A stretch of DNA of 64,000 nucleotides from Struthio camelus (taxonomy: Eukaryota > Chordata > Aves > Struthioniformes > Struthionidae). This document shows positions 1 through 64,000 of the stretch, piece after piece. The position numbers and the translations under genes are program-made. Under the pieces are notes generated by a model that did no database searches, was not told where the DNA came from, and saw only the letters and a program-made list of their open reading frames with translations. Numbering within the stretch: the stretch's first letter is position 1; every line of letters begins with the position of its first letter. The stretch spans positions 203,910,747-203,974,746 of the forward strand of contig NC_090942.1 in NCBI RefSeq assembly GCF_040807025.1, read 5' to 3'.

Positions 1-3000
1 TTTGGGAAGCACGTAAACATGTGCTCAGCTACACCAGCAGCCCCCAGTTAGTGAATGTCAAGGTGAAAGCATTAGCCTGGCTTTGAAAGGGTAAAAAAAG
101 TTGACACAAGGTGAGACTTAAATAACTTGCATCAAGTTTTTCTTCTTAAGACTCATGTCTCATGCCAGAGGGTCCCCCAAATGAAAAGCCCTCGGGGACG
201 TTTGTTCTCTGAAGTTACAAGAAACTGAGTGGGGAAACCAAACAGTCGTGTGATTTTTCTGAAAGGGTTCGGAAGATCTTTTATACACTCACGACAGGAG
301 CGACGGGTGGGAGGCGACGTGTCGCAACAAAGCTATGGAGTATAAGCCCGTCTCGTTCTCTCTCCCCCATAAGCGTTGCTGTAGGCTGAGGAGATGGACT
401 CAGAGGCACAGAAAGGGGCTGAGATCCTGCAGGAATTTTCCCCTCAGTGATAGGAGAAATTCTGTAGATTTAGAGATTGGGCCTCATTTGCATTGAATCT
501 ATTTCAGATGGGCTGTTTGCAGGGCTAATATTTATAAAAAATAGAAGAAAAGGAAAACAGAATAGACTCCCTGGGGGCGTAGCAGAAGTCGGAACAGAGC
601 GCTCAGGCACTGCTTGACAGAGGGAGATTACAGGTAGCAAAATGGCAAAGACAAGAAAATATTTTCTACCCCTGCTCAGCTTGTGGCATGGTCCAGAGAC
701 AGTACAGGTTTTGGAGAAGACCTGAATTTCAGGCCTATCTTTGACGCAGTCAGTGCCCATGTGTAAGCCATGACTTCGCATCCCCCTTAGGACAGAGGAG
801 GAGAATTTAGTCCCTCTCTTAGGCGGCTCAGTAGGCATGCGGCCAGCCGGCTCCCTCGAGCAGTCGTTGGAGGCAGCTGTGTAAGGCTGGTCCTGGATAA
901 AGGAGGATAAAGATAAGGCTGGGAAAATCACAGAAGCACCCAAACAGACCAAAACTTTCTGGATATCTTGTGCCTCACTCTTCTTCTTTGTGCTTGCATT
1001 TGGGACAGGGATTTCGTGCAGGGGACTCATCTCTCCTAAAGGCAAGGGAAAAGAGTAATTATTTACGTCTACCTTATTCTCTCCTTCTGCTCCTCACTTA
1101 TATACTTTTCTTTTACAAGTAGGCAGTGACTTGTATTATCTTACTGGTGCAGTTATTTTATAGTTGAAGAAAGGGCAGAGTTTGATATGAAACACGAGGT
1201 AAAGAAGGAATTGCCGATGGTCAGGGGCCACGGTGACAGAAGACGTATCGGAACAGAGAGAGCTCCTCTGTTCACTTAAAATAGACGAGGATTTAACAAA
1301 AAAGACCAATAAATTTCCCCTTTAAAAATTCAGAAGTTACTAGAGTCTATTCAACAAAGAAAAATGCGTTCATGGGAAGGGAGAGCCAGTAACAGCAGGC
1401 CTGCGCTCATACTGAGTGGTAAGAGAGAAAGAAGCAGCAGTTTCCCCTGAGGGTAGTGGGATTCTGGAAGTTAAACGGAAATATTTGTAATTGTGAAGAG
1501 TTAAAAGGCTTCCTAGGCACTGTGGCTTACCTTTCATATCATGGACATGTTGGGATAATGTATTAGCCCTGTGGCACAGTGGAAACAGCCCATCAAAGAG
1601 CTTTCTTTCCAAGGCTCCATCTTCTGCAGGGAGACTGAAGAAACATGAGAATGGGGAGGTGGGTAAGCGTGGTAAGTGCTCAAGAAATTCCTCATGGGGA
1701 TTATTTACATAATCCTTCATCTCTTCTGTCGAAAACAACTGTTGTTAAATTTAAGTCAATTCAGACAAAAATGAAGATGTCTCAGTTAGAAGTGGGTTAC
1801 CCTTTACATATTGATCAAGTTTCCTGTTCTCTTTTCTGCATTTGAATTACTCTGTTAAACTTGCATTTAAGATCTTTCTTTAATGTGACTTTTGGCTTGA
1901 TACAAAGTATAAATAATTATCCTGCTCTAATATCATCTATATTCTATGTGCACTCCTCCTACAAATGTGGCGCCATGTAATCTACACAAGTATCGATCCT
2001 AAATTAAAAGACAGCATCAAAATCTGAGTCACTTCTGCTACACATTATTAAGCACCCATTTTGGTTAAGCAGGTGATGCTTGCCAGTCCCATTTCATATC
2101 CACCATTTTCCTTTTTCTAGTTTCTTTCCTGCTGGAGAGGACTGCATACATGGCCAGAACACAATCTGCTATGTCTTTGCATCTGCCTTTCACTTGGCTT
2201 TAATGTGGATTTTCCCTCATGTCTTGTGTCAGAGACACTCCTGTGTCATCAGGACATCATTCAGCCAATGATCTCCCCTCTCACCCATCTCTCCAGCCCC
2301 ATCTAAGACTGGTGGCAGAAAACCTCACACACAGAGGCTGGACTCAGTAGTCCAAAACAAGTGTCAGCTCCTGGTTTTGTTTTCACTGGGTGGAGAAAAA
2401 TCTGCAAGCAAAGCAAACCCGGTTTCATGGCTAAGAGGCAAATCTTTCCTCCTCCGCAGCCACAGGAGATCCTGAACATGGTGGAAGTGAAGCAGTTTTG
2501 CTACTTGGTGGTGAGGGAAGGAGGAAGAGGAGGCAATCATGCAAGGGGCACCTGACTTCTTTGTTTTACCCAACAAGGCAGGTAGACCCCGCAGCGGGAG
2601 GACACCTAGGAGGCAAAAGGTTTGCAGCAACAGGAGTTCATGGACAGGCCTTGTTATCCCCAACCATATGAAGTGTTGAGAGCCAGCAAGTTGCATAGAT
2701 TTTAGCCAGTGCATAATATGAAGGGGTGAGGTCCCACAGGCGTGACTGGGAAGAGGAATGCATCCAAAAACCCATCCATCACTGGGCTGAAGGATGATGG
2801 TGTAAGTGGGAGGAATGTTTCCTTGGGGTCAAGTTAGTCTGACAGATTAGCCACAAGGAAGGATGTTCTCTTGTAGTGTGAGCACGCCTAGCTTGGATTC
2901 AGCGGGGACCTGTAAGCTTCATGAGACATCAAGCCTTCCCATAACCTAAGTCACGCTGGTAATCCCTACAGTGAAGATTACCACACAGAGATGTACCCAA

Positions 3001-4680
3001 AGTAGCAAAGCAGAAAAATTGGGATTGCTGGGATTGCATCCCTCATGAGCCACAGGTACTCCACAGTCCTTCTTGCAGTTTTAGAAAATAACATCATCGT
3101 GCCAAACCAGGAAAATCAGAGGGTGTGACTGTCCTGCATTGCCCAACCTCTGCCCACTCAGCCCATGTTCACTTGGTGGTTGCGAAGAGGAGAGGGCTGG
3201 CTGGGGACTGGGGCAGGAAGGAACAGCGGGTGGCTTGTGAGGAGCGGCATTCCTCACTGCAGTGCCTGACGGGAGGCATTGGCTAAACAGAGACTACCCC
3301 TTTCTACTGAGGATGCATTAGATGAGAGGTGCTCCCTGGCCACTGAAAATCAACAGTACTGGCTGAATGAAAACTCTTAGACAACACTAACAGGCTCAGA
3401 AGAAATGCCACAAATATCCTAATAGATGCTGGCTGATCATAGTACCTATCTCTGACAGTGGTCCACATGTGCAGGTGATGGAAGACACCCAACGGTTACA
3501 TTATTGGCCTTTCTGTAATGACCTCCTATGGGTCAGTGAGAGGGATATGTTTCTTACTTCTTTAGGTATGATCTTGTCTAGATCACGAAGCATTAATTTT
3601 TCCTAACGAAGTTAAAGAGAAGCTATGATTTTTACCAGGACTATACTGAAGAGACAGGCCAGCCTACTCTGGACCATCCTGTTAATGAGAAGAGAAATTA
3701 AATTCTGCAGCTTTGATTCTTGCAACAGAGGATTGTTGTGGAGAGGGGTGAGAGCCCAGAAGAGATCACTTCCTCCTTTCTCTTCCTCTAGGGCTCAACA
3801 GGCCATTCCGGTCATTCTTCCCTGAGAGGAACAGGGAGGACTGTTAACACCTTAATTAGTCATTTCATTTGCATACTTTAGGTCTGTTTAAAGTTAGGCC
3901 AGTGTGTGAGTAGTCCTTGAGCTGGGAAATGCTTCTAGCTTTTTGCTCAGCCCCTACCTTTGCTGCAGAGTTTGTTCTGCTCAGCTTGCATGAGAGCTGT
4001 TTTCTTATGTGCTTTGCTTTCGAGATGCTTCTGTGAGCATATGGGGAGATGTCTCCTGATCGAATACAGCAGCTGGCCTAGCGAAATCTTGCACTTGATA
4101 TAAAATTACATCAAAGCATTAATTCAAAGTTACAGTCCATTTGGGGTATTTCACAGAAAGCCATTATTGTTTCGCCAAGGCTTGTTGAGCTGCTTGGTTA
4201 AAATGCTTATGAGAACAGGCAAAAGCTCTTAGTTTTGGCCTGAAAGGTGCAAGGTACAATGGAAAGTCCCAGGCAAGAGGTAGGAAGAGGTGTGGGCGGA
4301 AGGAAAGAAGATGTGGGAGGGTAACTGCCAGGAGACCCCCAGGAACCTCAGTCATATGGAGCTTGTCGCAGCTGAACCTGACATTTTCTTGAAGGGCTCT
4401 TAGCTACCCTCTCATCCCATTGGTAAGGCATGAGGGAGTAGTATTAGTATTTAAACTTTTTCTTTTTAAATAGATAGTAAGGAGAAAACTCCTGTCATGT
4501 CTTGGAAGCCCAGCGCTCCCTAAGAGAAAGACAACTCATAAGACCTCGCCCAACTGTCCCAGGAGAGATGAGATGGGCTAGGAGAGCCTGTTTCCTTTTT
4601 ATCCTGGAAGTCAGGCAACAGGCAATAAATTAATGTGGAATTTACATTAATGGGGATTTACATCAGTTGTTACAATTCTT

Positions 4681-4698
4681 ATTATGACATGTCATAAT
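4681..4698. promoter_or_regulatory. Perfect 18-bp palindrome, possible dyad factor site
   Basis: ATTATGACATGTCATAAT equals its own reverse complement. The core TGACATGTCA resembles abutting TGACA half-sites of the kind bound by TALE homeodomain proteins. It lies in AT-rich intergenic DNA. Function is not shown, and chance palindromes of this size are possible in 64 kb. Confidence 0.3.
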
Positions 4699-5563
4699 GT
4701 CATTTGTTAGATACCATCATTTACAAAGTGCAAATGCTGTCAATGCAGTAGATGATATTTGAGCTTATTTTCTTACAACTTATTATACATTTGGAAGTGA
4801 ATATGCAGCTGAAGTTATCATCTGATGGGGTAAAGCCAAAGGCCTATAAATTCACTCCAACCACAATCAACCTTTCTTCCAAAAGAAAGCATGATCTTTT
4901 ATGACTGAAAGACATATATGAAAGCAAAAACGTGTATGAAAGCGTAAGAGTTAAGTAAAGCACAGTGAGACTGTGTAATTATGCAGTTTCTATAGATAGC
5001 CATGGGAGAAGAGAGCAAAGTGTTTAAAGGAGCTAATTCCATCAGGAACATTTATGGCTAATTCATTGCGGCTCTTTCTTGGACTTCATAAGCACATTGT
5101 GTCTCTAAGGGTAAATTATGCAGGCCTTTCAGTTCACAGTTAAGGTTTAACATATAGAGCCTCTGTCCTGCACAGTACACTTCATAGTCCTTTGCATAAA
5201 ACACTTGCAAGCATTCCATAGTAAATAATGGTGGAGCAGGAAAAAAATGCAAATCTGGAAAGGACGATCAGGTTTTTGAGGTATGCTTCGGATGCTATGA
5301 AACTAAAATAGCTGAATTAGAGGGATATATATATATTTACTCTGCCTGACTGAGCCGGTGAGGAAAATGGGCAGTTTGTGCATTTATATAACTCTGTAAT
5401 CTTGCCCAAAGTCATCTGTCTTCCTTACAGGCTGTCAAATAGGAGCAGATGCAAACAGTTACACTCCTTTGGCCAAATTCTGCTGTTATTTAGATCCAGC
5501 AGCATGTGTTCAGCTACTCCAGATGTAGACTGCTATGTGGCCTCTTGGCTTTTGCTGTTGGAA

Positions 5564-5585
5564 GTGTGTGTGTGTCTGTGTGTGT
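5564..5585. repeat. TG dinucleotide microsatellite
   Basis: A TG run of about 11 units, interrupted once by CTG. Ordinary simple repeat. Confidence 0.85.
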
Positions 5586-6562
5586 AAGAAGCGCGAGATC
5601 AAGCTAATTTAATTTTCTGTGACCTATATTCTGTGACCCTGACGCAACCCCTGTGACGTTGTGTCTAGGAGATGTCCCCAGCGAGGTCCCTGCTGTTCTG
5701 CAGGGACATTTCTTGGAAGCTGGCTCTATTTCCATAGAGTCTAACCACGCTTTCCAAATTAGGGGTATTCAACCACCCCTGCTCAGCGTCAGAAAAGATA
5801 GTTACCAGCATGATTTAACTGGAAATTTTTCAGTTCCTGAATACACTGTGGTGACATTTGCAGGTGGTATAGTTAGTGCACACGCATGGGAGCAACAGGA
5901 CTTTTTGTTAAGATGTATATCTAATGTAATGTATGTAGGATGTGGCCTTTTCAAATCACTGTACTAATGTTAAATAGGAGTTGGAATGTTAGCAGGTGTC
6001 CTATATTTATAAAAATCATCTGACATAGGCCCTACTAAGGCAGGACAAGAGGATGTTGGGATGGAAAGGGAAGCTGTAGCAGAAGCCGTTGTTGCCACCG
6101 ACATGGAGCAGCGGGAGCTCCCTTTGCGCCAGGGATGTTGGCTGGAGCTGAACGTCCCGGCCAGGCAGTGGTCCTGGCTCCCATCTGGGCAACCTGGAGA
6201 AGTGTCTTGCCCTTAACGGCAGCGCTGTAATTTGAACCAGAGAGGAGGGAAAACCATGAGGTGAAGAGAGAGGAAGAGAGAAAAGGCTTCAAATTTCTGG
6301 ACACAGGGAAGAAAAGACCTCAGCTATCTCCCAGCGTGTTTCCATAACTGCCATTCGCCATGGCGAATATCTCACAGGTGCTGTGCAGGGAAGCAGCACC
6401 CGTGCCCCCACTGTGCTGTGGGCATGGGGCCTGCACGCTGCGGAGGGTGGCAAAACTGTTCAGGGAGACATCTCTGAGCTAAACCCATGCCAAAGTGGGG
6501 AGTCACATCACCGTGCAGTGACAACGGCTCTTCCTTGGGCACAAGTGAAATGGTTACAGTCT

Positions 6563-6774
6563 GAACCTGAGAAAAAACTTCTTCACTGTGAGGGTGACAG
6601 AGCATTGGAACAGGTTGCCCAGAGAGGTGGTGGAGTCTCCTTCCCTGGAGATATTCAAAACCCGCCTGGATGTGATCCTGGGAAATATGCTCTAGAGGAC
6701 CCTGCTTGAGCAGGGAGGTTGGACTAGATGATCTCCAGAGGTCCCTTCCAACCTAAACGGTTCTGTGATTCTGT
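6563..6774 (+). mobile_element. CR1 LINE, 3' tail fragment (5'-truncated)
   Basis: The sequence runs from the end of CR1 ORF2 (encoding a stretch like [19 protein letters not shown]) through the CR1 3' UTR (signature GAGCAGGGAGGTTGGACTAG then GTCCCTTCCAACCT) and ends in the octamer-type terminus TTCTGTGATTCTGT. It is nearly identical to the copy at 12325-12557, including the phrase CCTAAACGGTTCTGTGATT, so both belong to one young subfamily. CR1 copies are usually 5'-truncated like this. It is not a functional gene. Confidence 0.92.
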
Positions 6775-9700
6775 TACCTCCGAACTTTTTTTTTCAGCTT
6801 GAGATGAATCTGTTTACATAAACAATCTTGTAGATTTGTTTTCTCTCCCTCCTTATTAGAGCACATTCACACCAGAATGATTACATCAGCGCAACGATAC
6901 CAGTGAAAACTTCTGATAACACTGTAGTGAAGTGATTTGCACAGAAAAAGCTTCATTTGTAATTTCTGAAGGAAGTGTATAGTGCTTTGTATCAGTGTTT
7001 TCCCAAACTGCAGAAGACTCTGAAGTGCAGGGTGGGGCTGAAACAGAGAACAACTTTAGGCTGCCATTAACATTTCAGAAAAGGACAAAATAAAGGTAAA
7101 AGGCCATAAATACTTTCTTTATGTTACTATCTATGCAGCTGTTGTTCTTGCCACAGGGGTGTTTTACAACTACAAATGGAAAGGCTGGTTATACATTGAA
7201 GGGCAGTCGTCCCTATTTCTGTCTTTCTGAACATGTGCTCCACACTACAAAAAAGCCTTAAGCATCCATATTTTACATATATCAGCTCAGTGACGTGATG
7301 ACTTTTTAATGGCACCTCTATCAGAAAGATGCCTTATCAAATTGGAAGATGTCAAGAATCTGACACCCGCTGACTCCAGAGCTAATTTTAATGTTATTTT
7401 AATCAGTGTCACGGAGAATGGAATGGAGAGTCTGCGGCCCAGTCCTGCTCTCATAACATTTTGTGAGAGGTTTGGCACCAGTGCATACCTATGTGCACTA
7501 GTAATGCAAGAGAGATTGCCAGTGCCTGCACCACCTGTAAAGTCAGAAGACCTTCGTAAATCAAACAAATGAGCTGAAGCCAATAATAGGAGGACCTTTA
7601 AAGATAAGTTCAAAGGGGGTTACTTATAGAGGAGAGAGAAGGGATGTTGGGTGGGTGATATGGCCACAGTATGCTGTCAGCTGATGCAGAGCACGGGGAT
7701 GTTGCTGTGTGGCGTTGAGCGTGGTATGCAGGAGCTGCACGTTGCGCCCTGCCTGCCGCTCAGCGGTCTCCCAGAGAGAACCGTGCTCCGTGTAGGAGCC
7801 TCTAAGAAAAAGACAGACAAACTGAAGAGAATTTGTAGCCGATGAAAACCAACACTCCGATATTTTTCATGAAAAGGAAAATTACGTGACTGATTGTCAA
7901 AAGGCCAAAGACCCAGATCTCCCAAGGTATCTTCTAAGGTACTTTCAACAAGCAGTGGAGTTCAGCATCTAAAAAATATAGGAGTCTGAGCAAAAATGCC
8001 CTAGGAATACAAGTCCTATTGGCTTTTACATGTGTGCAAAGAAATGTAGAGACAAGTTAATTCACTGCAAGTGAAATTGGAGGAAAGAGTGGTAATTGTC
8101 TATAAACAGATGAATGAGAGAGATCATAAAAAGCAAAGGGAGTGTTTACTTCTAGTACCTGAAGAGGACAGGAGAGACAGTATTACGCCTGAAACCAGGC
8201 TTCGTCTGGAAGATGATCGATGAAAGGTAACAGACAAAGAGGTGATGCAAGAGGGGAGAAATGTGTGTTCAAGCATGGTCAGGAGTTGTGGGTTGTTCTC
8301 CCATAAAGAAGCACATTTAGACCATCAGTCACACAGTGTTGGGCCCTTCAAGGTTGGAGAGGAAGCACTGGAGGAACAGGCTGGAGAGGTGTCCTTGCAG
8401 ACAGTGAGATTCTCCCTTGAAGAAATCATTGACACATCAGTGAAAAGAGGCAACCAGACGAAGGAGGCGCCATGCGCCCCGGAACTGTGCCTGGGAATAC
8501 AGAAATCAACTCTCTATTTGGCCACTAAGTGACAGGAGATACTCTGCAAGGACAAACAACCCCTCCTGAAATTTCTTCCAAGGCACTTGACAACTTAGGA
8601 GAAAGAGACAATGGGTAGATATAAAGAACAGGCAAGGTCCAGAAAGAGTGGTGTGGCCCATAAGGCGTGGTTGGTGCAAAGCCAGGAGGTGTATGCGCTC
8701 ACATGAGATATTGAGCATGCTGGACTAACAGTACAGGTAGAACTGACTTTATCTGCACGGCACTGAGGTGGCCAAGGAGAAGCCTGGACTCACTTTGCTC
8801 ATTAACATGAATTCAGACTTACAACGTGATACACTTACCTTGAAAAACAGTAACTCTCTTTTTGCAGAAGCATGTGCCTACTTCTAGCATTGACATGGGA
8901 TGAGTAGTGGAGCAGAACAGCAGACAGAAGAGGGCAAGGTACACCTATGTCTCATTTTTCTGCTGAATGGACACAGAAGGATATGTGGAGGGATTAGCCA
9001 AGGAGAAACGGAGAGACCGGGAAAGGAAGTAAGGGCCACAGAGTAGACGGTCAGTGAGAAACCTGAACCATCTTCTGAAGATCACTTTAGGTGAAAGCTA
9101 AAGGCTAGAGTAGCAAAACAGATGAGCAGGATAAAGAGCAATCAGAGAAGATATCCTTGCAGGGGACATAGAAACCTCAAAGGAAGTGAATGGATGCTGG
9201 GTACGTAAGAAAGGAAGGAAGGAAGAAGAACAAAGAGCTGAAGAGCAAAGAGCCTGGATGATGCTAGGTAACGGGCAACAAGGGCAGAGGCTTCTGAACA
9301 ATACCTTAATGGAAGAGAAATCTGGGTACAAGGAAGTAGTGGAAATGAAGCAAAGAGGAGTGCATCAGGCAAGTGCTGATGCCTACCATAGGCTTGCTGG
9401 GCAGAGTAGGATTAAAAAAATACACTCTAGGAAGGGCAATCTAAGACCCAGGAAGCAAGTGAAGTGCAAAGCCTTTGGCAGAGCTCAGGAGGCGTTTTAG
9501 AGGAAGTGCAGCAGGGATGGTTGCTGCGGGACACAGTGGAGAGAGCTCTGGGAGGAAGGCTGGAGGTAGGCCTGGGGCTAAAGCCAGGGAAGAGCAGAGG
9601 AGGAGGGCTGGGGAGTGGAGTTCCTTGGGATGAGAAAGAGCTACAGGAGCAAAATGGAGAAGAAGGAAGGGAACAGAGGATGTGGGCAGTGGATATCAGA

Positions 9701-9823
9701 GGGCAGGTGCCATGAGAACAGTGGGAATGGTGTGGGGGAAGGGGCAGAGGTGAGCCGCGTGACTTAGGAGCCATGAGCCGTACTGGCAGTTGGCAGCAGG
9801 AGCTTGCTTATCCAGCAAGTCGG

Positions 9824-9959
9824 ACAGCAATTAATTAAATTGAATCAGGCAGCAATCAGTCAGTTAAATCGGGTAACAATGACTCAATTAAGATGAACTG
9901 GGGAACAATGAACTTATTACATCAAAGGAGAGAACAACGAACCAATGAAATCAGCTGGA
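9824..9959. repeat. Degenerate ~24-30-bp tandem repeat
   Basis: About five diverged units follow a shared pattern: AACAAT or AGCAAT, then an ATTAA- or AATGAA-like core, then a GG-rich end. The units begin near CAGCAATTAATT, CAGCAATCAGTC, TAACAATGACTC, AACAATGAACTT and AACAACGAACCA. One unit contains the AP-1-like heptamer TGACTCA. Divergence between units implies an old array. Confidence 0.6.
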
Positions 9960-10557
9960 AGCCTCCACGGGTACATCCGGAGCCTGGGCTAGCTGCCACG
10001 GGGTAGAGGGACCCTTGGTGCAGCAGGCTTTTCCAGCAGGACATCACAACGGCGACTGTGCATTGCTGCTGACAGCCCTCCTCGTCCCCCTTCGCCCAGA
10101 GAAGGACGTGGCAGACTAGCAACTGGTCTGATGAAACATTTATAATAAACCAAAGGGGTGGGGAGGTTGAAACTGTCAGCTTTCAAATTAGCCATAGCAT
10201 TGCAGAAATTCCTGGACTGCATAAGGATGGAGAAAGCCCTACCTTTCAAATCAGGCTGATGCTGGATATCAGGAGATGGGCTGAGAGCCTTTGGCAGGAG
10301 CCTGGAGATGATTTAGTCTACCCTACCTAGCATATATGAGAGGGGCACTTTCCAATGGAGTCCTGGAACAGCTTGATCATGAGACTGTTTCTAGTAAAAC
10401 AGCTGCATGGGTCCATTTTTGAGATAAAGAGTGCACATGATACTGACTGGTGTGAATGTAGGCTGGCCGTGTACTGGCAGCGCAAGGAGTTGTTTTCATC
10501 CCCTTTCTGTGGTCCCCCTTATCATTTGGGTTTAGGGACTTTCGAGGGTGAGGTTTG

Positions 10558-10587
10558 TTCATTTATTTATTTATTTATTTATTTATT
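10558..10587. repeat. (ATTT)n microsatellite
   Basis: About seven tandem ATTT units. Read as protein this gives an LFIY repeat, which is not a gene. Confidence 0.9.
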
Positions 10588-12324
10588 GGTTCTCTTCTGT
10601 TGCTTTTTCTATCTGCACAAGCAAGGTGTGCCACTGACCTTGCTGAGTTACCTTACACGAAAGGACCAAGTTCAAGAAGTGTTTATCCTGGGATATTTCA
10701 TGAATATCAGTTCACTCAAAATAAAGGAGGCAACATCTCACTGATTAGGACAACCCCAGGGCAAAAAGATAGGGGCGACAGCCATCTGTCCCGTTATTCA
10801 AAGAAAGAGCAATCCTAATTGTTCTGCAATAATACTTGTAAGGCCCTTTCAGGTGGGAAAAAAAGCTTAGACACCCGTCTAATAGCAGTGCAAGAGCATG
10901 AGGAGCTGTAATGGTTAATAAACAACTATATTATACAGGCAACCTCAATGACAGGACATGTTGTCATTAAAGTAATTATATTGAAAAGGAAGTGACTCTT
11001 TGGGTGTCGCTTCTGGGTAGATGAGGTCCTGGGATTTGCCAAGAATGTCCAGGCCAATATAACCCTATAGAAATGTTGTCACTACGTTAAAGTGAAAAGA
11101 AATGATAGGGAACAGCTCCCTGAGCAGCGTACAGCAAGGACGGTGTTTGACTCAAGAGCCAGTAGAGTATCAAAGCCATATGAATGCCTGTTCCCTCCTA
11201 ATAAAATGTACTATGGGAGAGCAAGCACTGCGAGACATAGCTGCACAACAGTTCCACAGCTAGGCACTGGAGTTAATTTTCTTTTTCCTTCCTCTGGACT
11301 GCAAAAATAGTCAGAAGGCTACAAGAGTCTAATTAGAAATGTGAAGGTTTGGAAAGAAATCAGAAATGTTCAGGAGGAAAACAACTCCTACTCCCTGTCT
11401 TCATCCCAATTTTTAAAAAGCAGTGTGCCATGGAAAAATTGAAAAGAAATTTCTTTCTGATTTTTTTGTTCATTCTTTCTGAATAATACGAAGATTGAGA
11501 AGATGAATTTCTGCTGTGGAAATCTTTGATCTAACGAAGTACATGAAAATGAAGTTAAAATTTCAGTCAAAAGTTCTAGCCCTCTCAAGCTCTGGTTTGA
11601 TTAGTGTGGTCACAAGGAAAACATGAACTACAGCGGCATTCTAAAGACAGTTCTAGTGATTCACATGTTTTTTATGGGGTAGCCAGCTTTGCTTGTGATT
11701 ACGGCCTTAAAGATAACGGTAATGCACTATCAAAGACACTAGCCTACTCCCTAAATTTAGGCTTTATACTCAAAGTTACTCTTGATCCTCAATATTCAGC
11801 TGTCTACATACATTTTTCCAAGACATGTATTTACAAAGATGTTTCCTCCGTATCTGCATTATATGTGAAGTATCTATTGACACAGAATTTCTGAATCCCG
11901 GAACTTCAATCTTCCTCTTTGCTTATATGTGAAAAATAGACAGTTTCTATCTTCATCCCTCCCGCTTTCCCCCTTTTTATTTTAAAATTATGTCAGCAAA
12001 CAAAATATACACATGCACATTATAGTATACAGCTCTAATAAGAGGACGCGTTGTCATAATTCAAAAGTAATGAATTTACATGTATTTATTTCACAGGTTT
12101 ATCAAGCAGTACTTCTTATATGCTGACCAAAATACACATAAAACTTTCCTCATCTGTAAAGAAATGAGTACAGTTTAGCTCTGATAAGTAGGTAATTAAT
12201 AAATGTATTTCAAAATTTCCCACGATTAAAGAAAAAAACCCTGGGACCAAAACCAAGAAAAACTTTTTCCTTAAATTTCCAGCACTTATGTATCTCTCAT
12301 TCTTTCTGTCTAGTGTCCCTTGCA

Positions 12325-12557
12325 TCTGAACCACAGGAAGTTCCACCTAAACCTGAGAAAAAACTTCTTCACTGTGAGGGTGACAGAGCATTGGAACAGG
12401 TTGCCCAGAGAGGTAGTGGAGTCTCCTTCCCTGGAGACATTCAAAACCTGCCTGGATGTGATCCTGGGCAATATGCTCTAGAGGACCCTGCTTGAGCAGG
12501 GAGGTTGGACTTAGATGGTCTCCAGAGGTCCCTTCCAACCTAAACGGTTCTGTGATT
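12325..12557 (+). mobile_element. CR1 LINE, 3' tail fragment (5'-truncated)
   Basis: Same subfamily and orientation as 6563-6774, extending slightly further 5' (from TGAACCACAGGAAGTTCCAC, encoding the ORF2 end). It shares CTCTAGAGGACCCTGC, TTGAGCAGGGAGGTTGGACT and GTTCTGTGATT at the 3' end. The few substitutions between the two copies indicate recent activity of the source subfamily. Confidence 0.92.
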
Positions 12558-13079
12558 ACTTTCAATCAGAGGAAAATAGCAGGCAGACATTACCAGGTTG
12601 AAGTAGCAGCATTTGACACCACTTGTAAGTGTGTGGAGTGATGTAAAAAAGTTTCCAGGCAGAGGAGACTGTGGCCCTCGTTCCCCGCACACCCACCCAC
12701 GTGGCACTCCCCAGCTGCAGCTCCAGCTAAAGAACTGCTAGTCTGACGTTTGCTCATTTGTGAAACACAAAACATCCCTAAAGGCTTTTTCTTTGCTGCC
12801 AAAACTGTGTGGTTTGACAGTGGGTTAGACACCAGGTGTTAGCCTCCTACTGTAAGACTCTCCAGGAGACAGTGTAGTGAAGATTTTACTGCAAGGCACC
12901 TAGGAGAGGTCCATGCTATACCCCTGCCCATGGCCCATCTCCTTGAGCTAATCTCACAGTGAAACCTCCAGGGTCTTGTCTCTACTAGTTTTTCATAATA
13001 CTTTTCTTACTGTAAAAAAATCTTTCTGGCAGCAAATGCAGCCTTGAAAAGTAGTGCAGAGGTCAAGATCCTCCACTGC

Positions 13080-13195
13080 AGCTAAATATATCCATTGTCA
13101 AAAGTATTTTTGACCTTAGAATGACAGAGGGGAGACACATCTTGCTTCTTCAAGGTCACTGAGTCAAGGTGGGATGCGACTGGGGAGGGAACAAT
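13080..13195 (-). mobile_element. Possible MIR-type SINE remnant
   Basis: The phrase CTTCAAGGTCACTGAGTCAA followed by GGTGGGATGCGACTGG resembles the reverse strand of the MIR region around the 'cttgcccaaggtcac' motif. It is very diverged and could be chance. Confidence 0.3.
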
Positions 13196-13534
13196 TCATG
13201 ACTTCCAGACGTCTCTTTTAAAGCTTTTTTTTTTTTTTTTAACACTAGGAAACAGACTTCCTGTCTTGCAAACAGGTGGCTACGTCCTAAACCACCTCCC
13301 TTCCTCATACACACTGTACGTCTGAACCTTGAACACTGTCTGCGGGCACAACTCTCACCGAGGGCAGCGAATGCCGCAGGTTCAGGCCTCAAGTGTTTAT
13401 TGCTCGTCTCGCTCAGTGCAGCATCATATACCCTGGTCCTGGTCCTACACTTGCTGACGTGAACGGACTTCAGCTGAAGCAAGTTCTGGGCCCCTAAAGG
13501 ATGGGATGTAACACTTGAATGGTCTGGCCTCAGG

Positions 13535-13602
13535 GCTGACCCTGCTGGCCTTGGACTAGAGACCCCTGAGATCCCTTCCAACATGAATTTTCCTATGGCC
13601 CT
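13535..13602 (+). mobile_element. Old CR1 3' terminus remnant
   Basis: GACCCTGCTGGCCTTGGACTAG followed by GATCCCTTCCAACATGAATT matches the conserved CR1 3' UTR pattern (gaccctgc..ttggactag..tcccttccaac), ending near TTTCCTATG. It is more diverged than the two young copies, so it is an older insertion. Confidence 0.6.
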
Positions 13603-14667
13603 CACAGGCAGGTTGCAGGAGTGCAGACACCAGGGTAAGGGGCAGTGAGGGAAAGGCGGGTGTCGCAGAGACAAAAGCTAATGTTTCAGCTGATGGCAAT
13701 TCAATGTATTTCAAGTATACGACTGAGTTGCTTGTGCTAGACTTTTCCAGCTCTTAGAATTTAAGCATGAGACCAAATGAGCCACTGAGCCATTGAGTTT
13801 TGTAACACATTTTCTCTGGGATTATTTTTATTCTAGTAAATAGAGATAATGGGTGGAAGAATTTAGCTGGAAAGTGTTTGTCAGTTGAGCCCTTATACGG
13901 GTACACTTAGCAAGTGCAGACACATGCATTTTTCACCCAACACCTGAGAAAGCCTACCGCTGCTGTTTGTAGCAGTTGCGCTGCACATTTTCTTTAGAAA
14001 TTTAGGGGAATAAAAACTATTTATTTAATGTGATGTACACGTGCGCAAGACGGAGAACGCAGAGTTACGGGCAGGGATTTTTGACCCCCAGGGTTATGAA
14101 AGTAAAGTGTTTCCTCAGCAACCGTGCTCCTTGGAAACAGAAAACTTTGCAAAAACAGGTCTTGTGCAGACTGAAGTCTGCGACGGGATGAAAGCCTGCA
14201 AGTTTCCAGGGTACTGCTGCAGCATTTCAATCACCTTTTATTTGAAAGGAGCCTCAGAAAGCCAGAGACGATTGGCTTTTTCCTTCTGCGAGTGGCCAAT
14301 AACTCCCTATCGACCTCCAGGAGAGAAGGCCCCGGTTCTTCCGCCCCTTTCCAACACCTGGATTTGACACAACAGAGTATGATGCTGCGCCCCGCGCCAG
14401 GGCCCCCGGCAGCAGGGCCAAACCCTCTCACGAGACCCCCTTTGCCCCACAATTTTCCATCCGCTCTCTCAGGTTTTAGTCCCCCCTTCCCCGCCGCCCT
14501 CTGCTACCTCGGCCGCTTCTTTCAGCCCCTGCCCTCGCTGCCCGGGGGAAGGCCCGCGGACCGGACCGGACCGGACCGGGGTGGAGCGGGGCGGGGGCGC
14601 CCGCCGCCCCCGGGCGGGCCGGACCCGGCGGCGGGGCTGGGCGCCGAGCGGGCCGCGGTGGCGGAGC

Positions 14668-14829
14668 GGCCCCAGCGCCCCCGGCCCGGCCCGGCCCCGC
14701 CCCGGGCGCCCCGCGGGCGGGCGGAGGCGGGTTAAAAGCGGCGGCAGGTGAACGGGGAGGGACCGCAGCGCTCCGCGGCGGCGAGGCCGGGACCGGCCGC
14801 TCCGCAGGCACCGCCGGACCCGGGAGCCG
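14668..14829 (+). repeat. GJB6 copy of the duplicated core promoter / exon 1 block
   Basis: From 14690 to 14829 this sequence is identical, base for base, to 44656-44795 in front of GJB2 (140 nt, constant offset 29,966). Homology restarts upstream at GGCCCCAGCGCCCC (14668 versus 44574) and downstream at CGAGGCAGGTGAG, the splice donor. The block includes GC boxes, the TTAAAA box and the probable transcription start. Confidence 0.95.
14732..14737 (+). promoter_or_regulatory. TTAAAA box of GJB6 promoter
   Basis: TTAAAA sits in GGCGGGTTAAAAGCGGCGG, just downstream of clustered GC boxes. A TTAAAA box with GC boxes has been described for the human GJB2 basal promoter. Transcription would start about 25-30 nt downstream, near 14760. 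Confidence 0.7.
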
Positions 14830-14912
14830 CGCCGCCCTGCCCGCCCTCGCCGCCCGCAGCGGCTGGCGCCGGCGGCTCCGTGCGGTGCTGATCCGCGGGC
14901 GCGGCGAGGCAG
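14760..14912 (+). other. GJB6 exon 1 (untranslated), predicted
   Basis: The 5' edge is placed about 28 nt after the TTAAAA box and is approximate. The 3' edge is the donor CGAGGCAG|GTGAGG. No ATG opening a connexin frame occurs here, so the exon is 5' UTR. Compared with GJB2 exon 1 it carries about 60 extra GC-rich bases just before the shared donor. Additional upstream or alternative leader exons, as known for human GJB6, cannot be excluded. Confidence 0.65.
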
Positions 14913-17498
14913 GTGAGGGGCGCGGCGGGGCCGGGCCGGCTGCTCCTGCGCGCCCGCTTGGCCGAGGGCCCCGTCCCGGCGGCGGAGGGACAGGGACAGG
15001 CCCGGCCGGGGCCCCGCGGCACTTGCTGCGGGGGCAGCGCGGCCGGGGCCGCCTCGGCGGAGGCCGGGGCTGCGTGCGCCGAGGTGCCCGGCGGCTGCCG
15101 GCGTTTCCCCTGCCGGCCTCTTCCCTCGGCCGGCGGACTGCGAGCCCTCGGTCTCGCCCTTCCCCGGGTCGGGGGTGCCGGGGGGGACGCTCAGATCCAG
15201 GGCTCTGGTTCCGCTGTTTGTGTTAATGCTCTTGCCGCTGTTAATCGCTCGCTTAACTCTTAACAGCTTTTTGTTTTGTTTTTGAACTCACAATATTGCA
15301 GGAGCTCGTTGTTAAGCACGTTATGTGAAGTACCCGACCGGCTGAAAAAACCCAAGGCCTCGGCAATTACAGGTAATTTGTGACACACCTACAGAGGTTA
15401 GAGAGTTGCACGCAGGTAAACAGCTTGCCCCAGCAGGGTGACAGGTCCTGCGAGCGCCTGCTCACCCCGTGGAAACATTCCTCAGGCTTACGGGGGGGCG
15501 GGGGGATAGGAAATGCGCGGTGTGAGTCACAGAGAGATTTATTTCTGAGTATTAGGGCTGGATGAGATTGCACGAGGAATGAGAGCTCAAACCCTTAAAC
15601 AAAACTGAAGAGGTGTGTTAGAATGAGGACAGGAGTGCGCAGCTCACTGAAGCAGATGGGAATTGACCGCTTTCCTGCGTTTGCTGTGCAGCTCTTTTTT
15701 CCCGTGATTGGGCTTTCCTGAAAACAGCATGTTACTACTCATGTCTTTTTGTTTGAAGAATCTCCCTTTTTTTTTTCTCTTTGTTTCTTTTCTCTTAGTA
15801 AAAAAGATGGATTTTTGTCTTATGCTCCATTAGATTTCATCTTGTAGTGTAGAAATATTCTAGAAGAGCAGGCAGAGGGTTGTAAGTGGCAAACAAGCTT
15901 TTGTCTTAAGAATACTCTTTCAAAATACAGTTTAGGGGGTTGTCTTTGATCACTTACTGGCTGTGGTCCGTGTGAGATATCTGGGTTTTGGCCCAGATCC
16001 TGTTTGGGATGACCACAAGGTAAGTAAGTGTACTGAGCTGAGGAGTTCAGTGCAACAGATTTTTGAGCTTGATCCTGTTAAAGAGGTTGTATGGGGTTTC
16101 TATGGTCTCTTGGTCTCTCTTCTGTCTGGAAACCCTGCTTTCCAGATGCTCTGATGTTTACCTCGAAGCATCCCAGAGGCAAGGCAGCAGGCAGAAAGCT
16201 GTGCACAGGAATGTGTTCTTAGCTTTAGCTGAGAGGACAAGGCAGCGGTGGGTCAAGCTTCTGCTGCACGTCCTGAGCTTGAAGGAGGAGGCACTGCCAC
16301 ATGTTGACTAGGTGTTGCAATGTAGTTTTCTAGCTGGGATTAATAACAGTGCTCCTTGCAGAGCACTGAGGCGGTACTGCTACTGCACGGGCATCAGGAT
16401 TTCTAGGAGGTTTCAGTCCCCAGGGCTGTCAGCCTGGTGATTGGTAGAAGGACTATGTATTGCAAGATTCAAAAATGGAAGGATAAGAAGTTAATTCAGG
16501 GATTCCTCCAGAGGAATCTTTCCTTCCTGACAGGGCCTATTCCCTCAACTTTCTGAAGTCTGTGCTTCTGCTTTAGGTTGTGTTGTATCCTGTGGAGTCT
16601 AACCTGGGTAGATTGCTTAGGTAACCCCATTTAATTTATGGGGAAAGTAATTAAACAGTGAAAGAGGGTACAGCAGGATATCTTTGGTAGCTAGGAGAAT
16701 AGCAGCACTTTGAGATAGCTATAGCTTGTTGTGAGAGGCACTGCTTAACTCAGTGTACATCTGTCAGTAAAAAGGTCACTTTACAAGTTGATTCTTCTAG
16801 TGTTACTCATGTGAGCATTTCCAGGGAAATCAGTGGTCCTCAGAAACAGGGCAGAGATGGAATTTTTCAAGTTTTCTTCCTTGTTTTATTCCTCACTGGC
16901 TTTAGTTGCAACTTAAAGGTTAATATGTTATCTGACGGGAGAACTTCCTGTGACTCTTGCCTCCCGGAAAACTGATCTGAGTAAGGCAAAATCTGAAATG
17001 ATAGTCTATGAGGAAAGATAACATGCTGTCAGAGCAGAAGAAACATGAAAAAATTTAAATATGTGTTCTGTATGAGATAAGCAACAGAATTAGTTTAAAT
17101 GTTTAACAGATTTTTCTTTCTTTGACGCATACTTTAAAGAGGAAAAGATATATTTTTCATCAAAAGTAAAGACAGAAAACCAAAAACTAAACACTCAAGG
17201 AAAAACTGCACTGCAAAATAAAATATTAGCATTTTAAACGTTAATTAACATTTCTAACAAGGTGCAAGACTTATCCTGTATGTGAAAGAGGCAATGACTT
17301 GCCAGTATTGTAGAAAATGTTACATTGAAGCGGATGGATGTTGAGGAACATGTAGTGTATTTGTAGAGGCAATATGCACACTTCTGTAGGTCTGGGGGAA
17401 AGAAACAGGAATTAAATAGGTTTAAAAAAAAAAATTCCTAAAAATGGCATAACTAATAAAGATGCTATTTTCATGACTGAGAGCAATGCATGATGTTC

Positions 17499-17552
17499 TT
17501 TTTTTTTGAAAAAAAAAAAAAAAGAAATAAGAAATAAGAAAAAAAAAAACCA
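17499..17552. repeat. Poly-T / poly-A low-complexity cluster
   Basis: A T run is followed directly by a long A run with GAAATAA interruptions, so it could fold as a T/A hairpin. It explains the Phe/Lys-rich minus-strand frames here, which are not genes. Confidence 0.85.
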
Positions 17553-18670
17553 TGGGAAACAGGAACCCACTTGCATCAGTGAAGAAATTGTCCTGCGGAG
17601 TCTGGTTTCCATTTAAATACATTTCAAAGAAAGAAACTTTAGGCATGCCTTGAAGGTAAGGTTCATAGGGGAAAAATGGTTGACAGGGGCCAAAATCTAA
17701 CAGGAATTCTTCTGCCTTGTCATGCCTTAAAGTATGCTTGGCAACAGGCTGATGTCCTGTTCTGCACAAGTAGAGCAGGTTTCATGTGCAGATGTTCTGG
17801 AGGATGATAATTCTCCATTTACAGCTGTGGGCTGGTAAAACAGCTATGAGTACTTCTAAACAGCCTTGGAGAAACGACTTAACTCATGTAGGAGCCTGAA
17901 TACAGGGCAGTTATAAGGTGAACTGCACCCTTAATGTAGTCTGTTTAAAATTTAACTACTTGAACATTCGGTCATAAAAATATATGCAAATTAATCTGGC
18001 ATGTTGGGGCTATCCGAGTTTTACACTCGGTTTAATTAGAGCAAAGAATGCCTCCTATTTTCATAAAACTTTCGTAGAAGAAAAGTACAATGTTTGCAGT
18101 GTTCAAACCTGCAACTGCCATTGAGGTTTCCTGTTCCCAAATAGGCTTTGCTTGTTCCTGTGTCAAATCAGATATACTGCAATCCCTGTCTGCCACAGCT
18201 TTTCTGTTGCTCTCCAGTTTCCACTGATCTGGAGATAGGTGTTCAGAAGAGTTTAAGAGCTGCTGGAGTGGATTGCACAGGCTTTTGTGGTGGTTATACT
18301 GCTCTTCTGATCCTTATTCAACTTCTGCTAAAAAAGTAAAGTTGTTGTTTAAGTGTTCCAGCTGGATGCTCCTCGAGGTTTTTAATATTCTGCTGTAAGA
18401 TTAAAATTTTGAAAGTTCACTTTAATAGTGAAATGAAAGGACTCTGGTTGCCAAGTCTGAATTCAAAGCTGCATCTTCTTGCGGTTTGAACTCTGCATTA
18501 AAGCTATGGTGATGTAGGCAGCTGTGTCCTTTTTCCAATAACAGGAACATCCTAGATGACTGAATTCAAGCTCTGTATTTCTCCTTCTACTCTGAAATGG
18601 TGCTTACCTGTTTTGGGCCACTTATACCAAAGCATAAATTTGTGAAACCTACAGCAGTAGTGGAGCATTT

Positions 18671-18790
18671 CACAACAACCCTGTGAGGTACTGAGATCCT
18701 TTTGTCCCCAGTTTAATGCCTGGAAAAGTGACCTGAAAATTATGTGGCAAGTCTGGGAGAGCTCGCAAGTGAGTGCTGTAGCCTGTATGC
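18671..18790 (-). mobile_element. MIR-type SINE remnant
   Basis: CACAACAACCCTGTGAGGTA is the characteristic reverse-strand start of the MIR-like tRNA-derived SINE family. It is followed at the expected spacing by a diverged 'tccccagttt', an AAGTGACCTG segment resembling 'aagtgacttgcc', and GGCAAGTCTGGGAG resembling 'ggcagagctgggat'. Match is from memory; a masking search would settle it. Confidence 0.6.
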
Positions 18791-21736
18791 CTGCCTGCCT
18801 TGGTGAAATAAAAAGAAGCTGTCTTCGGAAAAGATGTTAATCTGTTCTGTATTCATGAGAAGCTTCCCGGGCTGGGTCCTGGCCCTACTGTTCTTGTGAT
18901 ACAGCACCGCAGCGAGCCTCAGTAAAACTGAGTACAGCTCAACAAGAGGAATGACAATCTGCACACCTGCTGTTAGGTGTATGCTGTTTTACTTGGCAAT
19001 AAACTAGATCTTAGTTTGGCAGGGTGAAAGTATACTGCTATAACATTGCTAAACATCAGGATTTGCCTGTTCTTCACATCTGGGCATGAAACTGCATACA
19101 CAGCTCTAGGACACCTTGATGCTGGTACCTACCCCTATACTGTGCTGCTGCCTGCATAACTGTCTAGATCAAGACCTGGAGTGAAAGTTGTGTTGGTAAA
19201 GCCTTTAAATGCATGCGAGCCCCCAACATAAAATGCTTCTTGTATGAATGTGGGTCATAAGATCATTTTGATAACTATCTTGGCTCTGAAGCAATTTAAA
19301 ATTCAAATGTTTCTGTGGCAAAAATTCTGTGTTACAACTGCTACTGTCAGTTATCTTTGTCCCCAGCTCTGGTCAGGACCAAAGTTCAGAGGCATCATAA
19401 CCATCTTCCACATTCCTGTGTAACTCCAGCAGAATAAGTAGGTTAGTATCCAAGGGGTAGGTGTAGGGAGACAGGCATAATCTTATTCTGAGCACATACA
19501 TGAGTTAGCTTATTGGGGACCCCTTTCTGACTGTGTCTCATATGCTTCTGTAACATAAGCAAATATTGTACAAACACTTCTAATCTTACCACAGTCTCAC
19601 TTGGTAGTATCCTATGGCAGAGAGTTCCATGCTGTGTGTATGGAAGTAGTGTATTTTCTTTTTTCTTCGTTGTGTTCTAGTTAGATCTTACTTCAGAAAG
19701 CCACAACTATTGTCTAATGATTTATAAGTATAACCGCCTTTAACAGTGAAGAAAAGTATCTGCTAACTAACTCTTGTCATAAAACAAGAGCTCAGTAACT
19801 GTCCTTGGTGTTGTGTATTACAGGGATTTTTAGTGGATTTATGTATAATGCTGTGGTTAGTTTAATGTAGGCTTACAAGAGCTACCTTTTAAAGTAGTGA
19901 GCATGGCAGCAGAGCTTGAAACCTACCCAGAAGGTAGAGAACTGCAGAAACGGTTAGGCTATTGTTCTCTTCTTGCTGCTGTGTCTAGCTTACTACCAGG
20001 ACCTCAGTTTTTGCACTGGCAAGCTAACTTGTACCTCTCTCCATATTGTGTGACCATACTGAATGATTTCCTTCATAACTAACTTTTCAGTGGAGTATGG
20101 TGGTCTCTTACAATCATTTTTTTAACTCTCACGGCTGGGCTCTTGTACTCCTCTCACTGTCCATATGGAGGAACAGAACAATCCGCTGATAGCGGAGCAG
20201 AGCTTTATGCTGATACATGGAAAGACTTATCTTCATGCTACGTTTCAAACTCCTTTTAGGAAAATTCAACACTTAAAGATGGCATAGTCTCATTTTAAAG
20301 TGGGTTCTGAACGCTCAGTTACTCAACTTCACTGACTTCAGCTGTCTTCTGATCTTTCCAGTTTCTTTCTTTATCTCTGGTCCCCTCTTTCATTCCTAAT
20401 TACTTTTGTCACCCCATATTTCACTCAAGCCTTCCTGTCTTTCACTTATTCTTGTACTCTCCAGGAGATGAGGGCTGTACTTCCAGAATGAGGAAAGCGG
20501 GTAAGTCTTTGACTGTCTACATACTGTAATATTTCTGTGGGCATTTAGCTTGATTTGCTACACATCATACTAGCAACTGGGCTAGCTTTCTGAAAATGAG
20601 TTACCGCCTGTTAAATGGAAGTAACTTCCCTGCTTTATCTTTTCCTTTGATCAGCAAGACAGGCAATTAATATTTTACTTGCTAGTAAAAAGATCTGAAA
20701 AGCAAATATGTGGAAGAAAGAACCAGTGATCATGAGTCAGCATCCTAATTTTGAGTAGTTAAGAATAAATGAGCCTTCATATTGCTACAGGTTGCCCAGA
20801 CCTCAACAGAGGGAGGCTTCAACAGAGTATGCATAGCTGGAGTGATCTTCTGCACTGATGGGTTAACAGTGTGAAGGGCCATATGCAGTCGAGTTAAATT
20901 TCACTTTAGTCCTTGTGCCTAAACAGATGTTGTCAGTCTTTGAATTGCAGTTGAGAGGATCTAATGAAGACATTGATGAAAGATAGCTAAAGCTAGCTAG
21001 GAGGAAAGACTGGGCTCAGAGTATTTGGGTAGAAATCAAGCTGCCTGAATCTGGCCCTAAAATCTTAACTGTGTAACTCTTCAAGGAGAATATAATGAGA
21101 CTTGCTGCCTTTATGGGTTGTGGTAGCTGGTAATCAGTGCCCAGATCAAACCGTGTCCCAGAGGTCGTGTGACTCAGACAACATAAAAACAAAACTGAGA
21201 AAAGCTGGAGTGTGGAGGGGCAAAGGTTGGTAACTAGCTCAGCAAGCAGTGGGAAGAATAAGAATGGTGAAAGGAGGAGTGGAAGAGGTAGTTGGAGAGT
21301 TTGGAAAGGTAGGTGGGAATGGTGAAGTGGGTTTGAGCAGATATGAGACACTCTGGATTAGGAGGGGAAATTGCACTAGGAGGCTCGCGGCTTGTTTGTA
21401 CTTGCCAATTAGGTCAGATCAGGAAAGGCTGCCACTCCAAAGTGTAGTGGCTAATTCTGCATGCCTTCTGGTTTGGACGTGCTTTTGCTAGGATTGAAGC
21501 ACCTTGTTGTGGCTTAGCTCAATAGACTCTCAAAGGAGATCGAGCAAGTCAAATTGAGGGTGTAATTTCACCATATATTGTCTTTGGCAGCGAAGATGGT
21601 TTCTTCCCCTTTCCCCAACCCCTTTTCTCTTCCACTGGCTGCTTTGCAATTTGCAGCCCGTTTGAAGTAAAGTTTTGCTTTTGAAATGTTTTGTGGGTTT
21701 ATGCTTTAAATTAGGTGGGTGAAATGGTTCAGTTTT

Positions 21737-21759
21737 AAAAAAAAAAAAAAAAAAAAAAA
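21737..21759. repeat. A23 homopolymer
   Basis: An uninterrupted run of 23 A within GJB6 intron 1. No clear retroposed body precedes it. Confidence 0.95.
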
Positions 21760-23160
21760 CGAAAACATACTTTGTACTGGGGATAACTCTTTACCAAGTC
21801 ACTCTAGTAATCTAGTTTGTAGTGCAGTCCCACAAATCTCTGCAGGAGATGAACTACGCTGTAACTGCAGGAACAAACCATGGTGGGGAAGTGTTTTTTC
21901 ACTTTGCCACTAAAGGCACAGTATCTTTTAACTACATCCTGAGGCACTCTTATTTTTGGAATCTCCTTCTACACAGGAAGATAGGAAGGAGTAATGCCAT
22001 GTGGAGGCACATCCTTGGGAAGCTGTAGCAATGGAAAGGCAAAAGCATTGATGTACAGGCAAAAAAGGTGAAGCATAGAAAAGGGCTTGTGAGAGGAGAG
22101 GATACAATATGGAAGACTGAAAAGTGGACTCTGTGTAAGGAGATGGCTGCCAGACAGGAAGAAGAGGAAGGAACAATAGCTAAGAGCAGAAAGCAAGGAC
22201 GTAAATTTGGGAAATGCAAGAATCCATGGATGGGTGAATGATGTGTGTGTAATGCAACAGTTTATATGGTGTCTGTCTTTTTACAGGTTTTATGTTCAGT
22301 TGTGCGTAAGTATTTCTAGCCATGATACTTAGCTATAATGTCAGTTTATAGATATCTGAATTGCAAGGGGTATGTGTAAGTAACAGAACATGAACAAGAG
22401 CAGAAATGGAGAACCAGTTCTAAATTTCCAATTAGAAGTTGATCTCTATGATCTCCAAAGCAAATTGTGCTAGTAAGGCTGTGGTTGTTTTTTTGTTCTT
22501 ATGTGTCTGTGTGTGGTTTTTGGTTTTGGGGTTTAAGTCAAAACAGATGGCAAAAATAAAACAATGGAGTGGAACTAAATATTTGGAAGTCTAACTAGTT
22601 CCCTTGTAAGGATCTCTGGACTCAAGTGTTTTCCTGTGCCCTCATAGGTTTGTTAACTTTTAGAGACTTTATTTTCTTTCTATATTTGTGTGTTACTGAA
22701 AAATACTTTTTTTTTCTTTTTTCTGGAAGAACTACTTAGCAGGTTAGGAAGGTGACTCTGCTTCTAGGGTTGCTTTCTGTAAGATGCTGTGGTAAGAGCT
22801 TACATAAATTCTGCAGCCTGAAGAAGGCTCAGGAGAAGGTTCTTCAGTCTGGAGGAAAGCTTAGGTTTTCCTCGCTGGCCTTCACCTCCTGATGTAACCC
22901 CACTTAGTCAGCCAGCACTATCTGAGGAAAGTGTGGTTTATGGAGCAATGAAGGGAGATTACCCTGATGTTGTAGTAACTCAAGAAAAAAATAACCTTTT
23001 ATTTCTGGCATTATTCAGTTTCTTTATTTTTTTCCTGAGCTATCATGTACTTTGCTTTATATTTGATGTTGATGCTTATATTGTACTTACTGATTATGTA
23101 TAATTTTGTTGTAAACTGGGAAGTTTTTTCAACTTTGCTCAGAATAGAAGTGTTGATGCT

Positions 23161-23496
23161 GAAGATAGCTGCAGAAAAGCCAGTCTTCCTTTTTGTCTTG
23201 TGCAGTGTGTTGGGAATCTTGAGATTTTTCTTCTGTCACATGATAGATATGATGGCCTTCAAGCCAGTGACTGAAGATAGCTGCAGAAAAGCCAGTCTTC
23301 CTTTTTGTCTTGTGCAGTGTGTTGGGAATCTTGAGATTTTTCTTCTGTCACATGATAGATATGATGGCCTTCAAGCCAGTGACTGAAGATAGCTGCAGAA
23401 AAGCCAGTCTTCCTTTTTGTCTTGTGCAGTGTGTTGGGAATCTTGAGATTTTTCTTCTGTCACATGATAGATATGATGGCCTTCAAGCCAGTGACT
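23161..23496. repeat. Perfect 3 x 112-bp tandem repeat in GJB6 intron
   Basis: Three consecutive 112-bp units begin at 23161, 23273 and 23385, each starting GAAGATAGCTGCAGAAAAGC and ending TTCAAGCCAGTGACT. No mismatch was found between units. Because 112 is not a multiple of 3, the same unit is read in all three frames by the open frame at 23045-23386; this is a repeat artefact and not a protein. Perfect identity indicates a very recent expansion or an assembly duplication. Confidence 0.97.
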
Positions 23497-23891
23497 ACTG
23501 TTCTGTCCTCTAGAAACCTTGCAACAGGAATGTGCTTTCTTTGGCCTTTACAGCACAGGGCACCAAAGAGTTCCTGAGAAAAGAAAATGCACTGTGTGGA
23601 GAAGAAAACCCTTTATGAGGGATTTCCAGAGCCAAGAGCTGTGTGAGCACTTCCACAGGATGAGGCCTGGCTGTCACCAGAAATGTCTGTTTTTATTAAT
23701 CTGAATTATTTTGCAAGTTATTGTAAATCCATCTGAAGGGGGAAATGCCTCTTAATGCGGTTTGAATGGCTCTTGTAGCTAAATTGATGGCTTAGCTTCC
23801 AAAAAAGTTGCAGTGGTTCTGGGGAGGTACGTGGGACACTAAGGTGAAATACTTTCACGTAGTACAGTCCTAGTACTTTGAAGTTCACCTA

Positions 23892-23955
23892 ATGGAAACT
23901 ATGTTGGAAACTATGTTTATGTTGAAGAGTTGAAACTATGTTTATGTTGAAGAGA
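23892..23955. repeat. Short imperfect tandem repeat
   Basis: GAAACTATG recurs three times; the last two units form a 25-bp direct repeat containing TTTATGTTGAAGAG. Confidence 0.8.
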
Positions 23956-25043
23956 TGTATCAGATCAGAGATACTGTTGGGCCTCTCTGAACTCTTCCAA
24001 TGTTGACCGTAGCTTTCTCCCAGCCTCCAAGACTTCTCCCATACTCTAGGAGTAATGCAGCCTGTTATGAACGCAGGTCATCTGTCTAGGCATCTGCTGT
24101 GAAGCTGCCGGCATCTGGTTACCCGAGGCTTTCTTTGTAGCTAGTGGAGAGAAAAGGGAGTTCTGGGGTGAAACTCATTGCACAGGGTTTAAACATCTGC
24201 CTCAAGATGAGATAATCATGACCTAGTCTCACCTTTGCCTCAAACTGTGGTGAGATTTGTTTCAGCTAATGGCCCAGAGAGCTCTGTGGTTATACGGTTA
24301 AAACTCTCAAATGTAGGTTATCCAGACCTGCCCATGTAAGCTACAGAACTTCCATAACTGTTCCTCAGTGTCTGCCTTTATTCCTGGAACGTGCTCATGG
24401 CAGTGTTGTTTACACTGTAAAAGTAAGGAATGCCAAACTTGAACTAAGTTATATAGGAATTTTAGCTATCTAATACTGTTTGTTTTTTCCAAATAAAGTT
24501 ACTTTAAAAGAACATAGAAAACTTAACAGAAACTGAAAACTTCTATAATTTTCTGTTGGAGCTCTGAATCTAACCATCTGCATCTTTTTTTTTCCTGAAA
24601 ATTCCAGGGGCTCTGAATAGTTGCATCTCTAACGCTGGTTATAATTTAAAATGTACCTTACTTCTGACGGCTGATGTTGTGTGGTATTCTTTTGTCACTG
24701 TTATCAAACTGTTATCCAGAATTTGTAGCCTTCAATGAAAAGCTAACTTCATCAGTTTTCCCTGATGGATTTTCCACATTGATGTGGCTATTTTCAGTTG
24801 GCCAGATAGACCTAAAGTATGTTAATGTTTTTTTAATCTGCACATACATGTAATTATTTTACCTGATAATGTGATGAGATTAATAATATGTCACTTGGAC
24901 TGCTTATAGACAAGACCAGCAAACTGTTACCACAGCCAACAGATATCCTGCAATCATACAATATTGCCTTTATTTTATGGCACATGTTTGATAGCGTTTC
25001 TTTCCCATGTTGATTAATCTTTATTTTGTTTGTCTTCTCTTAG

Positions 25044-25065
25044 GTCAGACAATTAAAACAAGACA
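25044..25065 (+). other. GJB6 exon 2 5' leader (22 nt)
   Basis: Begins after the acceptor CTTCTCTTAG and runs to the ATG. The initiation context has A at -3 and G at +4 (ACAATGG), a strong Kozak match. GJB2 has the same leader length. Confidence 0.8.
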
Positions 25066-25857
25066 ATGGATTGGGGAGCTCTGCACACTATCTTAGGAGG
25101 CGTAAATAAACACTCCACCAGTATTGGGAAGATATGGCTCACTGTGCTGTTCATCTTCCGTATCATGATCCTTGTAGTGGCTGCAGAGAGAGTCTGGGGA
25201 GATGAACAAGATGATTTCGTCTGCAACACGCTGCAACCTGGTTGCAAAAATGTTTGCTATGACCATTTTTTCCCCATCTCTCACATCAGACTCTGGGCCC
25301 TGCAGCTAATCTTTGTTTCCACACCTGCACTCCTGGTGGCCATGCATGTAGCTTACAGAAGGCATGAGAAGAAAAGGCAGTTCAGAAAGGGAGATCGGAA
25401 ATGTGAATATAAAGACATTGAAGAAATCAGAACACAAAAGTTTCATATTGAGGGCTCCTTGTGGTGGACATACACCAGCAGCATCTTCTTCAGACTGGTC
25501 TTTGAAGCAGTCTTCATGTATGCGTTTTATTTCATGTACGATGGGTTCCACATGCCTCGCTTAATGAAATGTAATGCTTGGCCCTGCCCCAACACAGTAG
25601 ACTGCTTTGTTTCTCGGCCTACTGAAAAGACAGTGTTTACTATTTTCATGATTGCTGTGTCCAGCATTTGCATTCTCTTAAATGTGGCTGAGTTATGTTA
25701 CTTGTTGGCAAAATTCTTCCTCAAAAGGTCTAGAAAGGCTGGAAATCCAAAACATCACCCCAGCCATGAGACTAAAGAAGAAACCAAACAAAATGAAATG
25801 AATGAGTTAATATCTGATAGCTGTCAGAACACAGTCACAGGATTTTCAAGTAGCTAA
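25066..25857 (+). CDS. GJB6: Gap junction beta-6 protein (connexin 30)
   Basis: A 263-residue four-pass connexin. Six subunits form a hemichannel that docks with one in the neighbouring cell, passing ions and small metabolites; in vertebrates it is prominent in cochlear supporting cells and epithelia. Seen in sequence: N-terminal helix (MDWGAL start); TM1 about 21-40; first extracellular loop with C53, C60 and C64 (C-X6-C-X3-C); TM2 about 76-96; cytoplasmic loop about 97-131; TM3 about 132-156; second loop with C169, C174 and C180 (C-X4-C-X5-C) followed by SRPTEKT; TM4 about 189-213; basic tail. The tail ends [13 protein letters not shown], the hallmark of Cx30, and the length is near the human 261. 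The whole frame lies in one exon, as is usual for connexins. Oddity: the cytoplasmic loop, the second extracellular loop ([13 protein letters not shown]) and TM4 resemble human Cx26 more than human Cx30. Identity as GJB6 rests on the tail and on position upstream of GJB2. Confidence 0.95.
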
Positions 25858-26760
25858 GGTGATGTAAATGTTGGTATTCGCTCTTTTTGGAGTGAGTGTT
25901 TTTGTTTCTAAAGGCTGCAAATACTATTTGTGATAACAAGCAGTTTAAGTTGGGTAAGACTTTGATACAAATTTTCAGGTGCAAATTACACACCTGTTTG
26001 GAAAAAAAGTCAGGGCAGCCTGAACATGTAAAAGTTACCTAAGGATTAATAGAGAATTGTGTTTTTCTGTGAATATCCTTACAAATTGACTATGGTAAGT
26101 GGGGAAACCCACTAATATCTTCACCCTGACATAGCTCCTGAAAACTGCACATGCAACAGCAATAAGAACAAAATTCTTTCCAAGATAGACATTCTAGTAT
26201 TACAAGATTTTTTGTAATAGTGATAGTTTTTACTTGTGGACTGACAATTAAAATATTTTTGTAAAATGTAAGATTCCATGTTACTTAAGGTGTTATAGTA
26301 AACAATTAGTTGTGTCTTATTTTTAACCAGGTATATGCAGCTGTACCAGTAATGCCATGTTAATGGAGAGGAGATAGCAGTAGGCTGCATCTATACAGCT
26401 TTGCAAGCACTGCCTGAGTTTGGACAGGTAGCTTCAGCCATGTGCATATACACAGCCTGCCATGGAGGGAGTCATGTGAGAGCTTGCCATATGTTGTGTG
26501 GATGATTGAGGAAGCTAGATCCTGAGGGCAAACTTGAGCCTTAAAACCAGCATGCCAATATGGATACAGCCAAGGTAGATCAGCTTTAAATATCTAGCAG
26601 ATCTGGTATAAATAATCTTACTAATTCTTTTACTTGCATACTGCCCATCTTACAAGAACATAGGTAATTTTATGTAAATAATCCACTTAGCATGTGTTCA
26701 CTTCTTTAGTGCATTAACTATATTTGTTTCTTTATACTGTATCACATCATGGAGTGTGTG

Positions 26761-26783
26761 TTTTTTTTTTTTTTTTTTTTTTT
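26761..26783. repeat. T23 homopolymer
   Basis: An uninterrupted T run within the predicted GJB6 3' UTR, preceded by a short GTGTGTG stretch. Confidence 0.95.
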
Positions 26784-26969
26784 GTGGTAGACTGATGCTG
26801 TGGTATGAAACTAGGAGCTATTTGACTTGAAGGACATGCAAAAATGTCTACAAAATCGGAAACGGGCCAGGTCTTCTGAATAAAAGGCCAACACTTTAAC
26901 CTTTGCCAATGGAATGAAAGTCTGTATGTGAATGCTGTAAGAACTTTGTTAGTGGAAAATAACTGTTCA

Positions 26970-26975
26970 AATAAA
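26970..26975 (+). terminator. Candidate GJB6 polyadenylation signal
   Basis: Canonical AATAAA about 1.1 kb after the stop codon, with T-rich downstream sequence. AATAAA at 26879 is an alternative. Confidence 0.5.
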
Positions 26976-29900
26976 AAGCACTTCTGCTTATGAAAGATTG
27001 TTTTCAAGCAGGGCCTTTATATGCAAGATGCACACAACTCATAAACTGCCCTTTTAGCTTACCCTAAGCATCTGCCTGTAACCTCTCATTTGCGGCCAGG
27101 ACTGTGATGCCCTGATTCTGTTGTTCCTCCTCTCTTGGAGGAAGTGCAACTTTTGTGTGCTTGCTCAGGGGCATGTGCTGTGGGGGTGGGGGGGGAATGC
27201 CATTGAAAGCAAGTCCCCTGATGGTTCAAGAGATGGGTGTAGCGTACCAGCAAAGTATGGTGACTTGCATGCACTTCTCTCCTTTTTCTGAATGTCTTCT
27301 GACTGCTATACTGAGGTCAGTGGGTTCATGACATTTTTAGAAATTGCTCCCCTTTTATACCAGTGCATATGAATTAGGCTCATTGGTTTTGTATCATGGA
27401 GCAGCTCTTTGAAGGGGCAATGCAGGTAACAAGGAGCAGCCATCCCTGGGAGCAGGGGTTGAGCTTGGTGCATAAACCATCTCCTATTTGAAGATTTACT
27501 GTTGTTGCATCATGCTTTTTCATATTTGTGACAACACAGCAGTATGTGGGGATGCGCTGTAAATTGTTCAGGGTTTGTTGTTTCATGGGTGGTCAGTAGC
27601 CCCCTGATGGGGCATGCGCACAAACAGCAGGAGCAGGAGGATGCCTCCACTTCACCCTTGTTCACCTCTGCTCTTTCCCTGGCAAACTCTGGGTCTTTCC
27701 TGCCCTTGCAGCAGGTTTCCTTTTTTCAGCCTCTGCTGTGAAAGGAACTTGCTGATAGTCTTCTGAACTGGACTGCCAGCAAGCCTGAGGGCAAAGCTTA
27801 CACAAGACCATGCCAATTAGTGTATTTGAATCGTTCTCTCTGCCAACTGAAAATACAAGCAAAAGGGGAGAGATGATGAGAGTCTGCAGGTGTTGTTCAG
27901 ACTGCCCTTGTCATGGCTCCCTATCTGAGCAGCACAGGCTCTTTAATGATTAATGACGAATCTTCACATATCGCTACAAAAACGTTATCAGCCTGTTACT
28001 TCAGTAGAGCTGCTCCTTTGCAATCAGGAAGGCAGTGCCTTGGCAGTGCCTGGCTGCTCCTGCCCAGCCAAGTCTCTCTCCATCCTGTCAAGGAACAAAC
28101 TCAGCCCTCAACACCCGGTTCGAACATCAGCGCTGGCTGTGGGGTGACAGCAGAGTTATTTTTGTTCCCAAACTGTATTTCACAGAGCAGCTCCGGCTGT
28201 GGACTTTCATCCAGGGAATGCTGTGAATCGCATACCGTATAGGGAATATGAATGGGGATCAGTTAATGATTATACATGATCATGCCTCGTCATTTAGTAA
28301 TTGAAGTGAAATAGCCCTATGCTAAATGTCAGTCAGTCTGGAAAGCACCATGAAGCACTGTAAGGCTCATTTTCATTTTTTCCAGCTAGGGCAGAGGTAT
28401 AGTTTCACGGTATCCGTCACAAAGTGCACGCCTGTTAAACCCCAAGCCCGGATATGACAATAACTCTGTATATGGTACTTCCGTCTCCTACTTACAAATT
28501 TTCTAACAGTGATTTTTGTTTTAGTTTTCTAGCAGGCAGATTTTTCCAGAATACCATTTCCAGGTGTGTTGTTATTTTAAGCCTGGATAAGCAGAAAATG
28601 GTGTGAGCCATACTGTGCTGTCACCTGAACTCAAGTTGGTGCCGCAAAGGTTAAGTGAAAAAATGGGGCACGCCTGACCCTTTGCGTGCCGCGCGCCGTT
28701 ACTGGAGTACTAGAGTATACCAGAGTATATCGGCAGCCAGGTCGGGCAGAAACAAATACACCAGTCCCTGTCCAACCTAGGCCAAGGACTGCGATCAACC
28801 AAAGAGCCCGAGTAAATTTATTGACTCAGCAAGGAAGACCGGTTGCGACAGATGTGTTTGATGCTGGTAATTCCTGTCATACTGCTCTGCAACCCTCCCC
28901 ACAGCCCCCCAGATTTAGCTGAAACACCCTCTGACTTCTGTTACTGCCAAAGAAAAGCCCCCAAAAGCATCACTGCCTTCTTATTCACGTTCCCCGTCCG
29001 CTCTTCCATTAAGCTGAAGTATACGGGGCAGAATCATGAGGAAACTGCAACCTTCTGTCAAAAGCAGGCGTCTGTTCTCGCCTCTCCAGGCTCCCTCCCG
29101 CCGCAGCAGGTCCTGCCTGACCCTCTCCAGCGGCTGCAGCCCGCGCTGGGGAGGCAGCTGTATTTGCTGAGACGGGAGTTAATCCTTGCTGTGGAGGAAA
29201 GCTGAGCAGGTTTTCTTGGTTTCAGGCCTCCTCCCATGTCTTCACAGGTTGGGTAAGGCTGACCTGGGCTGCTCTTCACCTCTGAGCACAGCAGCTCACC
29301 CACTTCCTCCTGCACACCCGGGGCATGACTGCCTTCCCTGCTCGTGTCCAGCAGCCGTCACCTGGGTCGAGGGTCCCACCACAAGTCTGTGACCCATGGT
29401 GACAGGCAGTTTGTGCTACACTGGCACCACCATCCTCCCAAGTGGTAGTTCAGAGAGCTTCCGTGGTGGCAGCTGCCTCAATGGTCCCTGCCCATCCCCG
29501 GCCGCTTGTCCCCACCCTGTGATTCCTCTTTGTTATGCCTGGGGCAGAGATTGCTCAAGTTGGCTGTGGTGCAAAGGATTAATCAGAGCTTCTGGAAAAC
29601 ATCTCTTGCAAATCCCCTCACCTCCCTTGCTTTCTTATCAAACGGGCTGGAGGAAGGGAGAGGTGCAGTGCGGCCATGACCGCACGCAGGCCCAGCAGCG
29701 GCGTCTGCCAGCCTCAGCGATGGCCAGTATCTTTGTTGTTTTCGCCCCTCTCCCATTACACAATCTGGCCGCTCATGCTGGCCCCGCTGCATGCCTTCCT
29801 CCATCCCTCTCTCTTCCTCCCAGCCCAGTCCTCCGTGACCGTGGTTTTGTTATCCCATTGCCCGAACCCCTTCCCATTTCCCACCCCTTCTGGACAGTGT

Positions 29901-30779
29901 GCCGGAAAGCAATACCACGGCCGAGGCGAGGCAGACCTCTGCTCCCAATTGCTTGACATGATTTTCTAAATGCGGCTGTTTCCTCTATTTCCCTCACCAA
30001 AACAAGGCTTTATTACTGTGCTTCTGAAACAAAGCTCTTTCGGCTCCGCACAGAGCAGCCCTTGCTGCCTCGCTGGCTCCTCCGATGGCCACCTGCTGTG
30101 ACAGGGTGGCCCTGCAAGGTGAGCGGGCTGCAAACGCGGTGCCCAGCAGCCTGCCCGGCAGAAGAGGCCTTTATTGCCTATAGCTGAGTAATGACCGCTC
30201 ACAGCTCGGCTCCTAGTGCCCGGACAGCGTTTCTCGCCGCGCAGCAGAAGGAACAGCGGGGACCTGAGTTAAGGATGGTTACTCCAGTTCTTGTCTTTGC
30301 TATCTGACGCTCGCGAGCTGCTCTTCCTGTGGAGGTGTCTGTCAAAGGAAGGCAGAGGGGCTTGCGTTTAAAAGTTTTCCATCCCCATTTCTGATGTAAG
30401 CTATATCTGATTAAGTCGACTGGTTTGCCATCAGCACGGACAAATTTCTGCTCTGCTCTCAGAGAGCGTAGCCTGTGAAGCCAGACAGGCTGCTGGATCT
30501 GAGATCCTACAGCATCCAGGCCACTTCTTGTCCTCCAGGTAGCCTCAGAGACCATCTCCACCTCAGCAAACATCCTCCGAGGGACTTTGCACCGCTGGCT
30601 GCAGTGAGAGCGTTACCATCGCAGGAGCCTTTCGCCTGCTAGAGGCAACGCAAACCTGCCTCCCTGCACAGCCCTGTACTTGCAGGCTTGGATCTCTCAA
30701 GTGAGGCACATGAATTCAAACGGCCTCCTTTTCTGCTCCCACCAACGCCAAAATATGGCCAGCTCCAGCAAAAGCAACA

Positions 30780-30950
30780 GCGAGCTTCAAATGGCATTTC
30801 TCCTGTTTCCCGCTTCGGGCTCCCCGCACCCTCGCGGCGGCGTATGGCTGCCTCCCCAGCGCACGCGCGCCACGCTCAGCCGCGTTTCTCCCAGCAGACG
30901 TGCCCAGCGCTTTGTCTGACGCACCGAGCGATGGCTGGTGGGTCCGTGGG
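30780..30950. promoter_or_regulatory. Orphan CpG-rich patch between GJB6 and GJB2
   Basis: A local cluster of CpGs (for example CTCGCGGCGGCG and GCGCACGCGCGCCACG) lies in sequence where CpG is otherwise depleted. It is shorter than a usual CpG island and has no associated exon that I can see. It could be an unmethylated enhancer, a minor promoter, or chance. Confidence 0.35.
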
Positions 30951-33900
30951 AGGAGAAGACGGGGAGAGGTTCACGCAGAGGTCTGACTCAGCTGTCAAGT
31001 CCTAGCAAGGGCCCCAGTCAGCACCCTGCTTTGTCCCTGCCAAGAGGCGTACGGACAGGAGCGCCGCTCCTCGCATCTTGTCACCACCTGGTTACCAGCT
31101 GCCTGTGCAGCTGGGTTGTCCGCCTCTGCCTGAATTTCGGCTTCAGCCTCCCCCCACCACTCGATGCTGGGAAAATCAATTTGGCCTTTTCTGGATGTTT
31201 GCGGAGGTTTCAGGGTTTGATCCAAAGCTCCTCACTGTCACTCAGAAAATCCTTGCTGATCTCTATGGGCTCGTGCCGGGCCTGTAGGAAGGGTGTAGCT
31301 CCTTAAAAACACTGCGGCACCGCTTAGGCACTTTCCGCACAGTCCTTCTGCATCATCCGATCCTGTTTCACGTAGCAGCTATTGGCTCCTCACAGCATTT
31401 CTGTGCACCAGGTATATAACTCTCTCCTTGCAGGACATGTCCTCCCAGCGCAGACAGGCAGGCGTGCTCTCCACATGCAATGCTGACTGAGTCACCCGCT
31501 CTGACATGTATTCATGCTCTCAAAACCATTTTAGTTGTTTCCAGTGATTTTTTACTCAAGCTCCTGATCTGCTGGTGGCCACAGGAAATAGTTGATTACT
31601 GAGGGTGAAAGCTTGCTAGAATGGTTTGGCTCTTAACAAATTTAAGCGCCTTTTTTTCTCTACCGGCTTGGATGTTGGGTAGCCATTTATTTGTGTGCAA
31701 GTCCATGCAGGGGAGCTTTAAAGAGTCAGATCGGTGAAGCAGCAGCATTTTATATTCTGCTGGGAAAGAGCTGAGCTCCTGACCCGTGAGGACTCCTGAT
31801 CCACAGGAATCAGGGTATTATACTTCATTCTGACCAGGGCAGATCCGATTACATTCACTACGCCTGAGAGCAGCATGGTGCAGCTCTTCTTCATTAGCTA
31901 AAACATACAGAAACCCTGATTAATCTAATTTCTCTTGTTCTCTCTTCCCCCACCCAGTGTTATCTTTTAAATGAGGCGTTTCTTGGGCCAGAGGCCCATG
32001 TTAATGGTGTCTGGGGGTCACCCAGGAAATTCAGAGAGTTGCTAATCAGCAACAACAGTAATGGCAGTATTATATAAAGCATGACAACAGCTTCAAGAAA
32101 GAGTTGGATCTCTGCTCTTGGACGCTGCTTTAGGATGTACAAAAAAGCCTGGAAAGAAAAGCAACTGGTGACACCTTTGGCCCAGGTAAAATTGCCTGGG
32201 TGTCCCTGCAGCTGAAGGTCACAACAACAAATCCAGGACAGACTCTTGCAACGGCCAGCAGGACCTGGCTGACACAGGAGGGAGAGTTTCATCCCAGGCT
32301 GGTAGCTTGGGTTCAATCACAACATCTGTACGTGGGCACACAATATGTGTTCAGATGGTGACAATAAAAAAGAGTTTAAGAGCATCTTACAGATCCTTAA
32401 ATAGTCTATCTGAAAAAAAAATCATACTCCCAGTTACTCAGCTTCCGTTTTCTTATCTAGTCAAAATTTAACTATTAATTAACTGGTAAAGTTTCCCAGG
32501 GCAGATAAGGCTTGAGCAGGAAGCAGGAGCATGCTGCCCCCATATGCTGCAGCAGCCCAGGTGGGTCTCAGCATGGGTCCGACCCCACTGGGGGTACAGT
32601 GTGAACCACCCGGAAGGAACTGCCTCACCCATGGGTGTCACGAACCCACGTGCTCAGCCTTACTTCAGTCACGTGCCAGCACTGCCCCAGCCAGGGCTAC
32701 CAGGAGGACCTTAACAGAGGACATCGTTTCCCCTTTCCTCAGACTCTTTCGGGCCTGAGGACACATAAACCCACATATCCCTCTTCTAGGGAGAGTGCTC
32801 ATAATGCGAGAAAGCAAGGGTGTCCTGTGGTGAAGAGGTTCACAAGCCTTTCTGTTGAAGCTTTGTATATATAAACCAATTTTTATATGTGTATATGCAT
32901 GTATGTGTACACACACAACAAATATTATATATCAACACAGAAGCAATGCAGCAAAAACTAGATTGCCCAGTAAATATTTTGAACACTGGGTTGGAGATTC
33001 AGTTTTATTTTGGGCTTTCTGATATGTACTTATTTATATCTAAAAGGATATCTTCAACGGAAGAGGCTGATTGATAGAAGGCAAAACAGCAGACAATAGA
33101 GTGCGTTAGGCAAGATCGGAAAGAATTAAGGCACTTGGGAGCAAGATCTTTCCAGCAGCAACACAATGGTAGGTGATAAATGAAAGATAAAATACACTTC
33201 AAGGAAAAATTTGAATTCCTCCTCGAACATCCTGGTTTCCAGCGAACTGAGATGAGTCAGGAGTGAGAGCTGGCCAGGCTGATGGTTGTTAGCTCTGCTC
33301 TGTGCCGAGTGGTGATAAAGAAAAAATGAAATATTAAGGCATATAAAGAAGCAAATTAACAATGAAATTGGTAATGGTGTCACCCAACCACTCTGGCATG
33401 GGGGAGCAGGTTAAGATAGCCGTGGGGGAATCAGGGACACAAGGATTTTTCTCTCAGATGTAAACTTGCCTTGTGACCGGAGAGGTGTACCCGCACAGAA
33501 GAGTGGCGAGGAGATAAACCAGAGATACCTTTGAATTTCTTGGTCACTGTAAAGAAAAAAAAAAAAGATGTTTAAAATAATAGCTCTGTCACATGTCACA
33601 GACTACAAAACTGATAACCCAGAGACTGAACCTGCACTGACTGTATTATATTTCACATGGGCTGAGGAATCAGGGATCGAAGAGGAATACTGTGTAATTC
33701 AGCTTTCCTTCCTCACAGTTCACTCCCAAGATTATTTCTGTGTTCACCTGCTGCTGCGTTTCTGGGGAGAGCATTTAGTCATGGTGGGGTGGGTGACCTG
33801 TGCTTTAAAACTCAGGGCTGCAACCCCCTTTTTGCAAGGGTCTGGGCTGGACCTGGCGGAAGACTTGGGTGCTGCTCTGCATCGCACGGAGGCTTCGCTG

Positions 33901-34575
33901 GGCACCAGGCACGGACAGCAGCAGGCTCGAGCGACTTTACGGCTAGGACGAGAAGAGCTGTGGGCACCTTACAAGCCCACAGGCCACACTAGACGGCACC
34001 CAGTGAATTTAAGTTCCTCGAGGGTTGGGTGGCAGCTGAGTGGGGTTTTTCTTTATTGCACTTCTCCACATAGGTGTCTGAAATTTATTTAAATTCAGCT
34101 CATACCTAAATAGCCATTTGGATCTAGTCCCAAGCCTATCTAATCCCTTTATCCCTTTTCCTACTGTGTAGGAAAACCTTGTTTGGCAGTCAAAGGTTTT
34201 GGTAGTCAATAAAATCATATCAGCTGTTCGTGAAACCAAGGAAGCATTTCAGAGCAGCAGCTGCCTTTTAAGAGGCAGCCTGCCCTGGAGGCCTCCTGTT
34301 AAGCAGAATTTAACCTGGGGTGATACAGCCTCTCAGCCTTCCTCGGTTTTTGTTCATATTGTGGAGCCAGCCTGGGTCCCTTCTGGATGGAGCTAAAGCA
34401 GAAAATACAGTCCAGGAGCACAGCTCCTACGCTCCAGCTGCCACAGGCAGTCAGTCCACAGGGAAGGCCCAAAACAAGCCCTCGAGACGTGTATGCTGTG
34501 GCACCGCTGGGTCCTCAGCACCAGCTGTTTCTACAGATCTGTTCTTGTTGGGCTGCACTACTTGCTAACGAATGT

Positions 34576-34670
34576 GCCTCTAGCCTACGTCTATAGTTTT
34601 GGAATGTAATGTTGTATACCGTAATACATTGCAAGGTACCGTACTGCAATGTAGACATAGCCTAAAGCTA
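34576..34670. mobile_element. Short inverted-repeat element, MITE-like
   Basis: The left end CTAGCCTACGTCTATAG and the right end TAGACATAGCCTAAAGC are imperfect inverted repeats (13 of 17 positions pair). The interior has a further imperfect palindrome (ATTGCAAGGTACC.. / ..TGCAAT) and a repeated TACCGTA. The size and structure fit a non-autonomous DNA transposon remnant, but no clear target duplication was identified. Confidence 0.35.
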
Positions 34671-35259
34671 TTCTATAAATGAGGCAGATGTGAAAAAAAT
34701 GAGGGTCTTGGACACTGGATCTTGCTCCCAGGGTTGTTTATGCATTTTACATTAAATCATCAACACCAGCAGCTGCTCTTAGAAGAAAGAAACCTGCCTG
34801 CCCAGCTTTTGGTAGGAAAAGCTGCAGGAGCCTCTTCCATACCGAAGGAGCAGCTTCTGGGTTCTTCATCCAAAGGGACTGTGGCGGTCTAACCTCAAGA
34901 GAGAGAGGTGAGAGTACAACTGCCCAGTGGCATGGCTCTCAAGCTTCCCTAGGTATCCCTGGGTGTTGTATGGAAATGTAATGCTTACCAGAGGGTGATT
35001 AATTTTAAAAATTTGGCCTGTAGCTTCTACGGCTTATTAGAGAGCATTTAGACAGCTTTCCCCACATCTTCCTTCACCCTCCTGAACTTCAAAGAAGGCA
35101 CAGGTTGTTTTATTCCTGAAGCCAGACTGGCCCCAAGTCTGTCACAGCACATATCAAATGAGCAAAAGGAAAATTAATTTGGCTTTTAATTAATTTGGAT
35201 TTTATTGATCATTGTGGGTTTTTCACATCAGCTGGCAGTGCCATTATACTAGTGGGTGG

Positions 35260-35281
35260 TGCTGGAAGTGTGCTTCCAGCA
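35260..35281. repeat. Perfect 9-bp stem hairpin
   Basis: TGCTGGAAG - TGTG - CTTCCAGCA. The stem is perfect and the loop is four bases. No longer precursor-like structure is evident. Confidence 0.6.
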
Positions 35282-38200
35282 TCAAAGAACTGTAGATGCA
35301 ATTCAACAGGCCAGCTTAATAGAGTGCAGGCCATGCACAGCTGAAAGGGCATGAACAATCCTGTTTGATGCCAACAACATGTCCCTGAAGTTATATATGT
35401 GCATGTGTATTCTTCTGATTTGCATGCAAAATTCCTGTTCCCAGGAGGTACAATAGTCTACTCTACCACGCAACATGTCTCAACACAAGGAAGCATGACC
35501 TCATCTGAGACTGAGGGCTGCAATTTGGAAATAAAAGTGTTTCATCAGCAATTGCAATCCCTAGTGGGAACTGGGAACTCTACCCATTCTAATCTTGCCT
35601 GGAATTTCCTTGTAGCTTCATGAAAATGTTGTCCATCAGAATAATTCCCATTAGATTCTATCGCTTTTGAAATAATAGAAGCTGTCACAATCAAATTACA
35701 AGCACCCTTGCCTGACACGCTGCCTATAACAATAAAATACATAGTAATAAAACACCCTGCGCTACTTAGACCTGACTTATACTACATTTGTTTCCTCAAG
35801 CTTGACATGTACAGAGTTGATGTAAAGTTGCTTTAATCCCATTCTTCTGTTGTCCAAATAAAGCTCCTTGTACAACTCAAGCTATTAGCCAGCCTGTATC
35901 TACCAAATGCCAGTAGGGCTGTTGTGTTGCCTGTGAGAGCTAAGAGGCGAGTCCCACAGGGAACAGCTCATGGCAATGCCAGGTCTCATTATGGCTTTGA
36001 ACTCTTCAGCCTGCAGAGACCTACGCCTGCCTCTCTTCCTCTCCCCTCTTCCCTGCCTCTCCATCTTCCCTGAAAGCTCAGCATGCTTGAGAAATGCCCT
36101 TTTCCCGCTATTTGCCTTTGTGAAAAAGCAGGCATAACCATGTGCCAGGACAAGCCACTACCCGATTTTCCACGCCTGCCTTGATCAGGAAAGACACTGT
36201 AGTCCTTCACAGTGCTGTATTGGGAAGGGGCTGTGCAACCAGGTGGCGAGAAGAGAGAGAGAGCTCTGTGTATGCAGCCGAAGCACTTGGAGCCCAGGGC
36301 TGCCGCTGGGTTCAGAGCAGTGTGGGATGAAAGCAGGTCTACAAAAGGGTTGGGAGTCACCCTGGGGCTATCCTTAGGGCATCCTAAGGAAAGACCATCC
36401 TTGGAAAGACCAAGCCACTGGCAGAGTGGCTGTGGGTTAAGCCAAGAGGGGGCTAGTGAGGAAGTTCCAGCAAACAAAACACTGCATTAATTTAAAGTGT
36501 GTGGTTTTGGTGTTTTCCCCTGAGAGTGCCCAAAATGCACTCCAGCCTCTCTTTGAAAATATTGCCCCTTTATGTGGTTAGATGATAACAAAGAAACAGA
36601 TTTTTTTGCGTAGTCAATCTGTCCTGCCGTAATTTACTCATAAGAAAATAATTTCACATAGGAAACACTTAGCAGCAAGAGCGTTTTGGTGCTGAAACAG
36701 AATTTTGAATGAGAGAAAGCAGCAACCTGTCAGAAACATATTCCTTAACAAAAGAAATGATCTACTGACCCATAAAAATATCCCTAGCAAGTCACCAAGT
36801 ACCTGCTTATTTGGAGCCCTTGACTTTTACCAGTAAGTACTCAGGCTACATGGGTAGTGCAAACATTACAAAAGACAGTGCTTTTCTTGGACATTCGCCT
36901 TTCCCAGCCTGAAGTAAATCACTTTACGATGTACTTGAATGAAGTGGAGAGGAGAGGCAGGAGCATTCCTCACCCAAGGACGTTCTTTTCTTCTTTCTCT
37001 TGAGGTGTGCTGGCTGAAAGGGATATTTCTTTCCCCTGCCTGGAGTATGTTGTAAGCCTGAATGCAGACATTGCTTAGGAACAATCTCAATGGCATTTTT
37101 TAGGAGATGCTGTGAAGCTCTTTCCCTGCCATTTCTTGGCATGACAGCTATGGCTCTGTTTCTTCTGTGTCAAGAAGATCTTTTCTCATACATTTCTGCA
37201 ATGAGCTATGCTGGGACTTCTGCAATAAGCAGCATGACCACAACCAAGCTGGAGTGATGAAGGTGATTGGAACATTTACCCTCCCTGGACTTTATCACCC
37301 TTTGGAGCCAGAAATCGGGGACACCTCCTTAAATGAATTTAGCAGTAATTATTGCTCCACTCCTTAATGATCTGGTCCCTTTGCCTTGGTCCAAGTCCAG
37401 CTGATTCAGTTTAAATATGGACCGCCCGAGTTCTATACGGGTCAAATTCTGTGCAGTTGCACAGAAATCCTGAAGACAGCCTAACTTTCTGCATCATTTT
37501 ACAGAGATCTTTCAGGGAAGCTCCTAGAGGGGTTGCAGTTTATCATTTCCTTTCAAATTAGCCAATATAACTGTCTTCCCAAAGAGATTGGAAGTTATCT
37601 TCCCCTGTCAGGCCCAGGAACAGCCCTTCCTCTCTCTGGGGGATTCTGCCCACCAGGGACTCCTTGATCTTCAACAAAAAGAAATGCGAAAGGGCGGTGA
37701 GTTCTCAGTCTTGCCAGCTTGTGGCAGCTGCTGATGGAAAGATTGGGAAGGGCGGCAAGCTGAAAAGGCACTGTCCTTTAGGCAAGGAAGAGAGCTACTA
37801 GAAAGTCAGAAGGACTGGGAAGGGCACAGTGAAGTGCATAAAGATGCCAGGGAGAGCTTAAAATAGCAAACACAGACACTGCAGACTACTATAGAGAAGA
37901 GCACCCAGGATTTCTTCATCAGCAACTGTTGTACCCCAAGGATAGTGCCATGTTCAAAGCATTCTCTACTATTTATTGCATAAAGCCAGGGAGGAGCCAA
38001 CTTCCTTATCGCTTTCCAACCTGTTACAAGCAAGGACTATAAAGCTTTGTTGAATGCAGAACAATAACCACTTCACACTTCCCTTGGCTGTTCACAATGA
38101 TTTGTACCGTCAAAAATGACCAAGTCTTTCCATGAACTGCTAATTCACGCCCTCACTGTCATCTCCTGTTGTAGACCAAATTTATCAGAATATAGGTCAT

Positions 38201-39968
38201 AAATTATGAGCATTGATCACTATTCTAGCCCTTGAATGTTAAAAGTCCATCTATTTACACTGAACATTTACTCATCACTTGCAGAAATGCAGCAAAAGAA
38301 CCTAGTACAACCAGAAAAAAAAAATTGGGAATGGACTGGATCACACTTACTGGCCCACGGACATTTCACTCAATGGCAGAAAAATTAACATTTCATTGAA
38401 AAGTGCTTTTAGGGCTCTTCACTCATGCCTTCTGCTCAGCAGCATTTTCGTGTACTTTGCTACTTGTTTTTGTGTCTGGTTGTTTCAGGTCAGCAGAAAC
38501 CTTCCAGCAAGCTGACTTCATTCCCCACCCTGCTGGCAACATTTCCTGCTAGACTTCACAGGTATGAGGTAAGGTATAGGTCATCACTGGTATCTTTTCA
38601 AGTTTGTGGAATATCCATGAGTAGATGGTGTTTGAATCCTTCCTTGATGTTGTTTGGTGTCCAGCATAGGCAATGATGAACCATAGCTGTCACCCAAAAA
38701 TCACTGCTCCCAAGGCGAAGGTGTGGATCTGGCAGATGCTACTACCTCACATATTTTGCATTCTTTAATGTGCACAAAGCTTGTACTTCCCCAGTGCAGC
38801 CTCTTTTACTCTATATGGAAGGTTTCTGGTGACCTTCCCAAGATGTGTATAATCTGGGGGATATACCCCTTTTGTTATCTGTTCAGCAGCCCTTGGTCAA
38901 ACATCTCTTCCTGCAGTCTACTGTTTTGGCTTCCTTTATTACTTCCTGTACACTGCAGAGAGTCCATCTTGCACAATTTCTGTTGACTTTCCAGCTCCAA
39001 ATTGTTGTCCATTGACTAACAGCAGTCAAGCTTGAGCATGCAGCTGCCTGATGGTTTTCTGTTACCACAGTAGCTCTCCTGATGTTGTCTGTGCACATGG
39101 GGACCAGTGCCAGCTTTGCACGTAGTTCTGTGCACTTCCGTGGCCAAGAGCTTGGCAAGATCTGCAGGACGTCCCTCATCAGCATCACTGTGTGACCCCA
39201 TCACACAGTGCTCATTTTGAATCTCCTCCATGGAGTACAGTTGGTTGCTGAAAGTCAGAAGATTTTGAGCGGTCCCTGAAATATGCACATAACCACTGTG
39301 ATGAGTGCTATGTTATCTTCATCCATCAGTGGTGATGGAGCCATTGTTCTTGAATGGCAAGTGGTGGCAGGCAGTTTCATGATTCATAGAGTTACAAGAA
39401 AAAAAAGCCTGAAATAGGGGAATACAGAAAAAAGGAAAATGAAGAAAGAAACAGTGGCAATTTGAGAATTTGACTTGTCGTTATTTCTCTGGATGCTGTC
39501 CATATGGATCCCTTATGGCTTCACAAACATGTGCCAGAGAGTATTGCTCCAGGGGAGGATGGGACACAGGGATGCTACCCAGAGGGCCTTGAGGTTGCAG
39601 CTGACTCAGCCAGCTGCACATACATGTGAGCAGCAGGCCACAGATGCAACCCAGCACAGATCTGTTGGTGGAACCTGTTGGTGTGGGTTTGAGTGTGGCT
39701 TCTGCCTTCATAACAGCCCCCCCCCCCTCTTTTTTGACAGCATGAGATTTTATCTGCATCCCCTCAGGTCCTCATGACTCTTCCTTCTCAAACTCAGTTC
39801 AACTCCTTTGTCTCTGGATAGTTTAACAGGAGGAAGTGTTCCCCATTATACATTTGCATTCAAGAAATGACGTGGATAATATGATGCATACACAGGTGCA
39901 ACCAGGTTATTACTGAATCACACTGTTCTTGTTTTTAATTTGATTCAGAACTTGCACTTGACCCCTCA

Positions 39969-40070
39969 GCAAACTCTGTTGGATTAGTCATGTATTCAGT
40001 GATTTGAATATCGACAACTCTGCAAACTCTGTTGGATTAGTCATATATTCAGTGGTTTGAATATTGACAA
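39969..40070. repeat. 53-bp tandem duplication
   Basis: GCAAACTCTGTTGGATTAGT starts at 39969 and again at 40022. The two units differ at a few positions (for example ATGTATTC versus ATATATTC and TATCGACA versus TATTGACA), so the duplication is not very recent. Confidence 0.9.
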
Positions 40071-41689
40071 AAGGATCAAGGGAATGTATTTTATTCAGAT
40101 TGAATTAAAATGGTGCAAAATCCAGCCCACTTCCCATGGGGGAGCCATCCATCATTCCTGGCTGCTGCTTACTCCCCCCTCCATTTCCCTTGAGCTCCTG
40201 TCAGAGTCCGGTGACTTACAGCAAAGATTTTAACTCCTACACTCCCCTCCATGTCTCCCCTTTCTTCTGCAAGGTGCGCAGACTTAGTCTTTCTCCCACT
40301 GTTGACATCCAGCCTTTCCTCAGGCTTTACTGGCACTGCCTGCCCCTCTTAGTGCTGCTCCGTCAGTTCTGCCTTTAGCAATTTCTCTCCCTTGCCTCCA
40401 GTGTTTGCCACCAGCTTCTGGCTGGATTCTTCCTACTCTTATCTCTGCATAAGTAAACTACTGTGGGCTTCAACAATGCTTTGTGTGCTCCAAGAGATGC
40501 AGAAGGACAAAGGCCCTCCTCAGACAAGCATCAAAGGGTCAAGTGTTCCCAGCAAACCTGATAAAACTTTGCTTCAATGATAATGATGCATTCGCTGACA
40601 TGTAATGTGCTGGATAAGGGACAGGGATCAAGCAAAAGCAACGCCTGCCCCTAGTTCTGGTTGTACCCTGCAACTGTTCTCCTGGGGGAGAGCCTTCCTG
40701 AGGGACAGTGGGGAGCACGTTCCGCAGAAGCAGAGAAAATCATGACACTCCTCTATAAACCCTCCACTGTCCATTGGAGCTCTGGTCTATTGTGTATCTT
40801 TAAGAGCCATGCTTTTGGAGACTGTAAAGATTATAGGATTGGTGCCTGCAACCCGACCAGTGCCAGTGAGGTACAGCAACATCAATATAAATCAGGATCT
40901 TTGCAGCTCTTACATTAAATTTGGAGTGAAAAGCACACTGAGTGCTATTATCATACTCAGGCAAGCCTCACATCCTCTGATCTTTCTCCTACAGCATTTA
41001 ACCGCAGTGGTAATTTTATCAAATGGCAACTAGCTAAAAAAGCTGAAAGATGATTCAGTAGCAAACAAAGTATTTATGTTGAATAATAAAAATTTGTCCT
41101 TTGTAAATAAAATGTTCCTGGGAAATGACTTTACAGATTAAAGCTCCTGTGACCTTGTGTTTGTATGCACCAAACCTTAGTAACAGTACTTCAGGGACCA
41201 TTCTATAAAAACCTATAAAAAGCAAAGACTGATTTTTTAAAGGCTGGGGCGACAATTAGAATGAACATGGAAACAATGGCTGGTCATGTGTTTCAAATAC
41301 TCAATGTGTATAATGGTATCAAAGGAGATAAAACAGCTCACTCAAAGGCTAACGAAGTACGATATTTTTGGCATTACTACGACTAAAATGAGGGTTTGAA
41401 AAATTCAGAGACAAACCGGTTATACGTGCTGAGTTGAACTGGGAAGGTGCTTTTACTGCTAACGTTGGTGCAAAATGTCAGGTGTGACACAAGTTTAGCT
41501 CAGTCTAGAAGATATGAAAACCATTTCCAAAGTATAATCTGAGTCTACAGTTACATTTCCAGTTGGTTAAAATAATTATGCATAACAAGTAGCAAATAAG
41601 CTGTTAGATGTTGAAAGAGCCTCATTTTAAGGAAAAATGATGAATAACCTGAGATTGCCAGACATATGATTTGGCAAAAATCAAAATGC

Positions 41690-42620
41690 TTATGAATAGC
41701 ACATCATAAAACTGATGCTTCATGGTAGTCAAAGCTAAACCTCACTGTGAGGAACAGCAAGATCTTATCACACCAACTAAGTGGATAGTAAAATGGCAAA
41801 CGAACCTCAGCGTCAGCTGGTGCATATTAATGCACGGTGAGGAACATTAGTCCAAGTATACCCCTTCAAGCATAAAGGCATATATGCCCTCTTGGGAGGT
41901 ACTTGTTCTGGTTCCTAGAAACTCCTAGCAAAGAATCTTGGAGTGACTATGGAAACCATCAGCTCATTGCTCTGAGGTATTCAAAAGGCAAAAACAAGTA
42001 AGTAGGAATTACTAAAAAATGACTAGAAAATGCAACAGAAAACATTGCTCTGTGCCTGCATAACCTGTGCGTACTACATGTACCCGGACCACCCTCTGCT
42101 AGAAAAGGTGCAGAAAGCTGTGATGAGGACAGTAAAGAGGTGGAACGCCTCCTGCATGACACAGGCAACAAATTCAGCCTTTCGGCATGAAATAAAAAGG
42201 ATGGAGAGAGGAGATGACAGAAGTTTATGCCTTCATGAAAACATGGAGAAGGTGAACAGGGAAAGACAAATAGCCATTACTCTCAATAGAGAGCGCTCAG
42301 AGACGTCCCGTGAAATTATATAAGAGCAGGTTTAAAGTAAATGAAACAATATTTTCACAAGACATAATTAACCTATTGAGTTAATTGCTCCAGCATCTTG
42401 TGGACTCCAAGATATATATGGAATAAATACAAAACATTTATATATTCCAAATATAAAGACATCATCAAAACATGATTAGACAAAGCAATGTCAGAAAGTG
42501 AATCAAGAGCTATTAAAAGTGTAGATCCAGACAGCCTCTGGAGATGGCCATGGGCTGTTAAGTGAAGAGATGCAAACATAACCTTTGGAAAGCCCTAAGA
42601 TACAGATTACTGGAAGATGA
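41690..42620 (+). mobile_element. Ancient CR1 LINE fragment
   Basis: Scattered but collinear matches to the old amniote CR1 pattern: AAAATGGCAAACGAACC (cf. 'aaaatggcagatgaaattc'), AATCTTGGAGTGACTATGGA, GGAATTACTAAAAAATGAC, GAAAAGGTGCAGAAAGCTGT, GGATGGAGAGAGGAGATGA, ATGGAGAAGGTGAACAGGGA, AGAGCAGGTTTAAAGTAAAT and ATATTTTCACAAGACATAAT, in the order of the reverse transcriptase C-terminus and 3' part. The 97-codon frame at 42030-42323 is a relic of this and not a gene. Divergence shows an old insertion. The left boundary is uncertain. Confidence 0.72.
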
Positions 42621-43892
42621 TTCCAAGATTTATGCTATCTTGAAATAAACTAAAAACTGTTTCTGTGTTAAAGAAAGTTACAAAAGTATTTATTTTTCTA
42701 GTTTTAGGAAGCTTTTATTTTTGCATTACTTTACAATCCACAATAATCAATGTTTTGTACGTTTACACATGCTTTTTAACAGGCACCACTCAGTGCTATT
42801 AGAATAACCCTTCCTTACCATCGAGCATTTCTAGATGCCAGAGTTGTCAATACTTGGCTCTTGCACCTCTTGCTAACCAGCCAAGCATTAAGCCAAGTGT
42901 AGGCAAGAAGTCTGCATCCTCGGACTTGTGATTTGTCAAAATTCCTTGCCTGTACTCCCCTCCCCTTCCCAAATAAAACATTACATACCTCCTCACACAT
43001 ATATACAAGCAAACTAAAATGAAGAAAAATAAAAGAGGCATTCAGCTTTACCCTTTTTTTTTGGTGGTAAATGACTGAACAACACCAACTGTGGATATCC
43101 TTCAAACATTTACATCTACCACTACGAAACTTTGGTTTTGCTTTATAAAACACAGATGATTCTTCCAAACATTTCTTCTTAGGTTTCCAGAGATCTTACA
43201 TATATGACTTCCTTTCTTCCTTCTAAACCACCCAGAGCAAAAACAAATCCACATTTCCCACATTATAGACACATACATAAGGTCTTGGGTTTCGCAATGC
43301 CTATCTATGCAAACCACTAGATCAATTTTAAATGATATTTAAATCTCTACTGATGGAAGCGTTTTTACTTCCAGATATGCCTCATAAAAGCAGACAAGCT
43401 ATTAAGTACAACGTATAGGACAGATTTCTACTGCAGCTTACAGAAATATAAACACCATTTTCAGTCAGTACGTTATATGCTTAGGACAAGCTTTCATTAC
43501 CTCACTAGTCATATGCATAGCATTTCACCATCTTCGAGACTTTTTTACATGCCCTCTTTCAAGACAGCATTTTTCTCTGCTGGGAATTTTAGTCACATTG
43601 TTTTAAAGAGTAAAGACTCTTTGCTATGTCGTAATCAAGTGTCATTTAATAGAACTCGTTCCTGGTTGCATGTTTTGGGTCAAGTGCAGATAATGTGAGG
43701 CAGCCCTGAGCCAGACAGCAATACTAGGCACAGTTTTCAATCAAGCTCAAGCTAAGGGCTGCGACGGTTCTCGTCTGTGTCAGCACTGGTCCAAGCCACT
43801 CAGTCATGCCTGGCTGGCCATGGCCTCTGTCCTCAGATTGCCTTAAAGACAGTGTTTAAGGACACTGTAGCAAGAAGCCAGTACAAGAGACC

Positions 43893-43923
43893 GCTTTTCT
43901 TTTTCTTTCTTTCTTTTTCTTCT
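43893..43923. repeat. Pyrimidine (CTTT)n tract
   Basis: Low-complexity CTTT-type repeat. Confidence 0.85.
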
Positions 43924-44595
43924 AATCATCCACCACAGAGCCCAATCTCCAGGAAAGTAACACCTAGAGATCTTCCATGTGGCGTTTAACTCTTCTTTGA
44001 TTCACTCTTCACATTTTCTGCCAGATTATTTTCTCCCACAAAACCAGTCTGAAGTCCCCTTTACTCCAGTGAAGCCACGGTTGCGCTCAGTATTGGAGAT
44101 ATTAGAAAGGTTTCACACAGCTGTAAAAAAGCCCACAAGACCTCAAATGGAGAGCAGTCATAAGCCGTACTTCTAAACCACCCTTAGCGGCCCGCTGCCC
44201 TCATCCCGACCTCTGGCTACCAAGACCGTTCATTTTGCTCGTATCAAACCAGCAGCTAGTTTATCTGTTCCTTATCTTCAAGCCACCCAGCAAGGTCTCC
44301 GCCTCCCTTTTCCTCCGGCTCGCCCTCCGGAAAGCTGTCCTCCTCCAGGAAACGGGACCCTCTCGGGGCGCTGCCGGGACCGCCGCGGCCTCTCCCTCCC
44401 TCCCCGGAGCCGGCGCGGCAGCCGCTCCCGCCGCAGGGCCCGGCCGACGCTCGTCCCTCGCCAGCGGCGCGCCGGGCCGAGCCCCGGGGCGCCCGCACCG
44501 CGCCGGGCTTTGGAGCCGCGGGCGGCTCCGTCCCCGCCGCACGGCCCCGGGCAGGGGCACAGCAACACCCGCCGGCCCCAGCGCCCCCTGCCCGG

Positions 44596-44660
44596 CCCCG
44601 GCCCCGGCCCCGGTCCCGGTCCCGGTCCCGGTCCCGGTCCCGGTCCCGGCCCGGCCCCGG
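44596..44660. repeat. GGCCCC/GGTCCC hexamer array in GJB2 promoter
   Basis: Tandem GGCCCC units pass into about five GGTCCC units and back into GGCCC-type units, ending about 40 bp before the TTAAAA box. On the complementary strand the run of GGG tracts could form a G-quadruplex. It encodes a PGPGPG-type frame that is not a gene. Length variation between individuals would be expected. Confidence 0.92.
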
Positions 44661-44697
44661 CCCCGCCCCGGGCGCCCCGCGGGCGGGCGGAGGCGGG

Positions 44698-44703
44698 TTA
44701 AAA
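44698..44703 (+). promoter_or_regulatory. TTAAAA box of GJB2 promoter
   Basis: Same context as in the GJB6 promoter (GGCGGGTTAAAAGCGGCGG). A TTAAAA box next to GC boxes is a described feature of the human GJB2 basal promoter. Start of transcription is expected near 44726. Confidence 0.72.
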
Positions 44704-44725
44704 GCGGCGGCAGGTGAACGGGGAG

Positions 44726-44816
44726 GGACCGCAGCGCTCCGCGGCGGCGAGGCCGGGACCGGCCGCTCCGCAGGCACCGCCGGACCCGGGAGCCGTGCCG
44801 TGCCGTGCCGAGGCAG
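44726..44816 (+). other. GJB2 exon 1 (untranslated), predicted
   Basis: The 5' edge is inferred from the TTAAAA box. The 3' edge is the donor CGAGGCAG|GTGAGG. Before the donor lies a GTGCC triplet repeat (about 44796-44810) in place of the longer GC-rich segment in GJB6 exon 1. An untranslated exon 1 about 90 nt long fits vertebrate GJB2. Confidence 0.7.
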
Positions 44817-47225
44817 GTGAGGCTCCGCCGCGGCTCCCGCCTGCCGGGCGGTGGGGCCGGGACTCGGGTGCGCGCATCCCCGAGCAGGGCCGGATCGGCG
44901 GGGGATGTGCGGAGCGCGGGCCGGGCCGGGGGGCGGCTGCAGTTGGGGCTGGGGTCGGGCGGCGGAGCGGGGCGCTCTGGGGCCGGTGACGGCCCGCGAG
45001 GAGCCGCCGGGGGTGCAGCGGCGCCCGGGCAGCCCGTCCCGAGCGGCACCGGCACCGGCCGCGGCGGCGGGCGGCAGCCTGCCGGGGCGCCCCCGCAGGC
45101 CCCGGGGCGGGGGGCTCGCCCCTCCGAGCCTCGCCCAAAGCGGCCAAAACTGGCGTTTGCAAACTTCGGCTGAAAGGAGTCGTTAGCGATCGGCCTGGCG
45201 TTTCCCGTGGCGCTGGCTCTGTGCGAGTTCCCCGGGAGCCCCGCTGCGGGCAGAGGCAGCCAGCGGCGTGGAGTTGCCCCAAGGCATCCAGAGCGTAACC
45301 GTGAGGTGGGAATTTCGGCTGGTTTCCGGTCAGGAACGAGGTCCTGGGTGGGCGAGTAGATGTGCTCAGCCCCCCACAGCCGATTTCATAGTTTCTGTAG
45401 TGGCAGATGAGCCGGGGAGACTTTTTCCTCCTCCCGAGACTTGCAGCGGTGGTTCAGAACCGCAATGCGAGCCCACGCTTGGAGCCCAGGTTGTTCATCC
45501 CCCTGGGGTATGCGCTTCAAATACTTTCCATCAGTCTTGATTAACCCCCCGCTTGAGGGTTTTATTGGTTTTTTTAATTGTTTTTTTAATGAATACACAA
45601 GAGACAAGAGAAAATTCTTTACAGAAAGATGCAGGTGCCTGATCATAGCCAAGAGTTTAGGTTAAAGAGACACATAAACGTTGCCAGTCTCTGCAGAGAG
45701 AGAACATGAGAAGGCTGAGGAATTCCAGCCACCTTCTCAAGGCTGCCTTTTTTTGTTATTTTACCCAGTTTCACCTTTCCTCATCACAGTCAATCTCTAA
45801 CCTCTCCTTGCCTCAAGGCCTGTCTGTACAAGCAAGGCCCTTGTACCAAGGAACTGTTGGGGCATGTTAGTTTGTTAGTTGTGTTGTAACTACAATAGGG
45901 TAGAAAAGTTCCTTTTTATTTTTTGGGTCTGCCCCCCCCCCCCCCCCCAACCCTGTTATGTGAGAATTAAAGACTCTGGAAAACTTTGACCAGCAATCAA
46001 AGCAGTGTTGCAAGGTACTATGCTGTTGCCACAGCATACACCCTGTTCCAAGAGAAGGAGCTCTTATCCAAGGCCAGAGTGGCTCTCCCACAGCAAAGTT
46101 GAGCCTTAGCCACCAAAAGATGATGGACCAGCTCTGCAAGTTCCCAGCTAGAGTTTCAAAGTGTTTTGTCCAGTTTAGTGATAGATTCCAAATGGCTGTG
46201 ATTAGTGAGAGCCAAATCTTGAGGCTGAATATTGACTTCAGCTAAACTTAAGTTTAATTTTCAAAGGGAATAAAGAGTGCATTTGGGTTTTCAAGAGTGG
46301 GAGACAGGCAGGAAAGCTGAAATGGAGCTTCTTTGAAGTTTGACTTCCTTTTTCTTTCAGTGGGGTGTGATAGCATCTAGAAAATCAATATTAACTCTTT
46401 AGCTGATGGCTGTTTCCTCTCAGCTCTCTGGCCCTGTTCGTCTCCTTTTTGGATGAGATAGAGATGAATGTGGAAAGGCAGGCCCTGCAGTGTCCTCCTT
46501 TCTCTGTTGATTACTGCTGTAAATGCATGCAGCCCTGAGAGAACCAACCTGAAGTTTCTCAGCAGTGCTGGCAAAAGCAAATGTGCTTCCGGGGACGAAG
46601 GGGCTGCCAAGAAAGAGAAGTGTATGAGCTGCAACAGACAGCCTTGGAGGCCTGCTGGAGGTGTCTGGGAGGTGTGAGGGCTTGTGCTGGAAATGGCCAA
46701 GTAGTACTTACCTTGGAGGCAAAGAAAGCAGCAGCCAGCCCAGCCTTCCACAGCTGTGGCATTGGCAAAGAAGGAATCCTATGAAAACCACTTAGAAGTC
46801 TCCACTTCATCTAGTTCTGGCTTTAACTCATGCAGTGATATCATGCTTCTCCATAGTTTTGTTGGCAAAGCACCACTGAGAGTCAACCACAGAAAGGGAA
46901 ATATCTCAAGAAAGGGAAGGAGAACATAGATAGAGGAGAGGCAAGGAGGCAACTTATTTGAAGATGTAATATACTTTCTATCTCAAGCTTTGAGAAAAGT
47001 ATCAAGGCATGATTGTCCTGTCATAAATATATAGAAGGAGAGTGTTTAATATGGTGTTTGAATCCATCATCTTCTAAATATATGGATGGTGTTAATAAAA
47101 GCAACTTGCATCTGCCTTTGACTTTGAGTGAATGTTAGGAAGTCTGCCAGTCCATGGAAGGTATGGTACTGATTCTTCCACCTTGAAAACTGACTATGTG
47201 GTGTCATCTATATGTCATTTTACAG
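44817..47225 (+). other. GJB2 intron 1, predicted (2.4 kb)
   Basis: The intron runs from GTGAGG to the acceptor GTCATTTTACAG. Contents: island shoulder, a C17 homopolymer (45932-45948), and ordinary unique sequence with chance frames. No alternative coding exon was recognised. Confidence 0.7.
45932..45948. repeat. C17 homopolymer
   Basis: An uninterrupted run of 17 C in GJB2 intron 1; its length may be unreliable in sequencing. Confidence 0.9.
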
Positions 47226-47247
47226 GTAAAAGGACACAGGAAAGAAG
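47226..47247 (+). other. GJB2 exon 2 5' leader (22 nt)
   Basis: Follows the acceptor ATTTTACAG. ATG context AAGATGG has A at -3 and G at +4. The leader length equals that of GJB6, consistent with common descent of the acceptor. Confidence 0.8.
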
Positions 47248-47925
47248 ATGGACTGGGGAGCTCTGCAGGCCATTTTAGGAGGGGTAAATAAACACTCCAC
47301 CAGCATCGGAAAGATATGGCTCACAGTCCTGTTCATCTTCCGTATCATGATCCTGGTTGTAGCTGCAGAGAGAGTCTGGGGAGATGAACAACAAGATTTT
47401 GTCTGCAACACACTTCAACCTGGGTGCAGAAATGTTTGCTATGACCATTTTTTCCCTATCTCTCATATCAGACTCTGGGCCCTGCAGCTGATCTTTGTTT
47501 CTACACCTGCGCTCCTGGTGGCCATGCATGTAGCTTACACCAGGCATGAGAAGAAAAGGCGTTTCAGAAATGGTGAGAAAATTGATATTGAAGAGCTGAA
47601 AAATAAGAAGGTTCACATCCAGGGCCCCCTGTGGTGGACATACACCAGCAGCATCTTCTTTAGGATCATCTTTGAGGCCATCTTCATGTATGCGTTCTAT
47701 TACATGTACAATGGGTACCAAATGCCTCGCTTGGTGAAGTGTAATGCATGGCCCTGCCCCAACACAGTGGATTGTTTTGTTTCTCGGCCCACTGAGAAAA
47801 CAACATTCACTATTTTCATGCTTGTTGTGTCTGGGATCTGCATGATGTTGAATCTGGCTGAATTGTGTTACCTAGTGATAAAAGTTTGCATGAGAGAACG
47901 CAGGAAATCAACCGCTTTAAAATAA
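47248..47925 (+). CDS. GJB2: Gap junction beta-2 protein (connexin 26)
   Basis: A 225-residue connexin (human Cx26 is 226), encoded in a single exon. It forms gap-junction channels and hemichannels with itself and with Cx30, for example in inner-ear supporting cells. Seen: N-terminal helix MDWGAL; TM1 about 21-40; first loop cysteines C53, C60 and C64; TM2 about 76-96; cytoplasmic loop; TM3 about 128-152; second loop cysteines C165, C170 and C176 with [11 protein letters not shown] and SRPTEKT; TM4 about 185-209; a very short basic tail, the Cx26 trait. Residues 16-40 are identical to GJB6. Oddities: the cytoplasmic loop is four residues shorter than in GJB6 and human Cx26, placing the lysine equivalent to K125 at 121 within KVHIQG. 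Several TM3 and TM4 positions (RIIFEA, YNGY, CMMLN..KVC) resemble human Cx30. The call rests on short tail, length and gene order. Confidence 0.95.
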
Positions 47926-50640
47926 TTTCCCCGGTATCAGGATTTCCTGGCTCACTATTTTCCTCAAACTTCCTTAGGTGTCAGAAGACAATCTGCAATA
48001 TTTCCATGCTCAAGGAAAAGGATAAAAATGACAAGTCATTCCTAATTTTAAAATGATAGCCTCCCTAGAAAGCTGCCACTGAGCTTAGTTCATGAGCTAA
48101 TTCAGTATTCCCTTATCCACAAGTAAAGAGAGCAGCCTTTTGGCAGCAACTTTTCCAAGCATGTCTGCTGCTGTGATTCTGTTGATGGGATAGAGCCACT
48201 TTTCAAAAAGTGGGAAGAGACCAGAGAAGGCTCTGGTGCCCGAAGGAGAGGCAGAAATCACAGATTGCCTGCATTGCACTGGTCAGCTTCAGGGGCAAGC
48301 CAGTAACAAAGAGTTTTGATCAAAGTGGGGTGAAGGGTTTTTTGGAGAACTTGCTGCTTGTGAAAGGCAGGAAGACAGAGAGCCAATCATTTTTATAGCA
48401 GGTGTATTATTCTTTCTCTAAGCATTTTTGAGAGCAAGAAAAGGGACTAGGAACACAAGCACTCCATGACAACACACATGCCAACAGCTCCACTGGGGAC
48501 CAGCAATATTTTAGCTTTTTAGCTCCTCACCTGCACTGAGGAGTCCCCCAACAGGGCTAGAGGAGGCCAATCTCTGCTGGTTATAAATGTCATAACGTCA
48601 TTGCAACCTCCCTCGATTCACAGGGGCTGCAGCAGTGGGAGGAATGAAGTATATTTTTTTCATTCTCTTGGGCAAGTGAAAAAAGGCTTGTTGCCTTGGA
48701 GAAGGAGGGGCAGTGGGACTGCCTCCACCTGGCTTGCTCTCCCACAACATTTTGCGGAGACCCTCAGTACAATAGAATTTATCTGATGAAGAGAATTTTT
48801 AACCACTTGGCTGGGCCTCCTTCAGCTGTGTATCTTTAAAGATTTTCTTCAGTACAGAACAAGAAAAATTGCCTCATTGTTTAATTCTGTTTGTTATCCA
48901 GGACAGCATGCTATACAGTGAATTACACCTACCAGTGCTCTTTCTATCGGTCATCAGTTTTATGGAAGCTTTTCTCCACAAAACCCTCTCCTTATCTGAG
49001 GTGCCTTTCAAGGTAGTACATCAAACCACTCCCTGCCTCTTCAGTATCCCCTATCATGAGACTGAATCATCCTTCCTCTTCTTACTGTATGTCCGGCAAG
49101 AATTATAGGCCCCTTGCAGAGCTAAAATTGCAAAGTGTCTCAATTAGAAATGAGGGGGAACTTGATATTTCTCTTAAATTTCACATTACTAAGCTGTGAA
49201 TTACGTGTTACTAACTGGAAGAACTACGGTGAGTCAGTCAGGTCTTGTCTGTCTACAATCGTCCCAAAAGGCATTCAGGTTTATGCTTGTCATAGGCCGT
49301 TACACCAGCATGTATAGCAATGCCACATATCTCCCAAGTGCCTGCCTATTGAACCCACTTGTAGAACGGTGCCTATTTCTCCTCATTGGCTTTAATAACT
49401 AGTTTTCCCTTTAAAAGAATGAGCACTAGCTCAGCTCCTCTTTTTGCATCCACCAGCTCCTCCAGTACACTCAAGTTTACCACCGTTGAAGTAAAAAAGA
49501 TGCATTAATTAAGGCCCATGACCTCTCACTATGCCCTAGAAATGTAGCATAAGCAGGCTCCCACTGCTGGTGTGCTACAATCCAGTGTTACAGCTTAACT
49601 GCTGATGGAAGTATGGCAGCTAATAGAGGAGCAGGAAAAAAAAATCTAAGCGGCATCCTCAGAAGCATGAACAAAAAACATGGAAAGTCCTTAATAATGA
49701 GCTGAACTGAAAACTCGGTCTATGAAAAAATCCTTAATTCAACTCTAAAGAACAAAGCTTGGCACGTATTAGATTTGTGCTTGGTAGTGTTCCTGCATTG
49801 TTCATGTACACGTACAAAGAGAACAAATTATCTACGCTCCCAGTGCTCTAGTATTACATTTATTTTGTAACAACAAGATTTTTATTTTCTTCTGAAACCA
49901 TAATTACAGCACTCTTGTGGTGCCTGTGGTTCTGTATTACTTGCATGTACCATGTATTACTTAACGTGTTTAATGAAAATCTGTTTACCATAATAGACCA
50001 TGTATGCACCAATGCTACATTTAATAGCCAAGAGCTACTGTAAGTGTTTTAGACTTCTACTGCAGGTTAGCTTCCAGGTGGTTGCCCTGCTTGTTGTCCT
50101 GCAGACTTCATGAGCTGCCAATGACCTGTACTGGAAATCAACAGTGCTGTCTAAATCCATCTTGTACTAGCAGAGCTGCAGCTGGGAAAGGCTGCTGATA
50201 AATAACTTATCAGCTCCGCAAGACAGAGATTGGTCTCCCAGTCTGCCTTTGATTGGAATTTATAAAAAAATGAGACACACCGAAATTGATAGCACTATTT
50301 AATTATCTTCAGCTAGCAGTTTGGCAGCTGGATATCATGAAGGGGACAAAGAAAGAAATTGGGTAAGTGACTGGAAGTGGCCCGGGAAGGGTTTTGATCC
50401 AGAATTGTAGCATCAGTGACAATAAGTCTATCAGGATATTTACTATCTGTGAGACTTCTTTTCTGTTTGTATTTGACTAAATAGCTGCTTTGTACGAGAA
50501 AAAAAAATCCGCAACTTCATAGGAACTAAGCCCTTTGCACCTATTTCTGTGTGCTATATTGCATGGTTGACTTCCTGCCAATGGATTTTATACAGATTAA
50601 AATACAATGCTGTACTGGAATTGTGTCTGTGCTTTTCTGA
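47926..50640 (+). other. GJB2 3' UTR and downstream sequence
   Basis: No AATAAA was noticed in the first 2.5 kb after the stop. The best signal seen is ATTAAA at 50596-50601 followed by TTGTGTCTGTGCTTTT, a GT-rich downstream element. The true end of the transcript is uncertain. No other gene was recognised. Confidence 0.35.
50596..50601 (+). terminator. Candidate GJB2 polyadenylation signal
   Basis: ATTAAA with a GT-rich element about 25 nt downstream. This would give a 3' UTR of about 2.7 kb, longer than in human GJB2, so an unseen earlier site is possible. Confidence 0.3.
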
Positions 50641-52900
50641 AATACACTAGAAATGTTTACCTTTTTGGCACTTGGTTCCTAGGCTCTTTTCACAATGAAA
50701 GTTGCAAGGCTGTTGACGCCTGAAGCAGCAAATCTGAAATGATGACTCTAAAGGAGGCTCATTCATTACAGTCCAGTGTAAAATGTAGCCAGAATATAAG
50801 GTGTCCAATAGTGTGATATGAGAACTAGGAAGTGTAGGAGTGGGACAGGCTAGAATTATACCTGAAATCACTAGAAATTTGCCATGGACTTCATCAAGGC
50901 TAAACTTTCATCCAAAACCTTTACACCAAAACTACAAACATGCTTGGCAGAAAGAAAAAGAAAGAAAAAAAAGCAAACTTCACTTTTAACCGACAGTCAA
51001 TATTAGATTTTAATAGCTAGAGAAAGAAAAGGCCTTCTCATGAAAGAAGGACTGCATTAAAAGGAAAGCAGGAACCTGTATTTTTGATTTCTGGATGTAG
51101 AAGTAACTTTATGAAAGGTTTTCTCAGACAAAAAATAAAATAGTTCAGTTATTTAGCAGTTGCCGTGAGCCAATGTATTAGGGTATTTCCTATCTCATAA
51201 CAAGTATATAAAAGACAAATGTTGTGGTCCGTACAGCAAGGACTGCTCCTAAACCACTGAGGTTCAATTCGAAATAGCAGCATTGTTAAAAGTTGATTTT
51301 TTTCGTAAAAATTCTACTGCAGCAAATATGCAACAGTTAAGAGCACTTTACAACAAACAGCCTTGTGGAAATTAATCTCTTTTTCCCTTACTCACAATTA
51401 CCTCCCCTGCAGTATCCAGGCTGATATGTTTTACCAGGCAAAAAAAATTGCAGTCAAAGAATTTCACTATATTTTGTGGTCACCTGTTGTAATGTCCAGA
51501 ACAAAGGGCAGTCACTACCCTTGGTGTTAATTACAGGTTTCTTTGGACTTTTCACTATCTTATTATCTATACAGTCATTTTAAATGGTTTGTAGGAAAGA
51601 CAGCGGTAAAAGTAATGGTAATTACCCAAGACGTAATGAACTAAGACTAATGGTAATGATCTTCAATTTATTTCAGGAGCTAGATATTTTTTACCATCTG
51701 ATCATCCCGGCTTCTCCCTGTCATTTTCTTTTATGGGATATGTTTCTCTTCCGTAAAGTTGGCCCAGCTCTGACCTGGCTATTTTTTTATTTATGCTCTC
51801 CTAGCCACCCAAAAAATTCTCTTTAACCTGGGCTTGGAAATGCTTTAAGCTTTACTTGGCAGTCCCAGCTGTGGGAGCAGCTCCCCTGTCTGGCTTTCCA
51901 CCCTCGTGAACACAGCTTTAGTTACCTCTGGCACGTTAGATTAGTTAATGCTACCTTACAATTCAGCCTCAGAGTTGACTGTACATTCACACATGCCCCT
52001 TCCTTTTTTCTGCATTGTAATCACTGACATTAATTCATGATTAATTTTACGTCTGCCTGCTCTATGCCCGCTGCAATCTGTGGTATGTGAATAAGCCCAT
52101 CTACTAAAAAAATCCTCCGCAAGCACGCTGCCAGGTAGCCAGATGCTTGCGTCAGCCTTCTTGGTAAAAGTATGATGCGGTATCAGTAATGACATTCAGG
52201 TGAAAGGACTATGTGTTGAGTGATCTGATAGAGAACTTAGCTGAGCTATGAATCACTGCAGCCTGCAGATGAATAACATTTATTGTGTTCAAATGCTGTT
52301 TGCTCTTCGTTTTTTCATTCCATAAAAACTGTATCTCTGAAGCTGCTGTGAATCTGTATCACAAAGCATTGCTCTCACACTGCTGTTTCAAACAGCACCA
52401 CACACTGAGGGCTAGAGAAGGAGAAAGCACAAGAATGTAGTCAAGGAACGGCCCAGTTCAGTGTACTGCAGAGAACTAAACAGTATTTCTTGCACAGCAC
52501 AGCACAGCACAGTATCTATGCTAATAAATACTGTAGTGTCTGAGTGCAGTCACATTGGCCCAAAGCAGGTCGAGTTTTTCAGTGGCCTGGCTGTGCTGGG
52601 CCAGTTTATCTGTTTAGATAAACACTTACATTTGCTGTTCTTTTTGAAATTATGGCACTATAGGCTTGTCAGCTGGGAAAGAAAATAGCAATCCTAAAAT
52701 ATTTAATTTAGAATCATGAGATTTGATTAAAAAATATTTTTCAGATCATTTTCTACCATTTCAACCTTTAAGACAAGACATAACAAATCCTCTCACACCT
52801 CCAAGTGATCCACACTTTAGCAGGATTGCTGTACTCTCTTTTTATGGGGTGACTGAAAATTTTCCTGTAAGATTTCCATCCAACTATCAACATTTCTTTT
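50641..52900. other. Intergenic, no gene recognised
   Basis: AT-rich unique sequence between GJB2 and the CR1 insertion. It contains a CAGCA pentamer run near 52492-52512. No coding exon or RNA gene was recognised. Confidence 0.55.
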
Positions 52901-52901
52901 A

Positions 52902-55634
52902 CAGAATCACAGAATGGTTTAGGTTGGAAGGGACCTCTGGAGATCATCTAGTCCAACCCCCCTGCTCAAGCAGGGTCACCTAGAGCATATTTCCCAGGAT
53001 CATATCCAGACAGGTTTTGAATATCTCCAGCGAAGGAGACTCCACAACCTCTCCGGGCAACCTGTTCCAGTGCTCTGTCACCCTCACAGCAAAGAAGTTC
53101 TTCCTCAGGTTCAGGTGGAACTGCCTGTGGTTCAGTTTGTGTCCTGTCACTGGGCACCATGGAGAACAGTCTGGCCCCATCCTCTCAACACCCTCCCTTC
53201 AGATACTTGTACACGTTGATGAGATCCCCTCTCAGTCTTCTCTTCTCCAGGCTAAGCAGGCCCAGCTCTCTCAACCTTTTTTCATAAAAGAGGTGCTCCA
53301 GTCCCCTCATCATCTTTGTAGCCCTCCACTGGACTCTCTCCAGGAGTGCCATGTCTCTCCTGTACTGGGGAGTCCAGAACTGGACCCAGCACTCCAGGTG
53401 AGGCCTCCCCAGGGCTGAGTAGAGGGGCAGGATCACCTTCCTCCACCTGCTGACAACACTCTGCCTCATGCAGCCCAGGAGACCATTTGGCCTTCTTGGC
53501 CACAAGGGCACATTGCTGGCTCATGGTCAACCTGTTGTCCACCAGCACTCCCAGGTCCTTCTCTGCAGAGCTACTTTCCAACAGGTCAACCCCCAGCCTG
53601 TCCTGCTGCATGGGGTTATTCCTCCCTGGGTGCAGGACCCTGCCCTTGCCTTTGTTGAACTTCAGGAGGTTCCTCTCCGCCCACCTCTCCAGCCTGTCCA
53701 GCTCCCTCTGAATGGCAGCACAGCCTTCTGGTGTGTTAGCCTCTCCCCCCAGTTTAGTATCATCAGCACACTTGCTGAGGGTGCACTCTGTGCCTTCCTC
53801 CAGGTCACTGATGAATACATTGAACAAGAGTGGACCCAGGACTGACCCCTGGGGGACACCGCTAGCTCCAGGCCCCCAACTAGACTCTGCGCCATTCACC
53901 ACAACCCTCTGAGCTCGGCCATGCAGCCAGTTCTCAATCCACCTCACTGTCCACTCATCCAACCCTCGCTTCCTGAGTTTACCTATGAGGATGTGATGGG
54001 AGACAGTGTCCAAAGCCTTGCTGAAGTCCAGGCAGGCAACACCCACTGCTCTCCCCTCATCTACCCAGCCAGTCATCCCATCAGAGAAGGCTCTCAGATT
54101 GGTCAAGCATGATTTCCCTTTGGTGAATCCATGCTGACTACTCCGGATCACCTTCTTGTCCTCCAAATGTTTAGTGAGGACCTCCAGGAGGAGCTGTTCC
54201 ATCACCTTTCCAGGGATGGAGGTGAGGCTGACAGGCCTGTCGTTTCCTGGCTCCTCCTTCTTGCCCTTTTGGAAGACTGGCGTGACATTGGCTTTCTTCC
54301 AGTCCTCAGGCACCTCTCCTGATCTCCAGGACCTTTCCAAGATGATGGAGAGTGGCCTAGCGATAACATCCGCCAGCTCCCTCAGCACTCGTGGGTGCAT
54401 CCCATCGGGGCCCATGGATTTATGGATGTCAAGTTTGGACAAAAGATCTCTAACCTGATCCTCCTCCACCAAGGGAGAGTCTTCCTTTCTCCAGCCTTCC
54501 TCTCTTGTCTCCAAGGTCTGCAATTCCTCAGGACTGGCCTTAGCAGTGAAGACTGAAGCAAAGGCAGCATTCAGTAACTCTGCCTTCTCTGTATCCTTTG
54601 TCACCAGGGCACCTGCCCCATTCAGCAGCGGGCCCACGTTTTCCCTAGTCTTCCTTTTGCTCTTGATGTATTTGAAGAAGGCCTTCTTGTTGTCCTTGAC
54701 ATCCCTTGCCAGATTTAATTCCAACTGGGCCTTAGCCTTCCTTGTCGCATCCCTGCACGCTCTGACAACGTCCCTGTATTCCTCCCAAGTGGCCTGTCCC
54801 CTTTTCCACATTCTGTGTACTTCCTTCTGTTGGAGTTTGGCCAGGAGTTCCTTGCTCATCCATGCAGGTCTCCTGCCCGCTTTGCTGGACTTCTTCCTCA
54901 GAGGGATGCACCGATCTTGAGCCTGGAGGAGGTGACGCTTGAATATTAACCAGCTTTCTTGGACCCCTCTTCCCCCCAGGGCCCTACCCCATGAGATTCC
55001 CCTAAGTAGGTCCCTCAAGAGGCCAAAGTTAGCTCTCCTGAAGTCCAGGGTGGCGATCCTACTTAGTGCCCTGCTCCCTCCTCGTAGGATCCTGAACTCC
55101 ACCATCTCATGGTCACTGCAGCCAAGGCTGCCTCCAACCTTCACCTCTCCAACTAGACCTTCTTTGTTCATTAGTACAACGTCTAGCATTGCACCTCTCC
55201 TCGTTGGCGTCTCCACCACCTGGGTCAAGAAATTATCATCAGTCCTCTGCAGGAACCTCTTTGACTGTTTGTGCCTAGCTGTGCTGTCTTCCCAGCAGAT
55301 GTCAGGGCGGTTGAAGTCCCCCATGAGAACCAGGGCCTGTGATCGTGAGGCTACTTCCAGCTGTCTGTAGAAGGCCTCATCGATGACTTCCTCCTGGTCA
55401 GGTGGCCTGTAGTAAACCCCCACAACAGTGTCACCCATTTTAGCCTGCCCTTTAATCCTTACCCATAGGCTCTCCACTTGCTCTTCATCCACCCCGAGGC
55501 AGAGCTCCACACATTCTAGTTGCTCCCTCACATAAAGAGCAACTCCACCACCTCGCCTTCCTGGCCTGTCTTTCCTAAAAAGCATGTAGCCATCCATGAC
55601 AGCATTCCAGTCATGTGAGCTATCCCACCACTTT
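52902..55634 (-). mobile_element. CR1 LINE, 2.7-kb 5'-truncated copy
   Basis: Minus-strand non-LTR retrotransposon. Its 3' end, at the left, has the CR1 3' UTR signature (reverse complement of AGAATCACAGAATGGTTTAG followed by AGGTTGGAAGGGACC) and about two ATTCTGTG octamers. The body encodes the endonuclease-reverse transcriptase ORF2. The 5' break falls inside the endonuclease, just before codons for KWWDSSHDW, at about 55634, next to unrelated sequence. No target-site duplication was seen, as is usual for CR1. Confidence 0.96.
53282..55597 (-). pseudogene. CR1 ORF2 remnant (endonuclease / reverse transcriptase)
   Basis: An open frame of 771 codons. The first Met is internal; the frame stays open upstream to the 5' truncation. 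Endonuclease motifs: [10 protein letters not shown] at about 93-102 and SDHE at 161-164. Reverse transcriptase motifs: [15 protein letters not shown] at about 454-468, [13 protein letters not shown] at 523-535, [12 protein letters not shown] at 581-592, and the catalytic box as CADDTKLGG at 610-618. Breaks: the endonuclease N-terminus is missing; a frameshift near codon 704 (about 53485) moves the usual C-terminus ([12 protein letters not shown]..) into another frame (53185-53511); a TGA at 53185-53187 replaces a sense codon after KYLKGGC; and a small deletion follows. The substitution to Cys before ADD and Leu in the first box are unusual, but the catalytic aspartates remain. It cannot make an active enzyme. 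Confidence 0.93.
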
Positions 55635-56684
55635 TAACCCAAGTTTCCTTTCATTCAGTTTGAAATTATTATAGCAGTCCTAGTACAGAGTTAATCCTTT
55701 AATCCCATTGTTCCTGAGTTTCCTCAACTGGAAGATGAAAGATGACAACAGTATCTTATTCACAAGGAGCAGGAAAGTTTAATTAAGCATTGCTTGCTAA
55801 GATCATTGCAAAGAGGGGTGTCAGAAAAATATATTTTTTAATTATTGTGCCATAAAGATTTCAAACCGATGCTATGTTGCATCATTAATGTAATGCCTAA
55901 TTATGATTAGTCATGTCTCTGCCCTAAATATTGCATCTTTTCCAAGGACTGAGTGTTTAATATACCTCTTAAATAGCTTCCACAATCACTTCATCACAAA
56001 AAAAACAAAAACAAACTACACACTTACCCACACACACATGCACACAGAGGAACAAACTGACTAAATCATTATCTCACTTTTATCTCTTAGAAAATTCAGA
56101 CAATTGTGACACGGATTTGTTAGGAATAATTTTTGTCTATCTCATGATAACAGTGTTTATGTATAGCAGTAAAATAGTTATTAATACAGTTATTAATTAC
56201 TCTGTCAAAATGTGAGGATCCACCAAATGGGATAAACTGTACACAGCTGGGAGGAGCTGTAAGTACAGAGGAGGAGAGGATTAGAATTCAAGAAGATCTT
56301 TATCAGTAGGAGAAAAGGTTTAATAGAATTAGTTTGGGAAGTTGAGAAGGACGAAATGCTACAGTTGTGAAGGATCAAGCACTTGCAGAATTGTAGGATG
56401 GAGAATTGTTCTGAAGAAAAGAAAGTTTTGTAGAGAAGAGCTGGAGTTTGTAGTAGATCATCAGTGGAACATCAGTCAATAACATTATTAACCTGACAAA
56501 AAAATCAGACTGGGATGCATAAAAGTCCATCAAAAAGACGATGTTTTAAATAATATTACCACTCTTATTAGCACCTGCAAGCCCTTACATGGAACCTGCT
56601 TTGGAGCAATCTGTCAAAAAAACATGTATCAGCTGGTGAAATCCCAAAATCAGGAATAAGAATGACCAAATTTCTACAGCATAC

Positions 56685-57030
56685 ACAACACCCATGAGGA
56701 AAGCTTGAGAGGAATGGGTTGGGCTAGAAAAGTCTGAAGGAAGACCCAATAGTGCTCTTCAAATATGTAAAAGACTGTGGCAAAGAGGATGAGGATTTTT
56801 CTCTTTGCATCTGCTGGCAACAGGACAAGAAATGATAGGGTTAGGTTGCAATGAGATATTGGCTAGTCATTGCAAAAAACTCTCTGGGGAGAGGGCTAAG
56901 CATTGAGTCAGATGATGGGTTCTCCATCACTGAAGGTTGTTAAGGGCAGATCAGTCCTTAGTTCAACATCTGTTGAGGATGGTGTAAGTATGGGACTCTT
57001 CTATGGGACAGAGGGAAGAGCTAACATCTA
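56685..57030 (+). mobile_element. Ancient CR1 LINE 3' fragment
   Basis: Collinear diverged matches to the old CR1 3' region: GAGGAAAGCTTGAGAGGAAT, GGCTAGAAAAGTCTGAAGG, CTTCAAATATGTAAAAGACT, GCAACAGGACAAGAAATGAT, TCTCCATCACTGAAGGTTGT and TAAGGGCAGATCAG. These correspond to the end of ORF2 and the segment 'tctccatc..ggag..tttaag.gcag'. It is much older than the antisense copy at 52902-55634. Confidence 0.7.
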
Positions 57031-58871
57031 TGGGGAAGGGGACATCAACTGAAAGAGTTCAGGTACTTTCTAGTTAGTACAGGTTCTTTTTGCTGAGCCA
57101 AAGCTCAACTACTAAATCAAAATTAAAATCTTTTTCATATAAATTCAAGGTTATATATCAGTGCAGGGTCTATCCAGTATGATCTATATCAGAATGGTTC
57201 CTTTGTCCTTTTAACAATTGTACTAACGCATTTTTGTGCTATAATAATTTCCTCCTGAAACACAAGAGGTGGCATTACGAATAAATACAATTATAATTCA
57301 TATAAATGAATTTGATCACGGGTGTTTTTTTTATATTCTCCTCAGCAGAGTGAGTAAAGACCTCCTCTTGCCTTGGTCTTGTATCTCACAACATCGACAT
57401 TCCTCCCAACAGCAGCTAAGTTATCTCTATAAACCCTCCAGTCTTTCCCGGATAAGCCACTGAAACCCAGGTCAATTTTCCATTTTGCTGCCCTGAGCTC
57501 AGTTGACCATACATGCAAACATTGCTAGAGTTCACTGCATCCTGGTCTACGCCCAGCAGAAGTTTCACAGCAGCAGTGTGTGATTTCATGTTACTAATTT
57601 ATTTCAGTTCGAAGGCAGATTCATATTGTGCAGCAATCTGCATTTTTAGATACATTTTCCCATACATAAGCTCTGCTTGTTTTTCTGTTTCAAAGCAGGA
57701 GATCTATCGCTATTCCTCTCTTTGGAAGGTAGCCAATATTTGAGGCCTTTGCACACTCATGATGCACATCAGTAAGGTATATTCCTGGTAAAATATACCG
57801 TATTTGTTCTTGCCCTAAACACAATGGAAAAGAACATTAGACAGGCAATTTCCTGTTCAGAAGCTCTGGTTGTGGTTTGGCATTACAAAGTCTTCACTGG
57901 TAATACTAGTTTAAGGTATTGACACTGATCTCATCCTTTCCTGCTCTTTCCTATCCCATCTGCGTCTGTCTCCTACCCCATCCAATGCAGTGCCTCTTCT
58001 CTAGGATCTTTATTCTGCCAGAACAGTTGTTTGCACAGCTGTGCTGGGCACTGGATTAGGTGACTGTTTTAGCTGACGATGAAATAAACATTTTGATTTG
58101 CTTGATTGTTTAGCTGGATCAGTTCCTTGATCTGGCTTACAGGGAGGCCACATGAACTTTTATGCCGACGTGACTGTGGGGCAATAGGCCATGGCGTTAG
58201 GCAAGAAGAGCTGCAGGGAGTTAGCAGAAGGGGGGGAGGGAATGGCAACATATTAAGCTGTATTTGCTGCTGCACACACTGTAATTTCAAACCACAGCCT
58301 CTAGCTGTATTTTTGTAAGTGATTGCTACCAAAAAGGGGCAGTCTCCCTACCTTTTCCCTCTTTCTCTGCTGTACCCTTCCCTGCTCTCCTTTCCTCTCT
58401 CCTAGCCCTGCTTCTGCTCTACCCGACACTCTCCTCTCAACCCCTGCATGAGTTAATTTATCTCTCTAATTGAACAGAAAACTATTTGAACTCTGGGTTT
58501 TGCTTTATTTTCAGCCCAGTTAGTTTTCTTCCAGGTTTGTGGCAGGCATTAGTGTCTTTCAAATACCAATACTTCTCTTGTATTTCTTCATATTTTTGGC
58601 AGTAGCGTGGAGAAAAAGCTTCAAGCCATGACAGAACAGTAAAAATGTCATTCCTCTCAGGATTCTGTGTGTCCCATGTCACTCTTTTTCAGTTCCTTCA
58701 CATAACAGATGCCTGGTTTGTGCAGTCGTAATTCTTCTGCTACATCTCACCAGCAGCGTTTGCTCCGAAGAAGGTGACTGAATGTATCTCACTGCTACCT
58801 ATCCCAGAGCAGTTCAGTTTTGTCTGTGTATTAAGACACTTTCCAGTTTCCAAAGGATTTCTGAGAGGAAG

Positions 58872-59060
58872 CCTCTTCTGGTGGGTAAAACACCAGCCTA
58901 GGAGTCCAGTGCCGTTCTCAGATCTGCCACAGACTTTCTGTATAACCTAGGACAAGTTATTGAGTTTTCTTGTGTCTCCATTCCTACAAAATAGCAATAA
59001 CAATAACCCTTCCTGTCACCAGTTATTCACTAATATTCTGTGTTCTCCGATGTGTTTGTC
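58872..59060 (+). mobile_element. MIR SINE
   Basis: Collinear with the MIR consensus: TCTGGTGGGTAAAACACC (tRNA-derived head), CCTAGGAGTCCAGTGCC, CTCAGATCTGCCACAGACTT, TGTATAACCTAGGACAAGTT, ATTGAGTTTTCTTGTGTCTC and a diverged 'tacaaaat.gcaataacaataac' segment. Old shared amniote insertion. Confidence 0.75.
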
Positions 59061-60734
59061 AGTAGCATCTAATGCACAGAACACTAAGTAGCATAATAAT
59101 AATAGCTTCCATTTGATATGAGATAAAACTACTACTCCAGTCTTTTTATTGTAGTTTTATTTATTAGTTGGATGGTTCTAAGTAGCAAAGTCTTTTGATT
59201 TACTTCATGTAGAAAATAACTAGAGGAGAAGAACAGACTTTACTGCTTCTTACTTCAAACTGTGCTTGTTGAGATAACAGTAGCCTTCCTCTAACTTTTA
59301 AATCTCTTTAGTGCCATCTTCTGTGGCAGAGCGGCATGTCAAGTGCAATTCTTATTATTGACACAGAGTGCCACAACATGCTGAACATACGGTTTTCTGA
59401 GCTCTTCTCTTTACGTTGAGTGTGTGGACACAACTGCTACCAGCACTGCCAAGCCATGTACCACTTACAAGTGGCTTGTTCACTGGTAGCGACACCTACC
59501 ACAGTTTAGAGGTCCCTCCACTGAATTAGTCTGGGGTGCACAGCAGCAGTGATCCTCTTCAAAATAGGTGCTTTCATTAGAAATAGCAAGGGATAAAACA
59601 CTGTCTTCAGTCAAGACTGCATAGCAGTTCCAGTTCACACTAAGATCAAGATATATCCCCTTAGCTTGAGATCTTTTTATCACTTCATAAAGCTTGGTAT
59701 CCCTTTTTGACCTTTTTAACTTGTACTTCGCACTGCAAGCCCATTTCTTCTGATCTTAAAAATATTATCTGATTGTTCTCTTCACCCACTCCTTTAACCC
59801 CACTCCGTCTGCCCCAGTCACGTCACATGGTGCTACTCTAAAGATTTGTCTATACGCAGAACAGGGCTCGTCACCTATGTGGAGGCCTGGTTTCATGATA
59901 AAAGTGAAATTAAAGCAGATAATTAAAGGAAGGCTGGAAATTATGTAAGCATGTATTTTAATGTGAAAAATTAAATGTGGATGTAAGTTTTATTTTGCTA
60001 TCTAGCATTAATGACAATGGAGGGAAACCTTTAAACATAATAAGGACCTAGGGGTGGGGAGCACACCAAAGTAACAAAGTAGCAAAGTAGTTTTCCTCCG
60101 TAGTGTTTTCAACTGCAATATTCACAGCGAGCAATCATGCACTGCAAGGATACAAGAACGTGTGGAGAGTCTGCTTCAGACTGTCACCAGTCCTCCACTA
60201 CACGCTGCTCTTCCAAGCGTCTCGGACAGAATTTGTCTTGGATAGTATTTTTACTGAAGGGAACAACACAGGGCCTTGAGAATGACCTGAGACGGTTTTC
60301 ACCTCTCTGACTGGCATGTAGCTCACCATTAACAGAAACTGGGCTGCTGTTGCTGAAGAGTCATCGTGCTGGTTTTCAGTTATTCTGCCTAATGTTTCCT
60401 TTCCTCAGGGCAACAGCCAAGAACACAAAAGTCTGACCAGAAGGTAGGGTGGACACGTAAAATGCAGTTGTAACCGATCAGGTTTTTCAAATAGTCTGTG
60501 CACAACAGCATGAGAGCTATTCTCGGCTGAGGGGGGTCTGTGAAAAGACACTTTTCAGAAATAATATCCCTAAAGCCTTCTTTTCGCATATAGGCTCAGT
60601 GAGGGTTGTAGGCTCTCAAGCTCGGAAGACTTGTCATTTGTAAGACTTGAGGAGTGTCTGGAAGTACTGAGGGGGGTTAACGCGATGTTCTTTTACACTC
60701 TGAAAAGGGAAGGAGCTGGCTTGACCTAACGGTA

Positions 60735-62140
60735 GTAACGGCTGCGCGCGGAGCACCCCGGCGTGTGAGTGTCTCTGGGAGGGGGGAAGGGGGTCACTGA
60801 AGCCGACCGGCTGCAGCCGGCCGTTACCGCGGCGCCAACGGCCGGAGCGCGCGGGGCCGCCACGGGGCGGCGCTGCTCCGCGCTGGGACAGGGGCGCCCG
60901 CGCGTGGGCGGGTGAGGGAGAGGTTCTCTGTTTTACACACGTTTTCCTTAAAACTATCTCCATGCTCTGTGCGGGACGCCAAGTGGACGATGACCCCTTT
61001 TTTTTCCACTGCCGCGAAGGAGTGGCAGCGAGTAGTGGCCACAGCGTCCCGGCTACAAAGAGCCCCTCGTGGCCAGCCCGGGACGGCTGGACCCGCCGTC
61101 CCCCGGGAGGGGCAGGGGGAGCCGGGGGCGGCTGCGGAGGTGGAGGGGACGTGAGGGAGCAGAGCCCTGTGGGACGGACGGACGGACACCCCCCCGCCGC
61201 CACCACCACCACCCCGCACGCCCAAAACCGCGGCGGGTAGCGAACTGTTCGCCCGAACCGGTGGCTCATTTCTTAGGCTTCTCGGAAGGAAGGAGCCGTT
61301 TATTTCTGAGGAAATCCCGCCCTGACCTGCGCAGGACGGGTGACAACGTGTTAAAAGCCCGGGAGAGAAGGGCAAGCGTGAGGCGAGCGAGCCGTGGCCG
61401 CTTTGCTGGCGGCTGCTGGGGAGGGCGGAAGGGCGGTCAGCGCACACAAACCCGCCCAGGATCACACAGCGGGCGGCCGCCCGGCAGCCCCTCCTGTGCC
61501 AGAGCCCCTCGGCGGGGGGCTGCCTGAGCAGAGGGGCTGCGTCCGGAGCTGGCAGGGCCGCCGGCTGTGGGAGGCGGGCGAGGGGAGGGGGGAGAGGGAG
61601 GGACGGGTGCCCGGCGCCTATAGGGGAGGCTGTCCCGAGGTCCCCGGCCACAGGCGGCCGCCAGGCGACGGGCCGCCGCCTGGGCGAGGGGGCTGTGGCG
61701 CTGGAGGCAGCAGGTAGGGCTGGGCCGGGCGCGGGGGGCGCCCCTGCACCCTCCTCCCGCGCTCTTTTCCCATAGTCCGAGAGAAGTTTGGAGGCACTCT
61801 TCTTCCTTCTTTTCTTTCTTTCTTCACCTTTAAATGAGATTCTCTGTGGACTCTTCCCAGCCAGTTAAGCTTTCGCTCCTTTAGCAACGCCTTAGCGCCG
61901 CAAAGCGTGAGTAGCGCTGCCCCGCCCGCGGCCGGGCTCGGGGTGTGGGGGGAGCGGCGGCGGGCAGAGCCCGGTGCCCGCTGTGGGCCGGGGATGGCAG
62001 CCCGGGGCCTCGCTGCCCCTTCTCGGTGTGGCGGGGCTCGGCGGGCGCCCTCCGCGGCCGGCCGGGCAGGGCGAGGGGCGCGCTCCCCCCACCCCGGGCA
62101 GGGCCGGCGCAGTCCTGCGCGTCCCTCTGAGGAGGAGGAA
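60735..62140. promoter_or_regulatory. Third CpG island, probable GJA3 promoter region
   Basis: Three CpG-dense blocks (about 60735-61250, 61320-61780 and 61880-62140) form a third island. It has GC boxes, a (GGAC)4 run at 61172-61187, CTATAGGGG near 61619, and plausible plus-strand splice donors CAG|GTAGGG at 61713/61714 and GC|GTGAGT at 61905/61906. The island shares no visible block with the GJB6/GJB2 promoters. Gene order in mammals predicts GJA3 (connexin 46) next on this strand, with an untranslated first exon; the assignment is inference. A 275-codon minus-strand frame across it is GC-driven and domain-free. Confidence 0.5.
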
Positions 62141-64000
62141 TCGCGGAAAGGCGATTTCTTGCTTTAACTTGCTTCCGCGAAGGGACCTCCTTTCGTGAAA
62201 TACCTCGGAAAACGCCCTGGAAGGAAGGGGATGCACCAAGTGCCATTGTGTGTGCCGGACCGTCAGGGCTGTTTGCCCAAGTGGGAGGTGGGGGAAGGTC
62301 TTCGTTCAGGGTTAGCACTCACAGCTGAGCATCGACGTGCACCATTTCATGCCAGTTTTACTCCTGGAGTGGAAATAAATCCTAAATAAAGCAGACCCAG
62401 CATTTCTTTCGCCTTTGTAAGCAGTGCTGCCCGCAATAATGGAATAGACGTGTGTAACCTTGATGGGCTGGGGGTTTCTTGGGGTGAACTTAGCATTGCT
62501 CTGGCCCCTTCTCCTGAACCTGGCTTTCTCCTGGGCATTTTTCTTTTGGGCTTTCTCCTGCAAGCACAGAAAACGGCTTGGTGTCCTCCCTCAGGCCCTG
62601 CATTGACCAGGCCTTTGCCTCACTCTGGGCAAATTTCTGGTCAGAAGGTTACCAAAAATGTGCCAGTTGCTCACTTGTTCACTAAAGACCCAAAAGGAAT
62701 GGCATGTATTTGAGATGAATATATATCCTTTGGCATTTTCCACGGATATTTGACTTAATTAGGCAAAAGTTTGCCATTGCTGTAAGATGTGTTGTTCTTT
62801 TTTTTTTTTCTTCCCTGTAGGCATAGTGTCAGGCATTTCGTTCCATCCTAGACTCACTGAGGAAATCACGTAAGCCTAGGATGTTATTAGGAATGCTGAG
62901 AGTGTGTTAGGTCTGTAAGAGCCTAGAATAGGTAGGAAAAAGCAGTTGGACTGAGAAGCCAAAGCGGAAACTTTAAATGGAACTTTAAAGGGAAAATTCC
63001 CATGGAACATGTTAGAACTAACCTAAAAAAATTGAATGTAACCTAAAAAAATTGAATTTTACATCAAGCAAAAATGTACTTTGAGAAGACCGAACAGAGT
63101 ATCTTGCAGTTGTTATAACCTGCTTGAAGTCCCCTCAAACTTACACCTGCCCATCAGGGTCCCTGCTCCTCTGCAGTGAAAAAAGGTCTTGAATCTTGGA
63201 AGTGCTGGAAAAGCTTGTCTTTCCCTTGTAAGTCTGGGGCGGGGCGCTCCTTCACTGTGCAGGTTTTAGATCCGTGTGGCTGATCCCATGTGGACACCTG
63301 ACAGATCTGTCTCATTTCATGCTTCGCTTGCTTGGGATATAGGGGCTGTTACCCTCATGCTTGACACTTGCTCCATTGTGCCCTGGTAGCTTCACACCCT
63401 TCGTACCTCTCAGAGTGCTTCATTGGTAAGTCACTGTCTTTTAATTCCAAAGCGGAGCTCTAATATAGCATTTGAGTATTTTTGGAGAGGGAAGGCATTA
63501 CTTTTGTTTCTGTTTTTCTCCTCTCAGTGGTGAATCAGAGCAGAGGTTTGTTATATGAGGGTATGGAGGGGTTTAACAGGTGGGGCTGAGCTCTCAGGAG
63601 CTCAACTCTGTGCGCCTTGCACTTTTCCTTTACTCAGGCCAAACTTTCACTAAGTCAAGAAGAATTTTGCCTAGGATGTAAGGAAGAGGCTCCACAGTAG
63701 TGTTTAAGGTAATAACAAGATCAGCTAAGCGACTCATTTCTTAAAAGTGTTTAAAAGTAGTAGCTGCAGCTGCAAGTCTTACACTGTGAGTATGGAGGGT
63801 ATTTTTCAAGCCATCATTTAACCACGTTTGTAAAGTGAATTAAGAAACCTCAACCATTGTGTTTTATATTTATGTACATGACCAGCTAGTTGCCTTTAAG
63901 TTTCACTGGAATTTATAATAGCTCATTCTATCCCTCCATGTCTCTCACTTTGTTTGCAGTGACATGGTCAAACTGCAAATTTTGTGCAATGTGATTGCTT
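62141..64000. other. Presumed first intron of the next gene, no exon recognised
   Basis: No connexin-like or other coding exon is visible. Features include an imperfect 20-bp tandem duplication (AACCTAAAAAAATTGAAT, about 63019-63057) and a T-rich tract at 62798-62810 ending CCTGTAG, which resembles a splice acceptor at 62820. If GJA3 begins in the upstream island, its coding exon lies beyond the window. Confidence 0.35.

Follow-up and report, generated by a model that had tools for sequence, protein, structure and literature searches.

A 140-bp tract identical between the GJB6 and GJB2 core promoters of Struthio camelus, probably left by recent interlocus gene conversion

How do two anciently duplicated connexin genes come to carry core promoters without a single difference, when their coding exons have drifted apart? 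The question is raised by a stretch of 64,000 nucleotides from Struthio camelus (contig NC_090942.1, positions 203,910,747 to 203,974,746, forward strand; here called the window), in which GJB6 and GJB2 lie next to each other on the same strand, with these features:

14201..15400, no strand: CpG island at the GJB6 promoter, computed
14667..14829, + strand: GJB6 copy of the homologous core-promoter and exon 1 block, with the identical tract starting at 14690
14690..14829, + strand: identical 140-bp tract, GJB6 copy, with GC boxes, TTAAAA and early 5' UTR; putative start site at ~14756 from human GJB2 spacing
14732..14737, + strand: TTAAAA, the TATA-like box of GJB6, from the sequence; human GJB2 has the same box
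14905..14918, + strand: predicted end of GJB6 exon 1 and splice donor, CGAGGCAG/GTGAGG, GT at 14913
25044..25857, + strand: GJB6 exon 2, with predicted acceptor and 22-nt leader; coding 25066-25857, a connexin of 263 aa
44051..45550, no strand: CpG island at the GJB2 promoter, computed
44573..44795, + strand: GJB2 copy of the homologous block, including 60 extra bases of CCCGGN-type repeat
44656..44795, + strand: identical 140-bp tract, GJB2 copy; putative start site at ~44722
44698..44703, + strand: TTAAAA box of GJB2, from the sequence
44809..44822, + strand: predicted end of GJB2 exon 1 and splice donor, CGAGGCAG/GTGAGG, GT at 44817; P0139 shows an in-frame PHLPR donor equivalent
47226..47925, + strand: GJB2 exon 2, with predicted acceptor and 22-nt leader; coding 47248-47925, a connexin of 225 aa

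The sequence-only reading had reported a base-for-base match before the two genes, and this was confirmed: 140 of 140 bases agree in direct orientation at an offset of 29,966. The identity has step edges, with 20/20 matches in all seven 20-bp bins of the tract and merely 3-11 matches in each of the 17 flanking 20-bp bins examined in the same register. Chance was ruled out as the source, since the longest exact match in 300 draws of Markov-simulated island pairs of equal composition was 20 bp. The tract is 84% GC. Searches of the species' own genome, in which the best candidates only were scored, gave two strong copies, one ahead of each of the two connexin genes; on the same best-candidate basis, a further strong copy or a haplotig was rejected.

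The homology block reaches further left than the tract, starting at 14667 in GJB6 and 44573 in GJB2 with 22 of 23 bases alike; in the GJB2 copy, the CCCGGN-type repeat stands between this 23-base left part and the tract. Two 14-bp matches flank the tract, GGCCCCAGCGCCCC upstream (14668-14681 and 44574-44587) and the donor match common to both exon 1 ends, and these had been taken to show that the whole promoter-exon 1 unit is homologous. Both were located with their order kept, but 14 bp is within the chance length for GC-rich islands, because the simulated maximum is 20 bp, and the block begins further left than had been described. The donor match is also partly splice-donor consensus. The two matches are therefore informative solely through their matching order on both sides.

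The duplication itself has been dated to the interval between the amphibian split and the reptile-mammal split (PMC7914757), and this age, used here as published, is much greater than the tract identity implies. The coding exons of GJB6 and GJB2 differ at 18% of sites and at 20 of 68 four-fold sites (dS = 0.69), and at the coding-exon rate the probability of 0/140 differences is ~1e-12. A recount gave the same eight differences in 78 nt over codons 16-41, every one silent, as the earlier reading. Its statement that the promoters are closer than the coding exons also holds (0/140 versus 18%), with the addition that the coding exon too shows signs of exchange. With the rate of 2.0e-9 per year given for zebra finch (PMC12047795), zero differences in 140 bases bound the last homogenization at ~5 My if the tract is unconstrained and at 18 My if it evolves at 0.3 of this rate.

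In the human GJB2 basal promoter, TTAAAA is reported at -24 to -19 and GC boxes at -76 to -81 and -88 to -93 (PMC6627114). Both genes in the window have TTAAAA before exon 1, as expected of a GJB2-type basal promoter, and GC boxes ahead of exon 1 as well, but off the human spacing: with the start placed by TTAAAA, the human GC-box places hold GCGCCC and GGAGCG in GJB6 and CGGTCC twice in GJB2, and no CCGCCC. Therefore, this promoter appears to have been remodeled during evolution. A possible promoter relative, P0139, was found at a database E of 3.9 and carries no species or paralogue assignment. It retains 27 of 32 residues of the tract in one reading frame, with its donor equivalent in frame with the tract, and requires at least five changes in a 96-base block (5/96 versus 0/140 between the paralogue tracts, Fisher p = 0.010). 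This suggests that the paralogue promoters within a genome may be more alike than promoters between species.

The best reading of the 140-bp identity, and a probable one, is in our view a recent interlocus gene conversion between homologous promoters that lie in CpG islands. It is favored by the step-like edges, the absence of differences against an ancient duplication, the more diverged candidate P0139, and the coding exon, whose 5' half shows signs of exchange; the event, its date, and its cause are what we infer, from one assembly. The sequence-only reading had left the choice between recent conversion and an extreme constraint acting on a switch common to both genes, of which the former is now the better supported and the latter is not needed. 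If selection alone had held every core-promoter base in both genes since the duplication, the box common to human GJB2 (PMC6627114) and the retention of much of the tract in P0139 would follow, but the identity would be expected to fade into scattered conserved sites, whereas it breaks off in a step. Moreover, P0139, provided that it is truly related, has accepted five or more changes in 96 bases, and the missing CCGCCC at the human GC-box places points to a promoter rebuilt over time, making constraint alone an unlikely explanation.

Sharp edges would also be left by a recent promoter capture, in which the promoter block was copied and inserted at the other locus in place of a different start, and the simple repeat left of the GJB2 tract could mark the junction. 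However, the upstream and donor 14-bp motifs have the same order at both loci and the donor is in frame with the tract in P0139, suggesting that homologous exon 1 units were already at both loci; capture is thus very improbable. We give equally little credence to an assembly artefact, with one locus filled with the sequence of the other. GC-rich promoters are difficult to sequence and the tract has the high GC content to match, but the window is free of N and lies on a 225.6 Mb contig within a 262-contig assembly, and the flanks differ, with a hexamer repeat array at one locus that is absent at the other.

Under gene conversion, GJB6 and GJB2 would have arisen by an old tandem duplication and kept homologous promoter-exon 1 units, and recently the core promoter of one would have been overwritten with that of the other in a non-allelic event, resulting in 140 identical bases with sharp edges inside otherwise poorly alignable islands. 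Because each tract sits in a CpG island, and meiotic recombination in birds, reported to be without PRDM9, is concentrated in such islands, a break in either promoter might occasionally be mended with its counterpart 30 kb away as template. With the mean of ~32 bp reported for zebra finch non-crossover tracts, an exponential distribution puts 1.3% of tracts at 140 bp or longer, which would call for one uncommonly long tract or more than one event. For ectopic recombination, too, a length of 140 bp is short. Since the GC boxes and the TTAAAA box are kept in each copy, each should drive its own gene, with the tissue pattern probably set outside the tract.

Globin and MHC genes are examples of interlocus gene conversion and concerted evolution. 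As in such tandem paralogues, GJB6 and GJB2 are adjacent same-strand duplicates with a short tract far closer than its surroundings, but here the strongest tract covers promoter and exon 1 and not a coding exon. Recent mammalian segmental duplicates likewise have similar promoters, for which nonallelic conversion has been offered as a possible cause (PMC10100218), whereas the duplication behind GJB6 and GJB2 is published as predating the reptile-mammal split.

The 5' half of the coding exon also appears to bear signs of exchange between GJB6 and GJB2. Protein trees were built from 34 rows, 32 of the 138 database proteins and the two window proteins, hand-picked for lineage spread; left out were fish except gar and coelacanth, most mammals, several amphibians, many squamates, and odd models, and the bird models P0046 and P0035, with unrelated tails inside the C half, were retained. 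Squamate B2/B6 labels follow protein length and C-half type, with P0006 labeled against its database name (beta-2-like). Over residues 1-100, bird GJB6 falls inside bird GJB2 with modest support (76/88 and 77/79), and no starred branch is among those joining them; a single bird GJB2 clade has a p-AU of 0.0495, and a constraint that unites sauropsid GJB6 is not rejected (p-AU 0.082; N-half set 0.082, 0.192, 0.0495). Over residues 101-217, bird GJB2 forms a single clade (100/98.6) and the all-bird grouping is rejected (p-AU 0.0147; C-half set 0.477, 0.0147). H7-T8, as in bird GJB6, is present in the GJB2 representatives P0020 and P0031, which have a GJB2 body. It also occurs in one squamate GJB2 row, 1 of 3 mammal GJB2 rows, and 5 of 5 mammal GJB6 rows, so that a convergent or ancestral origin is possible. 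Silent-site clustering within the own-genome coding exon is not significant (halves, p = 0.061; longest silent run, p = 0.13).

The idea that connexin clusters in general carry such tracts was rejected: in three other connexin regions of the same genome (C23, C11, and C1; 105 kb, start sites unmapped), none of the 45 BLASTN rows (4+40+1) reached 95% identity over 60 bp. Of these, C23 and C11 serve as the stronger controls, because the C1 pair is without a CpG island and in opposite orientation. The exact 35-base promoter pattern had no matches in viral contigs, the GJB6 protein gave 18 pattern stretches in the genome contigs collection with no relative by tblastn, and the GJB2 protein gave one pattern stretch in viral contigs, again no relative. 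Among the literature matches listed, largely at title and abstract level, GJB6/GJB2 promoter identity is unreported, and "concerted evolution" occurs 0 times in the 10 connexin matches listed. The paper on both "GJB6 promoter" and "GJB2 promoter" is an enhancer study near human GJB2 (PMC6255903). Papers matching GJB2, GJB6, and "gene conversion" are, by title or abstract start, human hearing-loss studies.

GJB2 and GJB6 are human deafness genes, and the mammal-versus-reptile split of the pair has been explained by a short shared history (PMC7914757), in a paper whose main text, as available, has 0 occurrences of "conversion". Exchange between GJB2 and GJB6 would be an alternative to that explanation and would bias gene trees. 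It is also plausible that a 30-kb deletion of GJB6 could arise through the identical tract. More tentatively, and with considerable doubt, we suggest that in lineages without PRDM9, CpG-island promoters as lasting recombination hotspots may alone drive promoter-restricted concerted evolution of tandem paralogues, homogenizing starts as exons drift apart. GJB6/GJB2 would then be its type case, with promoter identity in birds and crocodilians (without PRDM9) and not in turtles, lizards, and most mammals (PRDM9 kept), and the PRDM9 contrast among reptiles would be a direct test of homogenization by CpG-island recombination.

Co-regulation of the two connexins by a shared switch is at most a possibility. 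On expression, a review describes chicken Cx30 as exclusive to inner ear tissues (PMC4452565). Immunostaining of bird tongue is reported to show Cx26 as well as Cx30, the two differing in their layer patterns (PMC10341081), and the two sources thus disagree over Cx30.

Comparing the window with itself, we found 14690-14829 and 44656-44795 identical at 140/140 positions, in direct orientation at an offset of 29,966, which bears out the sequence-only reading that a 140-bp promoter/exon 1 tract stands base for base in front of both GJB6 and GJB2. The GC boxes and TTAAAA box that it was said to span are likewise found in the tract sequence. Across 300 simulated island pairs (Markov model, composition matched), the longest exact match was 20 bp. 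In the same register, 20-bp bins match at 20/20 in the seven bins inside the tract and at 3-11/20 in the 17 flanking bins examined. With one gap allowed, left-hand homology extends to 14667/44573 (22 of 23 bases matching), and 60 extra bases of a CCCGGN-type repeat interrupt the homologous block in the GJB2 copy. This repeat array (44588-44655) lies inside the block in the GJB2 promoter only, possibly reflecting slippage after conversion. Each tract lies in a CpG island, and both connexin frames are located downstream of the tracts:

14201-15400, CpG island, GJB6 tract inside
25066-25857, GJB6 coding sequence, single-exon reading frame (connexin, Pfam PF00029; named by closest named proteins, bird)
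44051-45550, CpG island, GJB2 tract inside
47248-47925, GJB2 coding sequence, single-exon reading frame (connexin, Pfam PF00029; named by closest named proteins, bird)

The GJB6 protein shares 96% identity with a cluster representative whose name comes from Aptenodytes patagonicus, and each coding exon would carry a 22-nt leader between acceptor and start. By analogy with human GJB2, each tract should serve its own gene as core promoter; TTAAAA (human -24 to -19, PMC6627114) is common to both, but the human GC-box spacing is not retained. Shared regulation of the two genes is a conjecture: a review describes chicken Cx30 as exclusive to inner ear tissues (PMC4452565); by contrast, immunostaining of bird tongue reports both Cx26 and Cx30, in differing layer patterns (PMC10341081).

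Recent gene conversion, acting between the old paralogous promoters, most likely explains the identity. The duplication is placed later than the split from amphibians and a short time before reptiles and mammals separated (PMC7914757), and the coding sequences are 82.1% identical in nucleotides (dS 0.69; 20/68 four-fold sites differing). With no difference at 140 sites, the copies were last homogenised no more than ~5 My ago if unconstrained at the zebra finch rate (PMC12047795), or ~18 My ago at 0.3 of it, provided that this rate applies to the ostrich. In the whole genome, the best DNA candidates scored gave 15 rows. Two of these, at the tracts, are strong; the other 13 are short or of low identity and include the left-hand portion of the GJB2 block. 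A 22-base core pattern allowing ≤3 mismatches hit both tracts perfectly and one further site at 3 mismatches.

Three further connexin regions in the ostrich genome served as controls: C23 (three genes), C11 (two) and a pair 55 kb apart on the window's contig, C1. BLASTN gave 4, 40 and 1 rows, respectively, none reaching 95% identity over 60 bp; between-gene matches are coding (77-89% identical), and the remaining C11 rows are local repeats. The longest exact repeats >1 kb apart, 35 bp (C23) and 25 bp (C11), each lie within coding exons. This control is limited, as start sites are unmapped in those regions and a CpG island is lacking at the C1 pair.

Birds are described as lacking PRDM9, with recombination focused at promoters and CpG islands (PMC5519329, PMC12047795). 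In the proposed mechanism, a break in one promoter could be repaired from the other copy, since both tracts lie in CpG islands on one strand, 30 kb apart. A single 140-bp conversion tract would be uncommon, since the mean non-crossover tract reported in zebra finch is ~32 bp (PMC12047795) and 1.3% would reach 140 bp under an exponential distribution; an overlap of several events, or a tract associated with a crossover, could reach it. The emphasis on the promoter is unusual for gene conversion between paralogues, and the conversion reading is sharply and cheaply testable by comparing birds and crocodilians with turtles and lizards.

When the tract's six reading frames were searched against 5.8 billion proteins (7,974 candidates scored, E ≤ 10), a single protein was returned, P0139 (158 aa; E 3.9, alone not significant). 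It is nevertheless credible, since it matches at 27/32 residues, ungapped, across the TTAAAA region and carries PHLPR in frame as in GJB2, though outside the query. PHLPR is the opposite-strand reading of the exon 1 splice donor and arises at a rate of 0.0005 when that part of P0139 is shuffled. P0139 may represent GJB2 or GJB6, possibly from a distant reptile. If this E 3.9 match is a real relative, it is separated from either copy by no fewer than 5 base changes in 96, compared with 0/140 between the copies (Fisher p 0.010).

Exchange within the coding exon is suggested, not proven, by trees of 34 proteins. Both bird GJB6 rows fall within bird GJB2 for residues 1-100 (76/88, 77/79; not starred), and bird GJB2 forms one clade for residues 101-217 (100/98.6). 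In AU tests, the N half gave p 0.0495 for bird GJB2 together, 0.082 for sauropsid GJB6 together and 0.192 for all birds together; the C half rejected all birds together (p 0.0147) and gave 0.477 for sauropsid GJB6 together. R42 occurs in 2/2 bird GJB6 rows, whereas E stands at this position in 5/5 GJB6 rows from turtles and squamates. H7-T8 of bird GJB6 is also present in P0020 and P0031, bird GJB2 cluster representatives; these GJB2-type proteins with GJB6-like N-terminal residues are candidate cases, from other birds, of conversion in the coding exon. Single shared residues may be convergent or ancestral, because H7-T8 also occurs in one squamate GJB2 row, 1/3 mammal GJB2 rows and 5/5 mammal GJB6 rows. 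Silent differences between the two ostrich genes number 20/88 in codons 1-100 and 29/78 after (p 0.061), and their longest-run test was not significant (p 0.13).

The window's contig is 225.6 Mb, in an assembly of 1.45 Gb in 262 contigs. Another connexin frame starts at C1:203979864, ~5 kb beyond the window on the same strand as GJB6 and GJB2; by position it would be GJA3, in agreement with the published GJB2/GJB6/GJA3 linkage (PMC7914757). A CpG island at 60601-62400, between GJB2 and this frame, may be the GJA3 promoter. In GJB6 intron 1, a 112-bp unit is repeated three times in tandem (23159-23496; mutually 100% identical). On the minus strand, 53282-55597 is a non-LTR retrotransposon, probably CR1, whose 771-aa frame includes domains for reverse transcriptase and endonuclease. 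Three interrelated stretches of 211-232 bp lie at 6561-6774, 12326-12557 and 52901-53135 (91-97% identical).
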